A stretch of 64,000 nucleotides of DNA. Source: Halobacillus halophilus DSM 2266. Its GTDB lineage: Bacteria; Bacillota; Bacilli; Bacillales; Halobacillaceae. Below the pieces are notes generated by a model. That model did not search any database. It was given only the letters and a program-made list of their open reading frames with translations, and had not been told where the DNA came from. Location: contig NC_017668.1 of the NCBI RefSeq assembly GCF_000284515.1, positions 1,550,001 through 1,614,000 on the forward strand, read 5' to 3'. Each line of letters starts with the position of its first letter. The stretch's first letter is position 1. A program made the translations under genes and the position numbers. Below, in pieces: positions 1-64,000 of this stretch.

Positions 1-2
1 TG

Positions 3-323
3 TCTATGGGCACCCTCTCTTTAAATGCGACCCAAGGTGTTATGGGGAACAGTTTGTATATTGTCTATTCAATGATCGTTCCAGTAATTTGGAGAGGATA
101 CAACGTGGGAAAACGGCTCGTAAATATAAAGATAAAGAAATCGAATGGAAAAGGGTTAACTCTTCTTGATATGTTTTTACGGGAATTTATCGGGAAGTTT
201 TTTTTAGCTTATGTAACGGTAAGTTTATCCACGATTATCAGCGCACTAATGATTATGTTTCGTAAAGATAAGAGAGCCATTCATGATTTTCTAGCTGGAA
301 CTTATGTATCAAATGAATCATGA
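3..323 (+). CDS. RDD family membrane protein, 5'-truncated by window edge
   Basis: This is the C-terminal part of a small RDD-type integral membrane protein. The reading frame is open to the window edge, so the true start lies upstream and the ATG at 6 is probably internal. Visible residues include a hydrophobic segment (about 17-30), the family signature region WRGYNVGKRLVNIKI (about 30-45), a second hydrophobic segment (about 65-85) and a charged tail RKDKRAIHDFLAGT that is typical of RDD domains. The cellular role of most RDD proteins is unknown; some affect ion tolerance. Family assignment is fairly secure, function is not. Confidence 0.75.
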   Translation, partial: SMGTLSLNATQGVMGNSLYIVYSMIVPVIWRGYNVGKRLVNIKIKKSNGKGLTLLDMFLREFIGKFFLAYVTVSLSTIISALMIMFRKDKRAIHDFLAGTYVSNES

Positions 324-385
324 ATCCATAGCTGGGGATTCAGGTTAATACCACAGGGCATTCGTTCATTAAGCCCCGTATACTA

Positions 386-419
386 AGAGAACTTCCGTGA
401 AATGGGGAGTTCTTTTTTG
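386..419 (+). terminator. Intrinsic terminator after the RDD gene
   Basis: AGAACT pairs with AGTTCT about 14 bases later and is followed directly by a run of T. It sits about 65 bp after the RDD stop codon and before the purT promoter region, so it separates the two transcription units. Confidence 0.7.
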
Positions 420-458
420 TGTGCTTATTATTCGTATTATCATTTGATGACCTCTTTA

Positions 459-500
459 TAAACGAACATTATTTAATTTTATTTGATTTTTGTTCGTTTA
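459..500 (+). promoter_or_regulatory. PurBox pair upstream of purT
   Basis: AAACGAACATT on the left and TTGTTCGTTT on the right form two inverted CGAAC cores about 24 bp apart in an AT-rich stretch. This is the arrangement of the tandem, oppositely oriented PurBoxes bound by the PRPP-responsive repressor PurR in Bacillus subtilis. It lies about 80 bp upstream of purT, a purine biosynthesis gene, so PurR control is a sound inference. Binding itself is not shown. Confidence 0.75.
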
Positions 501-578
501 AGAATTGCTTAACCCTTGAAATATGCTGGCATTTGAATTTAAAATAACGGTAAACCCAAACATTCAGGAGGAGAAGCC

Positions 579-1772
579 ATGTATGGAGCACCGAACCACC
601 ATAATTCGAAAAAGATGCTGATGCTTGGATCAGGAGAACTAGGAAAAGAAGTAGTCATGGAAGCGCAGCGGATAGGAATCGAAACCATTGCCGTGGATCG
701 ATACGAAGGGGCACCTGCTATGCAGGTGGCTCATCGGTTTGAGGTCATTGATATGCTTGATGGGAATGAGCTTCGCAGCGTGGTGGAAAAGGAACAGCCG
801 GATTATATTGTTCCTGAAATCGAAGCAATTGCGACCGATACGCTACTAAAGCTTGAGAAAGAAGGCTATAACGTTATCCCAACGGCTTACGCCACCCAGT
901 TAACGATGGACAGGGAAGGGATCAGAAGGCTTGCCAGCGAGAAATTAGGTTTGCCCACCGCAAAATATGAGTTTGCTAATTCATTAGAAGAGCTGAAAGA
1001 AGCGGTCCAAACCATTGGGCTGCCCTGCGTCATTAAGCCGATTATGAGTTCTTCAGGAAAAGGGCAGAGTCTCTGCCGCACAGAAGGTGAGATTGAAGAT
1101 TCCTGGGAAGAGGCACTTGGCAGCGGCCGGGGAAATAGCACGCGGGTCATTGTTGAAGAATTTATTCATTTTGACTCCGAGATTACACTCCTAACGGTTC
1201 AAGCGGCCACTGGTACATACTTTTGCCCGCCGATCGGTCATCGGCAGGAGGGCGGAGATTACATTCAGTCTTGGCAGCCGCATACGATGAGTGAAGAAAA
1301 CGTCAGGCAGGCGGAAGCTATTTCGAAAAAGATCACAGATGAAATCGGTGGGTACGGGGTGTTCGGAGTGGAACTGTTTATTACGTCCAAAGGGGTGTAC
1401 TTCAGTGAAGTCTCTCCGCGTCCGCATGATACAGGAATGGTGACTATGGTTACCCAGCAACTATCTGAATTCGCCCTTCATGTGCGGGCCATTCTCGGGC
1501 TGCCGATTGAGGATATTCAACTGGTTTCACCAGGATCGAGTCATGCCGTAAAATCGTCGATTGAAAGCAGCGATTATATCGTTTCCGGTCTGGAAAAAGC
1601 GTTAGCTGTGCCCCATACGCAGGTGAGGTTATTCGGAAAACCATCCGCTACCATCGGACGCCGCATGGCTGTTGTTCTCGGTACCGGTGATACTGCGGAT
1701 GCTGCCTGTAAACAGGCTGAAACAGCTGCATCTTATCTGGACGTGGTTACGAGTAACGATACGGAATCCTAA
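579..1772 (+). CDS. purT: Formate-dependent phosphoribosylglycinamide formyltransferase (GAR transformylase 2)
   Basis: PurT uses ATP and formate to convert GAR to formyl-GAR in de novo purine synthesis, a folate-independent alternative to PurN. The 397 residues match the usual family length. Seen in order are an N-terminal nucleotide-binding fold with GSGELGKE (about 17-24), the ATP-grasp core with [15 protein letters not shown] (about 149-163), and the metal/ATP-site region [15 protein letters not shown] (about 277-291). The start follows AGGAGGAG at good spacing. It is monocistronic, preceded by a PurBox pair and followed by a bidirectional terminator. Identity is near certain. Confidence 0.97.
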
Positions 1773-1784
1773 TAGTATGTAGTA

Positions 1785-1829
1785 AACCATTCTGCCTCTT
1801 CTGTAAAAAAGAGTCAGAGTGGTTTTTTT
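1785..1829. terminator. Bidirectional terminator between purT and the convergent HTH gene
   Basis: AACCATTCTGCCTCTT pairs imperfectly with AAGAGTCAGAGTGGTT and is followed by TTTTTT. An A-run in the loop and the convergent gene layout mean it can serve both strands. It overlaps the stop codon of the minus-strand gene. Confidence 0.7.
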
Positions 1830-2604
1830 AAGTGTTCAGCCAGTCATAATACAGGTTAGCAGGATCATCCATTACTTCTTTACGTACGGTCTGCTGGAAA
1901 GCCGCTAGGATCCCGCCATAAAAGTAGCCAAGAAACGTTTTCTTGATCGAGCCATTCTGTTTAGCAAAAATCGCCTGTTTGAACGTCTGCGTAATGATGG
2001 TTATATAATGATCAACCGGATAGCTTAATTGCGTTTGCTGGTAGGCGTAATGAACCCTTTTCCAGGCACCAAGAATATCCTTTACATTCAAAAAGGATTG
2101 AGAGAGCTGAATAAACGCTTTTGGTATGTAAGTGGGTAAATAATCGGGATCGATAGCTGGCTTAGCAGCAGAGGATCCTTGCTTGACCGGTTTTGGGGTT
2201 TCGGTTTGTTCAGGTTTCTCGACTCTTTCAGCTGTCTTCTCACTAGCAATATCTTTTTTCTCAGGAAGAGGATTTTCCTCAGCTGGATTGATCACGAGAA
2301 TGTTAACTCCGCGCTTTCCGTTCGGACGAATCATTGGAACGCGCGTAAGCAAACCTGTTTGCTCCAGGGTGTTGATCGCTCGCACGATTGTTCTACGGCT
2401 GCGCTTGGTAGCTTTTTCAATGGTTTCGATTTTAGCAAAAGAAACACCAGGATATTTAACGGAATGTCGCCAAATAAACGTTAATATTTCAAGGGAAGCT
2501 GGAGAGAGGGCGGCTTTATGCTGGTATAGAAAAGAACGTACTCGTACATCTAATTCTTTTTTACTCGGGAAGGATTGAAGTTTGCTTATGTCATGGATAT
2601 TCAT
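1828..2604 (-). CDS. Winged-helix (HTH) DNA-binding protein of unknown role
   Basis: The first 110 residues look like a winged helix: an AALSPASLEILTFIWRHSVK helix region, a recognition-like segment EKATKRSRRTIVRAINTLEQ (about 62-81), and a wing TGLLTRVPMIRPNGKRGVNIL. A charged, proline-containing linker (about 110-150) joins a C-terminal helical domain (about 155-258). This layout resembles replication-initiation and plasmid/phage-type HTH proteins found in Bacillaceae chromosomes, but I cannot name a characterised homologue. The start follows a weak GGTGATGAA site. It is convergent with purT and probably stands alone. Confidence 0.7.
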   Translation of the reverse strand: MNIHDISKLQSFPSKKELDVRVRSFLYQHKAALSPASLEILTFIWRHSVKYPGVSFAKIETIEKATKRSRRTIVRAINTLEQTGLLTRVPMIRPNGKRGVNILVINPAEENPLPEKKDIASEKTAERVEKPEQTETPKPVKQGSSAAKPAIDPDYLPTYIPKAFIQLSQSFLNVKDILGAWKRVHYAYQQTQLSYPVDHYITIITQTFKQAIFAKQNGSIKKTFLGYFYGGILAAFQQTVRKEVMDDPANLYYDWLNT

Positions 2605-2981
2605 TTTTCATCACCTATTCTTGTCTTGTTACTCTATTAATCGAAAGTTTTAAGAATTTGGTGTCGAAAAAAATAAAATTTTTTTATATCGTGTTTTTTT
2701 TAAATTCTTTTTTTAATTAATCTTAGTTTATTCTTTGTTTCGGCAGGTGATTTTGCTGGATGAGGCTAGCTATACTAATGGTTTGAAGGTGGTCCATGCC
2801 GTGTCATTTGCCGTGACAAATAAGGGTGACAAGCATCTTTAGTGGTAAAAGAATTTTTAACAGGAAGAATCTATTAAAGGTATGGGTTGATGGTGTTTTA
2901 AAAAGAACCTATGTGCTGAAAAAGTCATCAACTATACGTTGGTCATCATTGGGAGAGCTGCCGACGTCCTTAAAGCCATAT
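2605..2981. other. AT-rich intergenic region, no gene recognised
   Basis: The part nearest the HTH gene (2640-2730) is strongly AT-rich with long A and T runs and presumably holds its promoter. I see no credible coding frame, only short unsupported ORFs, in the remainder up to the terminator at 2982. Confidence 0.5.
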
Positions 2982-3032
2982 AAAAAAGCCCTGTTGTAGC
3001 TGATGGGATCCATCTACAACAGGGCTTTTTTA
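2982..3032. terminator. Strong bidirectional intrinsic terminator
   Basis: AAAAAAGCCCTGTTGTAG and CTACAACAGGGCTTTTTT form an 18-bp perfect stem around a 14-base loop. It terminates the minus-strand EamA gene and would also block plus-strand read-through. Confidence 0.9.
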
Positions 3033-3102
3033 ATTTAAATAATGAGAACAGGAATCTTTCGTTTTAAAAAATGTAAATTCAGGAAGAAAAAGACCGTGTC
3101 GT

Positions 3103-4014
3103 TTACCCCGCCTTCTCTTCCCTTTTATCAGTACTTGTAATGGAGGCTGAAGAGGGTTTTACGCTGAGTACGATAACCGTAACCAAAATAATTGCCATTC
3201 CAAGAAGTTGAATAATGGTCAAATGATCTCCGATAAGCAGAAAGCCAAATAAGGAAGCGGTTACGGGCTCAACCATAGCGACCATGGAAGCGGTTGTTGG
3301 CGCAGTCCACTGAATGCCAATCACATAAATCATAAATGAAATTCCAGCTCCAAGGACCCCCAATATAAGAAACCAGCCGATGTCGTTTGAGGTCATTACG
3401 CTAGCGGCTTCATCCATGTCTGCGATAAGCAAAAGGATAAGACAAAATGAAAAGAACGCGATGGTTAAAGTGGTCTGTGGCTTCCCGATGGAAGAGGCGT
3501 TCTTAAATCCAAATATGAATAATGCATAGGAAAGACCTGCAGCAAGCCCGGATGCCACTCCTAGTAAACCCACGGATAGCGAATCGGTATTGTAGGCCCT
3601 TGTAAGCATGATAATCCCTATAAGTACACCCGATATGCATCCCCATTTTAACCAGCTCGGACGCTCGATTCGTAATAAAAAAGAAATGACAAGGACAAAC
3701 ACCGGTGCTGTGTACATTAAAGTAGAAGCAACAGCCACGCTTGACGCCTGGATCGTGAAAAAATAAAAGGTGAAATTTCCAGCCACACCCAAACCAGCCA
3801 ATGAAGACCAAATGTATAAGCGAGGAGAGGAGGTCCAATTTTGTCTAAAGCGTAAAAGAAACCATACAAAAAAACATCCAAAGCCAACAGCCCCTCGAAA
3901 AAGAGAAATCACGATAGGATCCCAGCCCTTGCTCATTAAAATATCTGCAATTCCTCCACTAACGCCCCAGCATATAGCCGCAAGAATAACCAAGCTTATA
4001 CCTACTGATCTCAC
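3103..4014 (-). CDS. EamA/DMT-family transporter
   Basis: A 303-residue protein with ten predicted membrane segments in two EamA repeats, the first beginning near SLVILAAICWGVSGGIADIL and the second around GVASGLAAGLSYALFIFGFK (about 150-170). The family exports or imports small metabolites such as amino acids; the substrate cannot be read from sequence. Translation starts at a GTG placed 10 bases after AGGAGG, the only well-positioned site. The C-terminus is short and polar. It is monocistronic with a strong downstream terminator. A second EamA protein lies at 18894-19793. Confidence 0.88.
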   Translation of the reverse strand: MRSVGISLVILAAICWGVSGGIADILMSKGWDPIVISLFRGAVGFGCFFVWFLLRFRQNWTSSPRLYIWSSLAGLGVAGNFTFYFFTIQASSVAVASTLMYTAPVFVLVISFLLRIERPSWLKWGCISGVLIGIIMLTRAYNTDSLSVGLLGVASGLAAGLSYALFIFGFKNASSIGKPQTTLTIAFFSFCLILLLIADMDEAASVMTSNDIGWFLILGVLGAGISFMIYVIGIQWTAPTTASMVAMVEPVTASLFGFLLIGDHLTIIQLLGMAIILVTVIVLSVKPSSASITSTDKREEKAG

Positions 4015-4560
4015 CGTTTGTAGGCCTCCTAAAAAAATAGTAGAAATCTAAAGTGGACTTAACAACAACAATGAAAAAGCAAGGGCCAAGCCATCATCTG
4101 TAATTTCTTAATAAAAATGGTATGTTCTTTAGAAGGCATACATGGTAATTTTTCATTCGACTTAACTTTCACGTGGAATACAAGAAGCCAAGTAGAATAT
4201 ATGGCATTTAACGGTTAGAGGAAGAAGGTTAAAGGAATGCTGGCAGTAAATATTGATTTTATAGCTATCATGATATGAAAATTTCAGATTTAAATAGAGG
4301 GAATCTGTGTCCATTTTGATCCCCAGGGGCGTAGCTGATTTTTAATAGAAACCCAGCCGCTTTCAAGAAAATGAAGGAGAGGTAACAAACTTAATAAACA
4401 TCAGAATGGAAATAAATAGTAAATGCATTTTAAGCTTAGCAGGGAGGTGTCTATTTATCAACTAAAAAATAGAAAATATGGTATTTATAAGGGGGTATTT
4501 TTAGAGAATCGTGAAAAGGGTATAGTTGTTACATAAGTTTCTACCAAAGGGTGAAAGGAT
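4015..4560. other. Intergenic region without recognised genes
   Basis: Five hundred and forty-five bases between divergent genes. It must hold the promoters for the EamA gene (minus) and the DUF488 gene (plus). I find no ORF with a ribosome site, no hairpin of note and no repeat shared with the rest of the window. Confidence 0.4.
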
Positions 4561-5115
4561 ATGAAAATATATACGATTGGGCATTCCGACCATGACAAGC
4601 AACAATTCTTGCAGATGCTTGAGGCTGCAGATATCGAATATGTGGCTGATATCCGTGCCTTGCCTGCCAGCCGGAAATACCCGCAGTTTAACAAGGAAAG
4701 AATGGAAGATTGGCTTAGCGAAGCGGGCGTAGCTTACCAGCATTTTTCGGTGCTCGGTGGCAGGCGGAACCGGTCAGGCGAGATTGGGGAGAACCTAAAT
4801 GCCGGGTGGGACAATCGCTCGTTCCACAACTATGCGGATTATACATTAACGAAAGAGTTTCAAAATGGGCTGGAGGATCTAAAAGCGGAGGCTGAAGGAA
4901 ACAATCTTGTCTATATGTGCTCCGAACGGCATCCGTCCAAGTGTCACCGCCTGTTGATCAGTAACTGGCTGCAGGCGAGCGGCTGGGATGTTTTTCATAT
5001 CATTAACGACTCAAAAGGAAAAACAGAGATGGTCGGTCATAAACTTGGCCGGTGGGGTGCGATGCCTATTGTCGAAGAGGATGGAACAGTCGTGTATCCA
5101 ATGCTTGAGGAGTAA
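4561..5115 (+). CDS. DUF488 family protein
   Basis: Residues IYTIGHSDHDKQQFLQML at the N-terminus, VADIRALPASRKYPQFNK (about 28-45), and the late motif LVYMCSERHPSKCHRLLIS (about 117-135) are the hallmark blocks of DUF488. The conserved cysteine and CHR segment recall a metal- or nucleotide-binding site, but the biochemical role of the family is not established. Length (184 aa) fits. The start follows GAAAGGAT. A small membrane-protein gene follows at 5196. Confidence 0.88.
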   Translation: MKIYTIGHSDHDKQQFLQMLEAADIEYVADIRALPASRKYPQFNKERMEDWLSEAGVAYQHFSVLGGRRNRSGEIGENLNAGWDNRSFHNYADYTLTKEFQNGLEDLKAEAEGNNLVYMCSERHPSKCHRLLISNWLQASGWDVFHIINDSKGKTEMVGHKLGRWGAMPIVEEDGTVVYPMLEE

Positions 5116-5195
5116 AGCACTAAGCCGCAGAGTACGGCCAGGATTGTGGACGAGTATCGATAAATGAAAAGTTTACTTTTTTGAGGAGGGAGATC

Positions 5196-5321
5196 ATGTG
5201 GATCGTATTTCTGATCATTTTTGTGATAGCGGCAATCGCTGCTTTGGCCTTACCAATTCTACTGCCTTCGAAAAGAAATAAAGAAAATCCGGATAAATAT
5301 CATGAGTCACGCTGGATGTAG
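5196..5321 (+). CDS. 41-residue single-pass membrane miniprotein
   Basis: The ORF begins with a hydrophobic helix MWIVFLIIFVIAAIAALALP followed by a short basic/polar tail ending RWM. TGAGGAGGGAGATC gives a strong ribosome site at ideal spacing, the main reason to accept so small a gene. It lies 80 bp after the DUF488 gene. I do not recognise a family; a small membrane-associated role is all that can be inferred. Confidence 0.6.
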   Translation: MWIVFLIIFVIAAIAALALPILLPSKRNKENPDKYHESRWM

Positions 5322-5406
5322 TAATTGAAGATTTTAAGTCCGCGGGTCTTTAAGAGCCGGCGGCTTACATAATAATGGGTAAACGCTGTGCAGGGGAGGT
5401 GATAAC

Positions 5407-5622
5407 GTGAAAGTTTTTCTGCTTATGTTCGTTTCGATATTGATTACTGACTTTTTATCGACACAAGTTTATGCCTGGATTAATTTGGAGTACAGCTTAT
5501 TTCAAGATCCTTTTAATCTATTGTTGTTTTTACTAGACTTCGGTATCTTTCTCTTGATTGCGATGGGAGTTTATTCTCTCCTGAGTAAACTATTTTCAAA
5601 AGGAAGTTCTGCTCGGTCGTAG
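5407..5622 (+). CDS. 71-residue membrane protein, unknown function
   Basis: Two hydrophobic segments are visible (residues about 2-22 and 36-62) separated by a short polar loop; the tail KLFSKGSSARS is basic. Translation starts at GTG after GGGGAGGTGATAAC. No family recognised. It lies between another membrane miniprotein and the lysozyme-like gene, and could share their transcript, although no promoter was defined. Confidence 0.6.
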   Translation: MKVFLLMFVSILITDFLSTQVYAWINLEYSLFQDPFNLLLFLLDFGIFLLIAMGVYSLLSKLFSKGSSARS

Positions 5623-5739
5623 GATTGTTTAGGGTTTAGGATTTGGCGGTGAACACGACAAAAAGCATGAGAAGACTATTAAGCGTACCGGCATGTTAAA
5701 ATAGACTCATCTTAAGAAAGTATCGATAAGGGGAGAAAC

Positions 5740-6390
5740 ATGCCGAAATATAAATTAAAAACAAAATTTAAAAAAGCCGTTTCGGAAACATTCGTGAAAA
5801 TGATTCTGCCTATCATTCTAGTCATCGCCGGTATTTATCTGCTTACAAGCAGCAATCTGGGAGACGGTTTAACCAGTAGTACCAATGAATCTACAGGCTT
5901 GTCCGATCAGGTGCTGCAATATGAAGATGAAGTTCGAAAGTATGCAAAGCAGGAAGGAATAGAAGAACACGTAGATGTGCTGTTAGCGTTAATGATGCAG
6001 GAATCGGGTGGAAGAGGAGATGATCCGATGCAAGCTTCCGAATCCTTATGCGGTTCGGTCGGTTGTATTGATGATCCAGAGAAGTCGATCGAACAAGGAG
6101 TGTCTTACTTTGCCGATGTGTTGGAGCGGGCTGATCAGGACGTTAAATTAGCGCTTCAATCCTACAATTTTGGCGCGGGTTTTATTCATTATGTCATGAA
6201 TAACGGTGGAGAATATACTCAGGAATTGGCGATTGAATTCTCAGCGCAGAAATATGAGGAGTTGAAACATACGGGCAAGTACGACTGTATTCGTGAGGAA
6301 GCGGAACAGTACGACGCCTGTTATGGGGATATCTATTACGTAAATGCGGTGCTTGATTATTATGATGAAGAAGAAATTCAGGATTTGTAA
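5740..6390 (+). CDS. Membrane-anchored lysozyme-like (transglycosylase-type) protein
   Basis: A basic N-terminus and one transmembrane helix (about 23-42, MILPIILVIAGIYLLTSS) anchor an extracellular domain. That domain has VDVLLALMMQESGGRGDDP with the likely catalytic glutamate (about residue 87), QASES, and ALQSYNFGAGFIHYV, matching the lysozyme-like domain of CwlT and Tn916-type hydrolases. It should cleave peptidoglycan glycan strands at the cell surface. Two cysteine pairs (about 104/109 and 187/194) may form disulfides. Unlike CwlT, there is no NlpC/P60 domain and no conjugation genes are nearby, so it is a stand-alone form. Confidence 0.82.
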   Translation: MPKYKLKTKFKKAVSETFVKMILPIILVIAGIYLLTSSNLGDGLTSSTNESTGLSDQVLQYEDEVRKYAKQEGIEEHVDVLLALMMQESGGRGDDPMQASESLCGSVGCIDDPEKSIEQGVSYFADVLERADQDVKLALQSYNFGAGFIHYVMNNGGEYTQELAIEFSAQKYEELKHTGKYDCIREEAEQYDACYGDIYYVNAVLDYYDEEEIQDL

Positions 6391-6411
6391 TGCAGCGGCT
6401 ATGAAAATAGG

Positions 6412-6449
6412 AATGGGAACTTCTATTATCGAGAAGTTCCCATTTTTTA
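6412..6449. terminator. Terminator between convergent lysozyme-like and cupin genes
   Basis: ATGGGAACTTCT and AGAAGTTCCCAT form a 12-bp perfect stem with a 7-base loop followed by TTTTTT. It sits between two convergent genes. Confidence 0.9.
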
Positions 6450-6468
6450 ATGGAGTGGATGATCAGTT

Positions 6469-7026
6469 TTATTCTTCTGCAGCTATCGCTTCAGCCTTCG
6501 TAGCATGAACGGTGCCGAACGGATGGTTAGGCGGGGCGTAGATCGAGTAAAGTTTGAGCGGCGTATTGCCCGTGTTCGTTAAGTTATGCCACATGCCTGC
6601 CGGAATGATAATAGCGTAATCGTCCATCACATTTCTTGTGAAGTTCAGGTTGTTTTTTTGTTTACCCATCTGCACAAACCCCTGGCCCTGCTCAACACGT
6701 AAGAATTGATCGAGATTTGGATGACTTTCTAAGCCGATATCTTCGCCTGGTTGGATACTCATCAGCGTCAACTGCAGATGGTCACCGGTCCATAATGCTG
6801 TGCGAAAGGTTTTATTTTGTTTCGTGGCTTTATTGATATCAAATACAAAAGGATTGGGGCCATAATCCTTTAACGGAAGGTTCCCTTGCCCCTGCGAAGG
6901 ACGCCAGGCAGTATGCCCGTAGTCCTGAGGGTATGCCCAGTACCAAGGCTGATTATCATAACTGTACATAGGGACATTTCCATCATAAGGATAACGATAT
7001 GGATACATATAAGGATTATAATACAC
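6469..7026 (-). CDS. Cupin-domain protein with tyrosine/proline-rich N-terminus
   Basis: A Tyr/Pro-rich leader (YYNPYMYPYRYPY) precedes a single cupin domain. Motif one appears as GEDIGLESHPNLDQFLRVEQGQG and motif two as PAGMWHNLTNTGNTPLKLY, giving the usual His and Glu metal ligands. Cupins of this type are oxalate-decarboxylase-like or isomerase-like folds; no substrate can be assigned. I chose the GTG at 7026 because AAGGATGGAG lies just upstream; an ATG at 7068 would add 14 residues but has no ribosome site. The Tyr-rich leader recalls spore-coat and surface proteins, which is inference. Confidence 0.75.
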   Translation of the reverse strand: MYYNPYMYPYRYPYDGNVPMYSYDNQPWYWAYPQDYGHTAWRPSQGQGNLPLKDYGPNPFVFDINKATKQNKTFRTALWTGDHLQLTLMSIQPGEDIGLESHPNLDQFLRVEQGQGFVQMGKQKNNLNFTRNVMDDYAIIIPAGMWHNLTNTGNTPLKLYSIYAPPNHPFGTVHATKAEAIAAEE

Positions 7027-7171
7027 TTTTCTCCATCCTTTCTTAGTTCCTAAAGTTATCCTATGCATGAGCCTAGTGAACGTACGTAAAAATTAATTCG
7101 GAAATCCCCCAGTAGTTTCTGACGCTTCAAATGGTGCGTTACTTTAATTGTCTATGAAGATTTTTTAGAAA

Positions 7172-7843
7172 AGCTCACGATACTGGAAGACTCAGTTTCG
7201 AGATATTTATGAGAATTAGGTCCTGCGGGGGACGATTTCGCTTTCCGGCCCTGCATGACGCAGGGTCGTTCGACGTTTCCACACGACGTGGCGTTCTTAG
7301 TCGAACCTCATTTGTCACCGATCATGTTCATCTCGCAGGAGTCTACATCTTCCCCTTCCGGACCTGGCCGAATAAGAAACTCGAAACCATTTAAGACATC
7401 GACGATTTGATGAGAAAAAAGCATGTGGTCATGAGGCTATTTCATGCTATAACGATGTGAAATAGCTTGTCATAAAAGCATTTTAGACCAGTTAAGAAGG
7501 AGAGCATGCTTTTCTTCTGGAAGGTTCCGTTATTCTCCCGCGGCTGAGTGGGTGGGGAAATAGCGAGACTCCCATGGGAGAAGGAACTAGGTGAGATCCC
7601 GCAGGGAGTGAAACGAGCGAGGAAGCTCATGGTAAAAGGAGGATCGACTAAGGTCGCCACGTCCTGTGGCAACGTCGATCGACCCTACGTCGTGTAGGGC
7701 CATAGGAAAGCGAGTTATTTCCCCACCAACTCTCATTTTTTTATGGCAACGGATCCAGTATATCTCGAAACTGAGTCTTAAAGTAGACGGTCCTTTAGTT
7801 TAATAAATCGCTTATGAATATTCCACAACAATATTTTACAAGG
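7172..7843 (+). repeat. R1: composite palindromic mobile repeat, copy 1
   Basis: A 672-bp non-coding element bounded by a candidate 7-bp duplication TTAGAAA (7165-7171 and 7844-7850). The 20-mer AAGACTCAGTTTCGAGATAT at 7187-7206 is perfectly inverted at 7760-7779. Inside are an A module (7218-7365), a spacer, and a B module (about 7530-7750) flanked by inverted TCCGTT / AACGGA. Each module contains a 60-bp nested hairpin block (7247-7307 and 7642-7701). The left terminal repeat is shortened relative to R4 and R5. ORFs inside it are artefacts of the palindromes. Confidence 0.8.
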
Positions 7844-7938
7844 TTAGAAAAAGGATTGAGATCAAGCGGCAGATTTGAAATAATAGATAAGTTCTTACAT
7901 GTAACGAACAGGGATTTAACCAGGAGGGATCATCATCC

Positions 7939-8169
7939 ATGAGCAAAATCCGTCAGCTGTTTAGCGGACCCATATTTTCCGAAAAAATTGATCGTTTTAT
8001 TCTGATCCCGCTCGCCCTAATCGGAGTTCTTCTTGCCAGGTATTTAAAATCAGCCGGGTGGGCCACAGGTGATGCTTTAGGCATTCTGGTGCTGGCAGCT
8101 ATCCTGTTGACCATCGGCTTGCGAATCATAGGTGCTCGTTGGAAGGAAAAGAAAAACATTACCCATTAA
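7939..8169 (+). CDS. 76-residue membrane protein
   Basis: Two hydrophobic segments (about 20-34 and 45-63) and a basic tail RWKEKKN. AGGAGGGATCATCATCC gives a strong ribosome site. Not recognised as a named family. It lies immediately downstream of repeat R1 and ends at an intrinsic terminator, so it is a single-gene unit. Confidence 0.65.
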   Translation: MSKIRQLFSGPIFSEKIDRFILIPLALIGVLLARYLKSAGWATGDALGILVLAAILLTIGLRIIGARWKEKKNITH

Positions 8170-8203
8170 AAGCCGTCTTTTCATAGAAAAGGCGGTATTT
8201 TTT
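8168..8203 (+). terminator. Intrinsic terminator
   Basis: AAAGCCGTCTTTT pairs imperfectly with AAAAGGCGGTATTTTTT across a five-base loop, directly at the end of the 76-residue membrane protein gene. Confidence 0.75.
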
Positions 8204-8407
8204 AAAGGTATGAGTACCAAAAGGGTCGATTATTAAATCAGGACGATCAGTAGAAAAGTGGAAATTAAATTAGATTAACTTACAGTTACTGGCGCAATAA
8301 TCCAGCAACATTTTATCGAAACCAAATCTGGATGAATAGGTGGACGATTTTTTTGATATGTTCCTCCTTACATAGTTAGGAGTTAGACAGGAAGGGGTGG
8401 GGTTATT

Positions 8408-8803
8408 ATGAAGAAAATATACGGAGGCTTTTCAATAATTTTTATAACCCTTCTATTAATTAGTTGTTCAGAACGTAATCAATATATTCTAGAAGGTGAA
8501 AGTGATCATTGGGAAGCAAAATTAAAAGTAACAGTAAAGGCAAATGACGCAACATCTAAAGATTTTATTATTAACTATAAAGGAGAATTAAATCAATTAG
8601 CTGACATAAGCAGGTTAGAATATTCTTATAAAAGTGCTGCATCTAGTGGAAAATCGGAGATTAACTTTAATGGCAAACCTCCCCAGAGAAAATCGTTTAC
8701 TCATCATAGTGGAAGCAGTGGCAGTTCCTTTGACAGTGAACAAACTGTAAATGTGACTGTTAAATGGGATGGAAATGAAGAAAAAATGAAGCTGAAAGAA
8801 TAG
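8408..8803 (+). CDS. Small lipoprotein, unknown function
   Basis: A lipoprotein signal peptide ends in the lipobox LLISC at residue 20, so the mature protein should be lipid-anchored on the outer face of the membrane. The mature part (about 110 residues) is rich in Lys, Ser and Asp, with a pattern of alternating hydrophobic residues (WEAKLKVTVKA, DFIINYKGEL, VNVTVKWDG) that suggests a beta-sandwich. GGAAGGGGTGGGG precedes the ATG. Followed closely by a small membrane-protein gene at 8851, probably in one transcript. No named family recognised. Confidence 0.7.
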   Translation: MKKIYGGFSIIFITLLLISCSERNQYILEGESDHWEAKLKVTVKANDATSKDFIINYKGELNQLADISRLEYSYKSAASSGKSEINFNGKPPQRKSFTHHSGSSGSSFDSEQTVNVTVKWDGNEEKMKLKE

Positions 8804-8850
8804 TGTAATTTTCATATGGGCAATATTATTTCATAAAGGAAGTGGGGAAC

Positions 8851-9036
8851 TTGTTAAAATCTGAAGTTGCCAACAGGTTCATATCATTATTAGTACTTTT
8901 AACATTAGTAATTTTTGTGTTGTTCAACGGCGCCAGGAGTGAAGGTAGTCCGGCATTAATCATAATAATTACTATTGCGGTTTTGGGTACAGCTTATCAA
9001 TTATATAAAATTTTTAAACTAAAGAAAGAAAAATAG
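8851..9036 (+). CDS. 61-residue two-helix membrane protein
   Basis: Two hydrophobic segments (about 10-24 and 34-50) and a strongly basic end FKLKKEK. AAAGGAAGTGGGG is best spaced for the TTG at 8851; a GTG at 8842 would sit too close to it. It lies 47 bp after the lipoprotein stop and ends at a terminator, suggesting a two-gene operon. Function unknown. Confidence 0.55.
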   Translation: MLKSEVANRFISLLVLLTLVIFVLFNGARSEGSPALIIIITIAVLGTAYQLYKIFKLKKEK

Positions 9037-9082
9037 CTGCGAAAAAAGGTCAGCTTATTGTTTGCATGACCTTTTTGTAGCA
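9036..9082. terminator. Bidirectional terminator
   Basis: AAAAAAGGTCA and TGACCTTTTT form a stem with flanking GCTGC/GTAGC pairing. It separates the convergent small membrane protein gene and the SDR gene. Confidence 0.8.
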
Positions 9083-9095
9083 GAATAGATGTTTT

Positions 9096-9959
9096 TTATC
9101 CGTTTACAATTATGCCACCGTTCACATGCAGCATCTGACCGGTGACGAAACTTGCATCCTGGCTCGCAAGATAGACGTAAGCCGGAGCTACTTCCTTTGG
9201 CTGACCTGGGCGCTCCATCGGATTGTCAGAACCGAATTCGGCAACCTGCTTCCGGTCAAAGCTTGAAGGGATCAGAGGGGTCCAAATCGATCCTGGAGCT
9301 ACTCCGTTCACACGAATTCTCTGCCCAACAAGGGATTTCGCAAGCGCACGGGTGAAGGACGTGATGGCTCCTTTTGTGGATGTATAATCAATCAATTGCT
9401 CGTTTCCCTCATAGGCCGTAACAGAGGATGTGTTGATGATCGAGCTTCCTTTTTTCATATGTGGGAGTATGGCTTTTGTCATGTAGAAATAGGAGAAGAT
9501 ATTGACACGAAACGTGCGCTCAAGCTGTTCATTCGAGATATCCAGAACACTGGTCTGCGGATATTGCACGGCTGCGTTATTGACCAGCACATCGACCTGA
9601 CTGAATTTACGCTTAATTTGTTTTAAGGCATCTGTACAAAAATCAGGATCAGCAATATCTCCGCTGATCAGGAGACAGGTACGTCCTTCTTGTTCAATAA
9701 AGCGTTTCGTATCCTCGGCATCCTGATGTTCATCAAAGTAAAGGACGGCTATATCGGCTCCTTCCCGTGCGAAATGCAGACTTACCGACCTGCCTATGCC
9801 GCTGTCTCCGCCCGTTATCACTGCAATTTTCCCCTGGAGCTTTCCGCTGCCCTGGTAATTTTCATCAATATATTCTGGGAGCGGCTTCATTTCATATTCG
9901 AATCCCGGCTGACGGTTTTGATGCTGTTTCGGCTGAATTTCTTTCTTTTGGTTGTTCAT
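9096..9959 (-). CDS. SDR-family oxidoreductase (YhdF/YhxC-type)
   Basis: A 287-residue short-chain dehydrogenase with an N-terminal extension (about 45 residues, polar, KPLPEYIDENYQGSGKLQGK) that is characteristic of the Bacillus YhdF/YdaD/YhxC group, several members of which are general-stress proteins. Seen are the cofactor motif TGGDSGIGRS, the NNAA motif (VDVLVNNAAVQYP), and a catalytic Ser...Tyr-x3-Lys in SSVTAYEGNEQLIDYTSTKG. The substrate is unknown. I chose the ATG at 9959 (MNNQKK), after GGGAGGTCGCCTC, over an upstream in-frame ATG without a ribosome site. Confidence 0.9.
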   Translation of the reverse strand: MNNQKKEIQPKQHQNRQPGFEYEMKPLPEYIDENYQGSGKLQGKIAVITGGDSGIGRSVSLHFAREGADIAVLYFDEHQDAEDTKRFIEQEGRTCLLISGDIADPDFCTDALKQIKRKFSQVDVLVNNAAVQYPQTSVLDISNEQLERTFRVNIFSYFYMTKAILPHMKKGSSIINTSSVTAYEGNEQLIDYTSTKGAITSFTRALAKSLVGQRIRVNGVAPGSIWTPLIPSSFDRKQVAEFGSDNPMERPGQPKEVAPAYVYLASQDASFVTGQMLHVNGGIIVNG

Positions 9960-10145
9960 GAGGCGACCTCCCAAATAGTGAATAGCTATTTCTAAGGTAC
10001 CCATTAGGTCGGAGAATATTTGCGCAACTCCAGTTAGTAATTGAAAGATCTATTTCATTTAGCGAATGCTTATATCTTCCAGTTTAATTTGTACTTTGTT
10101 GTGATAAAATAAGAACAAACGTTCGGTGAGAAAGGAAGGTACCTC

Positions 10146-10379
10146 ATGGATGGCTTGTTTGCACGATCTCTGGATAAAAACGAGAAGCTGGTGGTCATCT
10201 ATATGGACAGCCGGGGCGAGGTCTCCCAGCGTTCTATCCGGGTGATGGATATACGTGGCGAAGATATTTTAGTTCATTGTTTTGCGAGAGAAAAGGTAAG
10301 AACGCTTAAAAAAGACAGAATTCTGTCTGTATTTCCTGCAAGCGCTGTAAAGCGAAGAAGAAGTGCCGCAATGGAATAG
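10146..10379 (+). CDS. WYL-like domain miniprotein
   Basis: The 77 residues consist almost entirely of one small beta domain with the pattern LVVIYMDSRGEVSQRSIRVMDIRGEDILVHCF...RTLKKDRILSVFP, which resembles the WYL fold found as a ligand-sensing module in transcription regulators and CRISPR/defence regulators. There is no HTH, so it would act alone or with a partner. Start after GAAAGGAAGGTACC. It lies alone between the SDR gene (divergent) and another small gene. Function not known; the WYL assignment is by pattern only. Confidence 0.65.
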   Translation: MDGLFARSLDKNEKLVVIYMDSRGEVSQRSIRVMDIRGEDILVHCFAREKVRTLKKDRILSVFPASAVKRRRSAAME

Positions 10380-10501
10380 ATCGCTCTATGTGTTCAGAAG
10401 TGGTTAATAGATTTTTTTAAGTTCAATGTATTTACCATCATAGTCCTTCTCATTTCCGCATATCCTACAACTAACGAAATGAAAGTAAGGAGAGGGATAG
10501 G

Positions 10502-10735
10502 ATGGGCTTCACTTATGGAAAAAGAGAGTTAATGCAGGATTTGCAAAGGGTGTTTGCCAAGCATAATGTCCAGTCCATTAAAGTCAATAAGCCAGGCACA
10601 CTGTTTAAAATAGAGTCAGATGGATCGATGAAAGTGGAAGTAGGGGCAACGATCACGGCCTTTGATTGCAAACCAGGTGAAAAACCGGTGAACAAATTCA
10701 GAGTCGTAAACGGTGGGAATCAGAAAAAACAGTAA
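10502..10735 (+). CDS. 77-residue conserved-looking hypothetical protein
   Basis: A compact soluble protein with alternating charged and hydrophobic residues (TLFKIESDGSMKVEVGATITAF) suggesting a small beta-rich fold. AAGGAGAGGGATAGG gives a strong ribosome site. Followed by a good terminator. I do not recognise the family; no membrane segment, signal peptide or metal motif. Confidence 0.6.
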   Translation: MGFTYGKRELMQDLQRVFAKHNVQSIKVNKPGTLFKIESDGSMKVEVGATITAFDCKPGEKPVNKFRVVNGGNQKKQ

Positions 10736-10742
10736 ATCAATC

Positions 10743-10780
10743 AGCGCGTTTGACCGTAAGTGTGGTCAAACGCGCTGTTT
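10743..10780. terminator. Intrinsic terminator between convergent genes
   Basis: AGCGCGTTTGACC and GGTCAAACGCGCT form a 13-bp perfect stem with an 8-base loop, followed by a short T run. Confidence 0.85.
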
Positions 10781-10822
10781 ACGTTTCCCTATTCTTATCG
10801 CCTGTAATGAAGCTATTCATTT

Positions 10823-11644
10823 TTAGTAATAAATAAACGCAATCACTGCCGCTAAACCGATACGGTAAAAGGCAAAAGGTAATAATTTAACTCTATTGAT
10901 CAGCTTTAGAAAAAATCGAATCGTGATCAAAGCAAAAACAAAGGCGCTGAAAAAACCGATCGCGAAGAGTGGAAGGGCCTGGGCTGTGAAATACTCCATG
11001 TTATCAATTAGAGAAAGGCTGCTTGCGCCAAGCATAATGGGCACCGCCATAATAAATGTAAAGTCTGCAGCCGAGCGGTGGTTCATACCAACAAGTACTC
11101 CGGCAGAGATGGTCGAACCTGAGCGGGAGAAGCCGGGCCATAAGGAAAAGCACTGCATCAGTCCAATTAGAAGAGCCTGACGGTAAGTGATCTGATCCAC
11201 ACTCTTTAATGAGGCGTTGCGGACTCCATAAAGATCAGCAAAAATCATAAAAAAGCTTCCTAGCAGGAGGCCTATGATGACGGTTTCGACCGTAAATAAA
11301 TGTTCATCGATATAGTCCTCAAAAAGAAATCCGAGCAGAGCTGCCGGAAGCAGCCCTGTCAGGATATGACTGATTTTAAGCCGGCTGGAGTTAGCCTGCA
11401 CACGAGATCCTGCCCCCAGCAAATCTATAAACCGGTGTCTAAATGTAATGACGACCGCAAGAATAGAACCAAGCTGAATAACGATTTTAAACGTGTTTGC
11501 TGTATAGTAGCCTAAAAATTCGCGAGAATGTAACCACATTTCATCCACGATAATCATATGGCCCGTAGAAGATACGGGTGCGAATTCAGTTAATCCTTCA
11601 AACATCCCTAGAAGCATCACTTTTATGACTTGAATAAAGTCCAT
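10823..11644 (-). CDS. uppP: Undecaprenyl-diphosphate phosphatase
   Basis: UppP (BacA) removes a phosphate from undecaprenyl pyrophosphate so the lipid carrier can be reused for peptidoglycan and wall polymers; loss sensitises cells to bacitracin. The 273 residues show the family motifs GMFEGLTEFAPVSSTGHM (about 13-30) and the SLWPGFSRSGSTISAGVLVG segment (about 165-185), with about eight membrane helices. The start follows AAGGGGTTCAGA. The DedA gene ends 10 bp upstream, so the two form an operon with related roles in carrier-lipid recycling. Confidence 0.95.
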   Translation of the reverse strand: MDFIQVIKVMLLGMFEGLTEFAPVSSTGHMIIVDEMWLHSREFLGYYTANTFKIVIQLGSILAVVITFRHRFIDLLGAGSRVQANSSRLKISHILTGLLPAALLGFLFEDYIDEHLFTVETVIIGLLLGSFFMIFADLYGVRNASLKSVDQITYRQALLIGLMQCFSLWPGFSRSGSTISAGVLVGMNHRSAADFTFIMAVPIMLGASSLSLIDNMEYFTAQALPLFAIGFFSAFVFALITIRFFLKLINRVKLLPFAFYRIGLAAVIAFIYY

Positions 11645-11654
11645 TCTGAACCCC

Positions 11655-12266
11655 TTACGCGCTTAGTATTTTTTTACGAATGATAATGAACATCAGGAGG
11701 ACGCATCCTGTTCCAAGTCCGATATACGTGATGGTTGAATAAACCTCCAAAAGCCGGGAGACTTCACTCCACGATTCACCCATCAAAGCACCCACCAAAA
11801 TGAGGATAGTATTCCAGACCATTGTGCCAAGGATGGTGAACAATAGAAATAAGCTCAGCTTCATGTTCGCCATTCCGGCAGGCAAGGAAATCAGACTGCG
11901 GACGAGCGGAATCATCCGCCCGAGCAGCACCGCCCATATTCCGTAGCGCTGAAACCATGATTCTACTCTCTGGACGTCTTCTTTTTTTATGCGAAGTCTA
12001 TGTCCATGCCGCTCCACAAAGGATTCTAACTTTTCTACATCCATCAAGGAGCCGATGCCATAAAGCACAACCGCTCCTGCAAGAGATCCGGTCGTTGAGA
12101 CTACAATTACCCCACCTATCGATAGGCTGGCAGCTTGAGTCATAAATCCGCTGAACGGAAGAATAACCTCAGATGGAATGGGAGGAAAGATATTCTCTAC
12201 GGCCATCATGATAAAGATACCGGCATACCCATAGTGACTCATAAATTCAGTAATCCAATCCGCCAT
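11655..12266 (-). CDS. DedA-family membrane protein (putative undecaprenyl-phosphate flippase type)
   Basis: A 203-residue protein with the DedA/SNARE-associated signature: ENIFPPIPSEVILPFSGFM near the N-terminus, GRMIPLVRSLISLPAGMANMKLSLFL in the middle, and several membrane helices. Members such as Bacillus UptA translocate undecaprenyl phosphate across the membrane. It lies 10 bp upstream of uppP on the same strand, which strongly suggests this role here (inference). GGAGGTACACA precedes the ATG. A small membrane protein lies upstream on the same strand. Confidence 0.9.
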   Translation of the reverse strand: MADWITEFMSHYGYAGIFIMMAVENIFPPIPSEVILPFSGFMTQAASLSIGGVIVVSTTGSLAGAVVLYGIGSLMDVEKLESFVERHGHRLRIKKEDVQRVESWFQRYGIWAVLLGRMIPLVRSLISLPAGMANMKLSLFLLFTILGTMVWNTILILVGALMGESWSEVSRLLEVYSTITYIGLGTGCVLLMFIIIRKKILSA

Positions 12267-12337
12267 TGTGTACCTCCATTTTCAGTGTTAAGCGGGCTTA
12301 AGCAGGGTTTATACCAGCTTTAAGCACGTCCTTCTAT

Positions 12338-12523
12338 TTATAATCCTATGATTTGTTTCAGTTCTTTTATGTTAACCATACTCCAGTGAAATTCAATCCA
12401 GTAGTCCTGCCAATGCACACCTGCAAACAGTCCACTCGTCCAGATTCCGCCAAACAGTAATAAGAAAATAACGAACGTAACTGAATAGTAGGTGATCCAA
12501 TCTTTCATGTCTGAATTTTTCAT
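12338..12523 (-). CDS. 61-residue membrane protein
   Basis: One strong hydrophobic segment (about 13-33, SVTFVIFLLLFGGIWTSGLF) and an aromatic-rich remainder (HWQDYWIEFHWSMVN). AAAGGAGATTGAA gives a good ribosome site. It precedes the DedA-uppP pair on the same strand with a 71-bp gap, so it might be the first gene of that transcript. No family recognised. Confidence 0.6.
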   Translation of the reverse strand: MKNSDMKDWITYYSVTFVIFLLLFGGIWTSGLFAGVHWQDYWIEFHWSMVNIKELKQIIGL

Positions 12524-12631
12524 TTCAATCTCCTTTAAATGTAGTTAAAAACGCACACGAAAAATAAGCTTTCCTATAGTGCTCAAAAGAAAAGCTGTGA
12601 AGCCTCTTCGTAAAAAGGGAGACGAATGTAT

Positions 12632-12958
12632 TTACAGATAATTGGAATGGAATTTTTCTATAGTAAAGAAACCGGATGAGTCGGCAAGTGGTTCGAGGGT
12701 GCCCGTGGACGCTGAAAATAAACCTTTCACATCCAGCTGGGCAGGAGGGAACAGGAAAGGCGGTAAAGCGTAATCTGCTTTCCCTTTAGGGAGAAGGATC
12801 GGAGAGACAGACAGGGCTTCCTGCTCCACATACGTGAAATTGGCCACAAGTGAATCCGTCTGTTCTAAAGTCTCATAAGCCTGTAAAGTCACGGCAGGGC
12901 TCAAACCTAAGAAATAGGCAGCCGTGAGCACTGCGAATAGAATTTTTATTTTATTCAT
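12632..12958 (-). CDS. Small secreted protein, unknown function
   Basis: A typical signal peptide (MNKIKILFAVLTAAYFLGLSP..., likely cut near VTLQA-YE, about residue 27) followed by about 80 residues with no recognisable domain and many Pro, Leu and Ser. GGAGGGAGAAGGAC precedes the ATG. A neighbouring minus-strand miniprotein gene lies downstream. Not recognised. Confidence 0.6.
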   Translation of the reverse strand: MNKIKILFAVLTAAYFLGLSPAVTLQAYETLEQTDSLVANFTYVEQEALSVSPILLPKGKADYALPPFLFPPAQLDVKGLFSASTGTLEPLADSSGFFTIEKFHSNYL

Positions 12959-13055
12959 GTCCTTCTCCCTCCTTTCCAGTTATTAGATATACAATACCCC
13001 AAGCCTGTTTGAATGGGAAGCTTTTTTTAAAATATACGGAAGGGGAGGCTCATCC

Positions 13056-13703
13056 ATGCCAGTATGGGTCATAGAAGTGGTATTGATTCCTGCGATCGTG
13101 GCGATCATGACTCTCGTATTTAATTTGGTTCTGCACTGGGGTAAAACTAAATTTGAATACCGCATCGACACCACGAAGTTCAGGCGAGAGCACGATTACT
13201 TGCAGTTGAGCGAATTGTACATGGAGCTTTATGCTGTTATTGCGCAGTCAGAATTCTTAAGAGTATTTCACCATTTAGAAGATTTAAGCTCTTGGCATGA
13301 TCTTCCTTTTGTAGAGGTGGAGCACAGGTTAAAACGGTTTACAGATGATTTATTTCCAGGCGAGTTCCAAGTACACCAGGGGGCGATGGTGAATGCCGCC
13401 ATTCACTCATTTAATAAGATGCAGCTGGTAGAACTGATTCTGGAGAAGAAGCCATACGCTTCTCAGGAACTGATCAAGCTTGCAGTAGGCTACCGGTACT
13501 GTCATGAATTTTTAAATAAGGATGGTCTCGTGGAGTCTCAGTATGAAAAATTTCTTGTCAGCGGGTTGGAATATATTTATAAAATCGTGACCACCGTGGT
13601 CCGGGAAACGAATGAAAAGCGGGAAAGCTGTCATTTGGAGTTTATTGAGTCGGAGAAGCACGAAGGGATTATGGAGCACGACATTTTCAAGCTGCGGCAT
13701 TGA
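13056..13703 (+). CDS. Membrane-anchored hypothetical protein
   Basis: One N-terminal membrane helix (about 4-28, WVIEVVLIPAIVAIMTLVFNLVL) is followed by a soluble helical domain of about 185 residues rich in Glu, His and Leu (HDYLQLSELYMELYAVIAQSEFLRVF). The layout suggests a membrane-tethered cytosolic coiled or all-helical domain. GGGGAGGCTCATCC gives the start. No family recognised. It is followed by a 52-residue gene at 13783, possibly in the same transcript. Confidence 0.6.
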   Translation: MPVWVIEVVLIPAIVAIMTLVFNLVLHWGKTKFEYRIDTTKFRREHDYLQLSELYMELYAVIAQSEFLRVFHHLEDLSSWHDLPFVEVEHRLKRFTDDLFPGEFQVHQGAMVNAAIHSFNKMQLVELILEKKPYASQELIKLAVGYRYCHEFLNKDGLVESQYEKFLVSGLEYIYKIVTTVVRETNEKRESCHLEFIESEKHEGIMEHDIFKLRH

Positions 13704-13782
13704 GGATAATGAACTGATCCTTCCAATATGAAGGGAATAAATCCTTTCTGTCGAATTAGTTCGATAGGAGGGAGGTGATGGA

Positions 13783-13941
13783 ATGCAGCACCCATCATCA
13801 AAGCTTGATTATCTTATTGTTTACTTGGAAACCCTTTCAAAAATTAAGAGCGGGGATGAAGAAACATATCCTGCGTGGGTTAATGAAAAGATGCAGCAAA
13901 CATGTGAAAAGATTGAAGACTTAAGCAAACAACTTTACTAA
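13783..13941 (+). CDS. 52-residue soluble miniprotein
   Basis: The sequence MQHPSSKLDYLIVYLETLSK is followed by a charged helical segment to the end (KIEDLSKQLY). GGAGGGAGGTGATGGA is a strong ribosome site, and a terminator starts six bases after the stop codon, both supporting a real gene. Possibly two short amphipathic helices. Function unknown. Confidence 0.6.
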   Translation: MQHPSSKLDYLIVYLETLSKIKSGDEETYPAWVNEKMQQTCEKIEDLSKQLY

Positions 13942-13946
13942 ATTAT

Positions 13947-13972
13947 AGCATCCCTTTACGGGGTGCTTTTTC
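13947..13972 (+). terminator. Intrinsic terminator
   Basis: AGCATCCC and GGGGTGCT pair around TTTAC and run into TTTTT directly after the 52-residue gene. Confidence 0.8.
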
Positions 13973-14061
13973 ATGCTAACCCAACTATTAAAGAAATTGG
14001 TACAAGGGGAAGGTGTTATGACCCATTGACCTTAATAGGGAATTTAAAGAAGAGATAGTAT

Positions 14062-14330
14062 TTCGAGGTGAACCAACTTGGAAAAAATGAACCTTCCAAT
14101 TTTTTAATGCAAATTCCGTGAGAGGGATACCTTCCTTGAATGAAATGGATATAATAAAGGGACTTCGTTTTGGGAAGGACTATGCTCAAGTTGAATTTCC
14201 AGAAGTGCTATTGGAAAGTAATACATACTTGTTCGACAAAAATCTAGCTTGAATCCACATATTGTTATTAGAGGAAAAAGAGTTCTTCCCATTTGTTCAT
14301 CTCGAGATCAAGTCTTCAAGTAGATGGGGC
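14062..14330 (+). pseudogene. Eroded coding remnant
   Basis: Broken frames read as protein-like fragments: FRGEPTWKK, then SLNEMDIIKGLRFGKDYAQV...LFDKNLA ending at a TGA at 14250, then EEKEFFPFVHLEIKS. Together they look like one decayed gene interrupted by stops and frame changes, rather than random sequence. I cannot name the ancestor. It is followed by a bidirectional terminator. Confidence 0.25.
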
Positions 14331-14352
14331 TTTAGTTGAATAAGCTCAATAT

Positions 14353-14390
14353 AAAAAACGAACTTCCATAAAATTGGAAGTTCGTTTTTT
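14353..14390. terminator. Bidirectional terminator
   Basis: AAAAAACGAACTTCCA and TGGAAGTTCGTTTTTT form a 16-bp perfect stem with a six-base loop. It terminates the azoreductase gene on the minus strand. Confidence 0.9.
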
Positions 14391-14436
14391 GTTAGTAATA
14401 TTAACACTAAACTTTAACAGAGCCTTTTTTCTTGCA

Positions 14437-15069
14437 TCAAGCGTTTTGGTAAGACAAATCAGAAGCGATATGAGCAACTTTCTCAAGACCTTCCTGTACA
14501 ATTTCTTCTGCTTGGTCAGGGTTGGCATTGTGACCTTCGATGACGACTTCGTTCTTAACATTCATACCGAACAATCCACCAAAGATATTACGCATGTAGG
14601 TGAGGGACATTTCCATAGGTGCCATGGATGGATCTGAATAGTTTCCGCCACGGGCGTTCATCAAGATAACACGTTTATCCGTCATAAGCGGCTTTGGACC
14701 ACTCTCTGTATATCTAAAGGTGAAGCCAGCTTCCGCAATATAATCGACGAATGTTTGTAGTTTTGCTGGAATTGTGAAATTCCATAGCGGGAATGCGACC
14801 ACGATTACATCAGCCTCTTGAATGGCATTTTTTGCTTTTTGCTTGGCATCCATAAGGCGCTGCTCGAGGTCATTCAGAGTGACACCTTCTTGCATTTTGC
14901 CAAGAGCACTGAATAAATCTTGACCCAAGTATGGCATGTCCTCGTTGAACAGGTCATACGTGCTCACATTAATCTCATCTGTTTCTTTTATATTTTCTAG
15001 AAATGTTTCATACATCCTGGTAGAAATACCGTCTGGACGGTTATTGGCTTTTATGACAAGTACGTTCAT
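14437..15069 (-). CDS. azoR: FMN-dependent NADH-azoreductase
   Basis: A 210-residue flavodoxin-fold reductase of the AzoR family, which reduces azo compounds and quinones with NADH and protects against electrophile stress. Seen are the N-terminal strand MNVLVIKANNRP, the FMN-binding stretch FPLWNFTIPAKLQTFVDYI (about 96-114) and NARGGNYSD (about 140-148). The ATG at 15069 follows CAGGAGGAATTCAACTT; an upstream in-frame ATG lacks a ribosome site. The promoter contains an MhqR-like operator, which fits quinone-inducible azoreductases of B. subtilis. Confidence 0.93.
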   Translation of the reverse strand: MNVLVIKANNRPDGISTRMYETFLENIKETDEINVSTYDLFNEDMPYLGQDLFSALGKMQEGVTLNDLEQRLMDAKQKAKNAIQEADVIVVAFPLWNFTIPAKLQTFVDYIAEAGFTFRYTESGPKPLMTDKRVILMNARGGNYSDPSMAPMEMSLTYMRNIFGGLFGMNVKNEVVIEGHNANPDQAEEIVQEGLEKVAHIASDLSYQNA

Positions 15070-15114
15070 AAGTTGAATTCCTCCTGTTGATTGGTCCATT
15101 TTTAATACATTAGG

Positions 15115-15143
15115 ATTATAATATCTCGAAGTAGAGATATCAA
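15115..15143 (-). promoter_or_regulatory. SigA promoter with overlapping MhqR-like operator for azoR
   Basis: Read on the minus strand, TTGATA and TATAAT are separated by exactly 17 bp. The spacer is filled by the inverted repeat ATATCTCGAAGTAGAGATAT (15121-15140), close to the TATCTCGAATTCGAGATA consensus reported for MhqR, the quinone-responsive MarR-type repressor of B. subtilis. Repressor occupancy would block polymerase. Confidence 0.75.
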
Positions 15144-15232
15144 CTGCTATGATTTAGTAAATGTAACCAACAATGAGGGGAACCTATTTGAACAGTTCGT
15201 ACCATTAAGAGAGTAGAGGCTTGATTGGCTAC

Positions 15233-16138
15233 TCAAGTTGAATGAATCGCTTTAACGATCCGCTCACAAATTTCATGTGTTCTCAACGAATCTTCGATGG
15301 AAGGATTAGGCACTTGGTTCTTTTGAACACATTCGATAAAATGATCGGTTATTTGATAAAAGCCGCGCTTATATAAAGTGGAGTCCCAGCCTCCGTAGTT
15401 TGTGACACGGACTTCTTTATCATGGTAGTGAGTGGTTTCTGTGAGATTATCCACGACGTATTTGTCATGGCCGGTCGTGTACTCAATAATCTCCTCGGTC
15501 ACGCCGCCGTTTCGGTTCATGATGCCGATCGCGATACATCCTTGTCCGATCAATTGGATGACTAATTGATCGAGCATATCACCATTTTTAATGGACTCGA
15601 CTTTTACATCCTCGACCTCTTTATCCAGTAAAAACCTGAGGGTATCGACGACATGAATGAAATCCTCAACTACGAATTGTCTCACAGGCTGCGGTTCGGC
15701 GAATCGGTTCTTCTGCATTAGAATCATGCTGGGTTTCCCTTGATCCTTTAATTCGTTAACCATAGGAATGAATCTTCTATTGAAGCCGACCATGGCTATC
15801 GTTCCGTGCTCTTGAGCGAGCTTAACTATGCGTTCTGTTTCATTAAAATTCATAGATACAGGTTTATCTATGTAAACGTTGATTCCATTTATAATCAGCT
15901 TTTCTGCTAGTTCCACATGCGCTTCGGTAGCCGCGCTGATAATGGCTGCATCGATATCTTTTTTGATCAGTTGTTCTACTGTCTGCACCTTTTCCTGAAT
16001 TCTGAACTTGTTGGATAAAGTCTCTAATACGTCCCTATTCCTAGTGCAAAGCACCAGTTCAATATCTTCTTTTTCAGAAAGCACGGGTAAGTAAGCTTTT
16101 TCAGCTATATCTCCTAAGCCAATGATACCAACTTTCAT
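15233..16138 (-). CDS. Gfo/Idh/MocA-family NAD(P)-dependent oxidoreductase
   Basis: A 301-residue protein with an N-terminal Rossmann fold (VGIIGLGDIAEKAYLP, residues 3-18), the family's EKP-type motif seen here as NVYIDKPVSMN (about 90-100), and a C-terminal Gfo/Idh domain. Members oxidise or reduce sugars, inositols and related compounds; the substrate is not evident. I start at the ATG at 16138 after GAGGTGTTGAAT rather than at 16240, which would add 34 uncharacteristic residues. It stands alone. Confidence 0.85.
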   Translation of the reverse strand: MKVGIIGLGDIAEKAYLPVLSEKEDIELVLCTRNRDVLETLSNKFRIQEKVQTVEQLIKKDIDAAIISAATEAHVELAEKLIINGINVYIDKPVSMNFNETERIVKLAQEHGTIAMVGFNRRFIPMVNELKDQGKPSMILMQKNRFAEPQPVRQFVVEDFIHVVDTLRFLLDKEVEDVKVESIKNGDMLDQLVIQLIGQGCIAIGIMNRNGGVTEEIIEYTTGHDKYVVDNLTETTHYHDKEVRVTNYGGWDSTLYKRGFYQITDHFIECVQKNQVPNPSIEDSLRTHEICERIVKAIHST

Positions 16139-16452
16139 ATTCAACACCTCGCAAGTAGTATGATTACAATAAGTTTTATCATTCCTAGAGTAACACGACT
16201 TTAAGATTTGACCTTGAATTTTGGATTGAATAGAAGTCAAAACAACTCCGTAACTTCTTTAAAGATTTTATCAAATTACGGTAGAAGACTCCCTCTTCTA
16301 GGACTGTGTTGACAAGAATCTTTATGAATTTTCAACATATTGAAAAGCTTAGAGGCTATATGCCTCTAAGCTTCTTGTATTCTATCTCTTTCCGTGTGTT
16401 AAGGTTTTCTCTTTAAGACCCGAACGATTTCACTAAGGAGTTCCTTCTATAT
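16139..16452. other. Intergenic region with one terminator
   Basis: Apart from the hairpin at 16345-16378 nothing is recognised. The region upstream of the oxidoreductase presumably holds its promoter. Confidence 0.4.
16345..16378 (-). terminator. Terminator-like hairpin downstream of the symporter operon
   Basis: AAGCTTAGAGGC and GCCTCTAAGCTT form a 12-bp perfect stem with a five-base loop. It lies about 75 bp past the symporter stop codon. Flanking T runs are short on both strands, so efficiency is uncertain. Confidence 0.6.
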
Positions 16453-18066
16453 TTAAGAAACCACTTTCTTTTGAAACGACGCTTCTTCCACTTTCGGTTT
16501 GATATAAATAATACTTCCGATAAACACAGCTAGTACATTAAGGAATAGAGTCAAACCTACTACACCAGCGGCGTGCAGGGATTCATAGAATAATCCGTTA
16601 ACGACAAGCAGCAAGGCAATGGCAGCCAACACAACGGCTCCTTTCACAGAGCGGTTATTGGTAATCTTCCAATTTCCATAGTTGAAGGCAACGGTAAACA
16701 GGACCATAACGAGAATATTGACGCTCATCCCTACCCAAACTGGGTGGATATTCAAGAAGAAATCAGCCGGGTGCCAATTACTTAAGTGATACCAGATTAA
16801 TCCTGCTGCAAACCCTCCAAATAGGGAGCCGATCACGGCTCGCTTTGTGACAAGCGGCCAGAATAACGCGGCGACTACTGGAGCGAAGGTGGCAGAGTTT
16901 CTCATGGTCCAGGCAAGTACGTTCCACCACGCGGATTGCTCTGTGCGCAGGAAGCCGAAAACGATCATGAGTCCTGTCAGAAGAAGCAGCGACCACTTGG
17001 TATATTTGACCAGCTGTTCTGGAGATGCGCCAGGGAAAATGGCGCTTCCGACATCTTTCCCAAGACTGGTGGCTCCTGAGAACTGGCAAGGTGCGCCCCA
17101 ACCTAAAGCACATGCCCAGATGCCTAAGAAGAACAGGCCGACGAAAGGAGCGGGCAGTACTTCCATTAAATATTGGGGGAGGGCAACGAGTCCCAGGCTT
17201 GCGTCAGGAACGACCGCAGCGGCAGACAAACCAAATAGAATACCAAGAAGAATAAATGGAACACTCATCACTTCTGCGACGATTAAACCTTTGCGTCCTT
17301 CTTCAGGCGTTTTACAGGACAAGGCCATCTGAAAAGCGGCCTGTGCTAGAATCACGTTTACCATGAAAGTGGCAAACCATACTAGGATTACTTGAAGGCC
17401 GGCGCCTCCCCAATCAAACATGCTCGGCTGCTCGGCTGCAAGCTGCTGTAAGCCGGAGATGCCTGGGTTGATGAAGAAGGCCACGGTTCCAATAATAAAC
17501 ATAATAGCAAAAATAATCGTGTTCATCGTTTGGGTAAAGGCAACCGCCCACATCCCGCCCGACTGTAAATAAACAAATAGTAAGATAGCTGTAAAAGCGA
17601 CGGACAATGATAACGAAACGCCGGTAAACACGTGAAAGGCAGAAGCAAAAGCAATCGCTGTAGCGACGGACCACATCGGAAAGGCAAAGGCTGTAATCGC
17701 ACCTGATAAAGCTTTAGCACGTCTGCCGAATTGATCCCCGATTAATCCTGAGATCGTGACGATTAACTTTTCACGGAAGGATTTGATTAATAATAAGGCA
17801 ATTAATAAGACTTGCAACGTTTCTGCGACGCCGTACCAGATGGCTGAAATTCCGGTCAGGTAGGAAAGTTCGACAATCGATATGTACGTCGAACCTGAGA
17901 AGAGGCCGGTTATACAAAAGGCCACCGTCCACCATCTAAATGTCCGTCCCCCTACAAAATATTGCTCGCCGCGATTGGCTTTTCGCTTCGCCACATTACC
18001 GACGATGATGAGGGCGAGCGTGTATAATAAGGCAAGTGAAATCATCCAAAATCCATATGAACTCAT
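16453..18066 (-). CDS. Sodium:solute symporter (SSS family) under S-box control
   Basis: A 537-residue transporter with about 13 membrane segments and SSS-family features: an N-terminal helix pair, GRTFRWWTVAFCITGLFSGSTYISIVE, and long hydrophobic blocks. It should couple Na+ entry to solute uptake. The start overlaps the end of the OsmC gene by 4 bp and has its own AAGGAGG. The operon is preceded by a SAM-I riboswitch, so the substrate is probably methionine or a related sulfur compound. That substrate is inference from regulation; SSS members otherwise carry proline, pantothenate, sugars and others. Confidence 0.88.
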   Translation of the reverse strand: MSSYGFWMISLALLYTLALIIVGNVAKRKANRGEQYFVGGRTFRWWTVAFCITGLFSGSTYISIVELSYLTGISAIWYGVAETLQVLLIALLLIKSFREKLIVTISGLIGDQFGRRAKALSGAITAFAFPMWSVATAIAFASAFHVFTGVSLSLSVAFTAILLFVYLQSGGMWAVAFTQTMNTIIFAIMFIIGTVAFFINPGISGLQQLAAEQPSMFDWGGAGLQVILVWFATFMVNVILAQAAFQMALSCKTPEEGRKGLIVAEVMSVPFILLGILFGLSAAAVVPDASLGLVALPQYLMEVLPAPFVGLFFLGIWACALGWGAPCQFSGATSLGKDVGSAIFPGASPEQLVKYTKWSLLLLTGLMIVFGFLRTEQSAWWNVLAWTMRNSATFAPVVAALFWPLVTKRAVIGSLFGGFAAGLIWYHLSNWHPADFFLNIHPVWVGMSVNILVMVLFTVAFNYGNWKITNNRSVKGAVVLAAIALLLVVNGLFYESLHAAGVVGLTLFLNVLAVFIGSIIYIKPKVEEASFQKKVVS

Positions 18067-18545
18067 GTTTGTACCTCCTTGTTGATGTTCCAGATTACTT
18101 CAATATTTACGTCTGCATCCTTAAACAAGTTGTAAGCCGGGCAGCGTTTTTGAACGAGTTGAATAATATCTTCTTCGTCGACTTCTTTTTCTTCAAATGT
18201 AACGTCCACCTCAAGCGTCACCGTTTGGAAGTGGGGGCTCACATCAGCTGTCCCGAACAATCCTCTGTGATCGATATCTCCGCTTGAAGCCGCCTCCAGT
18301 TTTTCAATCGTTAACCCTTGTTCCTTCGCCACCATTTCTACCACAATCATGAAACAGCCGTTAAGCGATCCAGTGATGTATTCCATAGGAGTTAATGCTT
18401 CATTAGAACCTCCAAGTTTTTCGGGTTCATCAATTGTAAACGTAAAGTCCCGAATGGAATGCGCATTCTGAAACGGGCTGGTGCGCTTGCTTTGTGTGTC
18501 AATCGAACGTAATGCTGACTTCTTCTGTGTTTGCTGAACTGTCAT
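18063..18545 (-). CDS. OsmC-family protein under S-box control
   Basis: A 160-residue OsmC/Ohr-fold protein with the two characteristic cysteines in NGCFMIVVEMVAKEQ (about 99) and QKRCPAYNLFKDA (about 138), and the GGSNEALTPMEYITGSL block before the first. OsmC proteins reduce hydroperoxides or act on sulfur species through a Cys pair. GGAGGGGAAATGAA precedes the ATG. It is the first gene after a SAM-I riboswitch and terminator and overlaps the symporter gene, implying a shared role in sulfur metabolism (inference). Confidence 0.88.
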   Translation of the reverse strand: MTVQQTQKKSALRSIDTQSKRTSPFQNAHSIRDFTFTIDEPEKLGGSNEALTPMEYITGSLNGCFMIVVEMVAKEQGLTIEKLEAASSGDIDHRGLFGTADVSPHFQTVTLEVDVTFEEKEVDEEDIIQLVQKRCPAYNLFKDADVNIEVIWNINKEVQT

Positions 18546-18562
18546 TTCATTTCCCCTCCATA

Positions 18563-18605
18563 TAAAAAACCCTTCTACTTTTCTGTAAGAAAAATAGAAG
18601 GGTTG
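18563..18605 (-). terminator. Riboswitch-controlled terminator upstream of the OsmC gene
   Basis: On the minus strand AACCCTTCTATTTTTCTTAC and GTAGAAGGGTTTTTTATA form a long stem followed by a T run. It sits between the SAM aptamer and the OsmC ribosome site, where S-box expression platforms lie. Confidence 0.9.
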
Positions 18606-18618
18606 GTTTAAATGTCCC

Positions 18619-18728
18619 GACTCTTATCTTTCAGACAGAAAATGTCTGCTGGAATGAGCACCTTGTTTATCAAACAGGTTGCCGCGGGATCAAAGGACCA
18701 GTTTCCTCCACCGCTCTCGATAAGAAAA
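18619..18728 (-). promoter_or_regulatory. SAM-I riboswitch (S box)
   Basis: On the minus strand the RNA reads CTTATCGAGAGCGGTGGAG, then ACTGGTCCTTTGATCCCGCG, then GGCAACC, and closes with AGATAAGAG. These are the conserved blocks of the SAM-I aptamer: P1 formed by CTTATC/GATAAG, the GAGNNNGGNGGAG start, the ACTGGCCC-like block and the GGCAACC core. With the downstream terminator it should switch the OsmC-symporter operon off when S-adenosylmethionine is abundant. The aptamer core GATCCCGCGGCAACC departs slightly from the commonest GATGCCCGGCAACC. Confidence 0.93.
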
Positions 18729-18893
18729 TTATGAATTTAAAGAATATTGTACGTTTAAATTTAAACATCTGTCAACAAATTTTTTGAAAGTTAGCTCTGG
18801 AAACAAGAAAAGGCAGAGCGAGGATACCGCTTCACCATATGGGTTCATTACAATAAGGAATCAGGTACTATTTTTAAAAAAATTCAGAAGCAC

Positions 18894-19793
18894 TTAGCTC
18901 ACGTGACGCCGTTGTTCCCGATTCATCAGCTTACCGCCAAACTCATTTATAAAAATAGCTGCAAGGATCAAAAAAACGCCGGCCCACTGCAAAAAGGTGA
19001 CCTTTTCTGAAAGGATCAGCATGGCTGAAATAATGGCGACCGGAAGTTCCACTGAGCTCAGCACGTTAGCGAGACGTCCTGAAATGAGTGGAGCGCCTCC
19101 CGCAAAGAATAGGGGAGGAATAACGGCTCCGACAAGCGCAATTCCAACACCAATCGTCCATAAGCGCATGTCCAGGACGGGAATGGTGGGGATGTCGCGG
19201 ATAAAGATGAGCACCACAAGCACCAAAGATCCCGTCACCATAAGTGAACTTCGCAGTATAGGGTGGGAGTCAACAGCCACCTGACCACTGAAAAAAATAA
19301 AGCCGGCATAGGAAAACCCTGACAGCAGTCCGAGTAAAAGACCGAGGGGGTGTAAATCGAGACCCCCATCTGAAAGTCCTGAAGCTAACACGACTCCCGT
19401 AAGTGTGACGACCAGGGAAATCAAGTGAATGCGTTCAGGTGGAGTTTTTGTAAAAATCCACTCATAAAGCATACCGATCCAGACAAATTGGAAAAGCAGA
19501 ATAATCGCAATAGAAGCAGGGAGGTGTTGCATAGCTCCATAATAAAAGATACCCGTCAGTCCAACCGTACTTCCCGTGGCAGCAATTTTGATAAGATCTG
19601 AGGTCCGAATTTCTCTTATACGTAACCCTTTTAAAATAGACAAGCCCCACAGGAAGAGAAAGGCAGCGAGCATTTGGACAATATTTATCTGCCCGAGAGA
19701 ATACCCATACTGAAAGCCTGTTTTTACAAATATAGGGGTGAATCCGAAGCTTGCCGCCCCCAGGAAGACGAGAATAACTCCTTTTCCTTTCAT
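18894..19793 (-). CDS. EamA/DMT-family transporter
   Basis: A 299-residue protein with ten hydrophobic segments in two EamA repeats (MKGKGVILVFLGAASFGFTP at the start, LLLGLLSGFSYAGFIFFSGQ near 150). It presumably moves a small metabolite across the membrane; the substrate is unknown. A basic tail (KLMNREQRRHVS) ends the protein. It lies upstream of the SAM riboswitch on the same strand, but the riboswitch region and spacing make a shared transcript unlikely. Confidence 0.85.
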   Translation of the reverse strand: MKGKGVILVFLGAASFGFTPIFVKTGFQYGYSLGQINIVQMLAAFLFLWGLSILKGLRIREIRTSDLIKIAATGSTVGLTGIFYYGAMQHLPASIAIILLFQFVWIGMLYEWIFTKTPPERIHLISLVVTLTGVVLASGLSDGGLDLHPLGLLLGLLSGFSYAGFIFFSGQVAVDSHPILRSSLMVTGSLVLVVLIFIRDIPTIPVLDMRLWTIGVGIALVGAVIPPLFFAGGAPLISGRLANVLSSVELPVAIISAMLILSEKVTFLQWAGVFLILAAIFINEFGGKLMNREQRRHVS

Positions 19794-20044
19794 GGCTGAT
19801 AACCTCCCATCAAGACAATCTGTTCCTCTATTATTCCGAACACACTGCTTCTATTATTTCAAAGCCCCTTTGAAAACTCAATGTAATAGAGGAAAACCAT
19901 TCAGGTATGTCGGATTTTGAGGGAAATTTTTGAAAATCATAGCGACAAATGTAAAACGATTTTTACAGGGATTTTCTCCCTTTTGTCGAAATGATTGATA
20001 TAAGGAAATCACTATAAATCAGAAAAAAAGGAGTGTTCGTGGGG

Positions 20045-20590
20045 ATGTTCAAGAATAGTCTATTAAAGTTAATGCCGTATAAAGAGCAGGGTATGGTGGA
20101 AACGAATCTGGTCAATGTGATGAAGCGTTTGAAAATTGAGGATTTTACGTTCAACTGGGACCGCAGCAGCTGTTATGTGGAATTTAGTTATAAGGAAGAG
20201 CCATATAAACTGGAACATTCGATGGAAAAAGCAAGGAAACAAGGGATCATCTTAAAAAATGGTATGGATTGTTTAATAGAACTGACTCAGTCACTTGAAG
20301 ATTTATGCGTGATTATTGACCGTGGCACCTATAACTTTGAGACATGGATATCCGGCATGAAGCAGCAAGAGGCGATGAATGAGACCCCTATTTATCAAGA
20401 AGAGTTTCATATTAGTTACAAATCTACCGGGGAACAGGCTAGAAAGGAAGCTTCCAAACAGGAATCTCCTGATTTGGAGCAGCCATCTTCTGATAGAAAC
20501 GAACAGCTTTTCCCTTTTGGACCTGACTTGTCACTCAAAGATTTCTACCTGAATCAGCTTACTCAAAGTGCGGAGCGGAAAATACAGTAG
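20045..20590 (+). CDS. Hypothetical soluble protein
   Basis: A protein of 181 residues from the ATG at 20045, preceded by AAAAAGGAG; an in-frame GTG six bases earlier is an alternative. The N-terminal half looks structured (MKRLKIEDFTFNWDRSSCYVEFSY, then a helical EHSMEKARKQGIILKNGMDC). The C-terminal third (about 125-165) is low-complexity Glu/Ser/Gln and probably disordered. No family recognised. It ends in a strong terminator and is transcribed alone. Confidence 0.6.
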   Translation: MFKNSLLKLMPYKEQGMVETNLVNVMKRLKIEDFTFNWDRSSCYVEFSYKEEPYKLEHSMEKARKQGIILKNGMDCLIELTQSLEDLCVIIDRGTYNFETWISGMKQQEAMNETPIYQEEFHISYKSTGEQARKEASKQESPDLEQPSSDRNEQLFPFGPDLSLKDFYLNQLTQSAERKIQ

Positions 20591-20620
20591 ATTCAGACTG
20601 TGGATGATAATATGGATATT

Positions 20621-20655
20621 AAAAAAGAACTCCTTAAATCAGGAGTTCTTTTTTA
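20621..20655. terminator. Intrinsic terminator
   Basis: AAAAAAGAACTCCT and AGGAGTTCTTTTTT form a 14-bp perfect stem around a six-base loop after the hypothetical gene. Confidence 0.9.
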
Positions 20656-20689
20656 ATCTTAGTCGAACATCCCTTGTGCTGAGCCTCGA

Positions 20690-20900
20690 GCAAGCTCTGC
20701 GGAGTTTCACCGATCATGTTGATGAGGCCAATGCAAAACTCCATTCTACCCAGTGGAGTTGGTAACGTTTGTTGTTGCTTCTCACGAATCGCTTGTCGGT
20801 GGATGCTTGCCGCGGGCACGGCCTCAGCTAACTTGGTTAAGAAGATCACTTGACCAAGTGGATCTTCGGCTCGCGCTGTTCCCGCAGGCGTCACCACCGA
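20690..20900 (+). repeat. Diverged fragment(s) of the A module of the palindromic repeat
   Basis: Pieces such as TGTGCTGAGCCTCGAGCAAG, TTTCACCGATCATGTTGATG, TTGCCGCGGGCACGGCCTCA and GTTCCCGCAGGCGTCACCAC match the A-module pattern (TGTGCTGAGC..., CACCGATCATGTTTATC, CGCGGGCA..., CCCGCAGGAGTC) seen in R3 and R5. It is broken up and probably two fragments side by side. No terminal repeat is seen here. Confidence 0.55.
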
Positions 20901-21294
20901 ACGCTCATCGTGGAATCAACGCAAACCCATCTAAAAAGAGGGGGATTCTTGAACTTTAAAAAAAGAAAAGCGGCTTGGAGGGAAGAAATAGATCCGTCCA
21001 GACTGCTTTTTTGGAGTCTACCTTTCATCAATTTTCAGTTTTTCAACGTCCTCATGTTCATCCCGCATGAGTCTACATCGTCCCCCTACGGACCTGGCCG
21101 AATCAGAAACTCGAAACCATTTAAGACATCGACGGGTTGATAAGAAAAAGAATGTGATCATGAGTCTTTTTTTATGCTATAACGATGTGAAATATCCTGT
21201 CATAAAAGCATTTAGGAACGATTAAGAAGGAGAGCATTCTATCTTATAAAAGCGTCCGTTATGCTCACTCGACTGGGTTGGTGGGGAAATGGCG

Positions 21295-22848
21295 CATACC
21301 CGTCAAGCTAAGCTCTATAATTTCGTAACTCCCTTATAAACGTTACTCTTTTAGATGAAATTTCTAAAGGAGGATAATTTTATGGATCTTAGTAAACACC
21401 TTCGGTCTATGGCTCAAGCTATTACAGAAACTTTAGGAGATCATTCTCTACGACAAACAGCTAAAGAAACGGGATTTTTGAAACGGACCAGTAAACTTAA
21501 ACCAGAAGCATTCTTAAGTTTATGCACCCTCTTAAAAGATTCCGTGGGCAAAAACACCTTACCTAACTTATGTAGCCAAATCTCCTACGAATTCCATACT
21601 TTTATCTCTAAACAAGCTTTGCATGAACGTTTTAACGATAAAGCGGTTTCCTTTCTAAAACAAGTATATAAGCAATTAGCCGATAAGCAGGAAATAACTT
21701 CGTCGGTTTTGGAACATCATTCATTATTCTCGCGCCTTAGAATTATGGATGCGACATCTTTTCGTCTGCCCAGCTCTTACTCCGATTATCCAGGAGTACA
21801 GGGGCATGGAGTTAAAGTACAACTAGAATATGAATGGCTCAGGGGCAAGTTACTCTACCATAAGATTCAAGCAGAAGCTAAAAGTGATAAAGATGCCGCA
21901 CGTGATCAGATGGAGTCATTGGAACCAGGGGATCTACTGTTACGGGATTTAGGTTATTATTCGGCAAGATTAATAAAGGAGATGGAGAGTAAAGGGGCAT
22001 TTTTCATTAGCAGAGTGCCGAGCCAAACCAAGTTTTGGACCGGGAGTTCGAAAGAAGGTTGGATACAAATTAAGCCTGAGGAAGATCTGAAACATAAGGT
22101 TTCGGGAGAAACCATTGATTATGGATTCATAAAAGTGGGAGGAGATTCACGAAGTTCCTATGTGGCTCGCATTGTAGCTCAGAAGCTTACGCTTCAACAA
22201 CAAAAGCAACGGGAAAGAGCGTTACATTTAAAAAGGCAGAAAGGTCACCAGACCCTTTCTGCCAATCAAAGAACTCAAATTCAAATCCTTGTGACCAATG
22301 TAACACAGGAAGATTTGGCCGCTCAAGACCTTTACCCTTTGTATTCCATAAGGTGGCAGGTAGAGATCTTATTTAAAGCTTGGAAATCCCTATTTGAAAT
22401 GGATGATGTCCGAAAAATAAATCAAGATCGATTGGAATGTCATTTATATGGAACGTTAATTGAGATTCTTCTCTCTTCCATGGTGACTTTCCAGTGTCGT
22501 CACTATTTATATTGGAAACACCGAATAGAAGCAAGTGAATATAAGTGCATGGATATCGTGAAACAGGCTTTGCCATATCTAGTGTCTCCAATAAAATCTG
22601 ATTCGAAGAGTGTCGTAAAGATATTAGAAGCTATCTTCGAAAACGCTAGGCGACACGGCAGGAAAGACCACAAAGAAAAACATGAAAGTCCGTTCGATGT
22701 TTTAGGATTAACTTATAAATAAAAGATTCCCTTCTTTTTATTACTGACTCCTTTAGGAGTCAATATAACCTTGATTGGAAATATGTGTAATTGAAGGATT
22801 GGACCACTGCTTATCTAGAATTATTCACTTACTAGCTTGACGGATATG
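21295..22848 (+). mobile_element. IS231-like insertion sequence (IS4 family), intact, with 11-bp target duplication
   Basis: The 1554-bp element is flanked by perfect direct repeats GGGAAATGGCG (21284-21294 and 22849-22859), the 11-bp length typical of IS231. The left end CATACCCGTCAAGCTAAG and the inverted right end CATATCCGTCAAGCTAGT resemble the IS231 terminus CATGCCCATCAACTTAAG. It carries one full-length transposase. It landed inside module B of repeat R2, whose sequence resumes in register after the element. The near-perfect duplication suggests a recent insertion. Confidence 0.95.
21382..22722 (+). CDS. IS4-family (IS231 group) DDE transposase
   Basis: A 446-residue transposase that cuts and moves its element. 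The catalytic acidic residues sit in LRIMDATSFRLPSSY (about 116-130), LLLRDLGYYSARL (about 189-201) and the family's Y-(2)-R-(3)-E-(6)-K signature in YSIRWQVEILFKAWKS (about 325-340). I start at the ATG at 21382 because AAAGGAGG precedes it; an ATG at 21355 has no ribosome site. The frame is intact, so the element may be active. It is transcribed in the same direction as the repeat. Confidence 0.95.
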   Translation: MDLSKHLRSMAQAITETLGDHSLRQTAKETGFLKRTSKLKPEAFLSLCTLLKDSVGKNTLPNLCSQISYEFHTFISKQALHERFNDKAVSFLKQVYKQLADKQEITSSVLEHHSLFSRLRIMDATSFRLPSSYSDYPGVQGHGVKVQLEYEWLRGKLLYHKIQAEAKSDKDAARDQMESLEPGDLLLRDLGYYSARLIKEMESKGAFFISRVPSQTKFWTGSSKEGWIQIKPEEDLKHKVSGETIDYGFIKVGGDSRSSYVARIVAQKLTLQQQKQRERALHLKRQKGHQTLSANQRTQIQILVTNVTQEDLAAQDLYPLYSIRWQVEILFKAWKSLFEMDDVRKINQDRLECHLYGTLIEILLSSMVTFQCRHYLYWKHRIEASEYKCMDIVKQALPYLVSPIKSDSKSVVKILEAIFENARRHGRKDHKEKHESPFDVLGLTYK

Positions 22849-22867
22849 GGGAAATGGCGAGACTCCC

Positions 22868-23077
22868 CGTTTAAAAGCGGAAGCACCCTGGCCAGCGGCG
22901 TATGGACTGGACTGAGCTGGTTGAGATAAAGAAAACATGAAGAGCGAAGCGATTCGATGTTGCCTTATCGTACAGAAGCGAGGGAAGTCTCACTAGACGC
23001 TAGGTGCTGGAGCTGGAAAGCACTCCATGACGTTTAGGCATTAATTTTATTACTCCCTTCTTATGAAGTGTAAGAAC
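22868..23077 (+). repeat. Module C inserted in module B of R2
   Basis: About 210 bp beginning TTTAAAAGCGGAAGCACC, with GCTGGAGCTGGAAAG in its later half and ending near GAAGTGTAAGAACG. It interrupts the sequence CGAGACTCCC/GGGAGAAGG that is continuous in R1, R3 and R4. The inverted copy lies in R5 at 52486-52690. The pattern GCGGAAGC...GGTGCTGGAGCTGG resembles a short repeat class known in several Bacillus genomes, by memory only. Confidence 0.7.
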
Positions 23078-23225
23078 GGGAGAAGGGACTAGGTGAGATC
23101 CCACAGGGAGTGAAACGAGCGAGGAAGATACTGGTAATAAGGAGGATCGACTAAGGCCGCCACGTCCTGTGGCAACGTCGATCGACCCTACGTCGTGTAG
23201 GGCCATAGGAAAGTGTTCAAATGTG

Positions 23226-23328
23226 GAATCACCCCTAAAGACACGACCAGCATAAGCCGACCATCAAAAGGATTGTGGTTTTTCAATCCGTTGATGAGCG
23301 GCTTATGGCTCGAGTGTCTGGGTGATGG
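23226..23328 (+). repeat. Module E: 100-bp hairpin in R2
   Basis: A near-perfect long hairpin: ATCACCC pairs with GGGTGAT, AGACAC with GTGTCT, CATAAGCCG with CGGCTTATG, ATCAAAAGGATTG with CAATCCGTTGAT. It is inserted between the D hairpin block and the end of module B, a position where R1 and R3 have continuous sequence. An inverted copy lies at 46003-46110 with a compensatory change in the apical stem. Confidence 0.75.
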
Positions 23329-23544
23329 AACAAGACGAGTTATTTCCCTACCAGCTCCCACCTCATATTGTAACGGACTCAATTTATCTCGAAACTGAGT
23401 CTTCAACAAACCGGCCCTTTAGCGCAACAAGCTTCGTTGGAAATCATCAGCCCTGTTTAACAGAAGAGGCATTTTGCTAATTAACTCGATTCCTTATTCC
23501 ATTTGCCATTGAATCGGTATTGTCCTGCTTTAAGAAGTACAAAG

Positions 23545-23582
23545 AAAAAGCCAGGCCCTTTGTTTTAAAGGCCTGGCTTTTA
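23545..23582. terminator. Bidirectional terminator
   Basis: AAAAGCCAGGCC and GGCCTGGCTTTT form a 12-bp perfect stem around 12 bases. It ends the minus-strand YjcZ gene and isolates it from repeat R2. Confidence 0.85.
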
Positions 23583-23679
23583 CGCTCATTTAATTAGACC
23601 AGAAGGCACGGAAACGCCTCCCGGTATGCGGAATGAACCATCTGAAAACGGGTATCAATGATCCACTACTGAATTAATA

Positions 23680-23802
23680 CTAGTTATAAAAAGATGCTCC
23701 TACAATGATCAATAGAATGAACAAAACAACGATCAAGACGAAAGTACTTCCGTAGTTTCCGCCGCCGTAACCGCCGCCGTATCCACAGCCGCCATAGCCC
23801 AT
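23680..23802 (-). CDS. YjcZ-family sporulation miniprotein
   Basis: Forty residues: a Gly/Tyr-rich start [18 protein letters not shown] followed by one hydrophobic helix [20 protein letters not shown]. This is the exact layout of the YjcZ family, small proteins common in spore formers and often made in sporulation. AAAGGTGGTGAAGAT precedes the ATG at 23802; the longer frame upstream has no ribosome site. Role unknown. Confidence 0.85.
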
Positions 23803-23891
23803 ATCTTCACCACCTTTTTTTGTCCTATACGATAGGCTATGAAAAATGAGGTAAGTTGGGAGGGCGGATGACCAGTGTGGTTTTAAATAAA

Positions 23892-25127
23892 TCAAGAGCC
23901 CTTTTGAAGTGGATCTTGTTCCTTACGATTGTTTAATTTATTTGGGCGGATCCAGCTGACATTATCAGTGGTTTGCAAATGCTCCTGAAGGTTTGCTTTG
24001 ATTTTCTGGATATGTTCCACCATGGTCATGGCGGTCATATCAAGCTCCATCATCGTCGTCTGCTGTTCCATAATTTTTTCAGAAGATCCTTCGGTGTTCG
24101 TGCTCAGCTGCTGAGTGAGCCGGTGGATTTCTGCGAATTTCTCCTGCGTCTTTTTCTTTTCATTCATCACGTCTGCGGAATGAGTCTGTACCTGTTTGGA
24201 TTGGTCATGGAGTTCAGAAATATTTCCGATCACCTGATCGAAAATCACCGTCATTTCCTCGGCTTTTTCTTTTCCTAAGTTCAGGGCTTCTGTTTCCGTT
24301 TCATACGATTTTTTCTGGTCAGAAATACTTGCGTTGACCTGGCTGATGACATTTTCAATCGTGTCAGCACTTTCTTTAACTTGAGCGGAGAGCTTACGGA
24401 TTTCGTCGGCGACGACCCCGAATCCTTTCCCGTGTTCTCCTGCTCTTGCTGCTTCGATGGAAGCGTTTAAAGCCAGAAGGTTGGTCTGGTTGGAGATGTA
24501 TTCGATCGCTCCGAGTGCTTCTGTTACTTTTTTCATTTGTTTCAGAAGTTTTTCATTAAAACGGCCAAATTGTTCGGTGACCCGAATGATCTCTGTGAAC
24601 ACGTGGTTGAATTCGTCGACTTTTTCTTTTCCATCATTCGACAATGAGCGGACACTTTCAGAAGTCGAAGCGGAGGTTTCAATGATCTCACCGAGAGACT
24701 GAATCATTTCATTAATGCTGTCCATTTGGCTCTGAAACTGAGTTAAGTGTTCTCCTTCGATCTGGATATCCTCAACCATTTCCATCAACTGAGTGCTGAC
24801 CTGCTCAGATGACTTCGTTACTTGTGTATTCATCTTGTTTAAGTGTTCACTATGAGCCTCGACGTGAAGAAGTTCTTCCAGGGAATGACGGATGGTTTGA
24901 TCGTGATTTACATCCTCATGCATTTGAGCGGCCTCTTCCCGCAAGGCACTGTTTTTTGCGGCGGAAAATAAGAAGATGAGAAGGGCTGCTGTCACGACAG
25001 TTAATCCCCCTAAAACGGAAATGCTGACCGCAGGATTGAAATAAAAGGATAAACTATAACTTAAGGCGCCATAAATGATTACGGCCAGGCTGATGGTCAA
25101 AAGTGGAATAGCTCGTTTCAGTTTCAT
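23892..25127 (-). CDS. Methyl-accepting chemotaxis-type signalling protein lacking a sensor domain
   Basis: Two N-terminal membrane helices (about 8-28 and 35-55) leave only a tiny external loop, so there is no extracellular ligand domain. A long coiled coil (about 60-400) contains the MCP hairpin signature [20 protein letters not shown] followed by [14 protein letters not shown] (about 215-250). Such proteins normally dock CheA/CheW. The start overlaps the stop of the ECF S-component gene by 4 bp, so the two are translationally coupled and the partner may supply the sensory input (inference). Confidence 0.88.
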
Positions 25128-25732
25128 ACATGTACTCGCTTTCTCTTTGAATTAAGGATCTTATCCAGACGGAAGGAGAAGGGCAGACCCATTCCATAGA
25201 TCATCCCAATCTTCAATAAGTTAAAAGGTATGATCACGTAAAGGACGGCGGTTCTAAAATCGGTGGCCAGCGGATTGAATTGTGTGAATTGACCGACATA
25301 CTGTTCTTTCGTGACCCCGATCAGCTCCATGATCGATGGAAGAATGAAATAATAATTTAATAGATACATCGTGGATAAGAAGACGATAATGGTGATGGCA
25401 AAACTCCATAGATTCAGTTTCTTTTGATAGTGATAGAACATACCGATCAGTCCAACAATGAGTGCTCCGGAGCAGAAATTAGCCATTTGTCCGACAGGAA
25501 GTCCTGCGTAGCTCCCGTGGGTGATGTAATCTATTATATTCTTCAGAAACTGAATGGCTACGCCTGCCACGGGTCCCAGGGTGATTGCTCCAATCAGAGC
25601 GGGAATGTCACTAATATCCATAGTAAGAAAGGGCGGAAAGAAAGGAACAGGAAATTTAAAATAATAGAGGATGATGCTGCAGGCAGCTAAAATCCCAATG
25701 GTCGTTGTGCGTTGCAGTTTAGATAACGTCAA
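25124..25732 (-). CDS. ECF transporter S component, RibU-like
   Basis: A 202-residue membrane protein with about six helices. The stretch [20 protein letters not shown] followed by [37 protein letters not shown] matches the pattern of RibU/FmnP, the riboflavin-binding S component. It should bind a vitamin-like ligand and use a shared EcfAA'T module encoded elsewhere. No FMN riboswitch was found upstream, unlike most ribU genes, so the ligand may differ. A 10-bp perfect hairpin (25756-25787) lies just before its ribosome site. It is coupled to the downstream MCP-like gene. Confidence 0.82.
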
Positions 25733-25794
25733 GGTTATTCACCTCCTTAAGGAATAGAAGAGAAGTGCACTCAGCTTCTTCTCTTCTGATAGGA

Positions 25795-26346
25795 TTAAGC
25801 GTTTTCTCGTAATGAGCTGGTATGAGGAGCCAGCAGACTGGCCGCATGTTCGACAACTTTCGGGCTGGAGGACTTCGCTCCTTTAAAGTTTCGGCTTTCT
25901 TCGACTTCATACACTCCAAAACCATCCAGATCGTAAGCGACCATCATGGACTTAAAATTGGGCGCGTCGATGATTAAAAACCATTCCCGTATCAGTTCGC
26001 TATTAGGCGGCAGCGGAATGTAATGGATGCCATCGGAATAATCCATCGGCACATCTTTCTCACCAAAAATGTAAACATTCGAATATTCGGTCATAGCCTG
26101 GAAGCGGTCCAATACGTTTTTGGCACGGGAAAATTTCTGAAACCCAGCATAGACGTTTCCTTTTAACTTTTTCATAAGAACCATATTTTCCATCATTAAA
26201 CACATGTACTCAAGCTGTGGCACCTTGGATTCAAAATTCAGGGAACTGGATTGCAGCTGAGATAAATGAGCGTTATCCAATTTATTTGTTTCTCCTTCAA
26301 CAGAACCAAAGCATTCGTTAAATAGAGAGAGATATTTAATATTCAC
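25795..26346 (-). CDS. Stand-alone DICT-domain sensory protein
   Basis: A 183-residue cytosolic protein. VYAGFQKFSRAKNVLDRFQAM followed by VYIFGEKDVP and later EWFLIIDAPNFKSMMVAYDL fits the DICT domain, a sensory module found with diguanylate cyclases and two-component proteins. Here it has no output domain. Translation starts at GTG after AGGAGGAATACATAA. It is the first gene of an apparent three-gene operon with the RibU-like S component (62 bp away) and the sensorless MCP-like protein. Ligand unknown. Confidence 0.75.
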   Translation of the reverse strand: MNIKYLSLFNECFGSVEGETNKLDNAHLSQLQSSSLNFESKVPQLEYMCLMMENMVLMKKLKGNVYAGFQKFSRAKNVLDRFQAMTEYSNVYIFGEKDVPMDYSDGIHYIPLPPNSELIREWFLIIDAPNFKSMMVAYDLDGFGVYEVEESRNFKGAKSSSPKVVEHAASLLAPHTSSLRENA

Positions 26347-26525
26347 TTATGTATTCCTCCTGTGGGAGCTTCAAGACCCCTGAGTATTTAGTCCAATAAT
26401 TGGAAATATCAGCTTATCATGAATGATTAAAATGATCCATTATAAAATACCTAATAAAACGAATCGATATTCACTCTTTTATTTCATCGGATGATTGCCA
26501 GAAGAGTAAAGATAAATGCAAAAAT

Positions 26526-26565
26526 TAAGATAAAAAAGAAAAAAAGAAAGCGCGGCTGAACGCGC
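26526..26565 (-). terminator. Minus-strand terminator-like hairpin
   Basis: On the minus strand GCGCG and CGCGC pair around TTCAGC and are followed by TTTCTTTTTTTCTTTTTT. It lies in a wider stem (AAGCGC 26548-26553 with GCGCTT 26592-26597). The gene it would terminate is unclear; it may mark the end of a decayed minus-strand gene. Confidence 0.5.
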
Positions 26566-26619
26566 ATAACACATGGCATGCAAGCATGTAAGCGCTTCAC
26601 TTTTATACTGAATAATCTA

Positions 26620-26634
26620 AGTGTTCAGAAAATT
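26620..26634. promoter_or_regulatory. CodY-box-like site upstream of ilvE
   Basis: AGTGTTCAGAAAATT matches the CodY consensus AATTTTCWGAAAATT at 13 of 15 positions. CodY represses branched-chain amino acid genes in Bacillus when Ile/Leu/Val and GTP are high, so the location fits. It lies about 230 bp before ilvE, rather far from the start codon. Confidence 0.4.
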
Positions 26635-26747
26635 TACTTAAAACCTGTTGACCTTCTCGCGAAATCCGTTTAAAGTAGTCCTCAATCAACTTCACCGGTA
26701 ATTCTCTGAAACGCCAACGAAGGTTGATCATGTGGAAGGACCCCCAT

Positions 26748-26803
26748 GGGACCCTGAGCATAAAAATGAATGTTACTTTTGTGTCAGGGTCCACTATTTT
26801 TTC
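26748..26803 (+). terminator. Leader terminator/attenuator hairpin ahead of ilvE
   Basis: GGACCCTGA and TCAGGGTCC form a nine-bp perfect stem with a 26-base loop, followed by ACTATTTTTTCC. It ends about 55 bp before the ilvE start. It either stops upstream transcription or is a leader attenuator; no T-box or other known aptamer is visible before it. Confidence 0.55.
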
Positions 26804-26858
26804 CTTCATAAATCTATCGTTTCAAACATTAAATATAGAAAAGAAAGGAGTGCTAAGG

Positions 26859-27761
26859 ATGAGCAGCCAATGGATTTATTTAAGCGGCGAATTTGTAAAT
26901 AAGAATGAGGCCGTCGTATCCGTTTACGACCACGGTTTCTTATATGGAGACGGGGTATTCGAAGGTATTCGTGTTTACGAAGGCAACATCTTCAAATTAG
27001 ATGAACACTTAAACCGCCTCTATGATTCAGCAAAATCAATCATGCTTCAAATGCCTTATGAGAAGGAGGAGATGAAAGAGATTATTGCTGAAACCGTCCG
27101 CAAGAACGAGCTGGAAACAGCCTACATTCGAGTGGTTGTCTCCCGTGGAATGGGTAATCTCGGTTTAGACCCTTCCAGTTGTTCAAATCCAAGAGTGGTT
27201 GTCATTGCTGAAGCACTTGCTTTGTTTCCGAAAGAACTTTATGAGCGCGGGGTAAGGCTCGCATCGGTTTCCAGCAGACGAAACCGTCCGGATGTACTTC
27301 CGCCTCAAGTGAAATCATTAAACTATTTAAATAATATTCTAGTGAAAATGGAAGCAAATCAGGCTGGAGTAGACGAAGCCCTGATGATGAACGATCAAGG
27401 CTATGTAACAGAAGGCTCAGCAGACAATATCTTTATCGTAAAAAACAGCACCATCTATACACCGCCTACTTATTTAGGGGCGCTGGAAGGCATTACAAGA
27501 AACGCAATCATTGATCTTGCCAAAGAAAAAGGCTACGAAATGAAAGAACAGCCATTTACCCGCCATGATGTGTATGTAGCGGATGAAGTTTTTCTAACAG
27601 GCACAGCAGCAGAAGTCATCGCAGTAGTAGAAGTGGATCAACGTCCTGTAGGGGATGGAAAGCCAGGCGTTATAACCAACCACCTGCTTTCTGAATTCCG
27701 TAAGATCACGACTACAGACGGCTATAAAGTCTACAACAAAGATAAAGTTCAAGTAAGCTAG
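26859..27761 (+). CDS. ilvE: Branched-chain amino acid aminotransferase
   Basis: A class IV PLP-dependent transaminase that carries out the last step of Ile, Leu and Val synthesis with glutamate as amino donor. The 300 residues show GFLYGDGVFEGIRVYEG (about 26-42), the PLP lysine in QVKSLNYLNN (Lys about 152), and EALMMNDQGYVTEGSADNIF with the family E-G-S block. AAGAAAGGAGTGCTAAGG sets the start at 26859. It lies upstream of the T-box, so it can be expressed apart from the ilv-leu operon. Confidence 0.95.
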   Translation: MSSQWIYLSGEFVNKNEAVVSVYDHGFLYGDGVFEGIRVYEGNIFKLDEHLNRLYDSAKSIMLQMPYEKEEMKEIIAETVRKNELETAYIRVVVSRGMGNLGLDPSSCSNPRVVVIAEALALFPKELYERGVRLASVSSRRNRPDVLPPQVKSLNYLNNILVKMEANQAGVDEALMMNDQGYVTEGSADNIFIVKNSTIYTPPTYLGALEGITRNAIIDLAKEKGYEMKEQPFTRHDVYVADEVFLTGTAAEVIAVVEVDQRPVGDGKPGVITNHLLSEFRKITTTDGYKVYNKDKVQVS

Positions 27762-27783
27762 ACTTAAAAACTTAATAAAGACT

Positions 27784-28096
27784 AATACGAAGACGGGAAT
27801 AAAAGAATAAGTTCTTGTATTCACAGAGAGCCGGGGTTGCTGGAAGCCCGGAAATACATCTTATTCTGACATCATCCCTGAGTGTTCGCGCTGAACGGTT
27901 TACTAGTAGGCGGAACCAGGTGTTTTTATTTGCACCTGTTATCAAAAGGAGTTCTAAGAGAACTCCCTGAGGTGAAGCGTATACGCTTCACGAAAACGAG
28001 GGTGGTACCGTGAAAGTAATAGACCTTTTCACCCCTCTCTTTCCTTATACCGACGTGTATTTGAGGAAGTGAGGATGAAAAGGTCTTTTTTATTTT
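27784..28096 (+). promoter_or_regulatory. T-box leader with terminator for the ilvB-leuD operon, probable Ile specifier
   Basis: Stem I contains AGAGAG, the distal GGTTGCTGGAAG block and a specifier bulge reading TGACATCA between CTTATTC and TCCC, giving ATC (isoleucine) at 27871-27873. The T-box GAGGGTGGTACCGTG begins at 27998; its TGGT can pair with an ACCA tRNA end, matching tRNA-Ile. The terminator pairs AGACCTTTTCA with TGAAAAGGTCT followed by TTTTTT (28020-28096). Uncharged tRNA should stabilise the antiterminator and switch on the operon. The ATC assignment is by structure reading and not computed. Confidence 0.92.
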
Positions 28097-28157
28097 AATA
28101 ATCGTGAAACAGATTGGCCGCAATGAATTTCTAAATACTCTAAGGAGGGATTAAAAA

Positions 28158-29873
28158 ATGAAGGCAGAGGCAAGTGTGAAAGAGCAGACCGCCACAAAGA
28201 CAGGAGCAGATTTGCTAGTTGAATCCTTGATTGAACAAGGTGTCGATACTTTATTTGGTTACCCGGGAGGTGCCGTGCTCCCAATTTATGATGCCATATA
28301 CCGTGCAGAAGGAAGCTTTGATCACGTTCTTCCCCGTCATGAACAGGGAGCGATTCACGCAGCAGAGGGATATGCTCGAGTAGCGAACCGTGCAGGTGTT
28401 GTAATCGGTACTTCCGGTCCGGGGGCGACCAACCTGGTAACCGGCATCGCTGATGCGATGATGGACTCCATCCCGCTGGTTGTTTTTACAGGCCAGGTGG
28501 CTAAAGGCGTAATTGGTACAGATGCTTTCCAGGAGTCAGACATTATGGGCATCACAACCCCGATTACGAAACACAACTACCAGGTTCAAAATATCGAGGA
28601 GCTTCCGCGTATTGTGAAAGAAGCCTTTCACATTGCCACTACCGGGCGTCCGGGACCAGTAGTTGTTGATATACCGAAAGACATTTCTTCGGAAGTGTAT
28701 GCAAAGGATGTTGTTCATCACTTTCATCTTCCGGGCTATCAGCCGACACTGAAACCGAATCCACTCCAGATCACGAAGCTTCACGAAGCGTTAACGCAGG
28801 CGAAGAAACCCGTTATTCTAACTGGTTCAGGTATTATCCATGCCGGAGCTTCGGAAGAACTTAGAACCTTCGTAAGGAACTATGAAATCCCGGTCGTATC
28901 AACCTTGCTAGGCCTAGGCAGTTATCCAGGCAGCGATCGTTTATCGCTTGGCATGGGAGGCATGCATGGAACGTACGCCGCCAATATGGCTCTGTATGAA
29001 TGTGATCTTCTTATCAACATCGGTGCCCGCTTTGATGATCGTCTTACAGGGAACTTGAAACATTTTGCACCAACCGCCAAAGTGGCGCACGTTGATATCG
29101 ATCCGGCAGAAATCGGGAAAAACGTTCCGACATCGATCCCGATCGTATCCGATGCTAAGGCTGCATTGAAGGCGTTAAATAACAAAGAAGTAACGAGCCT
29201 TGATCATAAGGAATGGCTGGATCAGAGCTGGGCGCGTAAAGCGGACTATCCATTGTGGTTTCATCAGAAAGATGAAGATATTGTCCCGCAGTGGCTCGTG
29301 AAGAAAGTATATGACTATACCCGCGGTGAAGCCGTTGTAACCACCGACGTCGGCCAGCACCAGATGTGGGCGGCTCAGTATTACCATTTTGATGAGCCAA
29401 ACCGCTGGGTAACGTCAGGCGGCCTTGGAACCATGGGATATGGTTTTCCGGCAGCGATCGGCGCACAACTTGCGGATATGGAATCCACTTGTGTTGCTAT
29501 CGTAGGGGACGGCGGCTTCCAGATGACGCTTCAAGAGCTGTCCGTTCTTCAAGAACGTGGCTTGCCGGTGAAGATCATCATTGTAAATAATCAGGCTCTC
29601 GGCATGGTCCGTCAGTGGCAGGAGAAGTTTTACGATGGTCGTTTCTCTTCCTCCATCATTGATACGCAGCCTGACTTTGTAAAACTTGCGGAAAGTTATC
29701 AGATTCCTGGTTACTTCATTGACTCACCGAAAACGCTTGAAGAGGTACTTCCGGGCATCCTTGCCGATGATAAGCCGGCCGTTGTAGATTGCCGAGTACT
29801 TCAAAGTGAAAATGTGTATCCAATGATTGCACCAGGTAAAGGACTTCACGAAATGATCGGGGTGAAACCATGA
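28158..29873 (+). CDS. ilvB: Acetolactate synthase, large (catalytic) subunit
   Basis: ThDP-dependent enzyme making acetolactate from two pyruvates, or acetohydroxybutyrate from pyruvate and 2-oxobutyrate, the first common step of branched-chain amino acid synthesis. The 571 residues show the catalytic glutamate region [17 protein letters not shown] (about 57-73), the FAD-binding middle domain, and the ThDP motif [16 protein letters not shown] ending in IIIVNN (about 450-478). AAGGAGGGATTAAAAA precedes the ATG. Its stop overlaps the ilvN start by 4 bp. Expression is controlled by the T-box. Confidence 0.97.
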
Positions 29874-30391
29874 AAAGGATTGTAACTGCGATCGTTCATA
29901 ATCGCAGCGGCGTATTAAACCGAGTAACCGGGCTGCTGGCTAAGCGGCAGTTCAACATTGAAAGTATATCTGTCGGCCGCACCGAGACAGAGGGCGTTTC
30001 CAAAATGACGTTCGTGGTCGATGTGGAGGATAACCGCAAATTGGAACAGCTGACGAAGCAGCTGAATAAACAGATTGATGTCCTGAAGGTTTCCGATATT
30101 ACAGACAATGCGATTGTCGCCCGGGAACTTGCTCTGGTCAAAGTAATCAGCAACCCGCAGATACGAAGCGAAATCCAGGGCATCATCGAACCGTTCCGCG
30201 CTACGATTATTGACGTAAGTAAAGAAAGCGTCACGGTTCAGGTGACAGGAAAGTCCGATAAGGTCGATGCACTGATTGAACTCTTACGACCTTATGGTGT
30301 TAAAGAGCTTGCAAGAACCGGCTTAACCGCCTTCAAACGAGGAAATCAGCCTCAACAAGCAGAAGTGAAATCTTATTCTCTACTAAACTAA
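29870..30391 (+). CDS. ilvN: Acetolactate synthase, small (regulatory) subunit
   Basis: The ACT-domain subunit that binds valine and confers feedback inhibition on IlvB. The ACT domain spans about residues 1-75 ([20 protein letters not shown], then [12 protein letters not shown]), followed by the C-terminal ALS regulatory domain (about 80-160). Its 173 residues are the usual length. The ATGA overlap with ilvB indicates translational coupling, fitting the two-subunit complex. Also called ilvH. Confidence 0.96.
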
Positions 30392-30419
30392 TTACTCTAT
30401 TACAGAAAGGAAGATTTAA

Positions 30420-32985
<2,566 letters not shown>

Positions 32986-32998
32986 AGGGGGAAATGTT

Positions 32999-34105
32999 AT
33001 GAAAAAGCACATTGTACTTTTACCGGGAGACGGGATCGGTCCCGAAGTAGCAAGAGCCGCTAAGCGCGTGCTGGAAGCAATAGCTGAACAACATCAGCAC
33101 ACGTTCACTTTCGAAACGCACAATATCGGAGGAAGCGCCATTGATCAGGACGGCACCCCTTTACCGGAAGATACGATTGAAGCTTGTCATAAAGCGGATG
33201 CTGTATTCTTAGGAGCTGTAGGCGGCCCGAAGTGGGATGACCTGCCTGGTCATATGCGACCTGAAAAAGGACTGCTCGGCATTCGTAAGCAGCTGGGACT
33301 ATTCGCTAATCTGCGGCCGGTAAAGGCGTTCCAGCAGCTCCTCCACGCGTCCCCCTTAAAAACTGAAGTTGTCACAGGAAGTGATTTGCTGATTGTCAGG
33401 GAATTAACAGGAGGCCTCTATTTCGGGGAACCGAGTGAAAGGCGCAACAACGGTGCTGAAGTCGTCGATACGCTGGCGTATTCAAGACATGAAATCGAGC
33501 GCATCGTTGAACAGGCGTTCCAGAGTGCCAGGCTTAGAAGAAACCATCTAACCTCTGTGGATAAAGCAAACGTATTAGAATCGAGCCGAATGTGGCGCGA
33601 GATTGTTGAAGAGAAGAAGCAGGAGTATCCGGAAGTAACGGTTGAGCATATGCTTGTCGATGCTGCAGCGATGAAGCTGGTAACGAATCCTTCTTACTTT
33701 GACGTCATTGTGACAGAGAACATGTTCGGAGACATTTTAAGTGACGAAGCGTCTGTATTAACCGGGTCCCTTGGCATGCTTCCGTCGGCAAGTATCCGAA
33801 AAGATGGCCTGGGCTTATACGAACCGGTTCATGGATCTGCACCGGACATCGCCGGTCAAAACAAAGCAAATCCACTGGCATCGATCTTATCCGTTGCGAT
33901 GATGCTGAAGCATTCCTTTAAAATGGAAGAAGAAGCCGAACAAGTTGAGAAAGCCGTACAGGACGTGTTAGCAGCGCGCTACCATACGGCCGACCTTAAC
34001 ATCAACGGAGGCATCCCGGTCAGTGGAAGTGAACTTGCTAATAAAGTGATTGAACAATTAAGCACGAGTGACACAACTGAAAATATCATGAGGTGCTACG
34101 TGTAA
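32999..34105 (+). CDS. leuB: 3-Isopropylmalate dehydrogenase
   Basis: NAD+-dependent oxidative decarboxylation of 3-isopropylmalate in leucine synthesis. The protein (368 aa) opens with [20 protein letters not shown] and ends its core with [20 protein letters not shown] (about 278-297), the isocitrate/isopropylmalate dehydrogenase signature; [20 protein letters not shown] holds metal-binding Asp residues. AAAGGGGGAAATGTT precedes the ATG, 13 bp after leuA. The C-terminal tail (about 360-368) is not typical and may be a local extension. Confidence 0.96.
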
Positions 34106-34130
34106 TATTCGAAGAAGGGAGCGGTACACA

Positions 34131-35543
34131 TTGAGTCAACCGAAAACAATTATTGAAAAAGTTTGGGATCAGCATGTCGTTCATAAAGAAGAAGGGAAGC
34201 CGAACCTCCTCTATATCGACTTGCACCTGATTCATGAGGTAACCTCTCCCCAGGCGTTTGAGGGTCTGCGCCTGAGCGGGAGGAAAGTCCGCCGGCCGGA
34301 CCTGACGTATGCCACCATGGATCATAACGTTCCGACCATTCACCGAAACGTGATTAAAGACCAGATTTCCAAGAAGCAGATGGAGACACTTGAAGAAAAC
34401 TGTGAAGAATTTGGCATCAGCCTGGCCGATATTAATCACCCGGATCAAGGGATTGTCCACGTTATCGGGCCGGAGCTTGGATTAACCCAGCCTGGCAAAA
34501 CCATTGTCTGCGGTGACAGCCATACGTCAACTCACGGAGCTTTTGGTGCATTAGCCTTCGGGATCGGTACGAGTGAAGTGGAACACGTGCTTGCCACCCA
34601 GTCGATCTGGCAGGCGCCTCCGAAGACGCTTCAGGTTCATATCGATGGCAAGTTAGGAACAGGCGTAACAGCGAAAGACTTAATCCTTGCCGTTATTGGC
34701 CGTTTCGGTGTTCGGTTCGGAACTGGACACGTCATTGAATATACAGGTGAAGCGATCCGTAACTTGTCCATGGAAGAACGAATGACGATTTGCAACATGT
34801 CGATTGAAGCAGGCGCAAGAGCTGGATTGATCAGCCCGGATGAGACGACAGTCGAGTACTTGAGAGGAAAACGTTACGTGCCGGAGGGAGAAGAGTTCGA
34901 TAAAGCTGCCCAGCAGTGGCTGAACCTGGCATCTGATCCAGGCGCCCGGTACGATATGGAGCTTGAAATTCATGCCGATGAAATCGAACCGCAAGTCACA
35001 TGGGGAACAAACCCTTCTCATTGTGTACCGGTCTCCGCACAAGTACCGGATCCACTCGATGCCGAAACAGATGATGAAAAAGACAGCATCGAGCGTGCCC
35101 TGGAGTACATGGGGCTGGAAGCGAATCAAACCATTCAGTCCATCCCTATTGAGCATGTCTTTATCGGTTCCTGCACCAACTCAAGGATCAGCGACTTGAG
35201 AAAAGCCGCTGATATTGTGAAAGGCGGCCACGTCCACGAAGGAATCAGAGCCCTGGTTGTACCAGGCTCTCAATCCGTGAAACTGGCAGCTGAAGAAGAA
35301 GGACTGGATAAAATATTCATAGACGCCGGTTTCGAATGGAGAGACGCAGGCTGCAGTATGTGTCTGGCGATGAATGACGACATCGTACCGCCGGGCGAAC
35401 GCTGCGCCTCGACCTCAAACCGGAACTTTGAAGGACGTCAGGGTAATGGAGCCAGAACCCATCTGGTCAGTCCAGAAATGGCAGCAGCAGCTGCACTGGA
35501 AGGCCGCTTCGTAGACGTCAGAAAACAGATGAGTACCGTTTAG
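34131..35543 (+). CDS. leuC: 3-Isopropylmalate dehydratase, large subunit
   Basis: The [4Fe-4S] subunit of isopropylmalate isomerase. The 470 residues hold the cluster cysteines in [17 protein letters not shown] (about 344-360) and [13 protein letters not shown] (about 405-417), and [20 protein letters not shown] (about 127-146) in the active-site region. It starts at TTG after GAAGAAGGGAGCGGTACACA, which places it at the expected family N-terminus. It works with LeuD, encoded 12 bp downstream. Confidence 0.97.
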
Positions 35544-35555
35544 GAGGGTGAGCAG

Positions 35556-36161
35556 ATGGAACCTTTGAAAAAGCATCACGGAATCGTCTATCCACTGAAT
35601 CGATCCAACGTTGATACCGATCAGATTATTCCTAAGCAATTTTTGAAGCGAATTGAACGAACCGGGTTTGGGCAGTTTCTTTTTTACAACTGGCGTTTTA
35701 ACGATGATGGTTCATTGAAAGAGAATTTCTCATTGAATGATCCGAAGTACAATGACGCATCCATCCTGGTGGGAGGTGAAAACTTCGGCTGCGGCTCTTC
35801 AAGGGAGCACGCGCCCTGGGCCATTCAAGATTATGGTTTTAAAGTAGTGATTGCTCCGAGTTTTGCGGATATCTTCTATAGTAACTGCTTTAAAAATGGA
35901 ATTCTGCCGATCCAGCTGTCGAATTCTGCCGTAGAGAAATTAATGGAAAAAGCAGAAGATGAAATTTATGGATTATCGGTTGATTTGGAAAAACAAGTCG
36001 TTTATGGTAGGGAAATGGAGGTTAATTTTGATATCCAGCCGTATCATAAAGAAATGTTACTCAATGGCTGGGATGAAATCGCGGTCACTTTGACCCACGA
36101 AGACAAAATTGACCAATACGAAAATAATACAAAGGGAGTGAAGACGTTGGGGATTTCTTAA
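35556..36161 (+). CDS. leuD: 3-Isopropylmalate dehydratase, small subunit
   Basis: The swivel-domain partner of LeuC. The 201-residue protein shows NVDTDQIIPKQFLKRIERTG near the start and the loop NFGCGSSREHAPWAIQDYGF (about 74-93), which closes over the active site. TAGGAGGGTGAGCAG precedes the ATG. The last eight or so codons extend past the usual end, into the region that probably supplies the ribosome site of the next gene. Confidence 0.97.
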   Translation: MEPLKKHHGIVYPLNRSNVDTDQIIPKQFLKRIERTGFGQFLFYNWRFNDDGSLKENFSLNDPKYNDASILVGGENFGCGSSREHAPWAIQDYGFKVVIAPSFADIFYSNCFKNGILPIQLSNSAVEKLMEKAEDEIYGLSVDLEKQVVYGREMEVNFDIQPYHKEMLLNGWDEIAVTLTHEDKIDQYENNTKGVKTLGIS

Positions 36162-36172
36162 CGCTAGCTAAA

Positions 36173-37135
36173 GTGATGGAGGCTCATGAAAAATTACAAG
36201 GAGTGGTGCACCGGACTCCGCTTGAGACCTCCTCTACATTTAATCAGCAAGCCGGTCAGCAAGTCTATCTGAAGATGGAAAATCAGCAGAAAACAGGAGC
36301 TTTTAAAGTAAGAGGAGCCTCCTATAAAGTAGCCTGCTTATCACAAGAGGAAGCTGAACGAGGGGTTATTGCCGCTTCTGCCGGCAACCATGCCCAGGGC
36401 GTTGCTGTAGCCGCCCGTAAAAGAGGGATCAGCGCCCGCATATTCATGCCGGAAGCGACGCCGCGCGCGAAGGTCGAAGCAACCGAAGGGTATGGTGCGA
36501 CGGTGGTATTAACCGGAGAATCGTTTCAGGAAGCTTATACCGCTGCTCTTTTGGAACAGAAAGAGAGTGGAGCAACTTTCCTTCATCCATTCGATGATTA
36601 TGACGTGATGGCCGGACAAGCGACGATTGCGGTCGAAATGCTGCAGCAGCAGCCGGACATCGATACGCTGTTTGTGCCCATTGGGGGCGGCGGATTAATC
36701 AGCGGCGTGTCCTTTGCAGCTAAGCAGCTGAAACCGGATATTCAGGTGATCGGCGTACAGGCTGCCGAAGCTTCATGCGTCTATAATTCTTTCTATAAGA
36801 ATGGACCTGAAAAACTAACATCAGTCGCTACCATTGCTGATGGGATTGCCGTCAAGGAAAAAGGAAAACTCACCTATCCTTGTATCCAGAAGTATGTGGA
36901 TCAGGTAATCACAGTAGAAGAGCATGAAATCGCTCAAACGATGCTTCACTTGCTGGAACGTGAAAAAACACTGGTGGAAGGTGCGGGAGCCTCTGCCTTA
37001 GCAGGAGCCCTGTATCATCAACATCAATTTGAAAGCAAACAGGCGGGTGTGATTGTAAGTGGAGGAAACATGGACATTTCCAAACTTCCTTCCATTTATC
37101 AAGCAGCTCGCCCAAAGCAAGCCGCGTTGGTTTAA
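36173..37135 (+). CDS. ilvA: Threonine dehydratase, short form without ACT-like domain
   Basis: A fold-type II PLP enzyme that deaminates threonine to 2-oxobutyrate, the isoleucine precursor. Seen are the PLP lysine in KTGAFKVRGASYK (about 39-51), SAGNHAQGVAVAARKRG, and the phosphate-binding PIGGGGLISG (about 168-177). At 320 residues it lacks the C-terminal allosteric domain of classical biosynthetic IlvA and resembles TdcB. Its place at the end of the ilv-leu operon argues for a biosynthetic role, presumably not isoleucine-inhibited (inference). Homology seems to begin upstream (VGDFLTLAKVMEAHEKL), but the only standard in-frame starts are GTG 36173 and ATG 36176, with a poor ribosome site. 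Confidence 0.88.
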   Translation: MMEAHEKLQGVVHRTPLETSSTFNQQAGQQVYLKMENQQKTGAFKVRGASYKVACLSQEEAERGVIAASAGNHAQGVAVAARKRGISARIFMPEATPRAKVEATEGYGATVVLTGESFQEAYTAALLEQKESGATFLHPFDDYDVMAGQATIAVEMLQQQPDIDTLFVPIGGGGLISGVSFAAKQLKPDIQVIGVQAAEASCVYNSFYKNGPEKLTSVATIADGIAVKEKGKLTYPCIQKYVDQVITVEEHEIAQTMLHLLEREKTLVEGAGASALAGALYHQHQFESKQAGVIVSGGNMDISKLPSIYQAARPKQAALV

Positions 37136-37154
37136 GAAGATAAGTGTAAAGGAT

Positions 37155-37187
37155 CAGATGCTCCGGACGGGGCATCTGTTTTTTTAA
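37155..37187 (+). terminator. Terminator of the ilv-leu operon
   Basis: CAGATGC and GCATCTG pair with extra CCG/CGG pairing and run into seven T residues, 20 bp after the ilvA stop. Confidence 0.85.
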
Positions 37188-37449
37188 TGGCTTTTTAATT
37201 GGCAGTCTTCTGTGTTGTATTAGCGTTAGACTCCGGCTTAGGTGAGGTTCGGTTTCGAAATCTATATTTATAGGAAAATAAATCGTCCCACACAAATCTT
37301 CAAGGATGCTTGTGCAGTTCATGGAAATGAGCCGTGCGCATCGTAAAACGCGCAAAATCCCCCTACAAATTGGGCAAGAATAACGCACAGGTAAGCTAGT
37401 GATTATCATTGACAGCGGAATAAGGCTTCGATATGATTGGTAGTATCAT

Positions 37450-37468
37450 GATAATGAGAATCTTTATC
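37450..37468 (+). promoter_or_regulatory. Fur box for the siderophore uptake genes
   Basis: GATAATGAGAATCTTTATC matches the 19-bp Fur consensus GATAATGATAATCATTATC at 17 positions. A second partial site TGATTATCATTGACA lies at 37400-37414. They precede a ferric-siderophore uptake gene by about 70 bp, so iron repression by Fur is a firm inference. Confidence 0.85.
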
Positions 37469-37537
37469 AATTAAAGTCTGTTGTACATAGACCGGCTCAG
37501 GATGGAATGGTTAATTAAAAGAGAGGATGAAAAGTAT

Positions 37538-38569
37538 ATGAAAAAAATAGGATGGCTTATCCTGGTATTACTTGTTGTTACGTTAACGGCCTGCGGAAAT
37601 GGAACAGATGATGGGGGCGAAGCTTCTGAAGGCTCAGGAGATCAGTCCAAGGAAGCGAAGGAAGAAGAAAAAGATGAACAGCGTACCATAAATATTCAAG
37701 ACGCAATGGGAGAGAAGACGATCGAAGGAACGCCTAAGAATATTGTAGTTCTCGAATGGACGTACGCCGAAGATCTGCAGGCGCTTGGCATGGAGCCTGC
37801 AGGTGTTGCTGATCTGGACGGCTATCGCAATTGGGTCAATGCAGGTAAATCGTTAAGCGATTCGGTTGAAGATGTAGGAACACGCCAGGAGCCGAATCTG
37901 GAAGCTATTTCCCGGTTGGATCCCGACTTAATTATCGGCGTGAAATTCCGCCACGAGGCAATCGCGGATCAACTGGAGGATATTGCACCGACCGTTATGT
38001 TTGCCCCTTATTCCGAGGAAGCAGCGAAAGACCAGTACCAGCATATGCTGGACGAGTTCAATACGGTAGCAAAGATTACGAGTAAGGAAGACAAAGCTAA
38101 AGAAGTCGTTAAAAACATGGAGAAAACATTCCGTGATCAGCAGGCCCGAATCACAGAGGCTGGTAAAGAAGATTCTGAATATGTAATGACACAGGCTTTT
38201 ACATCCCAGAATACACCAACGTTGAGACTTTTTACACCTAATTCCATCGTTTCAAAAGTGATGAAGAACATTGGTTTGCAAAACGCTCATCAACCAGACA
38301 AAACCGAAGTTTACGGTTACACGTCTACAACCGTAGAGACTCTCCAGAATTATCAGGATGCTCATTTCTTCTACATTGTGCAGGAAGAAGATAATATCTT
38401 CACGAATCAGCTGGAAGGTAATCCTGCCTGGGAAGACCTTAAATTTGTTCAGGAAGATCGCACATACAAGATGCCGGGAGATACCTGGACCTTCGGTGGA
38501 CCGCTATCGGCTGAAGTACTGGCGAAGCAAGTGACTGATGCGATGCTGAACGAAAACCAAAGCGAGTGA
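37538..38569 (+). CDS. Iron-siderophore ABC transporter substrate-binding lipoprotein
   Basis: A 343-residue class III binding protein (FecB/FhuD type). The signal peptide ends in the lipobox VTLTAC (Cys about 21), followed by an acidic Gly/Glu/Lys-rich linker (about 22-52) and a two-lobed binding domain with the typical PDLIIGVKFRHEAIADQL segment (about 128-145) and long connecting helix. It captures ferric siderophore outside the membrane and delivers it to the downstream permease. GAGAGGATGAAAAGTAT precedes the ATG. The siderophore is unknown. Controlled by an upstream Fur box. Confidence 0.92.
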   Translation: MKKIGWLILVLLVVTLTACGNGTDDGGEASEGSGDQSKEAKEEEKDEQRTINIQDAMGEKTIEGTPKNIVVLEWTYAEDLQALGMEPAGVADLDGYRNWVNAGKSLSDSVEDVGTRQEPNLEAISRLDPDLIIGVKFRHEAIADQLEDIAPTVMFAPYSEEAAKDQYQHMLDEFNTVAKITSKEDKAKEVVKNMEKTFRDQQARITEAGKEDSEYVMTQAFTSQNTPTLRLFTPNSIVSKVMKNIGLQNAHQPDKTEVYGYTSTTVETLQNYQDAHFFYIVQEEDNIFTNQLEGNPAWEDLKFVQEDRTYKMPGDTWTFGGPLSAEVLAKQVTDAMLNENQSE

Positions 38570-38574
38570 AGCTT

Positions 38575-40602
38575 ATGAATTTGAACTTAAAACAAACGAT
38601 AATCGCGGTTCTCACCTTCGGAGGTGGGACCGCATTATTATGTTTATTAACATTTATACATATTAATCAGGGAAACGTTTCGATTCCACTTGGGACCGTC
38701 GTAGATGCACTCCTTAATCCTCAGGATACGATCAAACATCACACTGTCCGGATTTTAAGGTTACCGAGAGCAGTTATGGGGATACTTGCCGGTGGTGCAC
38801 TTGCCGTTTCCGGTGTGATTCTTCAAACAGTAACGAAAAACCCGCTTTCTTCAGCAAGTACGCTTGGCATTCATTCGGGTACCTATTTTGCTGTCGTGCT
38901 GACGACGATTTTCTTCCCGTTTATTATGTTTGCGAATGGAATTGTGACGGCTTTCCTCGGCGGTATCCTTACGTTCGCAGCGGTCTATCTATTGTCAGGG
39001 GCGGGGAACGCCACCCCGGTCCGCATGGTGCTTGCGGGAATGATTGTTACGTTTCTCTTTTCATCTTTGACGTCCGTTCTGCAGATCTTCTATGAAAATG
39101 AGACGCAGGGACTTTTTCTGTGGGGATCCGGAACCCTTATTCAAAATAACTGGGACGGTGTCCAGTTCTCCCTTCCCTTGATAGCTGCGGGTATGCTCAC
39201 GGCTTTTATTTTTTCGAAAAAAATGGACACGCTCACGCTCGGGGATGATGTAGCAACCGCTCTTGGTCAGAATGTCCGAATCGTGAAGCTGATTACGATT
39301 CTCGCAGCGGTGCTTCTGACGAGTGTGACCGTCAGTGTCGTCGGTCCGATCGGATTTGTTGGTTTAGTAGCACCGCACATTATTAAATTAATCGGTTACC
39401 GCTCGCATATTCCGCTCGTAATCGGCTCCTTCTTATGGGGAGGCAATGTGCTGCTGCTTGCCGATATCCTTGCAAGAATTATTGATCCTTCGTTCTCTGA
39501 GCTTCCCGTCGGGGCGATTACCGCACTGATTGGTTCTCCGTGGCTCATCTGGCTCGTTATGCGCATGAAGCAAAGTCAGGGCAGCGGAGATACGGGTACG
39601 ATTATGGCAGGAAGCGGAGAGGTTAACCTTTCGCTGAAGAAGCTTCTCCCTTTACTTGGAGCGGTTATTGTCTTAACCATTCTAGTCAGTATGTCATCCG
39701 GTAACTACGGGTTTGAACCGCTGGTGGCGTGGGATGCATTCTTTGGAGCCTCCAATGAATTCATTCGTAATTTTATTCTTAACTTGAGACTTCCGCGAGC
39801 CCTTGTCGCTGTATTCAGCGGGGCTATTCTGGCCGTCAGCGGTCTGATTTTTCAGGGAGTGCTGCGCAATCCGCTTGCCGATCCATCGGTTATTGGAATT
39901 ACTTCCGGTGCAGGGGTCGGGGCATTGATGACGATGTACGTATTCAGTGTTTCTGCTGTCTGGATTCCTGTCGGAGCGATGATCGGCGCGTTTGTCTTTT
40001 TCTTAATCGTCATGGGTCTTGGCGCCAAAGCTGAATTCCAGCCTACGATTCTCGCTTTGCTGGGAATTGGTGTGTCCGCTTTCGGATCGGCCATTATTCA
40101 GATTCTGGTGGTCCAGGCCGATCTTGGTGTCGCCTCAGCCTTAACGTGGTTATCCGGCACCACTTACGCAAAAGGCTGGTCTCAGCTGCTGCAGTACCTT
40201 CTATGGCCTGTCATCTTGTTTATTCCGCTGCTTGTCTTTTATATTAAGACACTTGATGTGCTGTCTTTAGGGGATGATACGGCAAAAGGGCTGGGGCTTC
40301 GCGTGAGGTCCGTCCGGTTCCAGATGGCGATGATCGCCACGCTGCTTGCGGCATGCAGTGTCGCTGCTGTCGGATCGATCGGATTCGTTGGCTTAATTGC
40401 TCCGCACGTGGCCCGTCTTCTGGTCGGCAGTGCCAACCAGAAGCTATTGCCTGTAACCATGCTACTCGGAGGATTGCTCCTGCTCGTCGCTGATTTATTC
40501 AGCCGGACGCTGCTTGCGCCGAATGAAATTCCGTCCGGGATTTTGGTGGCTCTCATCGGTGCCCCGTACTTCTTATGGCTGATGAAGAAGCGCGCAGCCT
40601 GA
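38575..40602 (+). CDS. Fused FecCD-family iron-siderophore permease (FhuB-like)
   Basis: About 675 residues containing two complete FecCD repeats, each with about ten helices. The repeats share signature blocks: LRLPRAVMGILAGGALAVSG / LRLPRALVAVFSGAILAVSG, and VGPIGFVGLVAPHI / VGSIGFVGLIAPHV. Such fusions replace the usual permease heterodimer. The start is either ATG 38575 or GTG 38566, which overlaps the binding-protein stop; either way the genes are coupled. No ATPase gene follows, so the energising subunit must be encoded elsewhere. Confidence 0.93.
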   Translation: MNLNLKQTIIAVLTFGGGTALLCLLTFIHINQGNVSIPLGTVVDALLNPQDTIKHHTVRILRLPRAVMGILAGGALAVSGVILQTVTKNPLSSASTLGIHSGTYFAVVLTTIFFPFIMFANGIVTAFLGGILTFAAVYLLSGAGNATPVRMVLAGMIVTFLFSSLTSVLQIFYENETQGLFLWGSGTLIQNNWDGVQFSLPLIAAGMLTAFIFSKKMDTLTLGDDVATALGQNVRIVKLITILAAVLLTSVTVSVVGPIGFVGLVAPHIIKLIGYRSHIPLVIGSFLWGGNVLLLADILARIIDPSFSELPVGAITALIGSPWLIWLVMRMKQSQGSGDTGTIMAGSGEVNLSLKKLLPLLGAVIVLTILVSMSSGNYGFEPLVAWDAFFGASNEFIRNFILNLRLPRALVAVFSGAILAVSGLIFQGVLRNPLADPSVIGITSGAGVGALMTMYVFSVSAVWIPVGAMIGAFVFFLIVMGLGAKAEFQPTILALLGIGVSAFGSAIIQILVVQADLGVASALTWLSGTTYAKGWSQLLQYLLWPVILFIPLLVFYIKTLDVLSLGDDTAKGLGLRVRSVRFQMAMIATLLAACSVAAVGSIGFVGLIAPHVARLLVGSANQKLLPVTMLLGGLLLLVADLFSRTLLAPNEIPSGILVALIGAPYFLWLMKKRAA

Positions 40603-40604
40603 CG

Positions 40605-40654
40605 AAAAAAGCCGTGCCATGATGGTTTCATTTCCATCAAGGCACGGCTTTTTT
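40605..40654 (+). terminator. Terminator of the siderophore operon, T-tract abuts repeat R3
   Basis: AAAAAGCCGTGCC and GGCACGGCTTTTTT form a 13-bp stem with a 22-base loop. The T run ends exactly where repeat R3 begins. Confidence 0.9.
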
Positions 40655-41234
40655 AGCTCTGTTAAATGTTACTAATGATATTTATTGCAAAATAGGGGCC
40701 GTACTGCGGAAGACTCGATTTAGAGAAATTTTGTGAGAGGAAAGGTCCTACGGGGGACGATTTCGCTTTCCGTGGGCATGTGCTGAGCCTCCTCAGTCTT
40801 CGCCTTCCGGGGTCTCACCGATCATGTTTATCCCACAGGAGTCTTCATCATCCCCCTACGGACCTAGCCAAATTGGAAGTTCAAAACCACTTCAAACATC
40901 ACCTGAATGGATGAGGCATTAGACCATGCGGTTTTCTACCTTATTTTAGGATGTAACAACCCGCAATTGCCTGTCATAAAAGCATTTAATCCAGATTGAG
41001 CAGGATAATCTCCTTCATCCAGAAGGGTCCGTTCACAAAATTAGAGTTGGGCTGGTGGGGAAAGGGCGAGACTCCCATGGGAGAAGGAACTAGGTGAGAT
41101 CCCGCAGCGAGTGAAACGAGCGAGGAAGCTCACCGTTCCCCCATAGGAAAGCGAGTTATTTCCCCACCAACCCTTATCCATCTAAAGTAACGAGCCAATC
41201 GCTTTACAGTAAAAACAATACTGGGTAATAGAGT
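40655..41234 (+). repeat. R3: composite palindromic mobile repeat, copy 3
   Basis: A 580-bp copy flanked by CTTTTTT on both sides (40648-40654 and 41235-41241). The left end AGCTCTGTTA and inverted right end ACTCTATTA match the family termini imperfectly. Inside are GGAAGACTCGATTTAGAGA, module A (40725-40865, the form without a D hairpin), a spacer, and module B (41060-41175) without D or E. Low complexity of the flanking T runs makes the exact borders less certain. Confidence 0.7.
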
Positions 41235-41262
41235 CTTTTTTTTTAATTAAATTACAACCTGT

Positions 41263-42897
41263 TTACAGCGAATGGCCGAAATAATTCACTAAGGCTTTCG
41301 TCAGCTGATCCGTTTCCGTAATGGAAGTGTGGAGCAGCACATAAGCGTCAGGCCGGATAACCACCATATCACCCGGCGTTACATGCAGCCGTTCATTAGA
41401 CTCTTCATTCAAATCCATATACAATTCAGAATTCATGTCCGTTATTTCCCTGGGGTCATCTACTTCATCAAACGTAATAAAAAGCGGCTTCAGCATGTCT
41501 CCCACACGACTGTTAAACGCCACGACCGCATTCCTGACGGCTTCCTGATACTGGGGAGCATCTCCTCTCCCTGCCATAATTAAATAGAGAAATGGCTCTT
41601 CCCGGAGCATGGAGTAGAGCGTTTTTTCTTCTTTTGCCGGAGTTAGAAAAGAAACATCAGGGACACGGTTGCCGGATTCGACCTTCTTCACATTGGTGAA
41701 TTTCCTGAAGCTTTTCGCAAATTTGGTAAAAGAATAATCCACATCGAGCTGGGCCATGTTTTCCGTTATTTTTGTCTGGACTTTTTTATTGGGAAGAAGC
41801 CACTTCATTCCTTGATTGCGAGCTTTAATCCCGTAGTGACTCTTAATCGTCATCCCTTTCATAAGGTAACTGGTTTTCTTAATGACTTCCTCCGCGACAG
41901 GAGCTCTTTCCGCATGATAAGAATCCAGCAGTGTTTCATTCAAGTTATGCTGCACGGTATAGGCAAGCTTCCATCCCAGGTTCATCGCATCCTGTATGCC
42001 TACGTTCATACCCTGTCCTCCGATTGGATTGTGAATATGGGCTGCGTCTCCTGCGAGAAATACATTTCCTTCGCGATAAGAGCTCGCCTGCCTGTGAGAT
42101 GCGGAGAAACTTGAGATCCAGTAGGGGTCGTGCAGGGAGAGGGTTTCCGGATAAATTTCCGCCAGTGAATCTTCCATATCTGCAAGGGTTACTTCTTCTG
42201 GGAAGTCGTCGCCTTGCTTTTTGTAATCAATGACGATGACCCGGGTGTATTCGCCTTGAAAGGGAGCGAGAAATACGAGACCGCGGTCGCTGCTTGTGAG
42301 CGAAATGTCGTTTTTGGGTGCCGCGAGCTTTACGTCAGCAAGCATGACGTTCACTTCCTCCGATTCCCCTGTGAAAGGAATTTGCAGCAGATCCCGTGTG
42401 GTGCTGTGGGCTCCGTCACATCCAACTGCATAGCGTGCGGTTATCGTTTCTTCACCGTTTGCTTTTCGCACTGAAGCATGAACGACTCCTTCCTTTTGCT
42501 CCAGTCCTGTGAGCGTCATCTCTCTCTCAACCCGGTGGGGAGACAATCCACTTTCGAGAATTTCCTCTGTCCTGCTTTGAGGAATCACGTTCACAAACGG
42601 GAAATCAGCGGAAACGCTGATATTCGTAAAATCCAGGACAGCCAGCAGATCTTCATTGTAATGAAAGGTAATCTCTTTATACGGGGTCCCGGCCTGCAGA
42701 AATGATTCGGAAAGGCCGAGCAAATCCATCATTTCCAGGGTGCGGGGATGCATAACGAGGGCTTTAGAGTAGCGGGATCTTTCTTTGTTCTGATCAATAA
42801 TCCGGTAGCGGACACCATAGCGTTCCAGCTGATTAGCAAGCGCCAGACCGCTTGGTCCTGCGCCGATAATTAATATATCTGTATGGGTTTCCTGCAT
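41263..42897 (-). CDS. FAD-dependent aromatic monooxygenase (PheA/TfdB/MhpA type)
   Basis: A 544-residue flavoprotein hydroxylase. Seen are the dinucleotide motif ILIIGAGPSGLALANQLERY (about 8-27), the DG motif GCDGAHSTTRDLL (about 158-170), and GDAAHIHNPIGGQGMNVGIQ (about 280-299), diagnostic of the PF01494 class A monooxygenases. A thioredoxin-like C-terminal domain (about 400-544) is present as in phenol and resorcinol hydroxylases. It should hydroxylate an aromatic ring with NAD(P)H and O2. AAGGAGAGGTTTTAC precedes the ATG. It is divergent from a MarR-MFS pair that probably shares its control. Confidence 0.9.
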   Translation of the reverse strand: MQETHTDILIIGAGPSGLALANQLERYGVRYRIIDQNKERSRYSKALVMHPRTLEMMDLLGLSESFLQAGTPYKEITFHYNEDLLAVLDFTNISVSADFPFVNVIPQSRTEEILESGLSPHRVEREMTLTGLEQKEGVVHASVRKANGEETITARYAVGCDGAHSTTRDLLQIPFTGESEEVNVMLADVKLAAPKNDISLTSSDRGLVFLAPFQGEYTRVIVIDYKKQGDDFPEEVTLADMEDSLAEIYPETLSLHDPYWISSFSASHRQASSYREGNVFLAGDAAHIHNPIGGQGMNVGIQDAMNLGWKLAYTVQHNLNETLLDSYHAERAPVAEEVIKKTSYLMKGMTIKSHYGIKARNQGMKWLLPNKKVQTKITENMAQLDVDYSFTKFAKSFRKFTNVKKVESGNRVPDVSFLTPAKEEKTLYSMLREEPFLYLIMAGRGDAPQYQEAVRNAVVAFNSRVGDMLKPLFITFDEVDDPREITDMNSELYMDLNEESNERLHVTPGDMVVIRPDAYVLLHTSITETDQLTKALVNYFGHSL

Positions 42898-43052
42898 GTA
42901 AAACCTCTCCTTACAAGTTGTATTTAATTCATGATTGCCTCTTCCTGGTTCTTTTTCCAGAAAGATCGGTTTCCTAACCTATTTCTCTAAACGAGTGTGT
43001 TTCAAACCGTCATCTATTTCATTTCCATTTTTCGGGTAAAAACGATACAATT

Positions 43053-43068
43053 ATTTACCTGGGTAAAT
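43053..43068. promoter_or_regulatory. Palindromic operator in the monooxygenase-marR intergenic region
   Basis: ATTTACCTGGGTAAAT is a 7-2-7 inverted repeat just before the marR ribosome site; a half site CGGGTAAA lies 20 bp upstream. MarR repressors bind such palindromes, so this is probably the autoregulatory operator and may also act on the divergent gene. Confidence 0.65.
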
Positions 43069-43087
43069 AAAAAGGGAGATGTAATAG

Positions 43088-43510
43088 ATGATCGATACAC
43101 ATGACTTATTTCACCTGCTTCATCAGCGGGTTCGTTTCGTTACGAAAGAGTTCAATCAGCAGCTGAGCGCTCACGGTTTATATCATTCCCAGTGGGGGAT
43201 TATGTATTGTCTGGAGCGATTCGGACCTATGACGCAAACCGCCATTTGGAAATACTTAAACGTAGAAGCACCCACGGTCACACGTACCATTACCCGCATG
43301 GAAAACAATGACTGGGTGATCCGCAGGCAGGGCGGGGACAAGCGTGAACGTGTAGTTGAATTGACAGATAGAGCCAAGAAAAAATATGAGCAGGTCAATC
43401 AGGCCGTCTACCAATATGAACAGGAAACCATCAGCCGGCTGACCCCTGAGGAAGTCGATCAATTTTACAGTATTCTTCAAAAGCTCGGACCGGAAGGGGG
43501 TGAAGGATGA
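43088..43510 (+). CDS. MarR-family transcriptional regulator
   Basis: A 140-residue winged-helix repressor. The HTH lies around GPMTQTAIWKYLNVEAPTVT (about 53-72), then the wing RRQGGDKRERVVELTDRAKKK (about 87-107) and a dimer helix near the C-terminus. MarR proteins often sense phenolic ligands, which fits the divergent aromatic monooxygenase and the coupled exporter. AAAGGGAGATGTAATAG precedes the ATG. Its stop overlaps the MFS start by 4 bp. Confidence 0.92.
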   Translation: MIDTHDLFHLLHQRVRFVTKEFNQQLSAHGLYHSQWGIMYCLERFGPMTQTAIWKYLNVEAPTVTRTITRMENNDWVIRRQGGDKRERVVELTDRAKKKYEQVNQAVYQYEQETISRLTPEEVDQFYSILQKLGPEGGEG

Positions 43511-44703
43511 CCGCCTCACATCGCTCTATCTGGACAAAAAGCTTTATGAGTGTATCGTTTACACAGTTTTCGGTTTTTCTGGTATTTTATGCTCTGTTGA
43601 CCACGCTGCCCATTCTAGTGATTGAAGAAATGAACGGGACTCAATCTGAAGGGGGCATCACGGTGACGGCTATGCTGCTTGCGGCCATCCTGATCCGTCC
43701 CTTTTCCGGAAAAATAATGGAACGCTTAGGTAAGAAAAAGACCCTTACGACGAGTATTATGATATTTACCGCTACCACATTCTTTTATTTAAGCGTGGAC
43801 CAGTTTGCAGCTTTACTGGGACTCCGGTTTTTCCACGGGCTGTCATTTGGCCTGTTTACAACGGCAAGCGGCGCGATCGCTGCTGATGTAATCCCACCTG
43901 AACGACGGGGAGAAGGACTTGGTTATTTTGCGATGTCCATGAATCTTGCGGTCGTCGCCGGTCCGTTTCTAGGCTTGACTCTTTTACAGTATGCACCATT
44001 TTCGATCCTTTTCATCGTACTTAGTCTATTGATAGCAGGTGGATCGCTGTCTGCGTTTCTTGTGCAGGTGCCGCCGGGAGCAGAAGCGGATCCAGCCCCG
44101 TCAAAAGACAGATTTTCTATACAGGATCTTATTGAACTAAAAGCGCTGCCGATCGCTGTTATCAGCAGCTTCATTGCTCTTGCGTATTCCAGTATCATTT
44201 CCTTTTTATCCGTGTATGCCAATGCTATCGGGTTATCTGGAGCATCCAGCTACTTCTTTCTCGTGTTTGCACTTGCGATGCTGTTATCACGTCCGTACTT
44301 AGGAAGAGCTTATGATGCCAAAGGACCGAAATATGTGATCCTGCCGTGCCTGTTACTGTTTTCAGCAGGATTACTACTCATCAGCATCACGAGTACGGCC
44401 TGGATGCTGTTGCTCTCAGCGGCCATCATCGGACTGGGCTACGGTACATTGCTTCCAAGTTTCCAAACGATGGCCATTCAGTCCGCGCCTATTACGAGAA
44501 GCGGCCATTCTACGGCTACTTTCTTCATGCTCTATGATATAGGAATAGCTGCGGGTTCATTCCTATGGGGACTTGTCGCTGCCGGGGCTGGATATCAAAC
44601 CCTTTATACGGCAAGCGCTATCGTTGTCCTTGCGGTTATGGTGCTCTTCAGCGTACAGCAGGCCAGACAGCCAGCACCCGTTGCAAGCAATCAGGCTTCC
44701 TGA
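43507..44703 (+). CDS. MFS transporter, probable drug/aromatic exporter
   Basis: A 398-residue major facilitator with 12 hydrophobic segments. The MFS signature between helices 2 and 3 is visible as RPFSGKIMERLGKKK (about 58-72), and the repeat loop as RPYLGRAYDAKGPK (about 261-274). Translationally coupled to the marR gene, so export of the regulator's ligand is likely (inference). No substrate can be assigned. Confidence 0.88.
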   Translation: MTASHRSIWTKSFMSVSFTQFSVFLVFYALLTTLPILVIEEMNGTQSEGGITVTAMLLAAILIRPFSGKIMERLGKKKTLTTSIMIFTATTFFYLSVDQFAALLGLRFFHGLSFGLFTTASGAIAADVIPPERRGEGLGYFAMSMNLAVVAGPFLGLTLLQYAPFSILFIVLSLLIAGGSLSAFLVQVPPGAEADPAPSKDRFSIQDLIELKALPIAVISSFIALAYSSIISFLSVYANAIGLSGASSYFFLVFALAMLLSRPYLGRAYDAKGPKYVILPCLLLFSAGLLLISITSTAWMLLLSAAIIGLGYGTLLPSFQTMAIQSAPITRSGHSTATFFMLYDIGIAAGSFLWGLVAAGAGYQTLYTASAIVVLAVMVLFSVQQARQPAPVASNQAS

Positions 44704-44850
44704 GAAACTCCATATGGAATCTCATAATCTGAAGGATTCTTTATGGAAGATCAATAGGGTCCAAGGTCCTGCCATCCATTCTATCATTCATTTTTATTAT
44801 CATCAGCAGCTTGACCAATGATAAGTAACTTGGTATATTTTTAATAGTTT

Positions 44851-45016
44851 AAAAGGGGAGTAGCTTTAACAGTATTGTCGTCATTACAGAGTGAATACTT
44901 TCACTCTCGGCACTACTGGCGACTGCATAGTTGCTAGCAAGACCTTTGCCACTGGGTGAAGGTCTCTATTTTTTGAGGTCTTTACCATGAAAAAGTGGTA
45001 AAGACCTCTGTTTTTT
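44851..45016 (+). promoter_or_regulatory. yybP-ykoY Mn2+ riboswitch with terminator upstream of terC
   Basis: AAAAGGGGAGTAGC opens the RNA, a long variable arm follows, then CTACTGGCG, and the closing block GACCTTTGCC...GGTGAAGGTC (44941-44964). These are the hallmark elements of the yybP-ykoY manganese riboswitch. A terminator, GAGGTCTTTACC with GGTAAAGACCTC and TTTTTT (44975-45016), forms the expression platform. Mn2+ binding should prevent termination and turn on terC, a known target class. Confidence 0.9.
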
Positions 45017-45038
45017 GAAAGAGAAGGGAGAATATCAA

Positions 45039-45824
45039 GTGGATTCAATTTGGTTGGAATATGGATGGACATTACTAATACTGATTGGTCTCGAGGGACT
45101 GTTATCTGCAGATAATGCGCTTGTTTTGGCGGTGATCGCCAAGCACTTACCTGAAGATGAGAAAAAGCGCGCAATCAATTACGGAATTATAGGAGCCTTT
45201 ATTTTTAGATTTGGAGCCTTATTCGCGATTTCGTTTATAGCGAATGTGTGGCAGGTTCAGGCTATTGGAGCTGCTTATCTCATTTATTTAGGTGTGAGGA
45301 GCCTGATTGGCAGGACTCACGATGAAAAAGAATCCACAGATGATAAGCCAGCGAAAGGAAAAGGCTTCTGGCCTACGGTTGCCAAAATCGGCCTGGCCGA
45401 TCTCGTATTTGCGATCGATTCCATACTCGCTGCCGTCGCTCTTGCTTTAGCTCTTCCGAATTCCCCACTTCCGAATTTTGGCGGAATGGACGGAGGTAAA
45501 TTCATTGTTGTCATCATTGCAGGAATTGCCGGACTGGTTCTGATTAAGTATGCGGCCACATGGTTTGTTCAACTTCTCAGAGTCCGTCCAAGTTTAGAAA
45601 CAACGGCCTATTTAATCGTAGCCTGGGTGGGTATAAAATTAGCTGTTATTACCTTGTCCCACAAAGACGTAGGCGTACTGGATGAACACTTTGCTCACAG
45701 TGTGGGCTGGACAGTTACATTCTGGGCGGTGCTGCTTTCTGTAGCGATAGGCGGCTGGTTCTGGTCAGGCAGACATTTGCGTAAAGATGAAAATAAAGAA
45801 CTATACAGAAATTCCGGATCTTAA
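45039..45824 (+). CDS. TerC-family membrane protein, probable Mn2+ exporter
   Basis: About 261 residues with seven to nine membrane segments and conserved acidic residues in EGLLSADNALVLAVIAKHL (about 20-38) and LADLVFAIDSILAAVALAL (about 122-140), the TerC metal-site blocks. TerC homologues such as YceF/YkoY of B. subtilis help load Mn2+ into exported enzymes and protect from Mn excess. Translation starts at GTG 45039 after AGAAGGGAGAATATCAA. The Mn2+ riboswitch immediately upstream supports this role. Confidence 0.93.
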   Translation: MDSIWLEYGWTLLILIGLEGLLSADNALVLAVIAKHLPEDEKKRAINYGIIGAFIFRFGALFAISFIANVWQVQAIGAAYLIYLGVRSLIGRTHDEKESTDDKPAKGKGFWPTVAKIGLADLVFAIDSILAAVALALALPNSPLPNFGGMDGGKFIVVIIAGIAGLVLIKYAATWFVQLLRVRPSLETTAYLIVAWVGIKLAVITLSHKDVGVLDEHFAHSVGWTVTFWAVLLSVAIGGWFWSGRHLRKDENKELYRNSGS

Positions 45825-45831
45825 TGATCGG

Positions 45832-45863
45832 TAAGCCCTCCATTTGATGGGGGGCTTTTTTTA
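45832..45863 (+). terminator. Terminator of terC, T-tract abuts repeat R4
   Basis: AAGCCCTCC and GGGGGGCTT pair around ATTTGAT and run into seven T residues. Repeat R4 begins directly after TTTTTTA, which is duplicated at its far end. Confidence 0.85.
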
Positions 45864-46721
45864 GGTTCTGTTAATGTTTATTGTTTTTTCATAAGAGACT
45901 TATTACGCAATAGGGCCGGTTACTGTAAGACTTGATTTCGAGATGTTTTTGGTCCGTTGCCATAAAAGAAGGAGAGTTGGTGGGGAAATAACTCGTCTTG
46001 TTCCATCACCCAGATAGACACTCGAGTCATAAGCCGCTCATCAACGGATGGAAGAACCGCCATCCTTTTGATGGTCGGCTTATGCTGGTCGTGTCTATCG
46101 GGGTGATTCCACATTTGAGGCCCTACACGACGTAGGGTCGATCGACGTTGCCACAGGACGTGGCGACCTTAGTCGATCCTCCTTTTACCAGGAGCTTCCT
46201 CGCTCGTTTCCACTCCCTGCGGGATCTCACCTAGTTCCTTCTCCCATGGGAGTCTCGCCATTTCCCCACCAACTCAGCCGCGGGAGAATAACGGACCCTT
46301 CCAGAAGAGAGTATGCTCTCCTTCTTAACTGGTCTTAAATGCTTCTATGACAGGCTATCTTTACATCTTTATAGCATGAATGCAGGCTCATATTCCCATG
46401 CTTTTTTAGTCATCAAGAAGATATCTTAAGTGGTTTCAAGGTTCTCATTCGGCCAGGTCCGGAGGGGGACGATGTAGACTCCTGCGGGATGAACATGATC
46501 GGTGAGATCCCGCAGGGCTGCAAAGCCCGAGGAAGCTCACCACAAATGAGGTTCGACTAAGAACGCCACGTCGTGTGGCAACGTCGAACGACCCTGCGTC
46601 GTGCAGGGCCGGAAAGCGAAATCGTCCCCCGCAGGACCTTCCGCTCAACAAATGTCTCGAAATCAATTCTTCAAGTAATGGGAGCTTTACTTTAGAATTA
46701 AAACTGAAGTTTAGCTAAACC
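45864..46721 (-). repeat. R4: composite palindromic mobile repeat, copy 4 (inverted orientation)
   Basis: An 858-bp element flanked by perfect TTTTTTA duplications (45857-45863 and 46722-46728). Termini GGTTCTGTTAATG and inverted GGTTTAGCTAAACT continue as an imperfect terminal repeat of about 85 bp. Module B (about 45952-46300, with E at 46003-46110 and D at 46119-46182) precedes module A (about 46450-46640, with a second hairpin block at 46549-46611), the reverse order to other copies. GGTCCGTT and AACGGACC flank module B. Confidence 0.85.
46003..46110 (-). repeat. Module E hairpin in R4
   Basis: Inverted copy of the hairpin at 23226-23328. The apical stem here is GGATGG/CCATCC where R2 has GGATTG/CAATCC, so both sides changed together. 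Other stem segments (AGACAC/GTGTCT, CATAAGCCG/CGGCTTATG) are kept. Confidence 0.75.
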
Positions 46722-46824
46722 TTTTTTAAAAAGGGTGAAAGTTTAGCAGCATGTTAGGAGCGAGTGGTTTGCAGCGGACTCCATGATGCATTTTACTATG
46801 ATTAATAAGAAGGAGAATGAAAAC

Positions 46825-47364
46825 ATGAGCGCAGAGTATTTTATAGGGATTGTACCGCCTGAATGCTATATGGAGCGGGTTGAACATTTTAGAGAGAAGT
46901 GGATGGACCATTCGATTGTGGAACCACATATTACTCTAAAAGCACAGGGAGGATTATCACCGGACAGGAACTGGATAGAGCCTGTAAGAAAAATTTGTGA
47001 AAATGTTCGTACCTTTTCGATCCAAGTGTCTGAACCTGCTTATTTTGGGGATCATGTTTTATACTTACGCGTTCATTCTGAAGATCTAGTCCGCCTTCAT
47101 AAATACATAGTCCGTGAAATCTCCCCAACCGATGAACAGGTCAGGAAGTATTTTGAGCTGGATGATTTTGTTCCTCATCTAACCTTGGCTAAAGAAGCAT
47201 TCGGTCTTTCGAAGCGGGAGCTGGTAGAAATGGAAAAAGCGGCTTCCAGAGAGCTATCTCCTTTTCCTAAATTTGAAGTCGAATTTATAAGAATTTATGA
47301 GCGCAAGACTGGTTTGGATAGATATGAGCCGTTTGAAGACATTTATTTGAACACAAGAGCATGA
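46825..47364 (+). CDS. 2H-phosphoesterase (2'-5' RNA ligase-like) protein
   Basis: About 179 residues with two HxT-type motifs, EPHITLKAQGG (about 36-46) and VPHLTLAKEAF (about 125-135), the catalytic pair of the 2H superfamily that hydrolyses 2',3'-cyclic or 2'-5' phosphodiester bonds in RNA or nucleotides. B. subtilis YjcG is a comparable protein. I begin at ATG 46825 after AGAAGGAGAATGAAAAC rather than at 46783. The physiological substrate is unknown. It lies just past repeat R4. Confidence 0.85.
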   Translation: MSAEYFIGIVPPECYMERVEHFREKWMDHSIVEPHITLKAQGGLSPDRNWIEPVRKICENVRTFSIQVSEPAYFGDHVLYLRVHSEDLVRLHKYIVREISPTDEQVRKYFELDDFVPHLTLAKEAFGLSKRELVEMEKAASRELSPFPKFEVEFIRIYERKTGLDRYEPFEDIYLNTRA

Positions 47365-47598
47365 GCACCCGTCCTGAAGCGCTGATTTAGTAGCGGTGCA
47401 GTTTGATTTGGGAAAAGCTAATATAAGTTCTGAGAGCCCACTTTTTTAATTAAGAGTTTATTATATTAATAAATATTAACTTTCAACAGTAGGATAATAG
47501 ATTTTTTAAACTAATTTTCTATTTTATTTCCAATTTTTGAAACGGTTAACAGGTTGTAACCGTACAAATTGTAAAGAAGTTTAATTGGAGGTTATTTG

Positions 47599-48510
47599 AT
47601 GATCAAAAAACTACTACTTATGGCTATAACGCTCTTGATAGCCGCCGGCTGCACCTCTAACCAGTCTTCTGAGGAGGAGACGAAAGAGGAAAGTACGGCA
47701 AAGAATGATGTGAAAAAGGTACTGGAGCAAATATTCTCTGGACCTGATCAAGAGTTAACCCAGTTTTATGAAGATTATAATCATGAAGAGATTTCTAACT
47801 ACTACATGGATCAATTCGAACCTTACTTTACGGAAACGTATATGGACGAGGCGATGAAGACCAATTTGGTTAGCAGCTTTCACCAGAAGGCGTATGGAAA
47901 TGAGGTTAAGATGGATATTGGCAGTATGAGCATTGAGCAGAGTGAAGACAAAGAAACGGCTTATGATTTTAATACTCAAATCGATGTAAGTAATGGTCAA
48001 TCCGCGAAGGTTAGTGGGAGAGTGAACACGAACGAAGAGGGTAAAATCACTCGAATTCATTACATGGACCCTCAACCATTATTGCACGCTTTCGATACGG
48101 CAGTTGAAACAGAAGATGGACTGTTCGAATACGACCGTTCCAGACTGGTAAGTCGTACTGAAAATGAAGCTTATCAGCCTAAGTATCCTACGGTCATGCC
48201 TTTTGAAGTGGATGGTGTTGAAATAGAAGCTGGACCCATGGATCAAAAGGACATCTTATTAACCTTTACTTTTCATGCTGAAACGGAGGAAATGGTGGAA
48301 TTGATGACGGTTAAGGATGGCGATATTTCCTACGAAGATTTGGAGACGAAAGAGGTTTCGGTTGGAGAACAAACGGGAGAATATGCCGGAAACAAAGGGG
48401 GTATTCAACGATTGATTTGGAAAGATGGATCGATCACGTATGAGTTGAAAGGGAATGTAAAAGATTTATCAGAAGAGGACCTGATCACAGTAGCGGAGTC
48501 TTTTAAATAG
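47599..48510 (+). CDS. Lipoprotein, unknown function
   Basis: About 303 residues. The signal peptide ends in the lipobox LIAAGC (Cys about 19) followed by a Ser/Glu/Lys-rich linker (about 20-36). The mature domain begins with an NTF2-like helical region (VKKVLEQIFSGPDQELTQFY, FHQKAYGNEVKMDIG) and continues as alternating beta-like segments. GGAGGTTATTTG precedes ATG 47599. Transcribed alone, with a terminator downstream. No named family recognised. Confidence 0.7.
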   Translation: MIKKLLLMAITLLIAAGCTSNQSSEEETKEESTAKNDVKKVLEQIFSGPDQELTQFYEDYNHEEISNYYMDQFEPYFTETYMDEAMKTNLVSSFHQKAYGNEVKMDIGSMSIEQSEDKETAYDFNTQIDVSNGQSAKVSGRVNTNEEGKITRIHYMDPQPLLHAFDTAVETEDGLFEYDRSRLVSRTENEAYQPKYPTVMPFEVDGVEIEAGPMDQKDILLTFTFHAETEEMVELMTVKDGDISYEDLETKEVSVGEQTGEYAGNKGGIQRLIWKDGSITYELKGNVKDLSEEDLITVAESFK

Positions 48511-48540
48511 TCTCTGTTAGAGTTCAATGTTGATATATAG

Positions 48541-48577
48541 AAAAAAGAGGAATTCCAAATAATTGGGAGTCCTCTTT
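48541..48577 (+). terminator. Intrinsic terminator
   Basis: AAAGAGGA and TCCTCTTT pair with TTCC/GGGA support; a short T run follows. It ends the lipoprotein gene. Confidence 0.7.
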
Positions 48578-48692
48578 AGCATTATTGTCTTATTGAACTA
48601 ACGCTCGCCTTTAGTTGAAGAATTGTTCTTTTACTTTAACACCGTTAATGAAAATACCTAGTAGGTAATCAGTCATATATCTATTCCACACT

Positions 48693-48864
48693 CTAACCCA
48701 AATTAAATAATTCCGAAATGATTTCATCACTTCCTGGAGTAAACATAAAAATTGAAAACGCAATACATAAGAATCCTATAAATACTAAGCTAATTATTCC
48801 TACTCAGCCCTTTAACAACTAAAAATATGCCCGCAAATAATATTAAGAAATACCAAAAACCCAT
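48693..48864 (-). pseudogene. Frameshifted two-helix membrane miniprotein
   Basis: On the minus strand GGGGTGAGGTT precedes ATG at 48864, which encodes MGFWYFLILFAGIFLVVKGL and stops at 48790. In another frame the sequence continues directly as LVFIGFLCIAFSIFMFTPGS... to a TAG at 48693. The two hydrophobic segments read naturally as one protein of about 56 residues broken by a small indel. The intact first half alone could still be expressed as a 24-residue peptide. Confidence 0.4.
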
Positions 48865-49242
48865 AACCTCACCCCTTAATAGAATAACGTTCCGTACGAC
48901 CTAGCACCAGTAACTCTATTATTTTTTACAATTAAGTGACTCTTTAATAGCTTTATCAACTACACCACTTACCACATTTAACCTGCGTCGTTAGTTGAAC
49001 AAAGAAATAACCTTTATACAGTAAACTTAGATAATTTAAGTGTATCATATGTTTCTATATTTGGAATTATATTCCCTTTTATTATCAGATCGTTCTTCGT
49101 GACTTCATTTCGCTATGGTAAATGCTCTCTAAAACTTGAAACCACCCAAGATAGTTGCTCAGATACTTGGTCGCCACATCAACAACAAACTTAAACAGAG
49201 CCTTTAAATAAGGAATACGGCTGTGAAAAGTAGATTTTCGAA

Positions 49243-49371
49243 GTGAATAACCAGCAGGAGTTAGAGACGTATATTAAAAACGTAGATCAATCCTTAGAAA
49301 AATTCCGCGAGAACCTTAAGGTTATTCATAAGCATGAGGAGGACAAGTATAATGAGGCGGAAGATCCTTAA
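49243..49371 (+). CDS. 42-residue charged ORF, doubtful
   Basis: A GTG-started frame that reads as a coherent amphipathic helix (QQELETYIKNVDQSLEKFRE, then HKHEEDKYNEAEDP). The composition looks protein-like, but there is no clear ribosome site and an in-frame stop lies four codons upstream. It may be a remnant. Confidence 0.3.
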   Translation: MNNQQELETYIKNVDQSLEKFRENLKVIHKHEEDKYNEAEDP

Positions 49372-49410
49372 TAAATATCATGGCGTCCTTCGGCAGAGGG
49401 GAGGATTATA

Positions 49411-49524
49411 ATGGATGTTTCCACTTTACTTACTTCTATTTTCTTTTTAATTTCACTTGTGTGTCTGTTGTTTATAGGCATTGTAAAAGTCTATTTGGAT
49501 CAAAAAGATAATCAGCAAAGGTAA
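49411..49524 (+). CDS. 37-residue single-pass membrane miniprotein
   Basis: MDVSTLLTSIFFLISLVCLL continues as one hydrophobic helix to about residue 26 with a charged tail VYLDQKDNQQR. GAGGGGAGGATTATA is a strong, well-spaced ribosome site, which is the main support. Function unknown. Confidence 0.55.
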   Translation: MDVSTLLTSIFFLISLVCLLFIGIVKVYLDQKDNQQR

Positions 49525-49620
49525 TTCTTATTGAGGTCACCAGTTTGAGGAGGGAAGAGGGGAAGAATCCATCTTAACTCCCGGTCCCCTGAATACCTGG
49601 GTACCTTGCGAAAGTATGTA

Positions 49621-49803
49621 TTAATTCCTATTACTTAGAGAAGTTAAAAGAAATTGAGCTATGAATCGAAAGAGAAGCCCTACAAGCAAAGCAATGCCCC
49701 AGATGATTAAGAACTGATCAGATAGTAAAGTGCCAAGTTGAAATCCTAAAAATAATCCTAACGCTATGGCCATTCCTAAAATGATTTGTTGACTGAGTTT
49801 CAT
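49621..49803 (-). CDS. 60-residue two-helix membrane protein
   Basis: Two hydrophobic segments (about 7-27 and 31-52). AGGAGGTGGGTGT precedes the ATG on the minus strand at good spacing. No family recognised; a stand-alone gene in a sparse region. Confidence 0.6.
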   Translation of the reverse strand: MKLSQQIILGMAIALGLFLGFQLGTLLSDQFLIIWGIALLVGLLFRFIAQFLLTSLSNRN

Positions 49804-49999
49804 ACACCCACCTCCTGAACAAAGAATATAAAACTCTCCTTCCCCTTCGAGCAGGAATGAAACCCTTTAGGATTCCAATAAATGTTAGACCTGAGGTGGG
49901 AATATATGGTACATATAACATGGAAAGTTTACAAGCTCTTTAATGGAGAATTTAGACATGAATATAGGCTTTTTTCATACAATATGTTGGGGTGAAAAA

Positions 50000-50437
50000 A
50001 TGCCAAGAGTAAAATACAGGGATTCAGACGTTGCTTTAATGGCCAGAATGATGAGAGCGGAAGCAGAAGGTGAAGGAAAGCAAGGTATGCTTTATGTCGG
50101 AAACGTCATCGTTAACCGGGCTCAAGCAGATTGTTTAGACTTTACAGATGTCCGAACCATTCCGCAGGTCATTTATCAAGTGCAAGGCGGCAATTATGCT
50201 TTTGAAGCTGTGCAGAAGGGTAATTTATTTTATAACAGAGCGAGATCTGTGGAAAAGAAACTAGCCAAAAGGAATTTGGATTATTGGAGACAGCATCCTG
50301 CCAAATATGCTCTTTGGTACTTTAATCCATATGGGCCATGCCCTCCAACGTGGTACGGGGAGCCTTTTACCGGGCAATTTAAAAATCATTGCTATTATGA
50401 ACCAGCACCGGGTAGTTGCGCCAGCGTATATGCCTAA
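50000..50437 (+). CDS. cwlJ: Spore cortex-lytic cell wall hydrolase CwlJ
   Basis: The 145-residue protein is a SleB/CwlJ hydrolase domain with no signal peptide or PG-binding domain, as in B. subtilis CwlJ (142 aa). Seen are DVALMARMMRAEAEGEGKQG (with the conserved glutamates), YVGNVIVNRAQADCLDF and NPYGPCPPTWYGEPFTGQFK. CwlJ sits in the spore coat and cleaves cortex muramic-lactam peptidoglycan in Ca-DPA-triggered germination. ATG 50000 follows GGGGTGAAAAA. The usual partner gerQ is not beside it. Confidence 0.9.
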   Translation: MPRVKYRDSDVALMARMMRAEAEGEGKQGMLYVGNVIVNRAQADCLDFTDVRTIPQVIYQVQGGNYAFEAVQKGNLFYNRARSVEKKLAKRNLDYWRQHPAKYALWYFNPYGPCPPTWYGEPFTGQFKNHCYYEPAPGSCASVYA

Positions 50438-50460
50438 CTATTAATAAGGAATCCTTTCAA

Positions 50461-50498
50461 AAAAAGGCGATTACTTCATAAGAGTAGTCGCCTTTTTG
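50461..50498 (+). terminator. Intrinsic terminator after cwlJ
   Basis: AAAAAGGCGATTACT and AGTAGTCGCCTTTTT form a stem with one mismatch and a seven-base loop. Confidence 0.85.
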
Positions 50499-50593
50499 CG
50501 TAGTAGAACGTTTAAGGCATTATTTCAAATCTAAAAAAACAGCAAAGAAAATACTGGCAGCCTCTTATGATTGACGCTTCATCCTACAATTGC

Positions 50594-50620
50594 TATGATT
50601 GCCTTACGACCGTTCGTAAG
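50594..50620 (+). promoter_or_regulatory. -10 element and TetR-type operator for the SMR operon
   Basis: TATGAT (50594-50599) is a plausible -10. It is followed by CTTACGACCGTTCGTAAG (50603-50620), an inverted repeat with arms CTTACGA and TCGTAAG. The position, overlapping the transcription start, suits repression by the TetR-family protein encoded two genes downstream. Confidence 0.7.
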
Positions 50621-50668
50621 TTAAGGGATGAATGTAATGAAAATCATGAATAAAAGGAGAAAATATAT

Positions 50669-51010
50669 ATGAATCGTGCATGGTTGTTTGTAATAATTGG
50701 ATCTTTGTTTGAAGTAGGCTGGGTGATGGGACTTAAGCATGCTTATAATAGTGTTACGTGGATAGCGACGAGTATAGCGATTGTCATTTCTTTTGCTCTG
50801 ATATTTAAAGCCACCCAGAAATTGGCCGTAGGAACGGTATATGCTGTCTTTACAGGTCTTGGTACAACCGGTACAGTATTGATGGAAATGCTGGCTTTCG
50901 GTCAGCCGGTCCAGTTTTTGAAGTTATTTCTAATTTTGATCCTCCTTATTGGAGTGATGGGTCTTAAATTAGTCACTGGAGAACCTGAAGCAGAAGGGAG
51001 GACATCCTGA
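50669..51010 (+). CDS. Small multidrug resistance (SMR) transporter subunit 1
   Basis: A 113-residue four-helix SMR protein with the conserved membrane glutamate (Glu about 15, IIGSLFEVGWVMGLK) needed for proton-coupled export. The short basic/acidic tail is atypical. Its stop overlaps the ATG of a second SMR gene by one base, so the two are likely to form a heterodimer as in YkkCD and YvdRS of B. subtilis. Substrates could be quaternary cations or guanidinium; no guanidine riboswitch is seen, so I do not choose. Confidence 0.88.
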   Translation: MNRAWLFVIIGSLFEVGWVMGLKHAYNSVTWIATSIAIVISFALIFKATQKLAVGTVYAVFTGLGTTGTVLMEMLAFGQPVQFLKLFLILILLIGVMGLKLVTGEPEAEGRTS

Positions 51011-51324
51011 TGGCATGGATTTTTCTTCTGATAGCTGGAGCCTCTGAAGTTATTGGGATAACAGGGCTGAATTTAATCCTGCGAAATAAAAATGTTTTAT
51101 CCTTTTTAGTGCTGCTAGTCGGGATGGTCAGCAGTTTCGGTTTCTTAAGTTTTGCGATGCAGTCTCTTCCGATGGGGACCGCTTATGCGATATGGACGGG
51201 AATCGGAACTGTAGGATCTGTCCTGGTTGGCATCCTGTTCTTCGGAGAATCTAAGAATTGGCTTAGAATTGTATTTATGGCCATGGTATTATCGGCAGCG
51301 GTAGGTTTAAAACTGATCAGTTGA
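51010..51324 (+). CDS. Small multidrug resistance (SMR) transporter subunit 2
   Basis: A 104-residue SMR protein with four hydrophobic helices; the conserved acidic residue lies in LLIAGASEVIGITGLN (Glu about 13). It pairs with the overlapping upstream SMR gene. The end of the operon carries its TetR regulator. Confidence 0.88.
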   Translation: MAWIFLLIAGASEVIGITGLNLILRNKNVLSFLVLLVGMVSSFGFLSFAMQSLPMGTAYAIWTGIGTVGSVLVGILFFGESKNWLRIVFMAMVLSAAVGLKLIS

Positions 51325-51368
51325 TGAATCAGGGCATCTAAATTATGGATATAGGAAGGACGAGTAAG

Positions 51369-51959
51369 ATGAGCATAACTTCGCTACAAATAAAGGAATA
51401 TTCATTAAAGAATTTCGCGCGAAATGGATATGAAGGAGCATCCATGGCGGAAATAGCTGATGAAGTAGGCATCAAAAAACAGTCGATCTATACTCATTTT
51501 AAAGGAAAAGACGACCTTTTCCTTGCCCTGTGCCAGGATGCGTATGAGCACGAAATCAAGTTTGTGATGGATTATATTGAACAGAATAAAGACCTTCATT
51601 TAAAAGATTTTCTGTACGGCCTTCTTCTGCAAAGTATCGACCGTTACGAAAAAAACGACTCCACCAAGTTCTGGATCCGTACAGCGTTTTACCCACCGGT
51701 TCACCTGAACGATCAAGTCATGCACCTGACCTATAAATATCTGGACAGCTCAGAGGAATTATTGCTTCCGGTTATAGCTTCCGGAAAAGAGAAAGGAGAA
51801 GTGGATGCTGAAGTCGGAAAACAGCAGGCTGCATCAGCGTACCTGGCTTTGCTGGATAGTCTTTATGTGGAAATGCTGTACGGAGGCCCGGGCCGTCTGG
51901 AGAGAAGGCTAGAGGCTTCCTGGTATCTGTACTGGCGCGGACTTTCTAATCGATCATGA
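51369..51959 (+). CDS. TetR-family transcriptional regulator of the SMR operon
   Basis: A 196-residue TetR protein: the HTH is seen as GYEGASMAEIADEVGIKKQSIYTHFKGKDDLF (about 20-52), followed by a helical ligand-binding domain. AGGAAGGACGAGTAAG precedes ATG 51369; an ATG at 51345 is an alternative. It is the third gene of the SMR operon and probably acts on the palindrome at 50603-50620, releasing it when drug is bound. Confidence 0.9.
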   Translation: MSITSLQIKEYSLKNFARNGYEGASMAEIADEVGIKKQSIYTHFKGKDDLFLALCQDAYEHEIKFVMDYIEQNKDLHLKDFLYGLLLQSIDRYEKNDSTKFWIRTAFYPPVHLNDQVMHLTYKYLDSSEELLLPVIASGKEKGEVDAEVGKQQAASAYLALLDSLYVEMLYGGPGRLERRLEASWYLYWRGLSNRS

Positions 51960-52055
51960 ATTGAATCAACCTTAAGAAAAGTGAGGATAGGAGAAGGAGG
52001 ATCACTGCATCGCAGGTAATCGTTCGTCTATCAGGTAAGGGACGGAGGAATTAGA

Positions 52056-52262
52056 ATGAACTTTTTAAGCTGGTTTGACTGGATCAATCCAACGAATCCA
52101 TTTGCTTCGCTATTTATGGGGATCCTGTTTTCCATCTTTCTAGGGATTACAGTATGGGTAGAAACCAAAGAGCGAAGGAAAGCTACTGTTACAACGATTA
52201 TAGGAATTGTGGTCACCTGTATAGGAGTTGGAATCTTAACAGCAGTTGGTTACTATGGATAG
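52056..52262 (+). CDS. 68-residue two-helix membrane protein
   Basis: Hydrophobic segments at about 16-34 and 46-66 separated by a charged turn ETKERRKATV. GACGGAGGAATTAGA gives a good ribosome site. No family recognised. It lies between the TetR gene and repeat R5. Confidence 0.6.
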   Translation: MNFLSWFDWINPTNPFASLFMGILFSIFLGITVWVETKERRKATVTTIIGIVVTCIGVGILTAVGYYG

Positions 52263-52296
52263 CGTGACAGGATTGTAATAATCTTTATTTAAAAAT

Positions 52297-53123
52297 GGCT
52301 CAGTTAAAAGTTATTGTTGATTTTTTATAAGAGGCTTATTACGCAAATAGGGCCGGATTGTGGAAGACTCAGTTTCGAGATATTTTGTAGAGAAAGGGGC
52401 TCCAGGGAACGACTCGCTTTCCGCGGGCATGTGCTGAGCTTCCTCAGGCTTTGCCTTCCGGGATCTCACCGATCATGTTTATCCCGTTCTTACACTTTTT
52501 TAATCTTAATCAAATATCAGAACATAAACGATATGGAGTGCTATCCAGCTCCAGCACCTAGCGTCTAGTGAGACTTCCCTCACTTCTGTACGATAAGGCA
52601 ACATCGAATCGCTCCGCTCTTCGTGTTTTCTTTATCTCCGCCAGCTCAGTCCAGTCCATACGCCGCTAACCAAGGTGCTTCCGCTTTTAACCTAGGAGTC
52701 TTCGCCGTTCCCTTCCGCCCCTTTGCGATCATTGAGAGCTCGAAGTTCTCTGCATACACACCTTCCAATGAACAAGGATCATCTAAAATCCACCTTTATT
52801 TTTATGTTTGTTTACGTGTAGGAACCCTGTACTAGAAGCATTTGAGGCAGATACAGCTTGGCTCCTGTCTTCTATAGCAGGGTCCGTTCACTAGATATCG
52901 TTGGGGTGGCGGAGGAAACGACGAGACTCCCGCGGGAGAAGGAGTTAGGCGAGACCCCACAGGGAGTGAAACGACCGCGGAGGCTTGCCAGTTCCCCCGC
53001 AGGAAAGCGAGTTGTTTCCGTAGCCGCCCTCCCTTTTTTGATAACGGACCCATTTATCTCGAAACTGAGTCTTCAAGTAACGGGAGCTTTACTTTAAGAT
53101 CAACATTGAAGTTTAACAAAGCC
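52297..53123 (+). repeat. R5: composite palindromic mobile repeat, copy 5
   Basis: An 827-bp element flanked by perfect TAAAAAT duplications (52290-52296 and 53124-53130). Termini GGCTCAGTTAAAAG and inverted GGCTTTGTTAAACT continue to the shared 20-mer GAAGACTCAGTTTCGAGATA on both sides, giving an imperfect terminal repeat of about 85 bp. Module A (from 52385) is interrupted by module C (52486-52690). Module B (52899-53032) is flanked by GGGTCCGTT and AACGGACCC, is more GC-rich and lacks D and E. Confidence 0.85.
52486..52690 (-). repeat. Module C inserted in module A of R5
   Basis: About 205 bp matching the inverse of 22868-23077 (TCCAGCTCCAGCACC, TTCTGTACGATAAGGCAACA, CGCTAACCAAGGTGCTTCCG). 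It splits ATCCCG/CCTAGGAGTC, which is continuous as ATCCCGCAGGAGTC-like sequence in other copies. So the same module sits in module B of R2 but in module A of R5. Confidence 0.7.
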
Positions 53124-53164
53124 TAAAAATTAAGAACGGACAATTTAATTAGGGTGCACGTTAA

Positions 53165-53203
53165 TAGAGCATTTCTTCGTCATGAAGAATGCTCTATGTT
53201 TTT
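53165..53203 (+). terminator. Terminator-like hairpin
   Basis: AGAGCATTTCTTC and GAAGAATGCTCT pair with one mismatch around GTCAT and are followed by ATGTTTTT. No gene ends nearby on the plus strand except beyond repeat R5, so it may end transcripts crossing R5. Confidence 0.65.
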
Positions 53204-53234
53204 GTCAGAATGGAAAGGTTACTATCGATAAAAA

Positions 53235-53284
53235 TTTATTGTAAAACAATAAATAATAATTTATGATGATAATGATCATAAATT
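53235..53284. promoter_or_regulatory. Two adjacent palindromes upstream of the DUF2975-XRE operon
   Basis: TTTATTGT-AAA-ACAATAAA (53235-53253) and AATTTATGAT-GATAATG-ATCATAAATT (53258-53284) lie just before the ribosome site of the DUF2975 gene. The downstream XRE-type regulator probably binds one or both. The exact target is inference. Confidence 0.6.
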
Positions 53285-53299
53285 AAACGAGGTGCTGTT

Positions 53300-53776
53300 A
53301 TGAAGCAAGGATCCACTTTATTTTTAAAGATTTCTGTATTTCTGATAGGACTTCCTGTGCTTGCATTGTGTATATTTGCGCTTCCCTCGATCGCTAAGGA
53401 AGCCTCCAACACTGAATATGCTTCGTTCATTTATCCTGTTTTAGCGGCTATGTATATAGCCGTAATTCCGTTCTTTATTGCTCTGTATCAGGCTCTGAAG
53501 CTTTTAAGCTTCATTGATAAGGACCATGCTTTCTCAAGCTCCTCTGTCAAAGCCTTGAAGAAAATTAAATTCAGTGCCGTTACCATAAGTGTCGTGTATA
53601 TGGCAGCCATGCCTTTCTTCTACTTAATAGGGGAAATGGATGATGCTCCCGGAGTGATCGTGATCGGCCTCGTGATTGTGTTTGCATCACTCGTCATTGC
53701 GGTGTTTACGGCCGTTCTTCAAAAGCTATTAAATAATGCCATAGCTATTAAATCAGAGAATGACTTAACGGTATGA
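53300..53776 (+). CDS. DUF2975 membrane protein (YoaS-like)
   Basis: A 158-residue protein with four hydrophobic segments (about 8-30, 45-68, 98-115, 125-148) and the conserved block LLSFIDKDHAFSSSSVKALKKIKFSA (about 72-97), which marks DUF2975. B. subtilis YoaS is a comparable protein and also neighbours a small XRE regulator (YozG). Role unknown. AAACGAGGTGCTGTT precedes the ATG. The XRE gene follows 9 bp later. Confidence 0.88.
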   Translation: MKQGSTLFLKISVFLIGLPVLALCIFALPSIAKEASNTEYASFIYPVLAAMYIAVIPFFIALYQALKLLSFIDKDHAFSSSSVKALKKIKFSAVTISVVYMAAMPFFYLIGEMDDAPGVIVIGLVIVFASLVIAVFTAVLQKLLNNAIAIKSENDLTV

Positions 53777-53785
53777 GGTGATTAC

Positions 53786-54007
53786 ATGGCGATTATAATC
53801 AATATTGATGTCATGCTTGCGAAAAGGAAAATGAGCGTCACAGAACTTTCGGAAAAGGTGGGCATCACGATGGCGAATCTCTCCATTTTGAAAAATGGCA
53901 AAGCAAAAGCTGTTCGATTTTCAACTTTAGAGGCGATCTGTAAAGCATTAGAGTGCCAGCCTGGTGATATCCTGGAATATAAAAGCGAGGAAGACGATGA
54001 AGGGTAG
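53786..54007 (+). CDS. XRE-family HTH regulator (YozG-like)
   Basis: A 73-residue Cro/C1-type DNA-binding protein: MSVTELSEKVGITMANLSIL (about 16-35) is the HTH, and ALECQPGDILEYKSEEDD the usual C-terminal end. It is adjacent to the DUF2975 gene, as in the yoaS-yozG pair, and likely autoregulates the operon. TGAGGTGATTAC precedes the ATG. Confidence 0.9.
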   Translation: MAIIINIDVMLAKRKMSVTELSEKVGITMANLSILKNGKAKAVRFSTLEAICKALECQPGDILEYKSEEDDEG

Positions 54008-54034
54008 GCAGAATGGCAGCGGGAGGTGGCGTTC

Positions 54035-54844
54035 ATGAGAGCCTTGAAACAACTCGTATATTTCGGCTGGCAGCAGGCTCTCTCCTGTTTGTTTCCCGTT
54101 GTTATTTTTGCTTCTTTAGCGATTACTCAAATCTTTTCCCTTCCCCTTCTCCCACGGTATGATTGGCTGCTTATCATTTGTTTGTTCATGCAGTGGGTCA
54201 TGCTCCGTTCCGGCCTTGAAACACGGGACGAACTTAAAGTCATTACCTTGTTCCACATGATTGGTCTTGCTCTTGAACTTTTTAAGGTACATATGGGGTC
54301 CTGGTCCTATCCAGAGGAAGGGTATTCCAAGGTCTTTGGCGTGCCATTGTACAGCGGATTTATGTACGCAAGTGTGGCCAGCTATCTTTGTCAGGCGTGG
54401 AGGAGGCTGGATGTTCGACTCGTGAAGTGGCCGTCTTCTTTGGTCGTTGTCCCTCTGGCAGCGGCGATCTACTTGAATTTTTTTACCCATCATTACTGGA
54501 TAGACGTACGCTGGTGGTTATCTGCCCTCGTCATACTCGTCTTCTGGCAAGCGTGGGTAAACTATGAAGTGAATGGAATACGCTATCAAATGCCGCTTGC
54601 TCTTTCCTTTGTGCTGATCGGATTTTTTATATGGATCGCGGAAAATATCGCCACCTATTTTGGCGCCTGGGAATATCCTTATCAGCGTGACGCCTGGAGT
54701 CTTGTTCACTTAGGGAAGGTAAGTTCGTGGCTGTTATTAGTGATTGTAAGCTTTCTCATTGTCGCGACCTTGAAGCGGGTAAAAGGGGAAAGCGCAACAA
54801 AAAGCCGCACCCGTATGCCCACGTTGGATCGTAAGTCCTTATAA
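54035..54844 (+). CDS. DUF817 family membrane protein
   Basis: About 269 residues with eight or so hydrophobic segments and the strongly aromatic conserved motifs of DUF817: LFKVHMGSWSYPEEGYSKVFGVPLYSGFMYAS (about 80-112) and WIAENIATYFGAWEYP (about 200-215). No biochemical role is established for the family. ATG 54035 follows GGGAGGTGGCGTTC; GTG 54026 is too close to that site. It follows the XRE gene by 28 bp and may belong to the same operon. Confidence 0.88.
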   Translation: MRALKQLVYFGWQQALSCLFPVVIFASLAITQIFSLPLLPRYDWLLIICLFMQWVMLRSGLETRDELKVITLFHMIGLALELFKVHMGSWSYPEEGYSKVFGVPLYSGFMYASVASYLCQAWRRLDVRLVKWPSSLVVVPLAAAIYLNFFTHHYWIDVRWWLSALVILVFWQAWVNYEVNGIRYQMPLALSFVLIGFFIWIAENIATYFGAWEYPYQRDAWSLVHLGKVSSWLLLVIVSFLIVATLKRVKGESATKSRTRMPTLDRKSL

Positions 54845-54886
54845 AAAGGATTCCAAATCATTTCAAAGTAAAGAAGGTGGCTTGAA

Positions 54887-55747
54887 TTGGACCATAAAGT
54901 TTGTTTGATTACAGGTGGAAATTCAGGAATAGGAAAAGCGGCTGCCATTCAACTGGCGCAAAGCGGAATGAAAGTGATGATCGCATGCAGAAATGAAGAA
55001 AGAGGCAGAGCCGCGTTACAAGATATAAAAAGCTCAAGTGATCACGATCAAGTTGAACTGCTGGTATTAGATATGAGCTCCCAGGCGTCTATTTGTCAGG
55101 CAGTGGAAATGTTCAAATCGAAACATAGTAAACTCGATGTTCTTATTCATAACGCAGCTGATTTTGATATTACCAGGAAGACCCCTGAATATTCTGAGGA
55201 TGGGATCGAAACCGTCTGGGCAACCAATCATATTGGACCTGTACTGTTAACCAGTCTGCTGACCCACGAACTAGAACAAAGTGAACAGGGAAGAGTCATA
55301 ACGGTCGCCTCCCAGGGTTTGATGCTGCACCCTTATTTGAAAGTGAATGTGAAGGATCCTGAATTTAAAACGGGAGGATATCGTGTAGCGAAAGCCTATT
55401 ATCAGTCCAAGCTGGCACAGGTCATGTACACGTACTGGCTGGCAGAGCAATTAAAAGACACCCGCGTAACTGTTAATGCTGTGAGGGTGACGAACGTGAA
55501 GGTTGATATAAGCCGATACCCCGATTTATCAAAAGTCATGAAGATTTTATATTCCATAAAAAGCCGCTTTTCTATTTCGCCGGAAGAGATGGCTGAAACG
55601 TACACGTATTTGGCGCGTTCTCCTGAGATGAAAGAAGTAACCGGAGAATACTTCAATGAAAAGAATAAGATCGTTTCTTCCTCACGCTATAGTAAAAAGA
55701 AGCGAAATATCGAGGAAGTAATGGAATTGACTATGAAATATTTGTAG
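54887..55747 (+). CDS. SDR-family NAD(P) oxidoreductase, retinol-dehydrogenase-like
   Basis: A 286-residue short-chain dehydrogenase. Seen are VCLITGGNSGIGKAAAIQLA (5-24), an IHNAAD variant of the NNAG motif (about 86-91) and a catalytic Tyr-x3-Lys in KAYYQSKLAQVMYTYWLA (about 170-187). The RDH/WWOX-like pattern (EDGIETVWATNHIGPVLLTSLL) is clear. Substrate unknown. Translation starts at TTG after AAAGAAGGTGGCTTGAA. Terminator downstream. Confidence 0.88.
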   Translation: MDHKVCLITGGNSGIGKAAAIQLAQSGMKVMIACRNEERGRAALQDIKSSSDHDQVELLVLDMSSQASICQAVEMFKSKHSKLDVLIHNAADFDITRKTPEYSEDGIETVWATNHIGPVLLTSLLTHELEQSEQGRVITVASQGLMLHPYLKVNVKDPEFKTGGYRVAKAYYQSKLAQVMYTYWLAEQLKDTRVTVNAVRVTNVKVDISRYPDLSKVMKILYSIKSRFSISPEEMAETYTYLARSPEMKEVTGEYFNEKNKIVSSSRYSKKKRNIEEVMELTMKYL

Positions 55748-55766
55748 TCATTAAATAAAAAACAGA

Positions 55767-55804
55767 AACACCACTTATTTGTATGTAAATAGGTGGTGTT
55801 TTTT
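55767..55804 (+). terminator. Intrinsic terminator
   Basis: AACACCAC and GTGGTGTT pair with ATTT/AAAT in the upper stem and run into TTTTTT after the SDR gene. Confidence 0.85.
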
Positions 55805-55972
55805 ATGATGAAAACAGTCGTTTATTGGAAATTTCACCTCTAAAAATTTGAAAAATATGTTACGATTTAGATAATTATCAGCTTACAAATGAGCATTTTA
55901 AATTTAGTTTCTCTCGTTCTCTAAACAGCAAATAGATTTATCGTTATGAATTTTGAAAGGGGATACAAAACG

Positions 55973-57904
55973 TTGAATACAAAATACCTGGACTTACTCG
56001 CCCAAAAATATGATAGTGAAGAAAAAGTGGTCACTGAAATTATTAATCTTAAAGCTATACTTAATCTGCCCAAAGGCACAGAGCATTTTGTCAGCGATTT
56101 GCACGGGGAGTATCAAGCCTTTCAACATGTATTAAGAAATGGTTCAGGGAAAGTAAAAGAGAAAATCACCGATCTATTTGCCGAAGAGTTATCCGAAAAA
56201 GAAATGAATGAGTTCGCGACGCTAGTCTATTACCCAGAAGAAAAGATCAGGCTGATCAAAAACAGCTTTGATAATGAAAAAGAATTGAACCATTGGTATG
56301 GGCAAATCATCGAACGTATGTTGAAGCTTGTTTCATATGCTTCCTCCAAATATACCCGATCCAAACTTCGGAAAGCCTTACCCAGCCAGTTTGCGTACGT
56401 TATTGAAGAGCTGCTTTACAAAACAGATGAATTCACCAATAAGGAGCAGTATTATTCTAAGATTCTTCAGCAGATTATCTCCCTCGGCCAGTCGGATAAG
56501 CTCATCATCGGTCTCGCTTATACCACCCAGCAGCTGGTGGTGGACCATCTTCATGTCGTGGGAGATGTGTATGATCGAGGTCCCGAACCTGACAAAATCA
56601 TGGAAACCCTCATTAATTATCACTCGATTGATATTCAGTGGGGGAATCATGATGTCCTATGGATTGCAGCCTATGCAGGCTCAAAGGTCTGTCTCGCTAA
56701 TATCATTCGAATCTGCGCACGCTACAACAATTTAGAGATTATCGAAGATGCGTATGGAATTAATCTTAGACCGCTTCTTAATCTTGCAGAGAAATACTAT
56801 GACGACAATCCTGCCTTCCGTCCTAAGATCAATCCAGGCGAAGAACCATCTGATCATGAAAGATTACAAATTACGAAGATTCACCAGGCCATTGCCATGA
56901 TTCAGTTCAAACTGGAAAGCCCTATTATCAAAAGACGCTCCTATTTCAATATGGAAGATCGACTTTTGCTTGAGAAAGTAGATTACGACAGGAATGAAAT
57001 CACCATCCACGGGGAAACCTACCCCCTTGAAGATACCTGCTTTGCCACGGTGGATCCTGAGCATCCTGAACAGCTTCTAGAGGAAGAAGAGCAAGTGATG
57101 GAGAAACTATTATTCTCTGTTCAGCATTCAGAAAAGCTGGCCAGACACATGAACTTTTTCATGAAAAAAGGAAGTCTTTATCTGAAATATAACGGGAACT
57201 TATTAATTCATGGATGCATTCCGCTGGATGAACAAGGAAACATGGAAAAAATGACGATTGAAAATCGAACCTATGGCGGAAGAGAATTACTTGATGTTTT
57301 TGAGCACTATCTACGTTACGCTTTTGCCCATCCTGAAAAGACCGACGATCTTGCAACGGACATGTCCTGGTATTTATGGACAGGGGAATATTCCTCTCTT
57401 TTCGGGAAACGGGAGATGACCACGTTCGAAAGGTACTTTATTAAAGATAAGAAAGTCCATAAAGAAAGAAAAAACCCTTATTATCATTTGCGGGAAGATG
57501 AGGAGACCTGCCGGGAAATACTCACTGACTTTGGTCTGAATCCAGACCAGGGGCATATCATCAATGGCCACACACCGGTTAAAGAAATAGATGGGGAAAA
57601 TCCCATTAAAGCCAATGGAAAGATGATTGTAATCGACGGAGGATTTTCCAAGGCTTATCAATCCAAAACGGGCATAGCCGGCTACACGTTATTATTTAAT
57701 TCCTACGGCATGCAGCTGGTTGCTCACCAACACTTTAATTCTAAAGAGGAAGTGCTGCGAAATGGAACGGATGTCTTATCGGTGAAAAGATTGGTGGATA
57801 AGGAGCTTGAGAGGAAAAAGGTTCTTGAAACAAATGTGGGAGAGGAATTACTGCAGGAAATTTATATTTTGAACAGTTTGATGGAATATCGTTATATAAA
57901 TTGA
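55973..57904 (+). CDS. fbp: Fructose-1,6-bisphosphatase, class III
   Basis: The gluconeogenic phosphatase of Firmicutes, unrelated to class I FBPase and activated by phosphoenolpyruvate in B. subtilis. The roughly 643 residues have calcineurin-type metal motifs: [14 protein letters not shown] (about 40-53), [18 protein letters not shown] (about 197-214) and WGNHDVLW (about 224-231), then late INGHTPVKE and [11 protein letters not shown] start at TTG 55973 after AAAGGGGATACAAAACG; an ATG at 55946 has no ribosome site. Single-gene unit with a terminator. Confidence 0.96.
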
Positions 57905-57920
57905 GTGTGTTTCTTTTGAA

Positions 57921-57950
57921 GAAAAGCCAGCTAATGTAGCTGGCTTTTTC
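57921..57950 (+). terminator. Terminator of fbp
   Basis: AAAAGCCAGCTA and TAGCTGGCTTTTT form a 12-bp stem with a three-base loop. Confidence 0.85.
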
Positions 57951-57955
57951 TATGA

Positions 57956-57980
57956 GTTATCTCGAAACGTCATCTTCCAC
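57956..57980 (-). repeat. Solo terminal-repeat remnant of the palindromic element
   Basis: TATCTCGAAACGTCATCTTCCACA resembles the inverse of the element end (TATCTCGAAACTGAGTCTTCCACA in R5). It stands alone immediately after the fbp terminator, with no A or B module, so it is probably a relic of an excised or decayed copy. Confidence 0.5.
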
Positions 57981-58194
57981 ACACGGGCAGGATCGTTGAA
58001 CCAAGTCGAAGTTGTTCAGACGCTTTGAGTCGCGCTTTTTTGAATACAACGGTGAAGATGATCATAAGCTGGGATTTTATTATGTATAAAATAGAGCCAC
58101 TTCCAATAAGGTCAGTGGCTGAATGCAAATGTGTAATTGCAGAACTTTCAGCTGATTAAGTGCCGCAAGGACCTTTCCGTCCTAGCAGAGTACC

Positions 58195-58671
58195 TCATTG
58201 AGTAGCCGTAATGGATTCTAGATACTGTCTGGGGCTTCCATAGAATACGATTTGTCTATAGGCAGGGTAAGTGGAATCGAAGGATACAAAGATAGGGGCA
58301 TCAAGCAGAAAGGGATAATGGGCGTATAATTGTCGATCTCCATAAACCATGCCTTTTAACGCGGTAGTCATTTCTTTATTAAAAATGTTAAAGCGATATT
58401 CTGCGGTTTGCTGGCTGAACTCTCCACCATCGACGTAGGCTTTTCCCAATAGATAAAGTTGATTCTGCCCGTTCATTTTCCATTCAACCAATACTTCGTC
58501 CCGGACTTTCGGATTAACAGCTTCAAAGTTAAATACATAACCAATATCTAAAAATAATTCAGCCGTACTGTCAGAGTGAGTCAGTGTATATTTTCTCCCT
58601 ACAAGCGGATGAGCGGTATCAGCGGGTGGTAAATAGGTCACGGATAACTTTCTTGGATCAAACGAAGACAT
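58195..58671 (-). CDS. Staygreen-domain protein
   Basis: The 158 residues match the staygreen domain: FDPRKLSVTYLPPADTAHPL, RKYTLTHSDSTAELFLDIG (about 27-45), RDEVLVEWKMNGQNQLYLLG (about 57-76), and VYGDRQLYAHYPFLLDAPIFVSF (about 109-131). In plants and algae SGR removes Mg from chlorophyll; homologues in non-photosynthetic bacteria have no known in vivo role, though some have been reported to act on chlorophyll in vitro. AGGAGGCGCCAGG precedes the ATG. Transcribed alone. Confidence 0.85.
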   Translation of the reverse strand: MSSFDPRKLSVTYLPPADTAHPLVGRKYTLTHSDSTAELFLDIGYVFNFEAVNPKVRDEVLVEWKMNGQNQLYLLGKAYVDGGEFSQQTAEYRFNIFNKEMTTALKGMVYGDRQLYAHYPFLLDAPIFVSFDSTYPAYRQIVFYGSPRQYLESITATQ

Positions 58672-59254
58672 CCTGGCGCCTCCTAAACCTATAATGAAAT
58701 TCTCCGTATCAGGGTATGCAGGAAAATCACTGGGGTTCGAAATGAGTACTAAATGGAAAATTTATACTTATCTGAGACAACTATCTTATATGACAAGAAA
58801 AAACTCCAGCTAAAATATGTTCCAAACGAAGGGTTTAACTTCTTTTCCGCTCAAATTGTTGAACAAACCCAATCTATGCCTGAAAAAGTGTCTTCCTTAT
58901 CAGATGCTCAAAGTAAGTAATATCGATAATATTTAAATACCATAATTAACTTGAACGAAGTTATCTATGGAAGGTTAAATTCCATAGATTGGTTTCGAGT
59001 CTTAAAGTTTAGGTGACTTAAATCTAAGTCATTCGCGTTCGCGAAAGTTAGGAAGGCCTATGAGTAAAACATATTTTTAAGTATAAAAGTTACTATATAA
59101 ATGAGAATCATATAAAAGATAACACTCACCCTCATAAAGGCTTTGATCCACTCGAAAATTTATTTATTTCGACGGCTGTGTTCGACAAATTATTCCCTAT
59201 CCCCCGATGTATAATATTTCCATAATACTAAGGGATGAATGGAGGGGCAGAGGC
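58672..59254. other. Intergenic region
   Basis: Holds a weak 55-codon ORF (58753-58920), a short TTCGCGTTCGCGAA palindrome near 59033, and a likely promoter for the L,D-transpeptidase gene near 59211 (TATAAT). Otherwise nothing is recognised. Confidence 0.4.
58753..58920 (+). CDS. 55-residue ORF, doubtful
   Basis: Reads MENLYLSETTILYDKKKLQL followed by KYVPNEGFNFFSAQ and a polar end. The composition is protein-like and the frame is longer than chance would favour in this region, but the ribosome site is weak. It may be a fragment of a larger lost gene. Confidence 0.3.
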   Translation: MENLYLSETTILYDKKKLQLKYVPNEGFNFFSAQIVEQTQSMPEKVSSLSDAQSK

Positions 59255-60001
59255 ATGCAGCTGAGAAAAATGGTGTTTGTACTGGGGATTCTTTTAGTGG
59301 GGTTATGTGTGATGGTAAAGCCGGCAGAGGCCGCGGAGAAGGAAGCCATTATAATTAATAAAAGCATTAATCAACTCGCATTTTATGAAAATGGTAAACT
59401 TAAAAAAACGTTTCCTGTCGCGACGGGAAGAACGAAGAGTCTGACGCCGGAGGGGAAATTCCCGCTCGTTAATAAGGTGAAAAACAGGCCATGGTATAAA
59501 GAAAATATCCCGGGTGGTGATCCAAGGAATCCTCTGGGTGCAAGGTGGCTTGGGATAAAAGTTCCGGGCGACTGGGGACGTACTTCAGGAAATGTTTACG
59601 GTGTCCATGGTACAAATAATCCTTCTTCCATTGGGACGTATGCCTCCAGCGGCTGTATTCGAATGCACAACAAAGACGTCATCTGGTTGTATGAACGGGC
59701 CGACAAGAATATTCCGGTATATATCACAAGTTCCTCCTCGTCCTTTACGGCATTAGCACAAAAGTATGGAGTCGGATCGAGCAAGGTTGTCGCAGACTAT
59801 GAAACCTTTAACGAAACGTTAAGGTATGGCAGTAAAGGTGAATCCGTAAAAATTCTACAGCGAAAACTCAGCATAACTGCTGATGGATCTTTTGGTCCGC
59901 AGACCTTAAGATCTGTTAAAAAATTTCAAACCTCAAAAGGATTAGTGGCTGATGGTATCGTAGGGCCAAAAACTAGAAAAGCATTATTCAGCAGTAAGTA
60001 A
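59255..60001 (+). CDS. L,D-transpeptidase with C-terminal peptidoglycan-binding domain
   Basis: A 248-residue secreted enzyme. The signal peptide runs to about residue 27 (VKPAEAAEK). The YkuD catalytic domain (about 29-160) has the active-site block HGTNNPSSIG...ASSGCIRMHN with the catalytic cysteine near residue 134. A PG_binding_1 domain closes the protein (GSKGESVKILQRKL, TADGSFGPQTLRSVKKFQ). It should form 3-3 cross-links or anchor proteins in the wall, possibly in spores. ATG 59255 follows GGAGGGGCAGAGGC. Confidence 0.93.
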   Translation: MQLRKMVFVLGILLVGLCVMVKPAEAAEKEAIIINKSINQLAFYENGKLKKTFPVATGRTKSLTPEGKFPLVNKVKNRPWYKENIPGGDPRNPLGARWLGIKVPGDWGRTSGNVYGVHGTNNPSSIGTYASSGCIRMHNKDVIWLYERADKNIPVYITSSSSSFTALAQKYGVGSSKVVADYETFNETLRYGSKGESVKILQRKLSITADGSFGPQTLRSVKKFQTSKGLVADGIVGPKTRKALFSSK

Positions 60002-60050
60002 TACAGCGAGTTACAAACATGTATTAGGGCAAGACCCTTCTGGATGAGCC

Positions 60051-60095
60051 CCCGGATAGAGACATTCTCAATTATGTCTCTATTCGGGTTTTTTG
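60051..60095 (+). terminator. Intrinsic terminator
   Basis: CCCGGATAGAGACAT and ATGTCTCTATTCGGG form a 15-base stem with one mismatch, followed by TTTTTT, after the transpeptidase gene. Confidence 0.9.
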
Positions 60096-60498
60096 GTTCC
60101 GTTCCGATTAAATGAGAGCATGGAGTTAATTGGATAACAGTAAAATTTACCTTTAATTCGCTGAATACAACTAAGGTCATTCTTGTGAACTTTATTATTT
60201 AAGGTGAAAAAGGTGAATTTTCATGTAGTTTTGGGTATTTTATTGGACTATCATATGGTAAATGAATATGGTTGAAAAACCTTCTGCTCTTCTTATAGAG
60301 TTACTAGGTGATAATTTTATTTATTCCTCAATCGTGGCCTAAAAGTATGATGAAACCTCTGTAGATTATTTCAGAGAGAAAGTATGTCTGAAACACCAAG
60401 TTTATAAACGAGAGGTATTTTGAAAATAGAAATAACGTGGGAATGATATAATAGAAACGATCTAATCAAACATCATATGAAAGGGAAGAGCGCATAAT
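60096..60498. other. Intergenic region, no gene recognised
   Basis: About 400 AT-rich bases. It must contain the promoter of the DUF2200 gene. I see no supported ORF, hairpin or shared repeat. Confidence 0.4.
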
Positions 60499-60849
60499 AT
60501 GGCAAAACATAAAATCTATACCATGAGTTTCGCAAGCGTTTATCCTCACTATGTGAAGAAGGCGGAGAAAAAAGGACGTACGAAAAACGAAGTCGATGAA
60601 ATTATCCGTTGGCTGACAGGGTATAGCCAGGAAGAACTAGAGGCGCAGATGGAAAAGGAGACCGATTTTGAGACCTTTTTTGAGGAAGCTCCTCATCTAA
60701 ATCCTTCGAGGACCATGATTAAAGGTGTAATCTGCGGAGTCCGGGTGGAAAATATTGAAGAGCCAACGATGCGGGAAATTCGCTATTTGGATAAGCAGAT
60801 TGATGAATTGGCCAAAGGAAAAGCGATGGAGAAAATTTTAAGAAGCTAA
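60499..60849 (+). CDS. DUF2200 family protein
   Basis: A 116-residue soluble protein. [39 protein letters not shown] at the start and [31 protein letters not shown] at the end are the conserved blocks of DUF2200 (YdhG-like small proteins). Role unknown. AAAGGGAAGAGCGCATAAT precedes the ATG. Single gene with a hairpin and T run downstream. Confidence 0.88.
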
Positions 60850-60950
60850 TATAGGAAAGTGGAAGCGCTGTTTTCCTGTATGGTTAATCGTAATCCTTCA
60901 GGAAACCAACGAGCCTGGTCAAGATCTCTCTATAATAGTTATAAGCCAGG

Positions 60951-60985
60951 GGCGATTATCTAGCAGAGATGATCGTCTTTTTTTT
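60951..60985 (+). terminator. Intrinsic terminator upstream of the Amj gene
   Basis: GCGATTATCT and AGATGATCGT pair imperfectly around AGCAG and are followed by nine T residues. It ends the DUF2200 transcript. Confidence 0.7.
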
Positions 60986-61035
60986 GTATTCAAAGTCATG
61001 AATGTGAAAAAGAGAATGAACCAAATAACTTTGTA

Positions 61036-61929
61036 ATGAAGGTAGAAAAGGACAATTATTCACCAGGTTATGTTAAAATTTTCTTGTCAGCAGCAGTAGA
61101 AACGAGGTTGAAACTTGGATTTCCTAACGGAGAAAGTCATATACATTTCTTTATTCATTTAGTGATTCATACGATTGAAACCCTGGCTTATGCTGTACGG
61201 TTATCCGGAGCACGAGTCGGATTAATTGCATCAGCTTTGTCTTTATTTAATCTCATGGTCATTGTTTCACGGATGGCCAATATGATGCAGCAGCCCTTTA
61301 CGGGAAGTTTGGTGGATACAGCTCCAAGTGAAAATACCTTATCGTTTGTGGAAGATCAGTATAGAGTTATCATTGGGGCTTCTACAATCGGCACAGTCGT
61401 GGGGATTATTTTACTACCAACGTTTGTGGCGTTATTCTCAAGGTCTATTATTCATCTCTCCAGACAAAAAGGATCCATTCCATCTTTATTTAAAATCTTT
61501 TTCTCACTGGACTACATAAAACGCGGCTTAAATCAGATGCACGTTCCGAATAGAACGTATTTAAAAGGTTTTTCATTGGCTCATATTCCCAAAAGGTTAT
61601 TTGTAGTCAATATGGTTGTAACTTCCATTTATACAATAGGAGTTTTATCAGCTCTGTATGCTGCACTCTTAGCCCCCGAGAGAGCCTCAACAGCTATAAT
61701 GGCGTCAGGGTTAATCAATGGGATTGCCACGATTTTGTTAGTGGTGTTTGTAGATCCAAGAATTTCAGTGATGGCAGATGATGTCATTAATAAGCGAGGG
61801 GACTATTTAACATTAAGGAATGTGTCGCTTATGATGGTCACTTCGAGGCTGTTCGGGACATTATTGGCACAGGTTCTATTTATTCCAGGAGCCCAGTACA
61901 TAGCCTGGTTTACTAAATTTATCGTTTAA
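61036..61929 (+). CDS. amj: Amj-like alternative lipid II flippase
   Basis: The membrane part beginning HFFIHLVIHTIETLAYAVRL and SLFNLMVIVSRMANMMQQPFTGSLVD (about 37-95) matches Amj (YdaH), which flips lipid II in B. subtilis as an alternative to MurJ. About six helices follow. The annotated ATG at 61036 gives 297 residues, but the first 34 are not family-like. GGAG at 61129-61132 precedes an ATA at 61141, which would give a protein of 262 residues near the known family length. The start is therefore unsettled. Confidence 0.85.
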   Translation: MKVEKDNYSPGYVKIFLSAAVETRLKLGFPNGESHIHFFIHLVIHTIETLAYAVRLSGARVGLIASALSLFNLMVIVSRMANMMQQPFTGSLVDTAPSENTLSFVEDQYRVIIGASTIGTVVGIILLPTFVALFSRSIIHLSRQKGSIPSLFKIFFSLDYIKRGLNQMHVPNRTYLKGFSLAHIPKRLFVVNMVVTSIYTIGVLSALYAALLAPERASTAIMASGLINGIATILLVVFVDPRISVMADDVINKRGDYLTLRNVSLMMVTSRLFGTLLAQVLFIPGAQYIAWFTKFIV

Positions 61930-61960
61930 ATAGAAATAGAAAAAGCAGGTGAAGTGCCCT

Positions 61961-62092
61961 ATGAGCAGAGGTCAGAAAAAGAAGCCTATCTTATGCAGAG
62001 TCGGATTTCATAAGTTTAAGCGTAAGGATTGGGAAGAAGGAACGCTACGGGCCATTTACAAATGTGAAAGATGCGGGAAACAAAAAGAGTGA
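61961..62092 (+). CDS. 43-residue zinc-ribbon-like miniprotein
   Basis: MSRGQKKKPILCRVGFHKFK is followed by a charged middle and YKCERCGKQKE. The C...H...C-x2-C spacing resembles small zinc-knuckle proteins (phage and Bacillus types). GCAGGTGAAGTGCCCT precedes the ATG. It lies 31 bp after the Amj-like gene and may share its transcript. Confidence 0.6.
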   Translation: MSRGQKKKPILCRVGFHKFKRKDWEEGTLRAIYKCERCGKQKE

Positions 62093-62156
62093 TGATAGGG
62101 ATGTAATATCATATTTTGGCTTTTAGTCCGGTCATTTTACTTAAAAGGAGGGATTC

Positions 62157-62933
62157 ATCATCAATAATCTAGCAGGTAAAATTGCGATCGTTACGGGAGC
62201 GAGTAGATTAAAAGGGATTGGGGCAGCCATCTGTACCGAATTAGCGGAGGCTGGCTGTGATATCTTTTTTACTTATTGGAAAGAGTATGATAAAGAGATG
62301 CCCTGGAACATAGATCCTAGCGAGCCTTCCATTCTGGAAAAGCAGTTAAAGGAAAAAGGTGTACAGGCAGCGAGTTTGGAACTGGACCTTACCCAGGACG
62401 ATGCCGCAGAAATACTTATCCAGACCGTAATGGAAAAACTGGGGGTACCTGATATATTAGTAAACAATGCAGCCTATTCTACCCAGAATGATTATTCTAA
62501 TGTAACTTCAGATCAACTGGACAAACACTATATGGTTAATATTCGCGCTACCACTCTAGTAAGTATAGAATTTGCTCGTACATTTAATAAACCATCTGGA
62601 GGAAGGATCGTGAATATAACGTCAGGTCAATTCCAGGGCCCTATGCCAGGTGAGCTCGCATACGCCACCACGAAGGGCGCCATTGACGCCTTAACGGTTA
62701 CGTTATCGGCAGAAGTTGCACCCCGTGGCATCACCGTCAATGCTATTAACCCAGGACCAACCGACACAGGCTGGATGACAGACCAAATAAAAAGGGATCT
62801 GACACCGATGTTTCCTTTTGGAAGAGTGGGCGAACCAAATGATGTCGCAAGAACGATTAAATTCCTGGTCAGTGAAGAAGCGGCCTGGATTACGGGGCAG
62901 ATCATTCATTCAGAGGGCGGATTTAAGCGATAG
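62157..62933 (+). CDS. SDR-family oxidoreductase with no standard start codon
   Basis: The protein reads INNLAGKIAIVTGASRLKGIG with a full Rossmann motif, then NNAAYSTQND, the catalytic YATTKGAIDALTVTLSAEVA and the late NPGPTDTGWM, about 258 residues, a complete SDR. The frame between a stop at 62142 and the first ATG at 62298 contains no ATG, GTG, TTG or CTG. A strong AAAAGGAGGG (62143-62152) lies 5-8 bases before two ATC codons (62157, 62160), so translation probably begins at ATC, or a start codon was lost. Starting at 62298 would remove the cofactor site. Confidence 0.8.
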   Translation: MINNLAGKIAIVTGASRLKGIGAAICTELAEAGCDIFFTYWKEYDKEMPWNIDPSEPSILEKQLKEKGVQAASLELDLTQDDAAEILIQTVMEKLGVPDILVNNAAYSTQNDYSNVTSDQLDKHYMVNIRATTLVSIEFARTFNKPSGGRIVNITSGQFQGPMPGELAYATTKGAIDALTVTLSAEVAPRGITVNAINPGPTDTGWMTDQIKRDLTPMFPFGRVGEPNDVARTIKFLVSEEAAWITGQIIHSEGGFKR

Positions 62934-63025
62934 CTTTTTACCTTGACGCCCGTATATACTTCTCCCGGCAAAAATTAAACCTGACCTCCATTTGCGAAAA
63001 TAAGCGATGAAAGGGGACGAGTAAG

Positions 63026-63463
63026 TTGAAAGTATTAAGAATAGAAGCAGAACAGACTTATACGCTTCGTCACAACATCCTTAGACCTTATCAGCCCTTT
63101 GAAGCCTGTCAATATGATACAGATCATGACGAGCATGCTTTTCATATCGGAGCATTTATTGAAGGAAATTTAGTCAGCGCCGCTTCTTTTTATATGGAAT
63201 CGTATGCCGAGTTTACCAGCCCTAAGCAATACCGTTTAAGAGCGATGGCTACTACGGAAGAATTCAGGAACAAGGGAGCAGGAAGAGAAGTAATTCATTA
63301 CGCTGAACGGATATTACATGAGCGGAAAGCTGACATACTATGGTGTAAAGGGCGAACTTCGGTCCAGAAATATTATCAGAAGCTCGGTTTTCAAGCATAC
63401 GGAGACGTATTTGATTACCCTGAAATAGGTCCCCATGTGATTATGTATAAAACATTAAGTTAG
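63026..63463 (+). CDS. GNAT-family N-acetyltransferase
   Basis: A 145-residue acetyltransferase. The core YRLRAMATTEEFRNKGAGREVIHYAE (about 71-96) carries the acetyl-CoA-binding R-x-x-G-x-G pattern (RNKGAG), and KYYQKLGFQAYGD is the closing motif. The substrate is unknown. It starts at TTG after AAAGGGGACGAGTAAG. It follows the SDR gene by 92 bp with no clear terminator between. Confidence 0.9.
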   Translation: MKVLRIEAEQTYTLRHNILRPYQPFEACQYDTDHDEHAFHIGAFIEGNLVSAASFYMESYAEFTSPKQYRLRAMATTEEFRNKGAGREVIHYAERILHERKADILWCKGRTSVQKYYQKLGFQAYGDVFDYPEIGPHVIMYKTLS

Positions 63464-63543
63464 AGAAAATGGAATGATTAAATTGTTCTTACATAAAACT
63501 GTTAATCTTTATTATTTAATTTTCTAGGAAGGGGCGAGTTATT

Positions 63544-63945
63544 ATGTCTGAGGGATTACTTCATCATGTGGAAATCTATGTATCTGACTTAGAGAAGTCG
63601 GAATCATTTTGGGGATGGTTCTTAGAGGAATTGGGCTATCATTCTTATCAAAAATGGGAACAAGGACATAGCTGGAAGCTAGGGGAAACTTACTTGGTGT
63701 TTGTTCAAACAGAAGATAAGTATTTGGATGTAGCTTATCATAGATGCAGAACTGGTTTAAATCACTTGGCTTTTCAAGCTTCTTCCCGTGAAAGAGTAGA
63801 TGAGATGACAAAGATGCTGAAGGAGCATAATATTAAGATCTTATACGAAAACCAGCATCCTTTTGCGGGTGGTGAGGATTACTATGCGGTATTCTTTGAG
63901 GACCCGGATCGGATAAAAGTAGAATTTGTAGCCCCGTCGCGATAA
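63544..63945 (+). CDS. VOC-superfamily (glyoxalase/bleomycin-resistance type) protein
   Basis: The 133 residues show a vicinal-oxygen-chelate fold: LLHHVEIYVSDLEKSESFWG at the start, GLNHLAFQASSRERVDEM (about 76-93) and YYAVFFEDPDRIKVEFVAP at the end, with His and Glu metal ligands. Members include dioxygenases, glyoxalases and resistance proteins; no substrate is evident. GGAAGGGGCGAGTTATT precedes the ATG. Confidence 0.88.
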   Translation: MSEGLLHHVEIYVSDLEKSESFWGWFLEELGYHSYQKWEQGHSWKLGETYLVFVQTEDKYLDVAYHRCRTGLNHLAFQASSRERVDEMTKMLKEHNIKILYENQHPFAGGEDYYAVFFEDPDRIKVEFVAPSR

Positions 63946-64000
63946 GGTGGTTTTCACGATTAATTTTGAGGGGAACGATATTTTATTAGAATACTGGTAA

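Follow-up and report, generated by a model that had tools for sequence, protein, structure and literature searches.

Bacillaceae-1 (RF01690) modules carried by MITE-like elements of Halobacillus halophilus: selection on pairing and the strand that probably folds

The window analysed here, a stretch of 64,000 nucleotides (64 kb) of the Halobacillus halophilus DSM 2266 genome, carries repeated modules that fold into nested hairpins. The original prediction described 60-bp blocks in two forms, here called D (7642-7701, 23145-23203 and, inverted, 46119-46182) and D' (7247-7307, inverted, and 46549-46611), and the blocks do lie there. Covariance-model scoring showed that both forms are copies of the Rfam motif Bacillaceae-1 (RF01690). 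All five copies in the window exceed the gathering score of 35, with 58.7-70.1 bits: form D at 7632..7698 on the + strand (70.1 bits; this copy was also folded), 23135..23201 on the + strand (69.8 bits) and 46122..46188 on the - strand (70.1 bits), and form D' at 7250..7316 on the - strand (58.7 bits) and 46541..46607 on the + strand (64.9 bits). The module is 67 nt long with 17 base pairs: stem P1, interrupted by an internal loop, encloses the inner hairpin P2, and a second hairpin, P3, follows. This is the covarying consensus structure of RF01690. The inner stem GCCAC/GTGGC, said to be common to both forms, is altered at 7250..7316, which reads GCCAC/GTGGA with one inner pair broken. In the whole genome the Rfam model finds at least 97 copies; copy numbers here are lower bounds, because 150 of the 515 candidates were scored and the searches with element ends list 40 matches each. 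The model also matches in the genome of a laboratory strain of Bacillus subtilis.

What carries the modules? D lies in a multi-copy, MITE-like composite element with terminal inverted repeats starting GGCTCT (end sequence GGCTCTGTTAAAGTTTATTGTTG) and AT-rich target duplications of 8 bp. At least 55 elements of up to 1800 bp were extracted from the best 40 matches per end query, and 43 of them have both ends well defined. Their flanking 8-mers agree at a mean of 6.28 of 8 positions, against 3.38 (sd 0.22) in shuffles, and match at 7 or 8 positions in 21 of the 43. By this computation D is carried by a transposed element. Lengths among the 43 range from 192 to 1249 bp, and 20 of them are 608-629 bp long. 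A complete element of 858 bp at 45864..46721, whose flanking 8-mers match at 7/8 positions, carries D, D' and a further module, E. Another complete one, of 827 bp, lies at 52297..53123 and gave no RF01690 match. An element with degenerate ends (about 7120..7840) carries D' and D; within it a U unit (GGTGGGGAAAT...ATTTCCCCACC) encloses D on the + strand at 7551..7727 (ends approximate). U also occurs in a form that lacks D, of which 58 genomic copies (57 distinct) were found and folded. End and model searches located one more element, with approximate ends at 40660..41230 and no RF01690 match, and sequence searches another at 20680..23440 (ends approximate) that is split by an insertion sequence. 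The latter, at 21295..22848 on the + strand, sits inside a U unit, encodes a DDE transposase (ORF 21355-22722, 455 aa; Pfam PF01609, 97.6 bits) and is flanked by an 11-bp duplication, GGGAAATGGCG, at 21284-21294 and 22849-22859 (ends read by eye). In its inverted repeats, 8-bp AT-rich duplications and high copy number the composite element resembles non-autonomous MITEs with ISL3-like ends. It differs from them in an unusually structured interior and in that no parent was found among the three ISL3-family copies compared: these are nearly identical, and their ends share little with the element beyond GGCTCT. An 845-bp element searched against the plasmid collection gave no match.

The paired differences that first drew attention to the blocks are real. 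The outer stem reads GATCGAC/GTCGATC in D and GTTCGAC/GTCGAAC in D', and the second hairpin CCCTAC/GTAGGG and CCCTGC/GCAGGG. We compared 86 distinct rows from the 97 own copies, assigned by column 18 to D (34) or D' (52). Of 68 columns, 10 have a different majority base in the two classes. Paired positions account for four of the ten; at each, 91-100% of a class have its base, and the four make up two complete pairs, which four random paired columns would do with probability 0.003. Thus the nearly fixed differences amount to 2 of the 17 base pairs, with both sides changed in each, and the D/D' covariation within this genome is two old events, not many. The claim that both sides changed together every time stands for D and D' and fails for module E, a long hairpin (RNAfold). 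Its two apical stems, GGATTG/CAATCC (23228..23326, + strand) and GGATGG/CCATCC (46003..46107, - strand; both with approximate ends), are present as described, and the 26 genomic copies include such intermediates as GGATGG/CAATCC (2), GGATTG/CCATCC (1) and GGATGG/CCGTCC (2).

The covariation test across many copies that had been called for was run on 305 sequences, 219 from other genomes and our 86. The 219 are the distinct ones among 226 matches at E<=0.01, all kept, from a search of 163 loci, and some come from the same genus. Against a null in which substitutions were shuffled on a tree (our own version of the R-scape procedure, 100 replicates, FastTree of 81 columns), 12 column pairs covary at E<0.05, and 11 of the 12 fall within the 17-pair structure. 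About 206 double changes that preserve Watson-Crick pairing are placed on the tree. A smaller alignment, A1, had 311 changes on both sides of a pair, where shuffles gave 76.7, and 90.8% of its cells were paired, where slid structures gave 30-39%; these figures are flattering, since A1 keeps 94 of 124 distinct sequences and the 30 others, mostly near-duplicates or copies whose second hairpin is interrupted, were omitted by hand. The scan pattern behind A1 (at least 119 stretches) fixes both closing C-G pairs, the P2 loop and bases 30 and 46, and the later alignments A2 and A3 were fitted to the structure with a model built from A1. Two of the five covariation measures on A1, the number of pairs with two-sided change and the number of pair types, did not exceed shuffles. 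Selection on the fold, as RNA or as single-stranded DNA, is well supported, in agreement with the original prediction.

Could the paired changes arise without selection, by palindrome correction, in which one arm is copied onto the other or the template is switched? By type, the double changes on the tree comprise about 38 strand swaps (GC<->CG, AT<->TA), 58 transversions of other kinds and 110 transitions, and on terminal branches of other genomes the 92 double changes are nearly as many as the 95 changes to a non-Watson-Crick state; both observations speak for it. On the terminal branches of our own recent copies, though, there are 2 double changes against 51 to a non-Watson-Crick state, which leaves the fast form of this process unsupported. 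The one-sided intermediates of E speak against it too. Nor should it prefer A.C over G.U, as is seen below, or conserve the bases of the internal loop: columns 24-26 read TAA in at least 53/55 modules found by the Rfam model, and columns 46-48 read AAC or AGC in 55/55. We regard palindrome correction as very unlikely. The terminal branches of the other genomes are longer, and the 92 to 95 there fits neither side decisively.

If pairing is selected, which strand is the one that folds? On the Rfam strand, changes out of Watson-Crick pairs led to A.C in 89 events and to G.U in 27. Under a strict filter (inner pairs flanked by Watson-Crick pairs) the numbers are 39.2 and 17.7 (p=0.0075), or p=0.038 against a null of 0.56 derived from flank mutation rates. 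From G-C pairs, G>A has 63.4 events and C>T 16.2; from A-T pairs, T>C has 22.5 and A>G 7.8. An unfitted count over 124 sequences and 11 pairs (P1 minus its outermost pair, and P2), with relatives counted singly, gave G.U 8 and A.C 34. Such a bias means that the two strands do not count equally. Mismatched columns next to the helices lean the same way. Since the scan pattern itself fixes bases 30 and 46, columns 30-46, adjoining P2, were recounted on modules found independently by the Rfam model: they hold C.A in 54/55 of these and in 82/86 own copies. Columns 58-74 hold A.C in 40/55 of the Rfam-found modules, and columns 57-75 of our copies in 83/86. Read on the complement strand, these columns form G.U pairs and lengthen P2 and P3. 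Folding energy is better for the complement in 204/219 modules from other genomes (53/55 of those found by Rfam) and in 85/86 own copies. The bias towards one strand, and its direction, are likely; it is probably the reverse complement of RF01690 that folds. This evidence is indirect, the strict test is only moderately significant, and all three strand signs depend on wobble pairs.

In other genomes no preferred orientation to the neighbour genes was found (upstream 60 co-directional and 58 opposed; downstream 61 and 57). Among the H. halophilus copies, 47/76 have an upstream gene that runs in the direction of the complement strand (p about 0.05 by our own estimate). Two elements were scanned for promoters and terminators: promoters did not exceed chance, and terminator-like sites numbered 3 against 1.0 expected and 1 against 0.6, one of them being a D' hairpin.

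Is the folded strand RNA at all? The hairpins might be selected as single-stranded DNA, for example if a transposase recognises them while DNA is transposed or replicated. One strand of DNA would account for the strand bias as well, because G.T wobble is tolerated in DNA too; the lack of orientation bias to genes, the high copy number inside a transposed element and the spread from 0 to at least 97 copies per genome across 22 genomes of the genus also fit. The motif, however, is not bound to one transposon, since other genera carry it in quite different surroundings. What is more, the element ends, inverted repeats with 8-bp duplications, are of the type made by DDE transposases, which need no internal hairpins. 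We consider selection on single-stranded DNA unlikely and infer that the folded strand is RNA.

A second structural alternative is that the whole composite element is one large folded RNA with D as one domain. U does fold in consensus, with two-sided differences between subfamilies, and by a loose pattern an E-like hairpin follows shortly after D in 20 of the 219 modules from other genomes. Much of the U variation, though, resembles a single subfamily split, D occurs in other surroundings elsewhere, and D and U lean to opposite strands. For U on the + strand, changes to G.U and A.C stand at 27 to 13.6 for pairs common to both folds, and at 58.6 to 26.6 and 40.0 to 17.6 in two further pair sets; E shows a weak lean in the direction of U (11.6 to 7.1). 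Because U and E lean against D, the element overall does not indicate one transcribed strand, and a single large RNA seems to us improbable. On balance we favour the reading that selection maintains the base pairs of a single strand of nucleic acid; most likely this strand is a transcript, opposite to the filed strand of RF01690. This transcript would fold as P1/P2 plus P3. Here the motif travels as a passenger of the MITE-like element, which has spread by transposing, and D' and D are the diverged forms borne by its left and right halves.

What might such a transcript do? On the favoured strand a C-G pair closes each hairpin loop. In most genomes the loop sequence is AGGAC or AGGAU, which may represent a protein-binding site present twice per module. 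Most loops thus read CAGGA(C/U)G and match the CsrA-binding repeat of CsrB, given as CAGGA(U/A/C)G in the available part of PMC7652899. Parts of PMC4333381 note that the discoverers of Bacillaceae-1 were unsure which strand is right, report CsrA-site matches on the reverse complement and first propose CsrA as the ligand. Bacillaceae-1 could then be a CsrB/RsmZ-like RNA that titrates CsrA and was spread through the genome by mobile repeats. On the favoured strand in other genomes, GGA stands in 52/55 P2 loops of Rfam-found modules and in 137/206 P3 loops. Of 299 genomes in the order, 283 have a csrA match; RF01690 occurs in 144 of these and in 3 of the 16 others, and within one family in 2/4 with csrA and 0/15 without, all counts being uncorrected for kinship. 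This genome has one csrA match (E 4.9e-24), and yet GGA is kept in 2/86 P3 loops and 66/86 P2 loops. The loop has 5 bases against 6 in ANGGAN, and two genomes in which csrA was not found, G073 (4/4 read) and G054 (1/1 read), keep GGA. CsrB/RsmZ RNAs have about 18 sites, against two hairpins per 67-nt module here and many scattered copies, known from sequence alone, in place of many sites on one transcript. The tests of CsrA are weak, and the most promising of them failed its control. G072, which gave no csrA match, has GGA in 0/10 P2 loops, but this is not a consequence of csrA loss, because the csrA-bearing G110 shows it in the same subfamily (8 of 22 copies read, 28 matched). A third genome of that genus, G139, keeps GGA in 8/8 P2 loops. 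As a partner CsrA stays hypothetical, and a CsrA-titrating role is doubtful.

How does the motif compare with known systems? The two-hairpin structure is that of Bacillaceae-1 as described (PMC2864571), with the differences that in H. halophilus a transposed composite element carries it, in at least 97 copies per genome, that GGA is gone from nearly all P3 loops and that the evidence favours the strand opposite to the filed one. The accessible text of PMC9029176 counts Bacillaceae-1 as one of the most abundant families of small RNA and states no function. REP/BIME sequences, compared by architecture alone from part of PMC3733652, are likewise extragenic, repeated and palindromic, often in inverted pairs; they are single palindromes of 20-40 bp, defined by a GTAG or CGTC foot and a RAYT transposase, unlike the two-hairpin module with its conserved internal loops. 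The Coxiella MITE-derived small RNAs (PMC5896051), likened by the title of that paper and not by sequence, also tie MITEs to small RNA evolution, in other bacteria. CsrB/RsmZ-type sRNAs have not been found in Gram-positives (PMC7430163).

Three things are new here: the MITE-like carrier of D, the evidence that the reverse complement of RF01690 is probably the strand that folds, and the finding that most loops on that strand read like the CsrB repeat, in line with the proposal in PMC4333381. The transposed carrier helps explain the range of copy number within one genus, and a quantitative call of the strand lets experimenters choose the one to probe. Unlikely too is the full combination, in which Bacillaceae-1 is filed on the wrong strand, acts as a Gram-positive CsrA-binding RNA and has had its sites multiplied and dispersed by MITE-like elements; a transposon would then set the dose of a global post-transcriptional regulator. 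We know of no CsrA-titrating RNA from Firmicutes. If the CsrA reading were true, this would be the first.

The repeat blocks named in the original prediction are present where it had placed them. The 60-bp hairpin block, in its two forms D and D', is the Rfam family RF01690, Bacillaceae-1. The window has five copies, all above the gathering score of 35 bits (range 58.7 to 70.1): 7632-7698 (+), 23135-23201 (+), 46122-46188 (-), 46541-46607 (+) and 7250-7316 (-). The hairpin pairing attributed to them stands except in the last copy, where one inner pair is broken. At least 97 matches over the cut-off occur in the 4.17 Mb genome, where 150 of 515 candidates were scored. Within the genus, 17 of 22 genomes carry the family, and copy number ranges from 0 to 97 per genome; within the order, 147 of 299 genomes carry it. 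Bacillaceae-1 is already known, being entered as an RNA in a table of PMC2864571; the excerpts of PMC2864571, PMC4333381 and PMC9029176 give it neither a function nor a settled strand. By eye, copies at two fetched loci (L273 and L278) adjoin tRNA-like sequence, and those at L211 and probably L257 lie directly 5' of a 16S rRNA-like start. The window also holds a SAM riboswitch (RF00162) at 18621-18726 (-), with 90.6 bits.

Do the paired bases change together? Among 86 distinct copies of the own genome, classed by alignment column 18 into 34 D and 52 D', the paired columns differ only at 18-54 and 62-70, on both sides each time as predicted, and each base is kept in 91-100% of its class. The covariation of D and D' inside the genome amounts to two events. 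For the long-hairpin module E, the two apical forms described earlier were found among 26 genomic copies, but one-sided intermediates were seen as well, so the claimed joint change stands there only in part. Across genomes, copies were gathered by a pattern fixing the loop bases, the internal-loop bases and two closing pairs, with no further stem base, and further copies by a covariance model. In a set of 94 of 124 sequences picked by hand, 90.8% of cells pair, both-side changes reach 311 cells versus 76.7 in shuffles, and pairing falls to 30-39% when the structure is slid along the alignment; two further measures on this set were not above the shuffles. A covariation test of the kind suggested with the original prediction was run on a FastTree tree of 219 distinct sequences of other genomes and the 86 of the own genome, with a null in which the inferred substitutions of each branch were shuffled over columns. 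Twelve column pairs were significant at E<0.05, 11 of them within the 17-pair structure. The twelfth, columns 57-74, lies at the foot of the second hairpin (P3), out of register by one column, and is perhaps a subfamily effect. About 206 double changes retaining Watson-Crick pairing were inferred on the tree (110 transitions, 38 swaps and 58 other transversions).

Could palindrome correction, copying one arm onto the other, have made these changes? Terminal branches to own copies carry 2 pairing-keeping double changes against 51 changes that break Watson-Crick pairing (23 A.C, 6 G.U and 22 other), and those to other genomes carry 92 against 95 (38 A.C, 16 G.U and 41 other). Young copies decay uncorrected, and the double changes are older history.

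Which strand folds? A strand that folds as RNA tolerates G.U, and the same change appears as A.C on the opposite strand. On the strand filed as RF01690, changes from Watson-Crick to A.C number 89 events versus 27 to G.U, with the excess in all three helices. At G-C pairs of this strand G>A outnumbers C>T by 63.4 to 16.2, and at A-T pairs T>C outnumbers A>G by 22.5 to 7.8. The flank rates per thousand are less skewed (64.9 versus 45.3, and 51.0 versus 46.5, respectively), so mutation bias accounts for part of the difference only. At inner pairs flanked by Watson-Crick pairs only, the count is 39.2 A.C versus 17.7 G.U (p=0.0075; p=0.038 against a flank-based share of 0.56). At columns 30-46, C.A is seen in 54 of the 55 modules from loci that the Rfam model retrieved, in 62 of the 70 modules that the scan pattern does not match, and in 82 of the 86 own copies; A.C occupies columns 58-74 in 40 of the same 55 modules and columns 57-75 in 83 of 86 own copies. 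Read on the complement, these become G.U pairs extending the inner hairpin (P2) and P3. The complement also gives the better fold in 204 of 219 copies elsewhere, 85 of 86 own copies and 53 of 55 from Rfam-model loci; the copy at 7632-7706 folds at -35.6 kcal/mol on the complement versus -27.8 on the filed strand, with z of -5.6 versus -2.4. These three signs are mutually dependent, since all are based on wobble pairs. The folded strand is likely the complement of RF01690. As the excerpt of PMC4333381 has it, the discoverers of Bacillaceae-1 were unsure of its strand and its reverse complement fits a CsrA-binding model; the strand part of that proposal is supported here by separate evidence.

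On the complement, the P2 loop contains GGA (AGGAC or AGGAU) in 52 of 55 modules from Rfam-model loci, and the P3 loop in 137 of 206 modules. In the own genome the P2 loop has GGA in 66 of 86 copies (one aligned out of frame) and the P3 loop in 2 of 86, where ACGAC is commonest (53/86). Because the loop-closing pair is C-G, the motif usually reads CAGGA(C/U)G, the same as the CsrB repeat CAGGA(U/A/C)G quoted in the excerpt of PMC7652899; the SELEX consensus RUACARGGAUGU quoted there has a loop one base longer than that of the module. Is CsrA then the partner? In raw counts that ignore kinship, RF01690 occurs in 144 of the 283 csrA-bearing genomes versus 3 of the 16 lacking a csrA match, and within one family in 2 of 4 versus 0 of 15. 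P2 GGA is kept in 22 of 24 copies read from csrA genomes and from that family, and is lost in all 10 copies of G072, a genome with no csrA match. This loss might be taken as a consequence of csrA loss, but the csrA-bearing congener G110 shows it too (8 of 22 read copies, all of one subfamily with those of G072). A third genome of that genus has P2 GGA in 8 of 8 copies, and in two genomes with no csrA found every copy read keeps it (four in one, one in the other). With results so mixed, CsrA is a possible partner of the module. In the subfamily of G110 and G072 without P2 GGA, many loops retain A1, G3 and A4; this pattern, ANGAY, may be what the loop truly requires.

The D blocks sit within MITE-like composite elements, of which 55 with both ends (GGCTCTGTTAAAGTTTATTG ... 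GTTTAACAGAGCC) were extracted from fetched loci of the own genome. In 43 of them both ends are well defined, and the 8-mers on either side of these elements match at a mean of 6.28 of 8 positions versus 3.38 (sd 0.22) with shuffled partners; 21 match at 7 or 8 positions, and 20 elements are 608-629 bp long. A consensus built from 23 elements 580-640 bp long lacks D, and its inner halves are, by eye, related inverted U units, the repeat unit that can enclose D. Most of the 97 D/D' copies have, also by eye, GAGGAAGCTC or a near form on the left, at least nine having a different left flank, and GGAAAG on the right, or the E module for some D copies. An ISL3-family IS of the own genome shares the GGCTCT ends and is apparently flanked by an 8-bp duplication as well, but its ends are otherwise unlike those of the element, and no parent of the element was found. 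Three copies of this IS (G000:C1:1661101, 1967497 and 2128703) are near-identical, a sign of recent transposition in the genome. An IS with a DDE_Tnp_1 transposase (ORF 21355-22722, 455 aa) lies at 21295-22848, inserted in a U unit with an 11-bp duplication. A lone stretch at 14296-14352 of the window resembles the right end of the composite element (74% match) and is possibly a solo end. Among the open-access matches listed for repeats and MITEs of Bacillus relatives, no title described the composite element.

The U consensus folds well (57 distinct copies). On the + strand its changes are 27 G.U versus 13.6 A.C at pairs common to both folds, and those of E are 11.6 versus 7.1. The lean of U is opposite to that of D in the right half of the element, which we take as counting against one transcribed strand for the whole element. 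Elsewhere, a loose pattern finds an E-like hairpin (AGCATAAG...CTTATG) 3' of D in 20 of 219 modules. Orientation to neighbours there showed no preference in 118 modules with both neighbours assigned by a simple ORF rule, a count from which 22 modules lying within an assigned ORF and 28 on the edge of their locus were excluded. Two elements were scanned for promoters and terminators: promoter-like sites were about as frequent as chance would give, and terminator-like sites numbered 3 versus 1.0 and 1 versus 0.6 expected.

What, then, is the module? Its fold and its spread are shown by computation. We infer that the folded molecule is RNA, and a protein binding its hairpins is a guess for which CsrA is the best candidate. 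As a whole, the most likely scenario is that the complement strand of the module would be transcribed, that the transcript would fold as two hairpins whose loops would bind a protein, and that the MITE-like element would serve only to spread the module.
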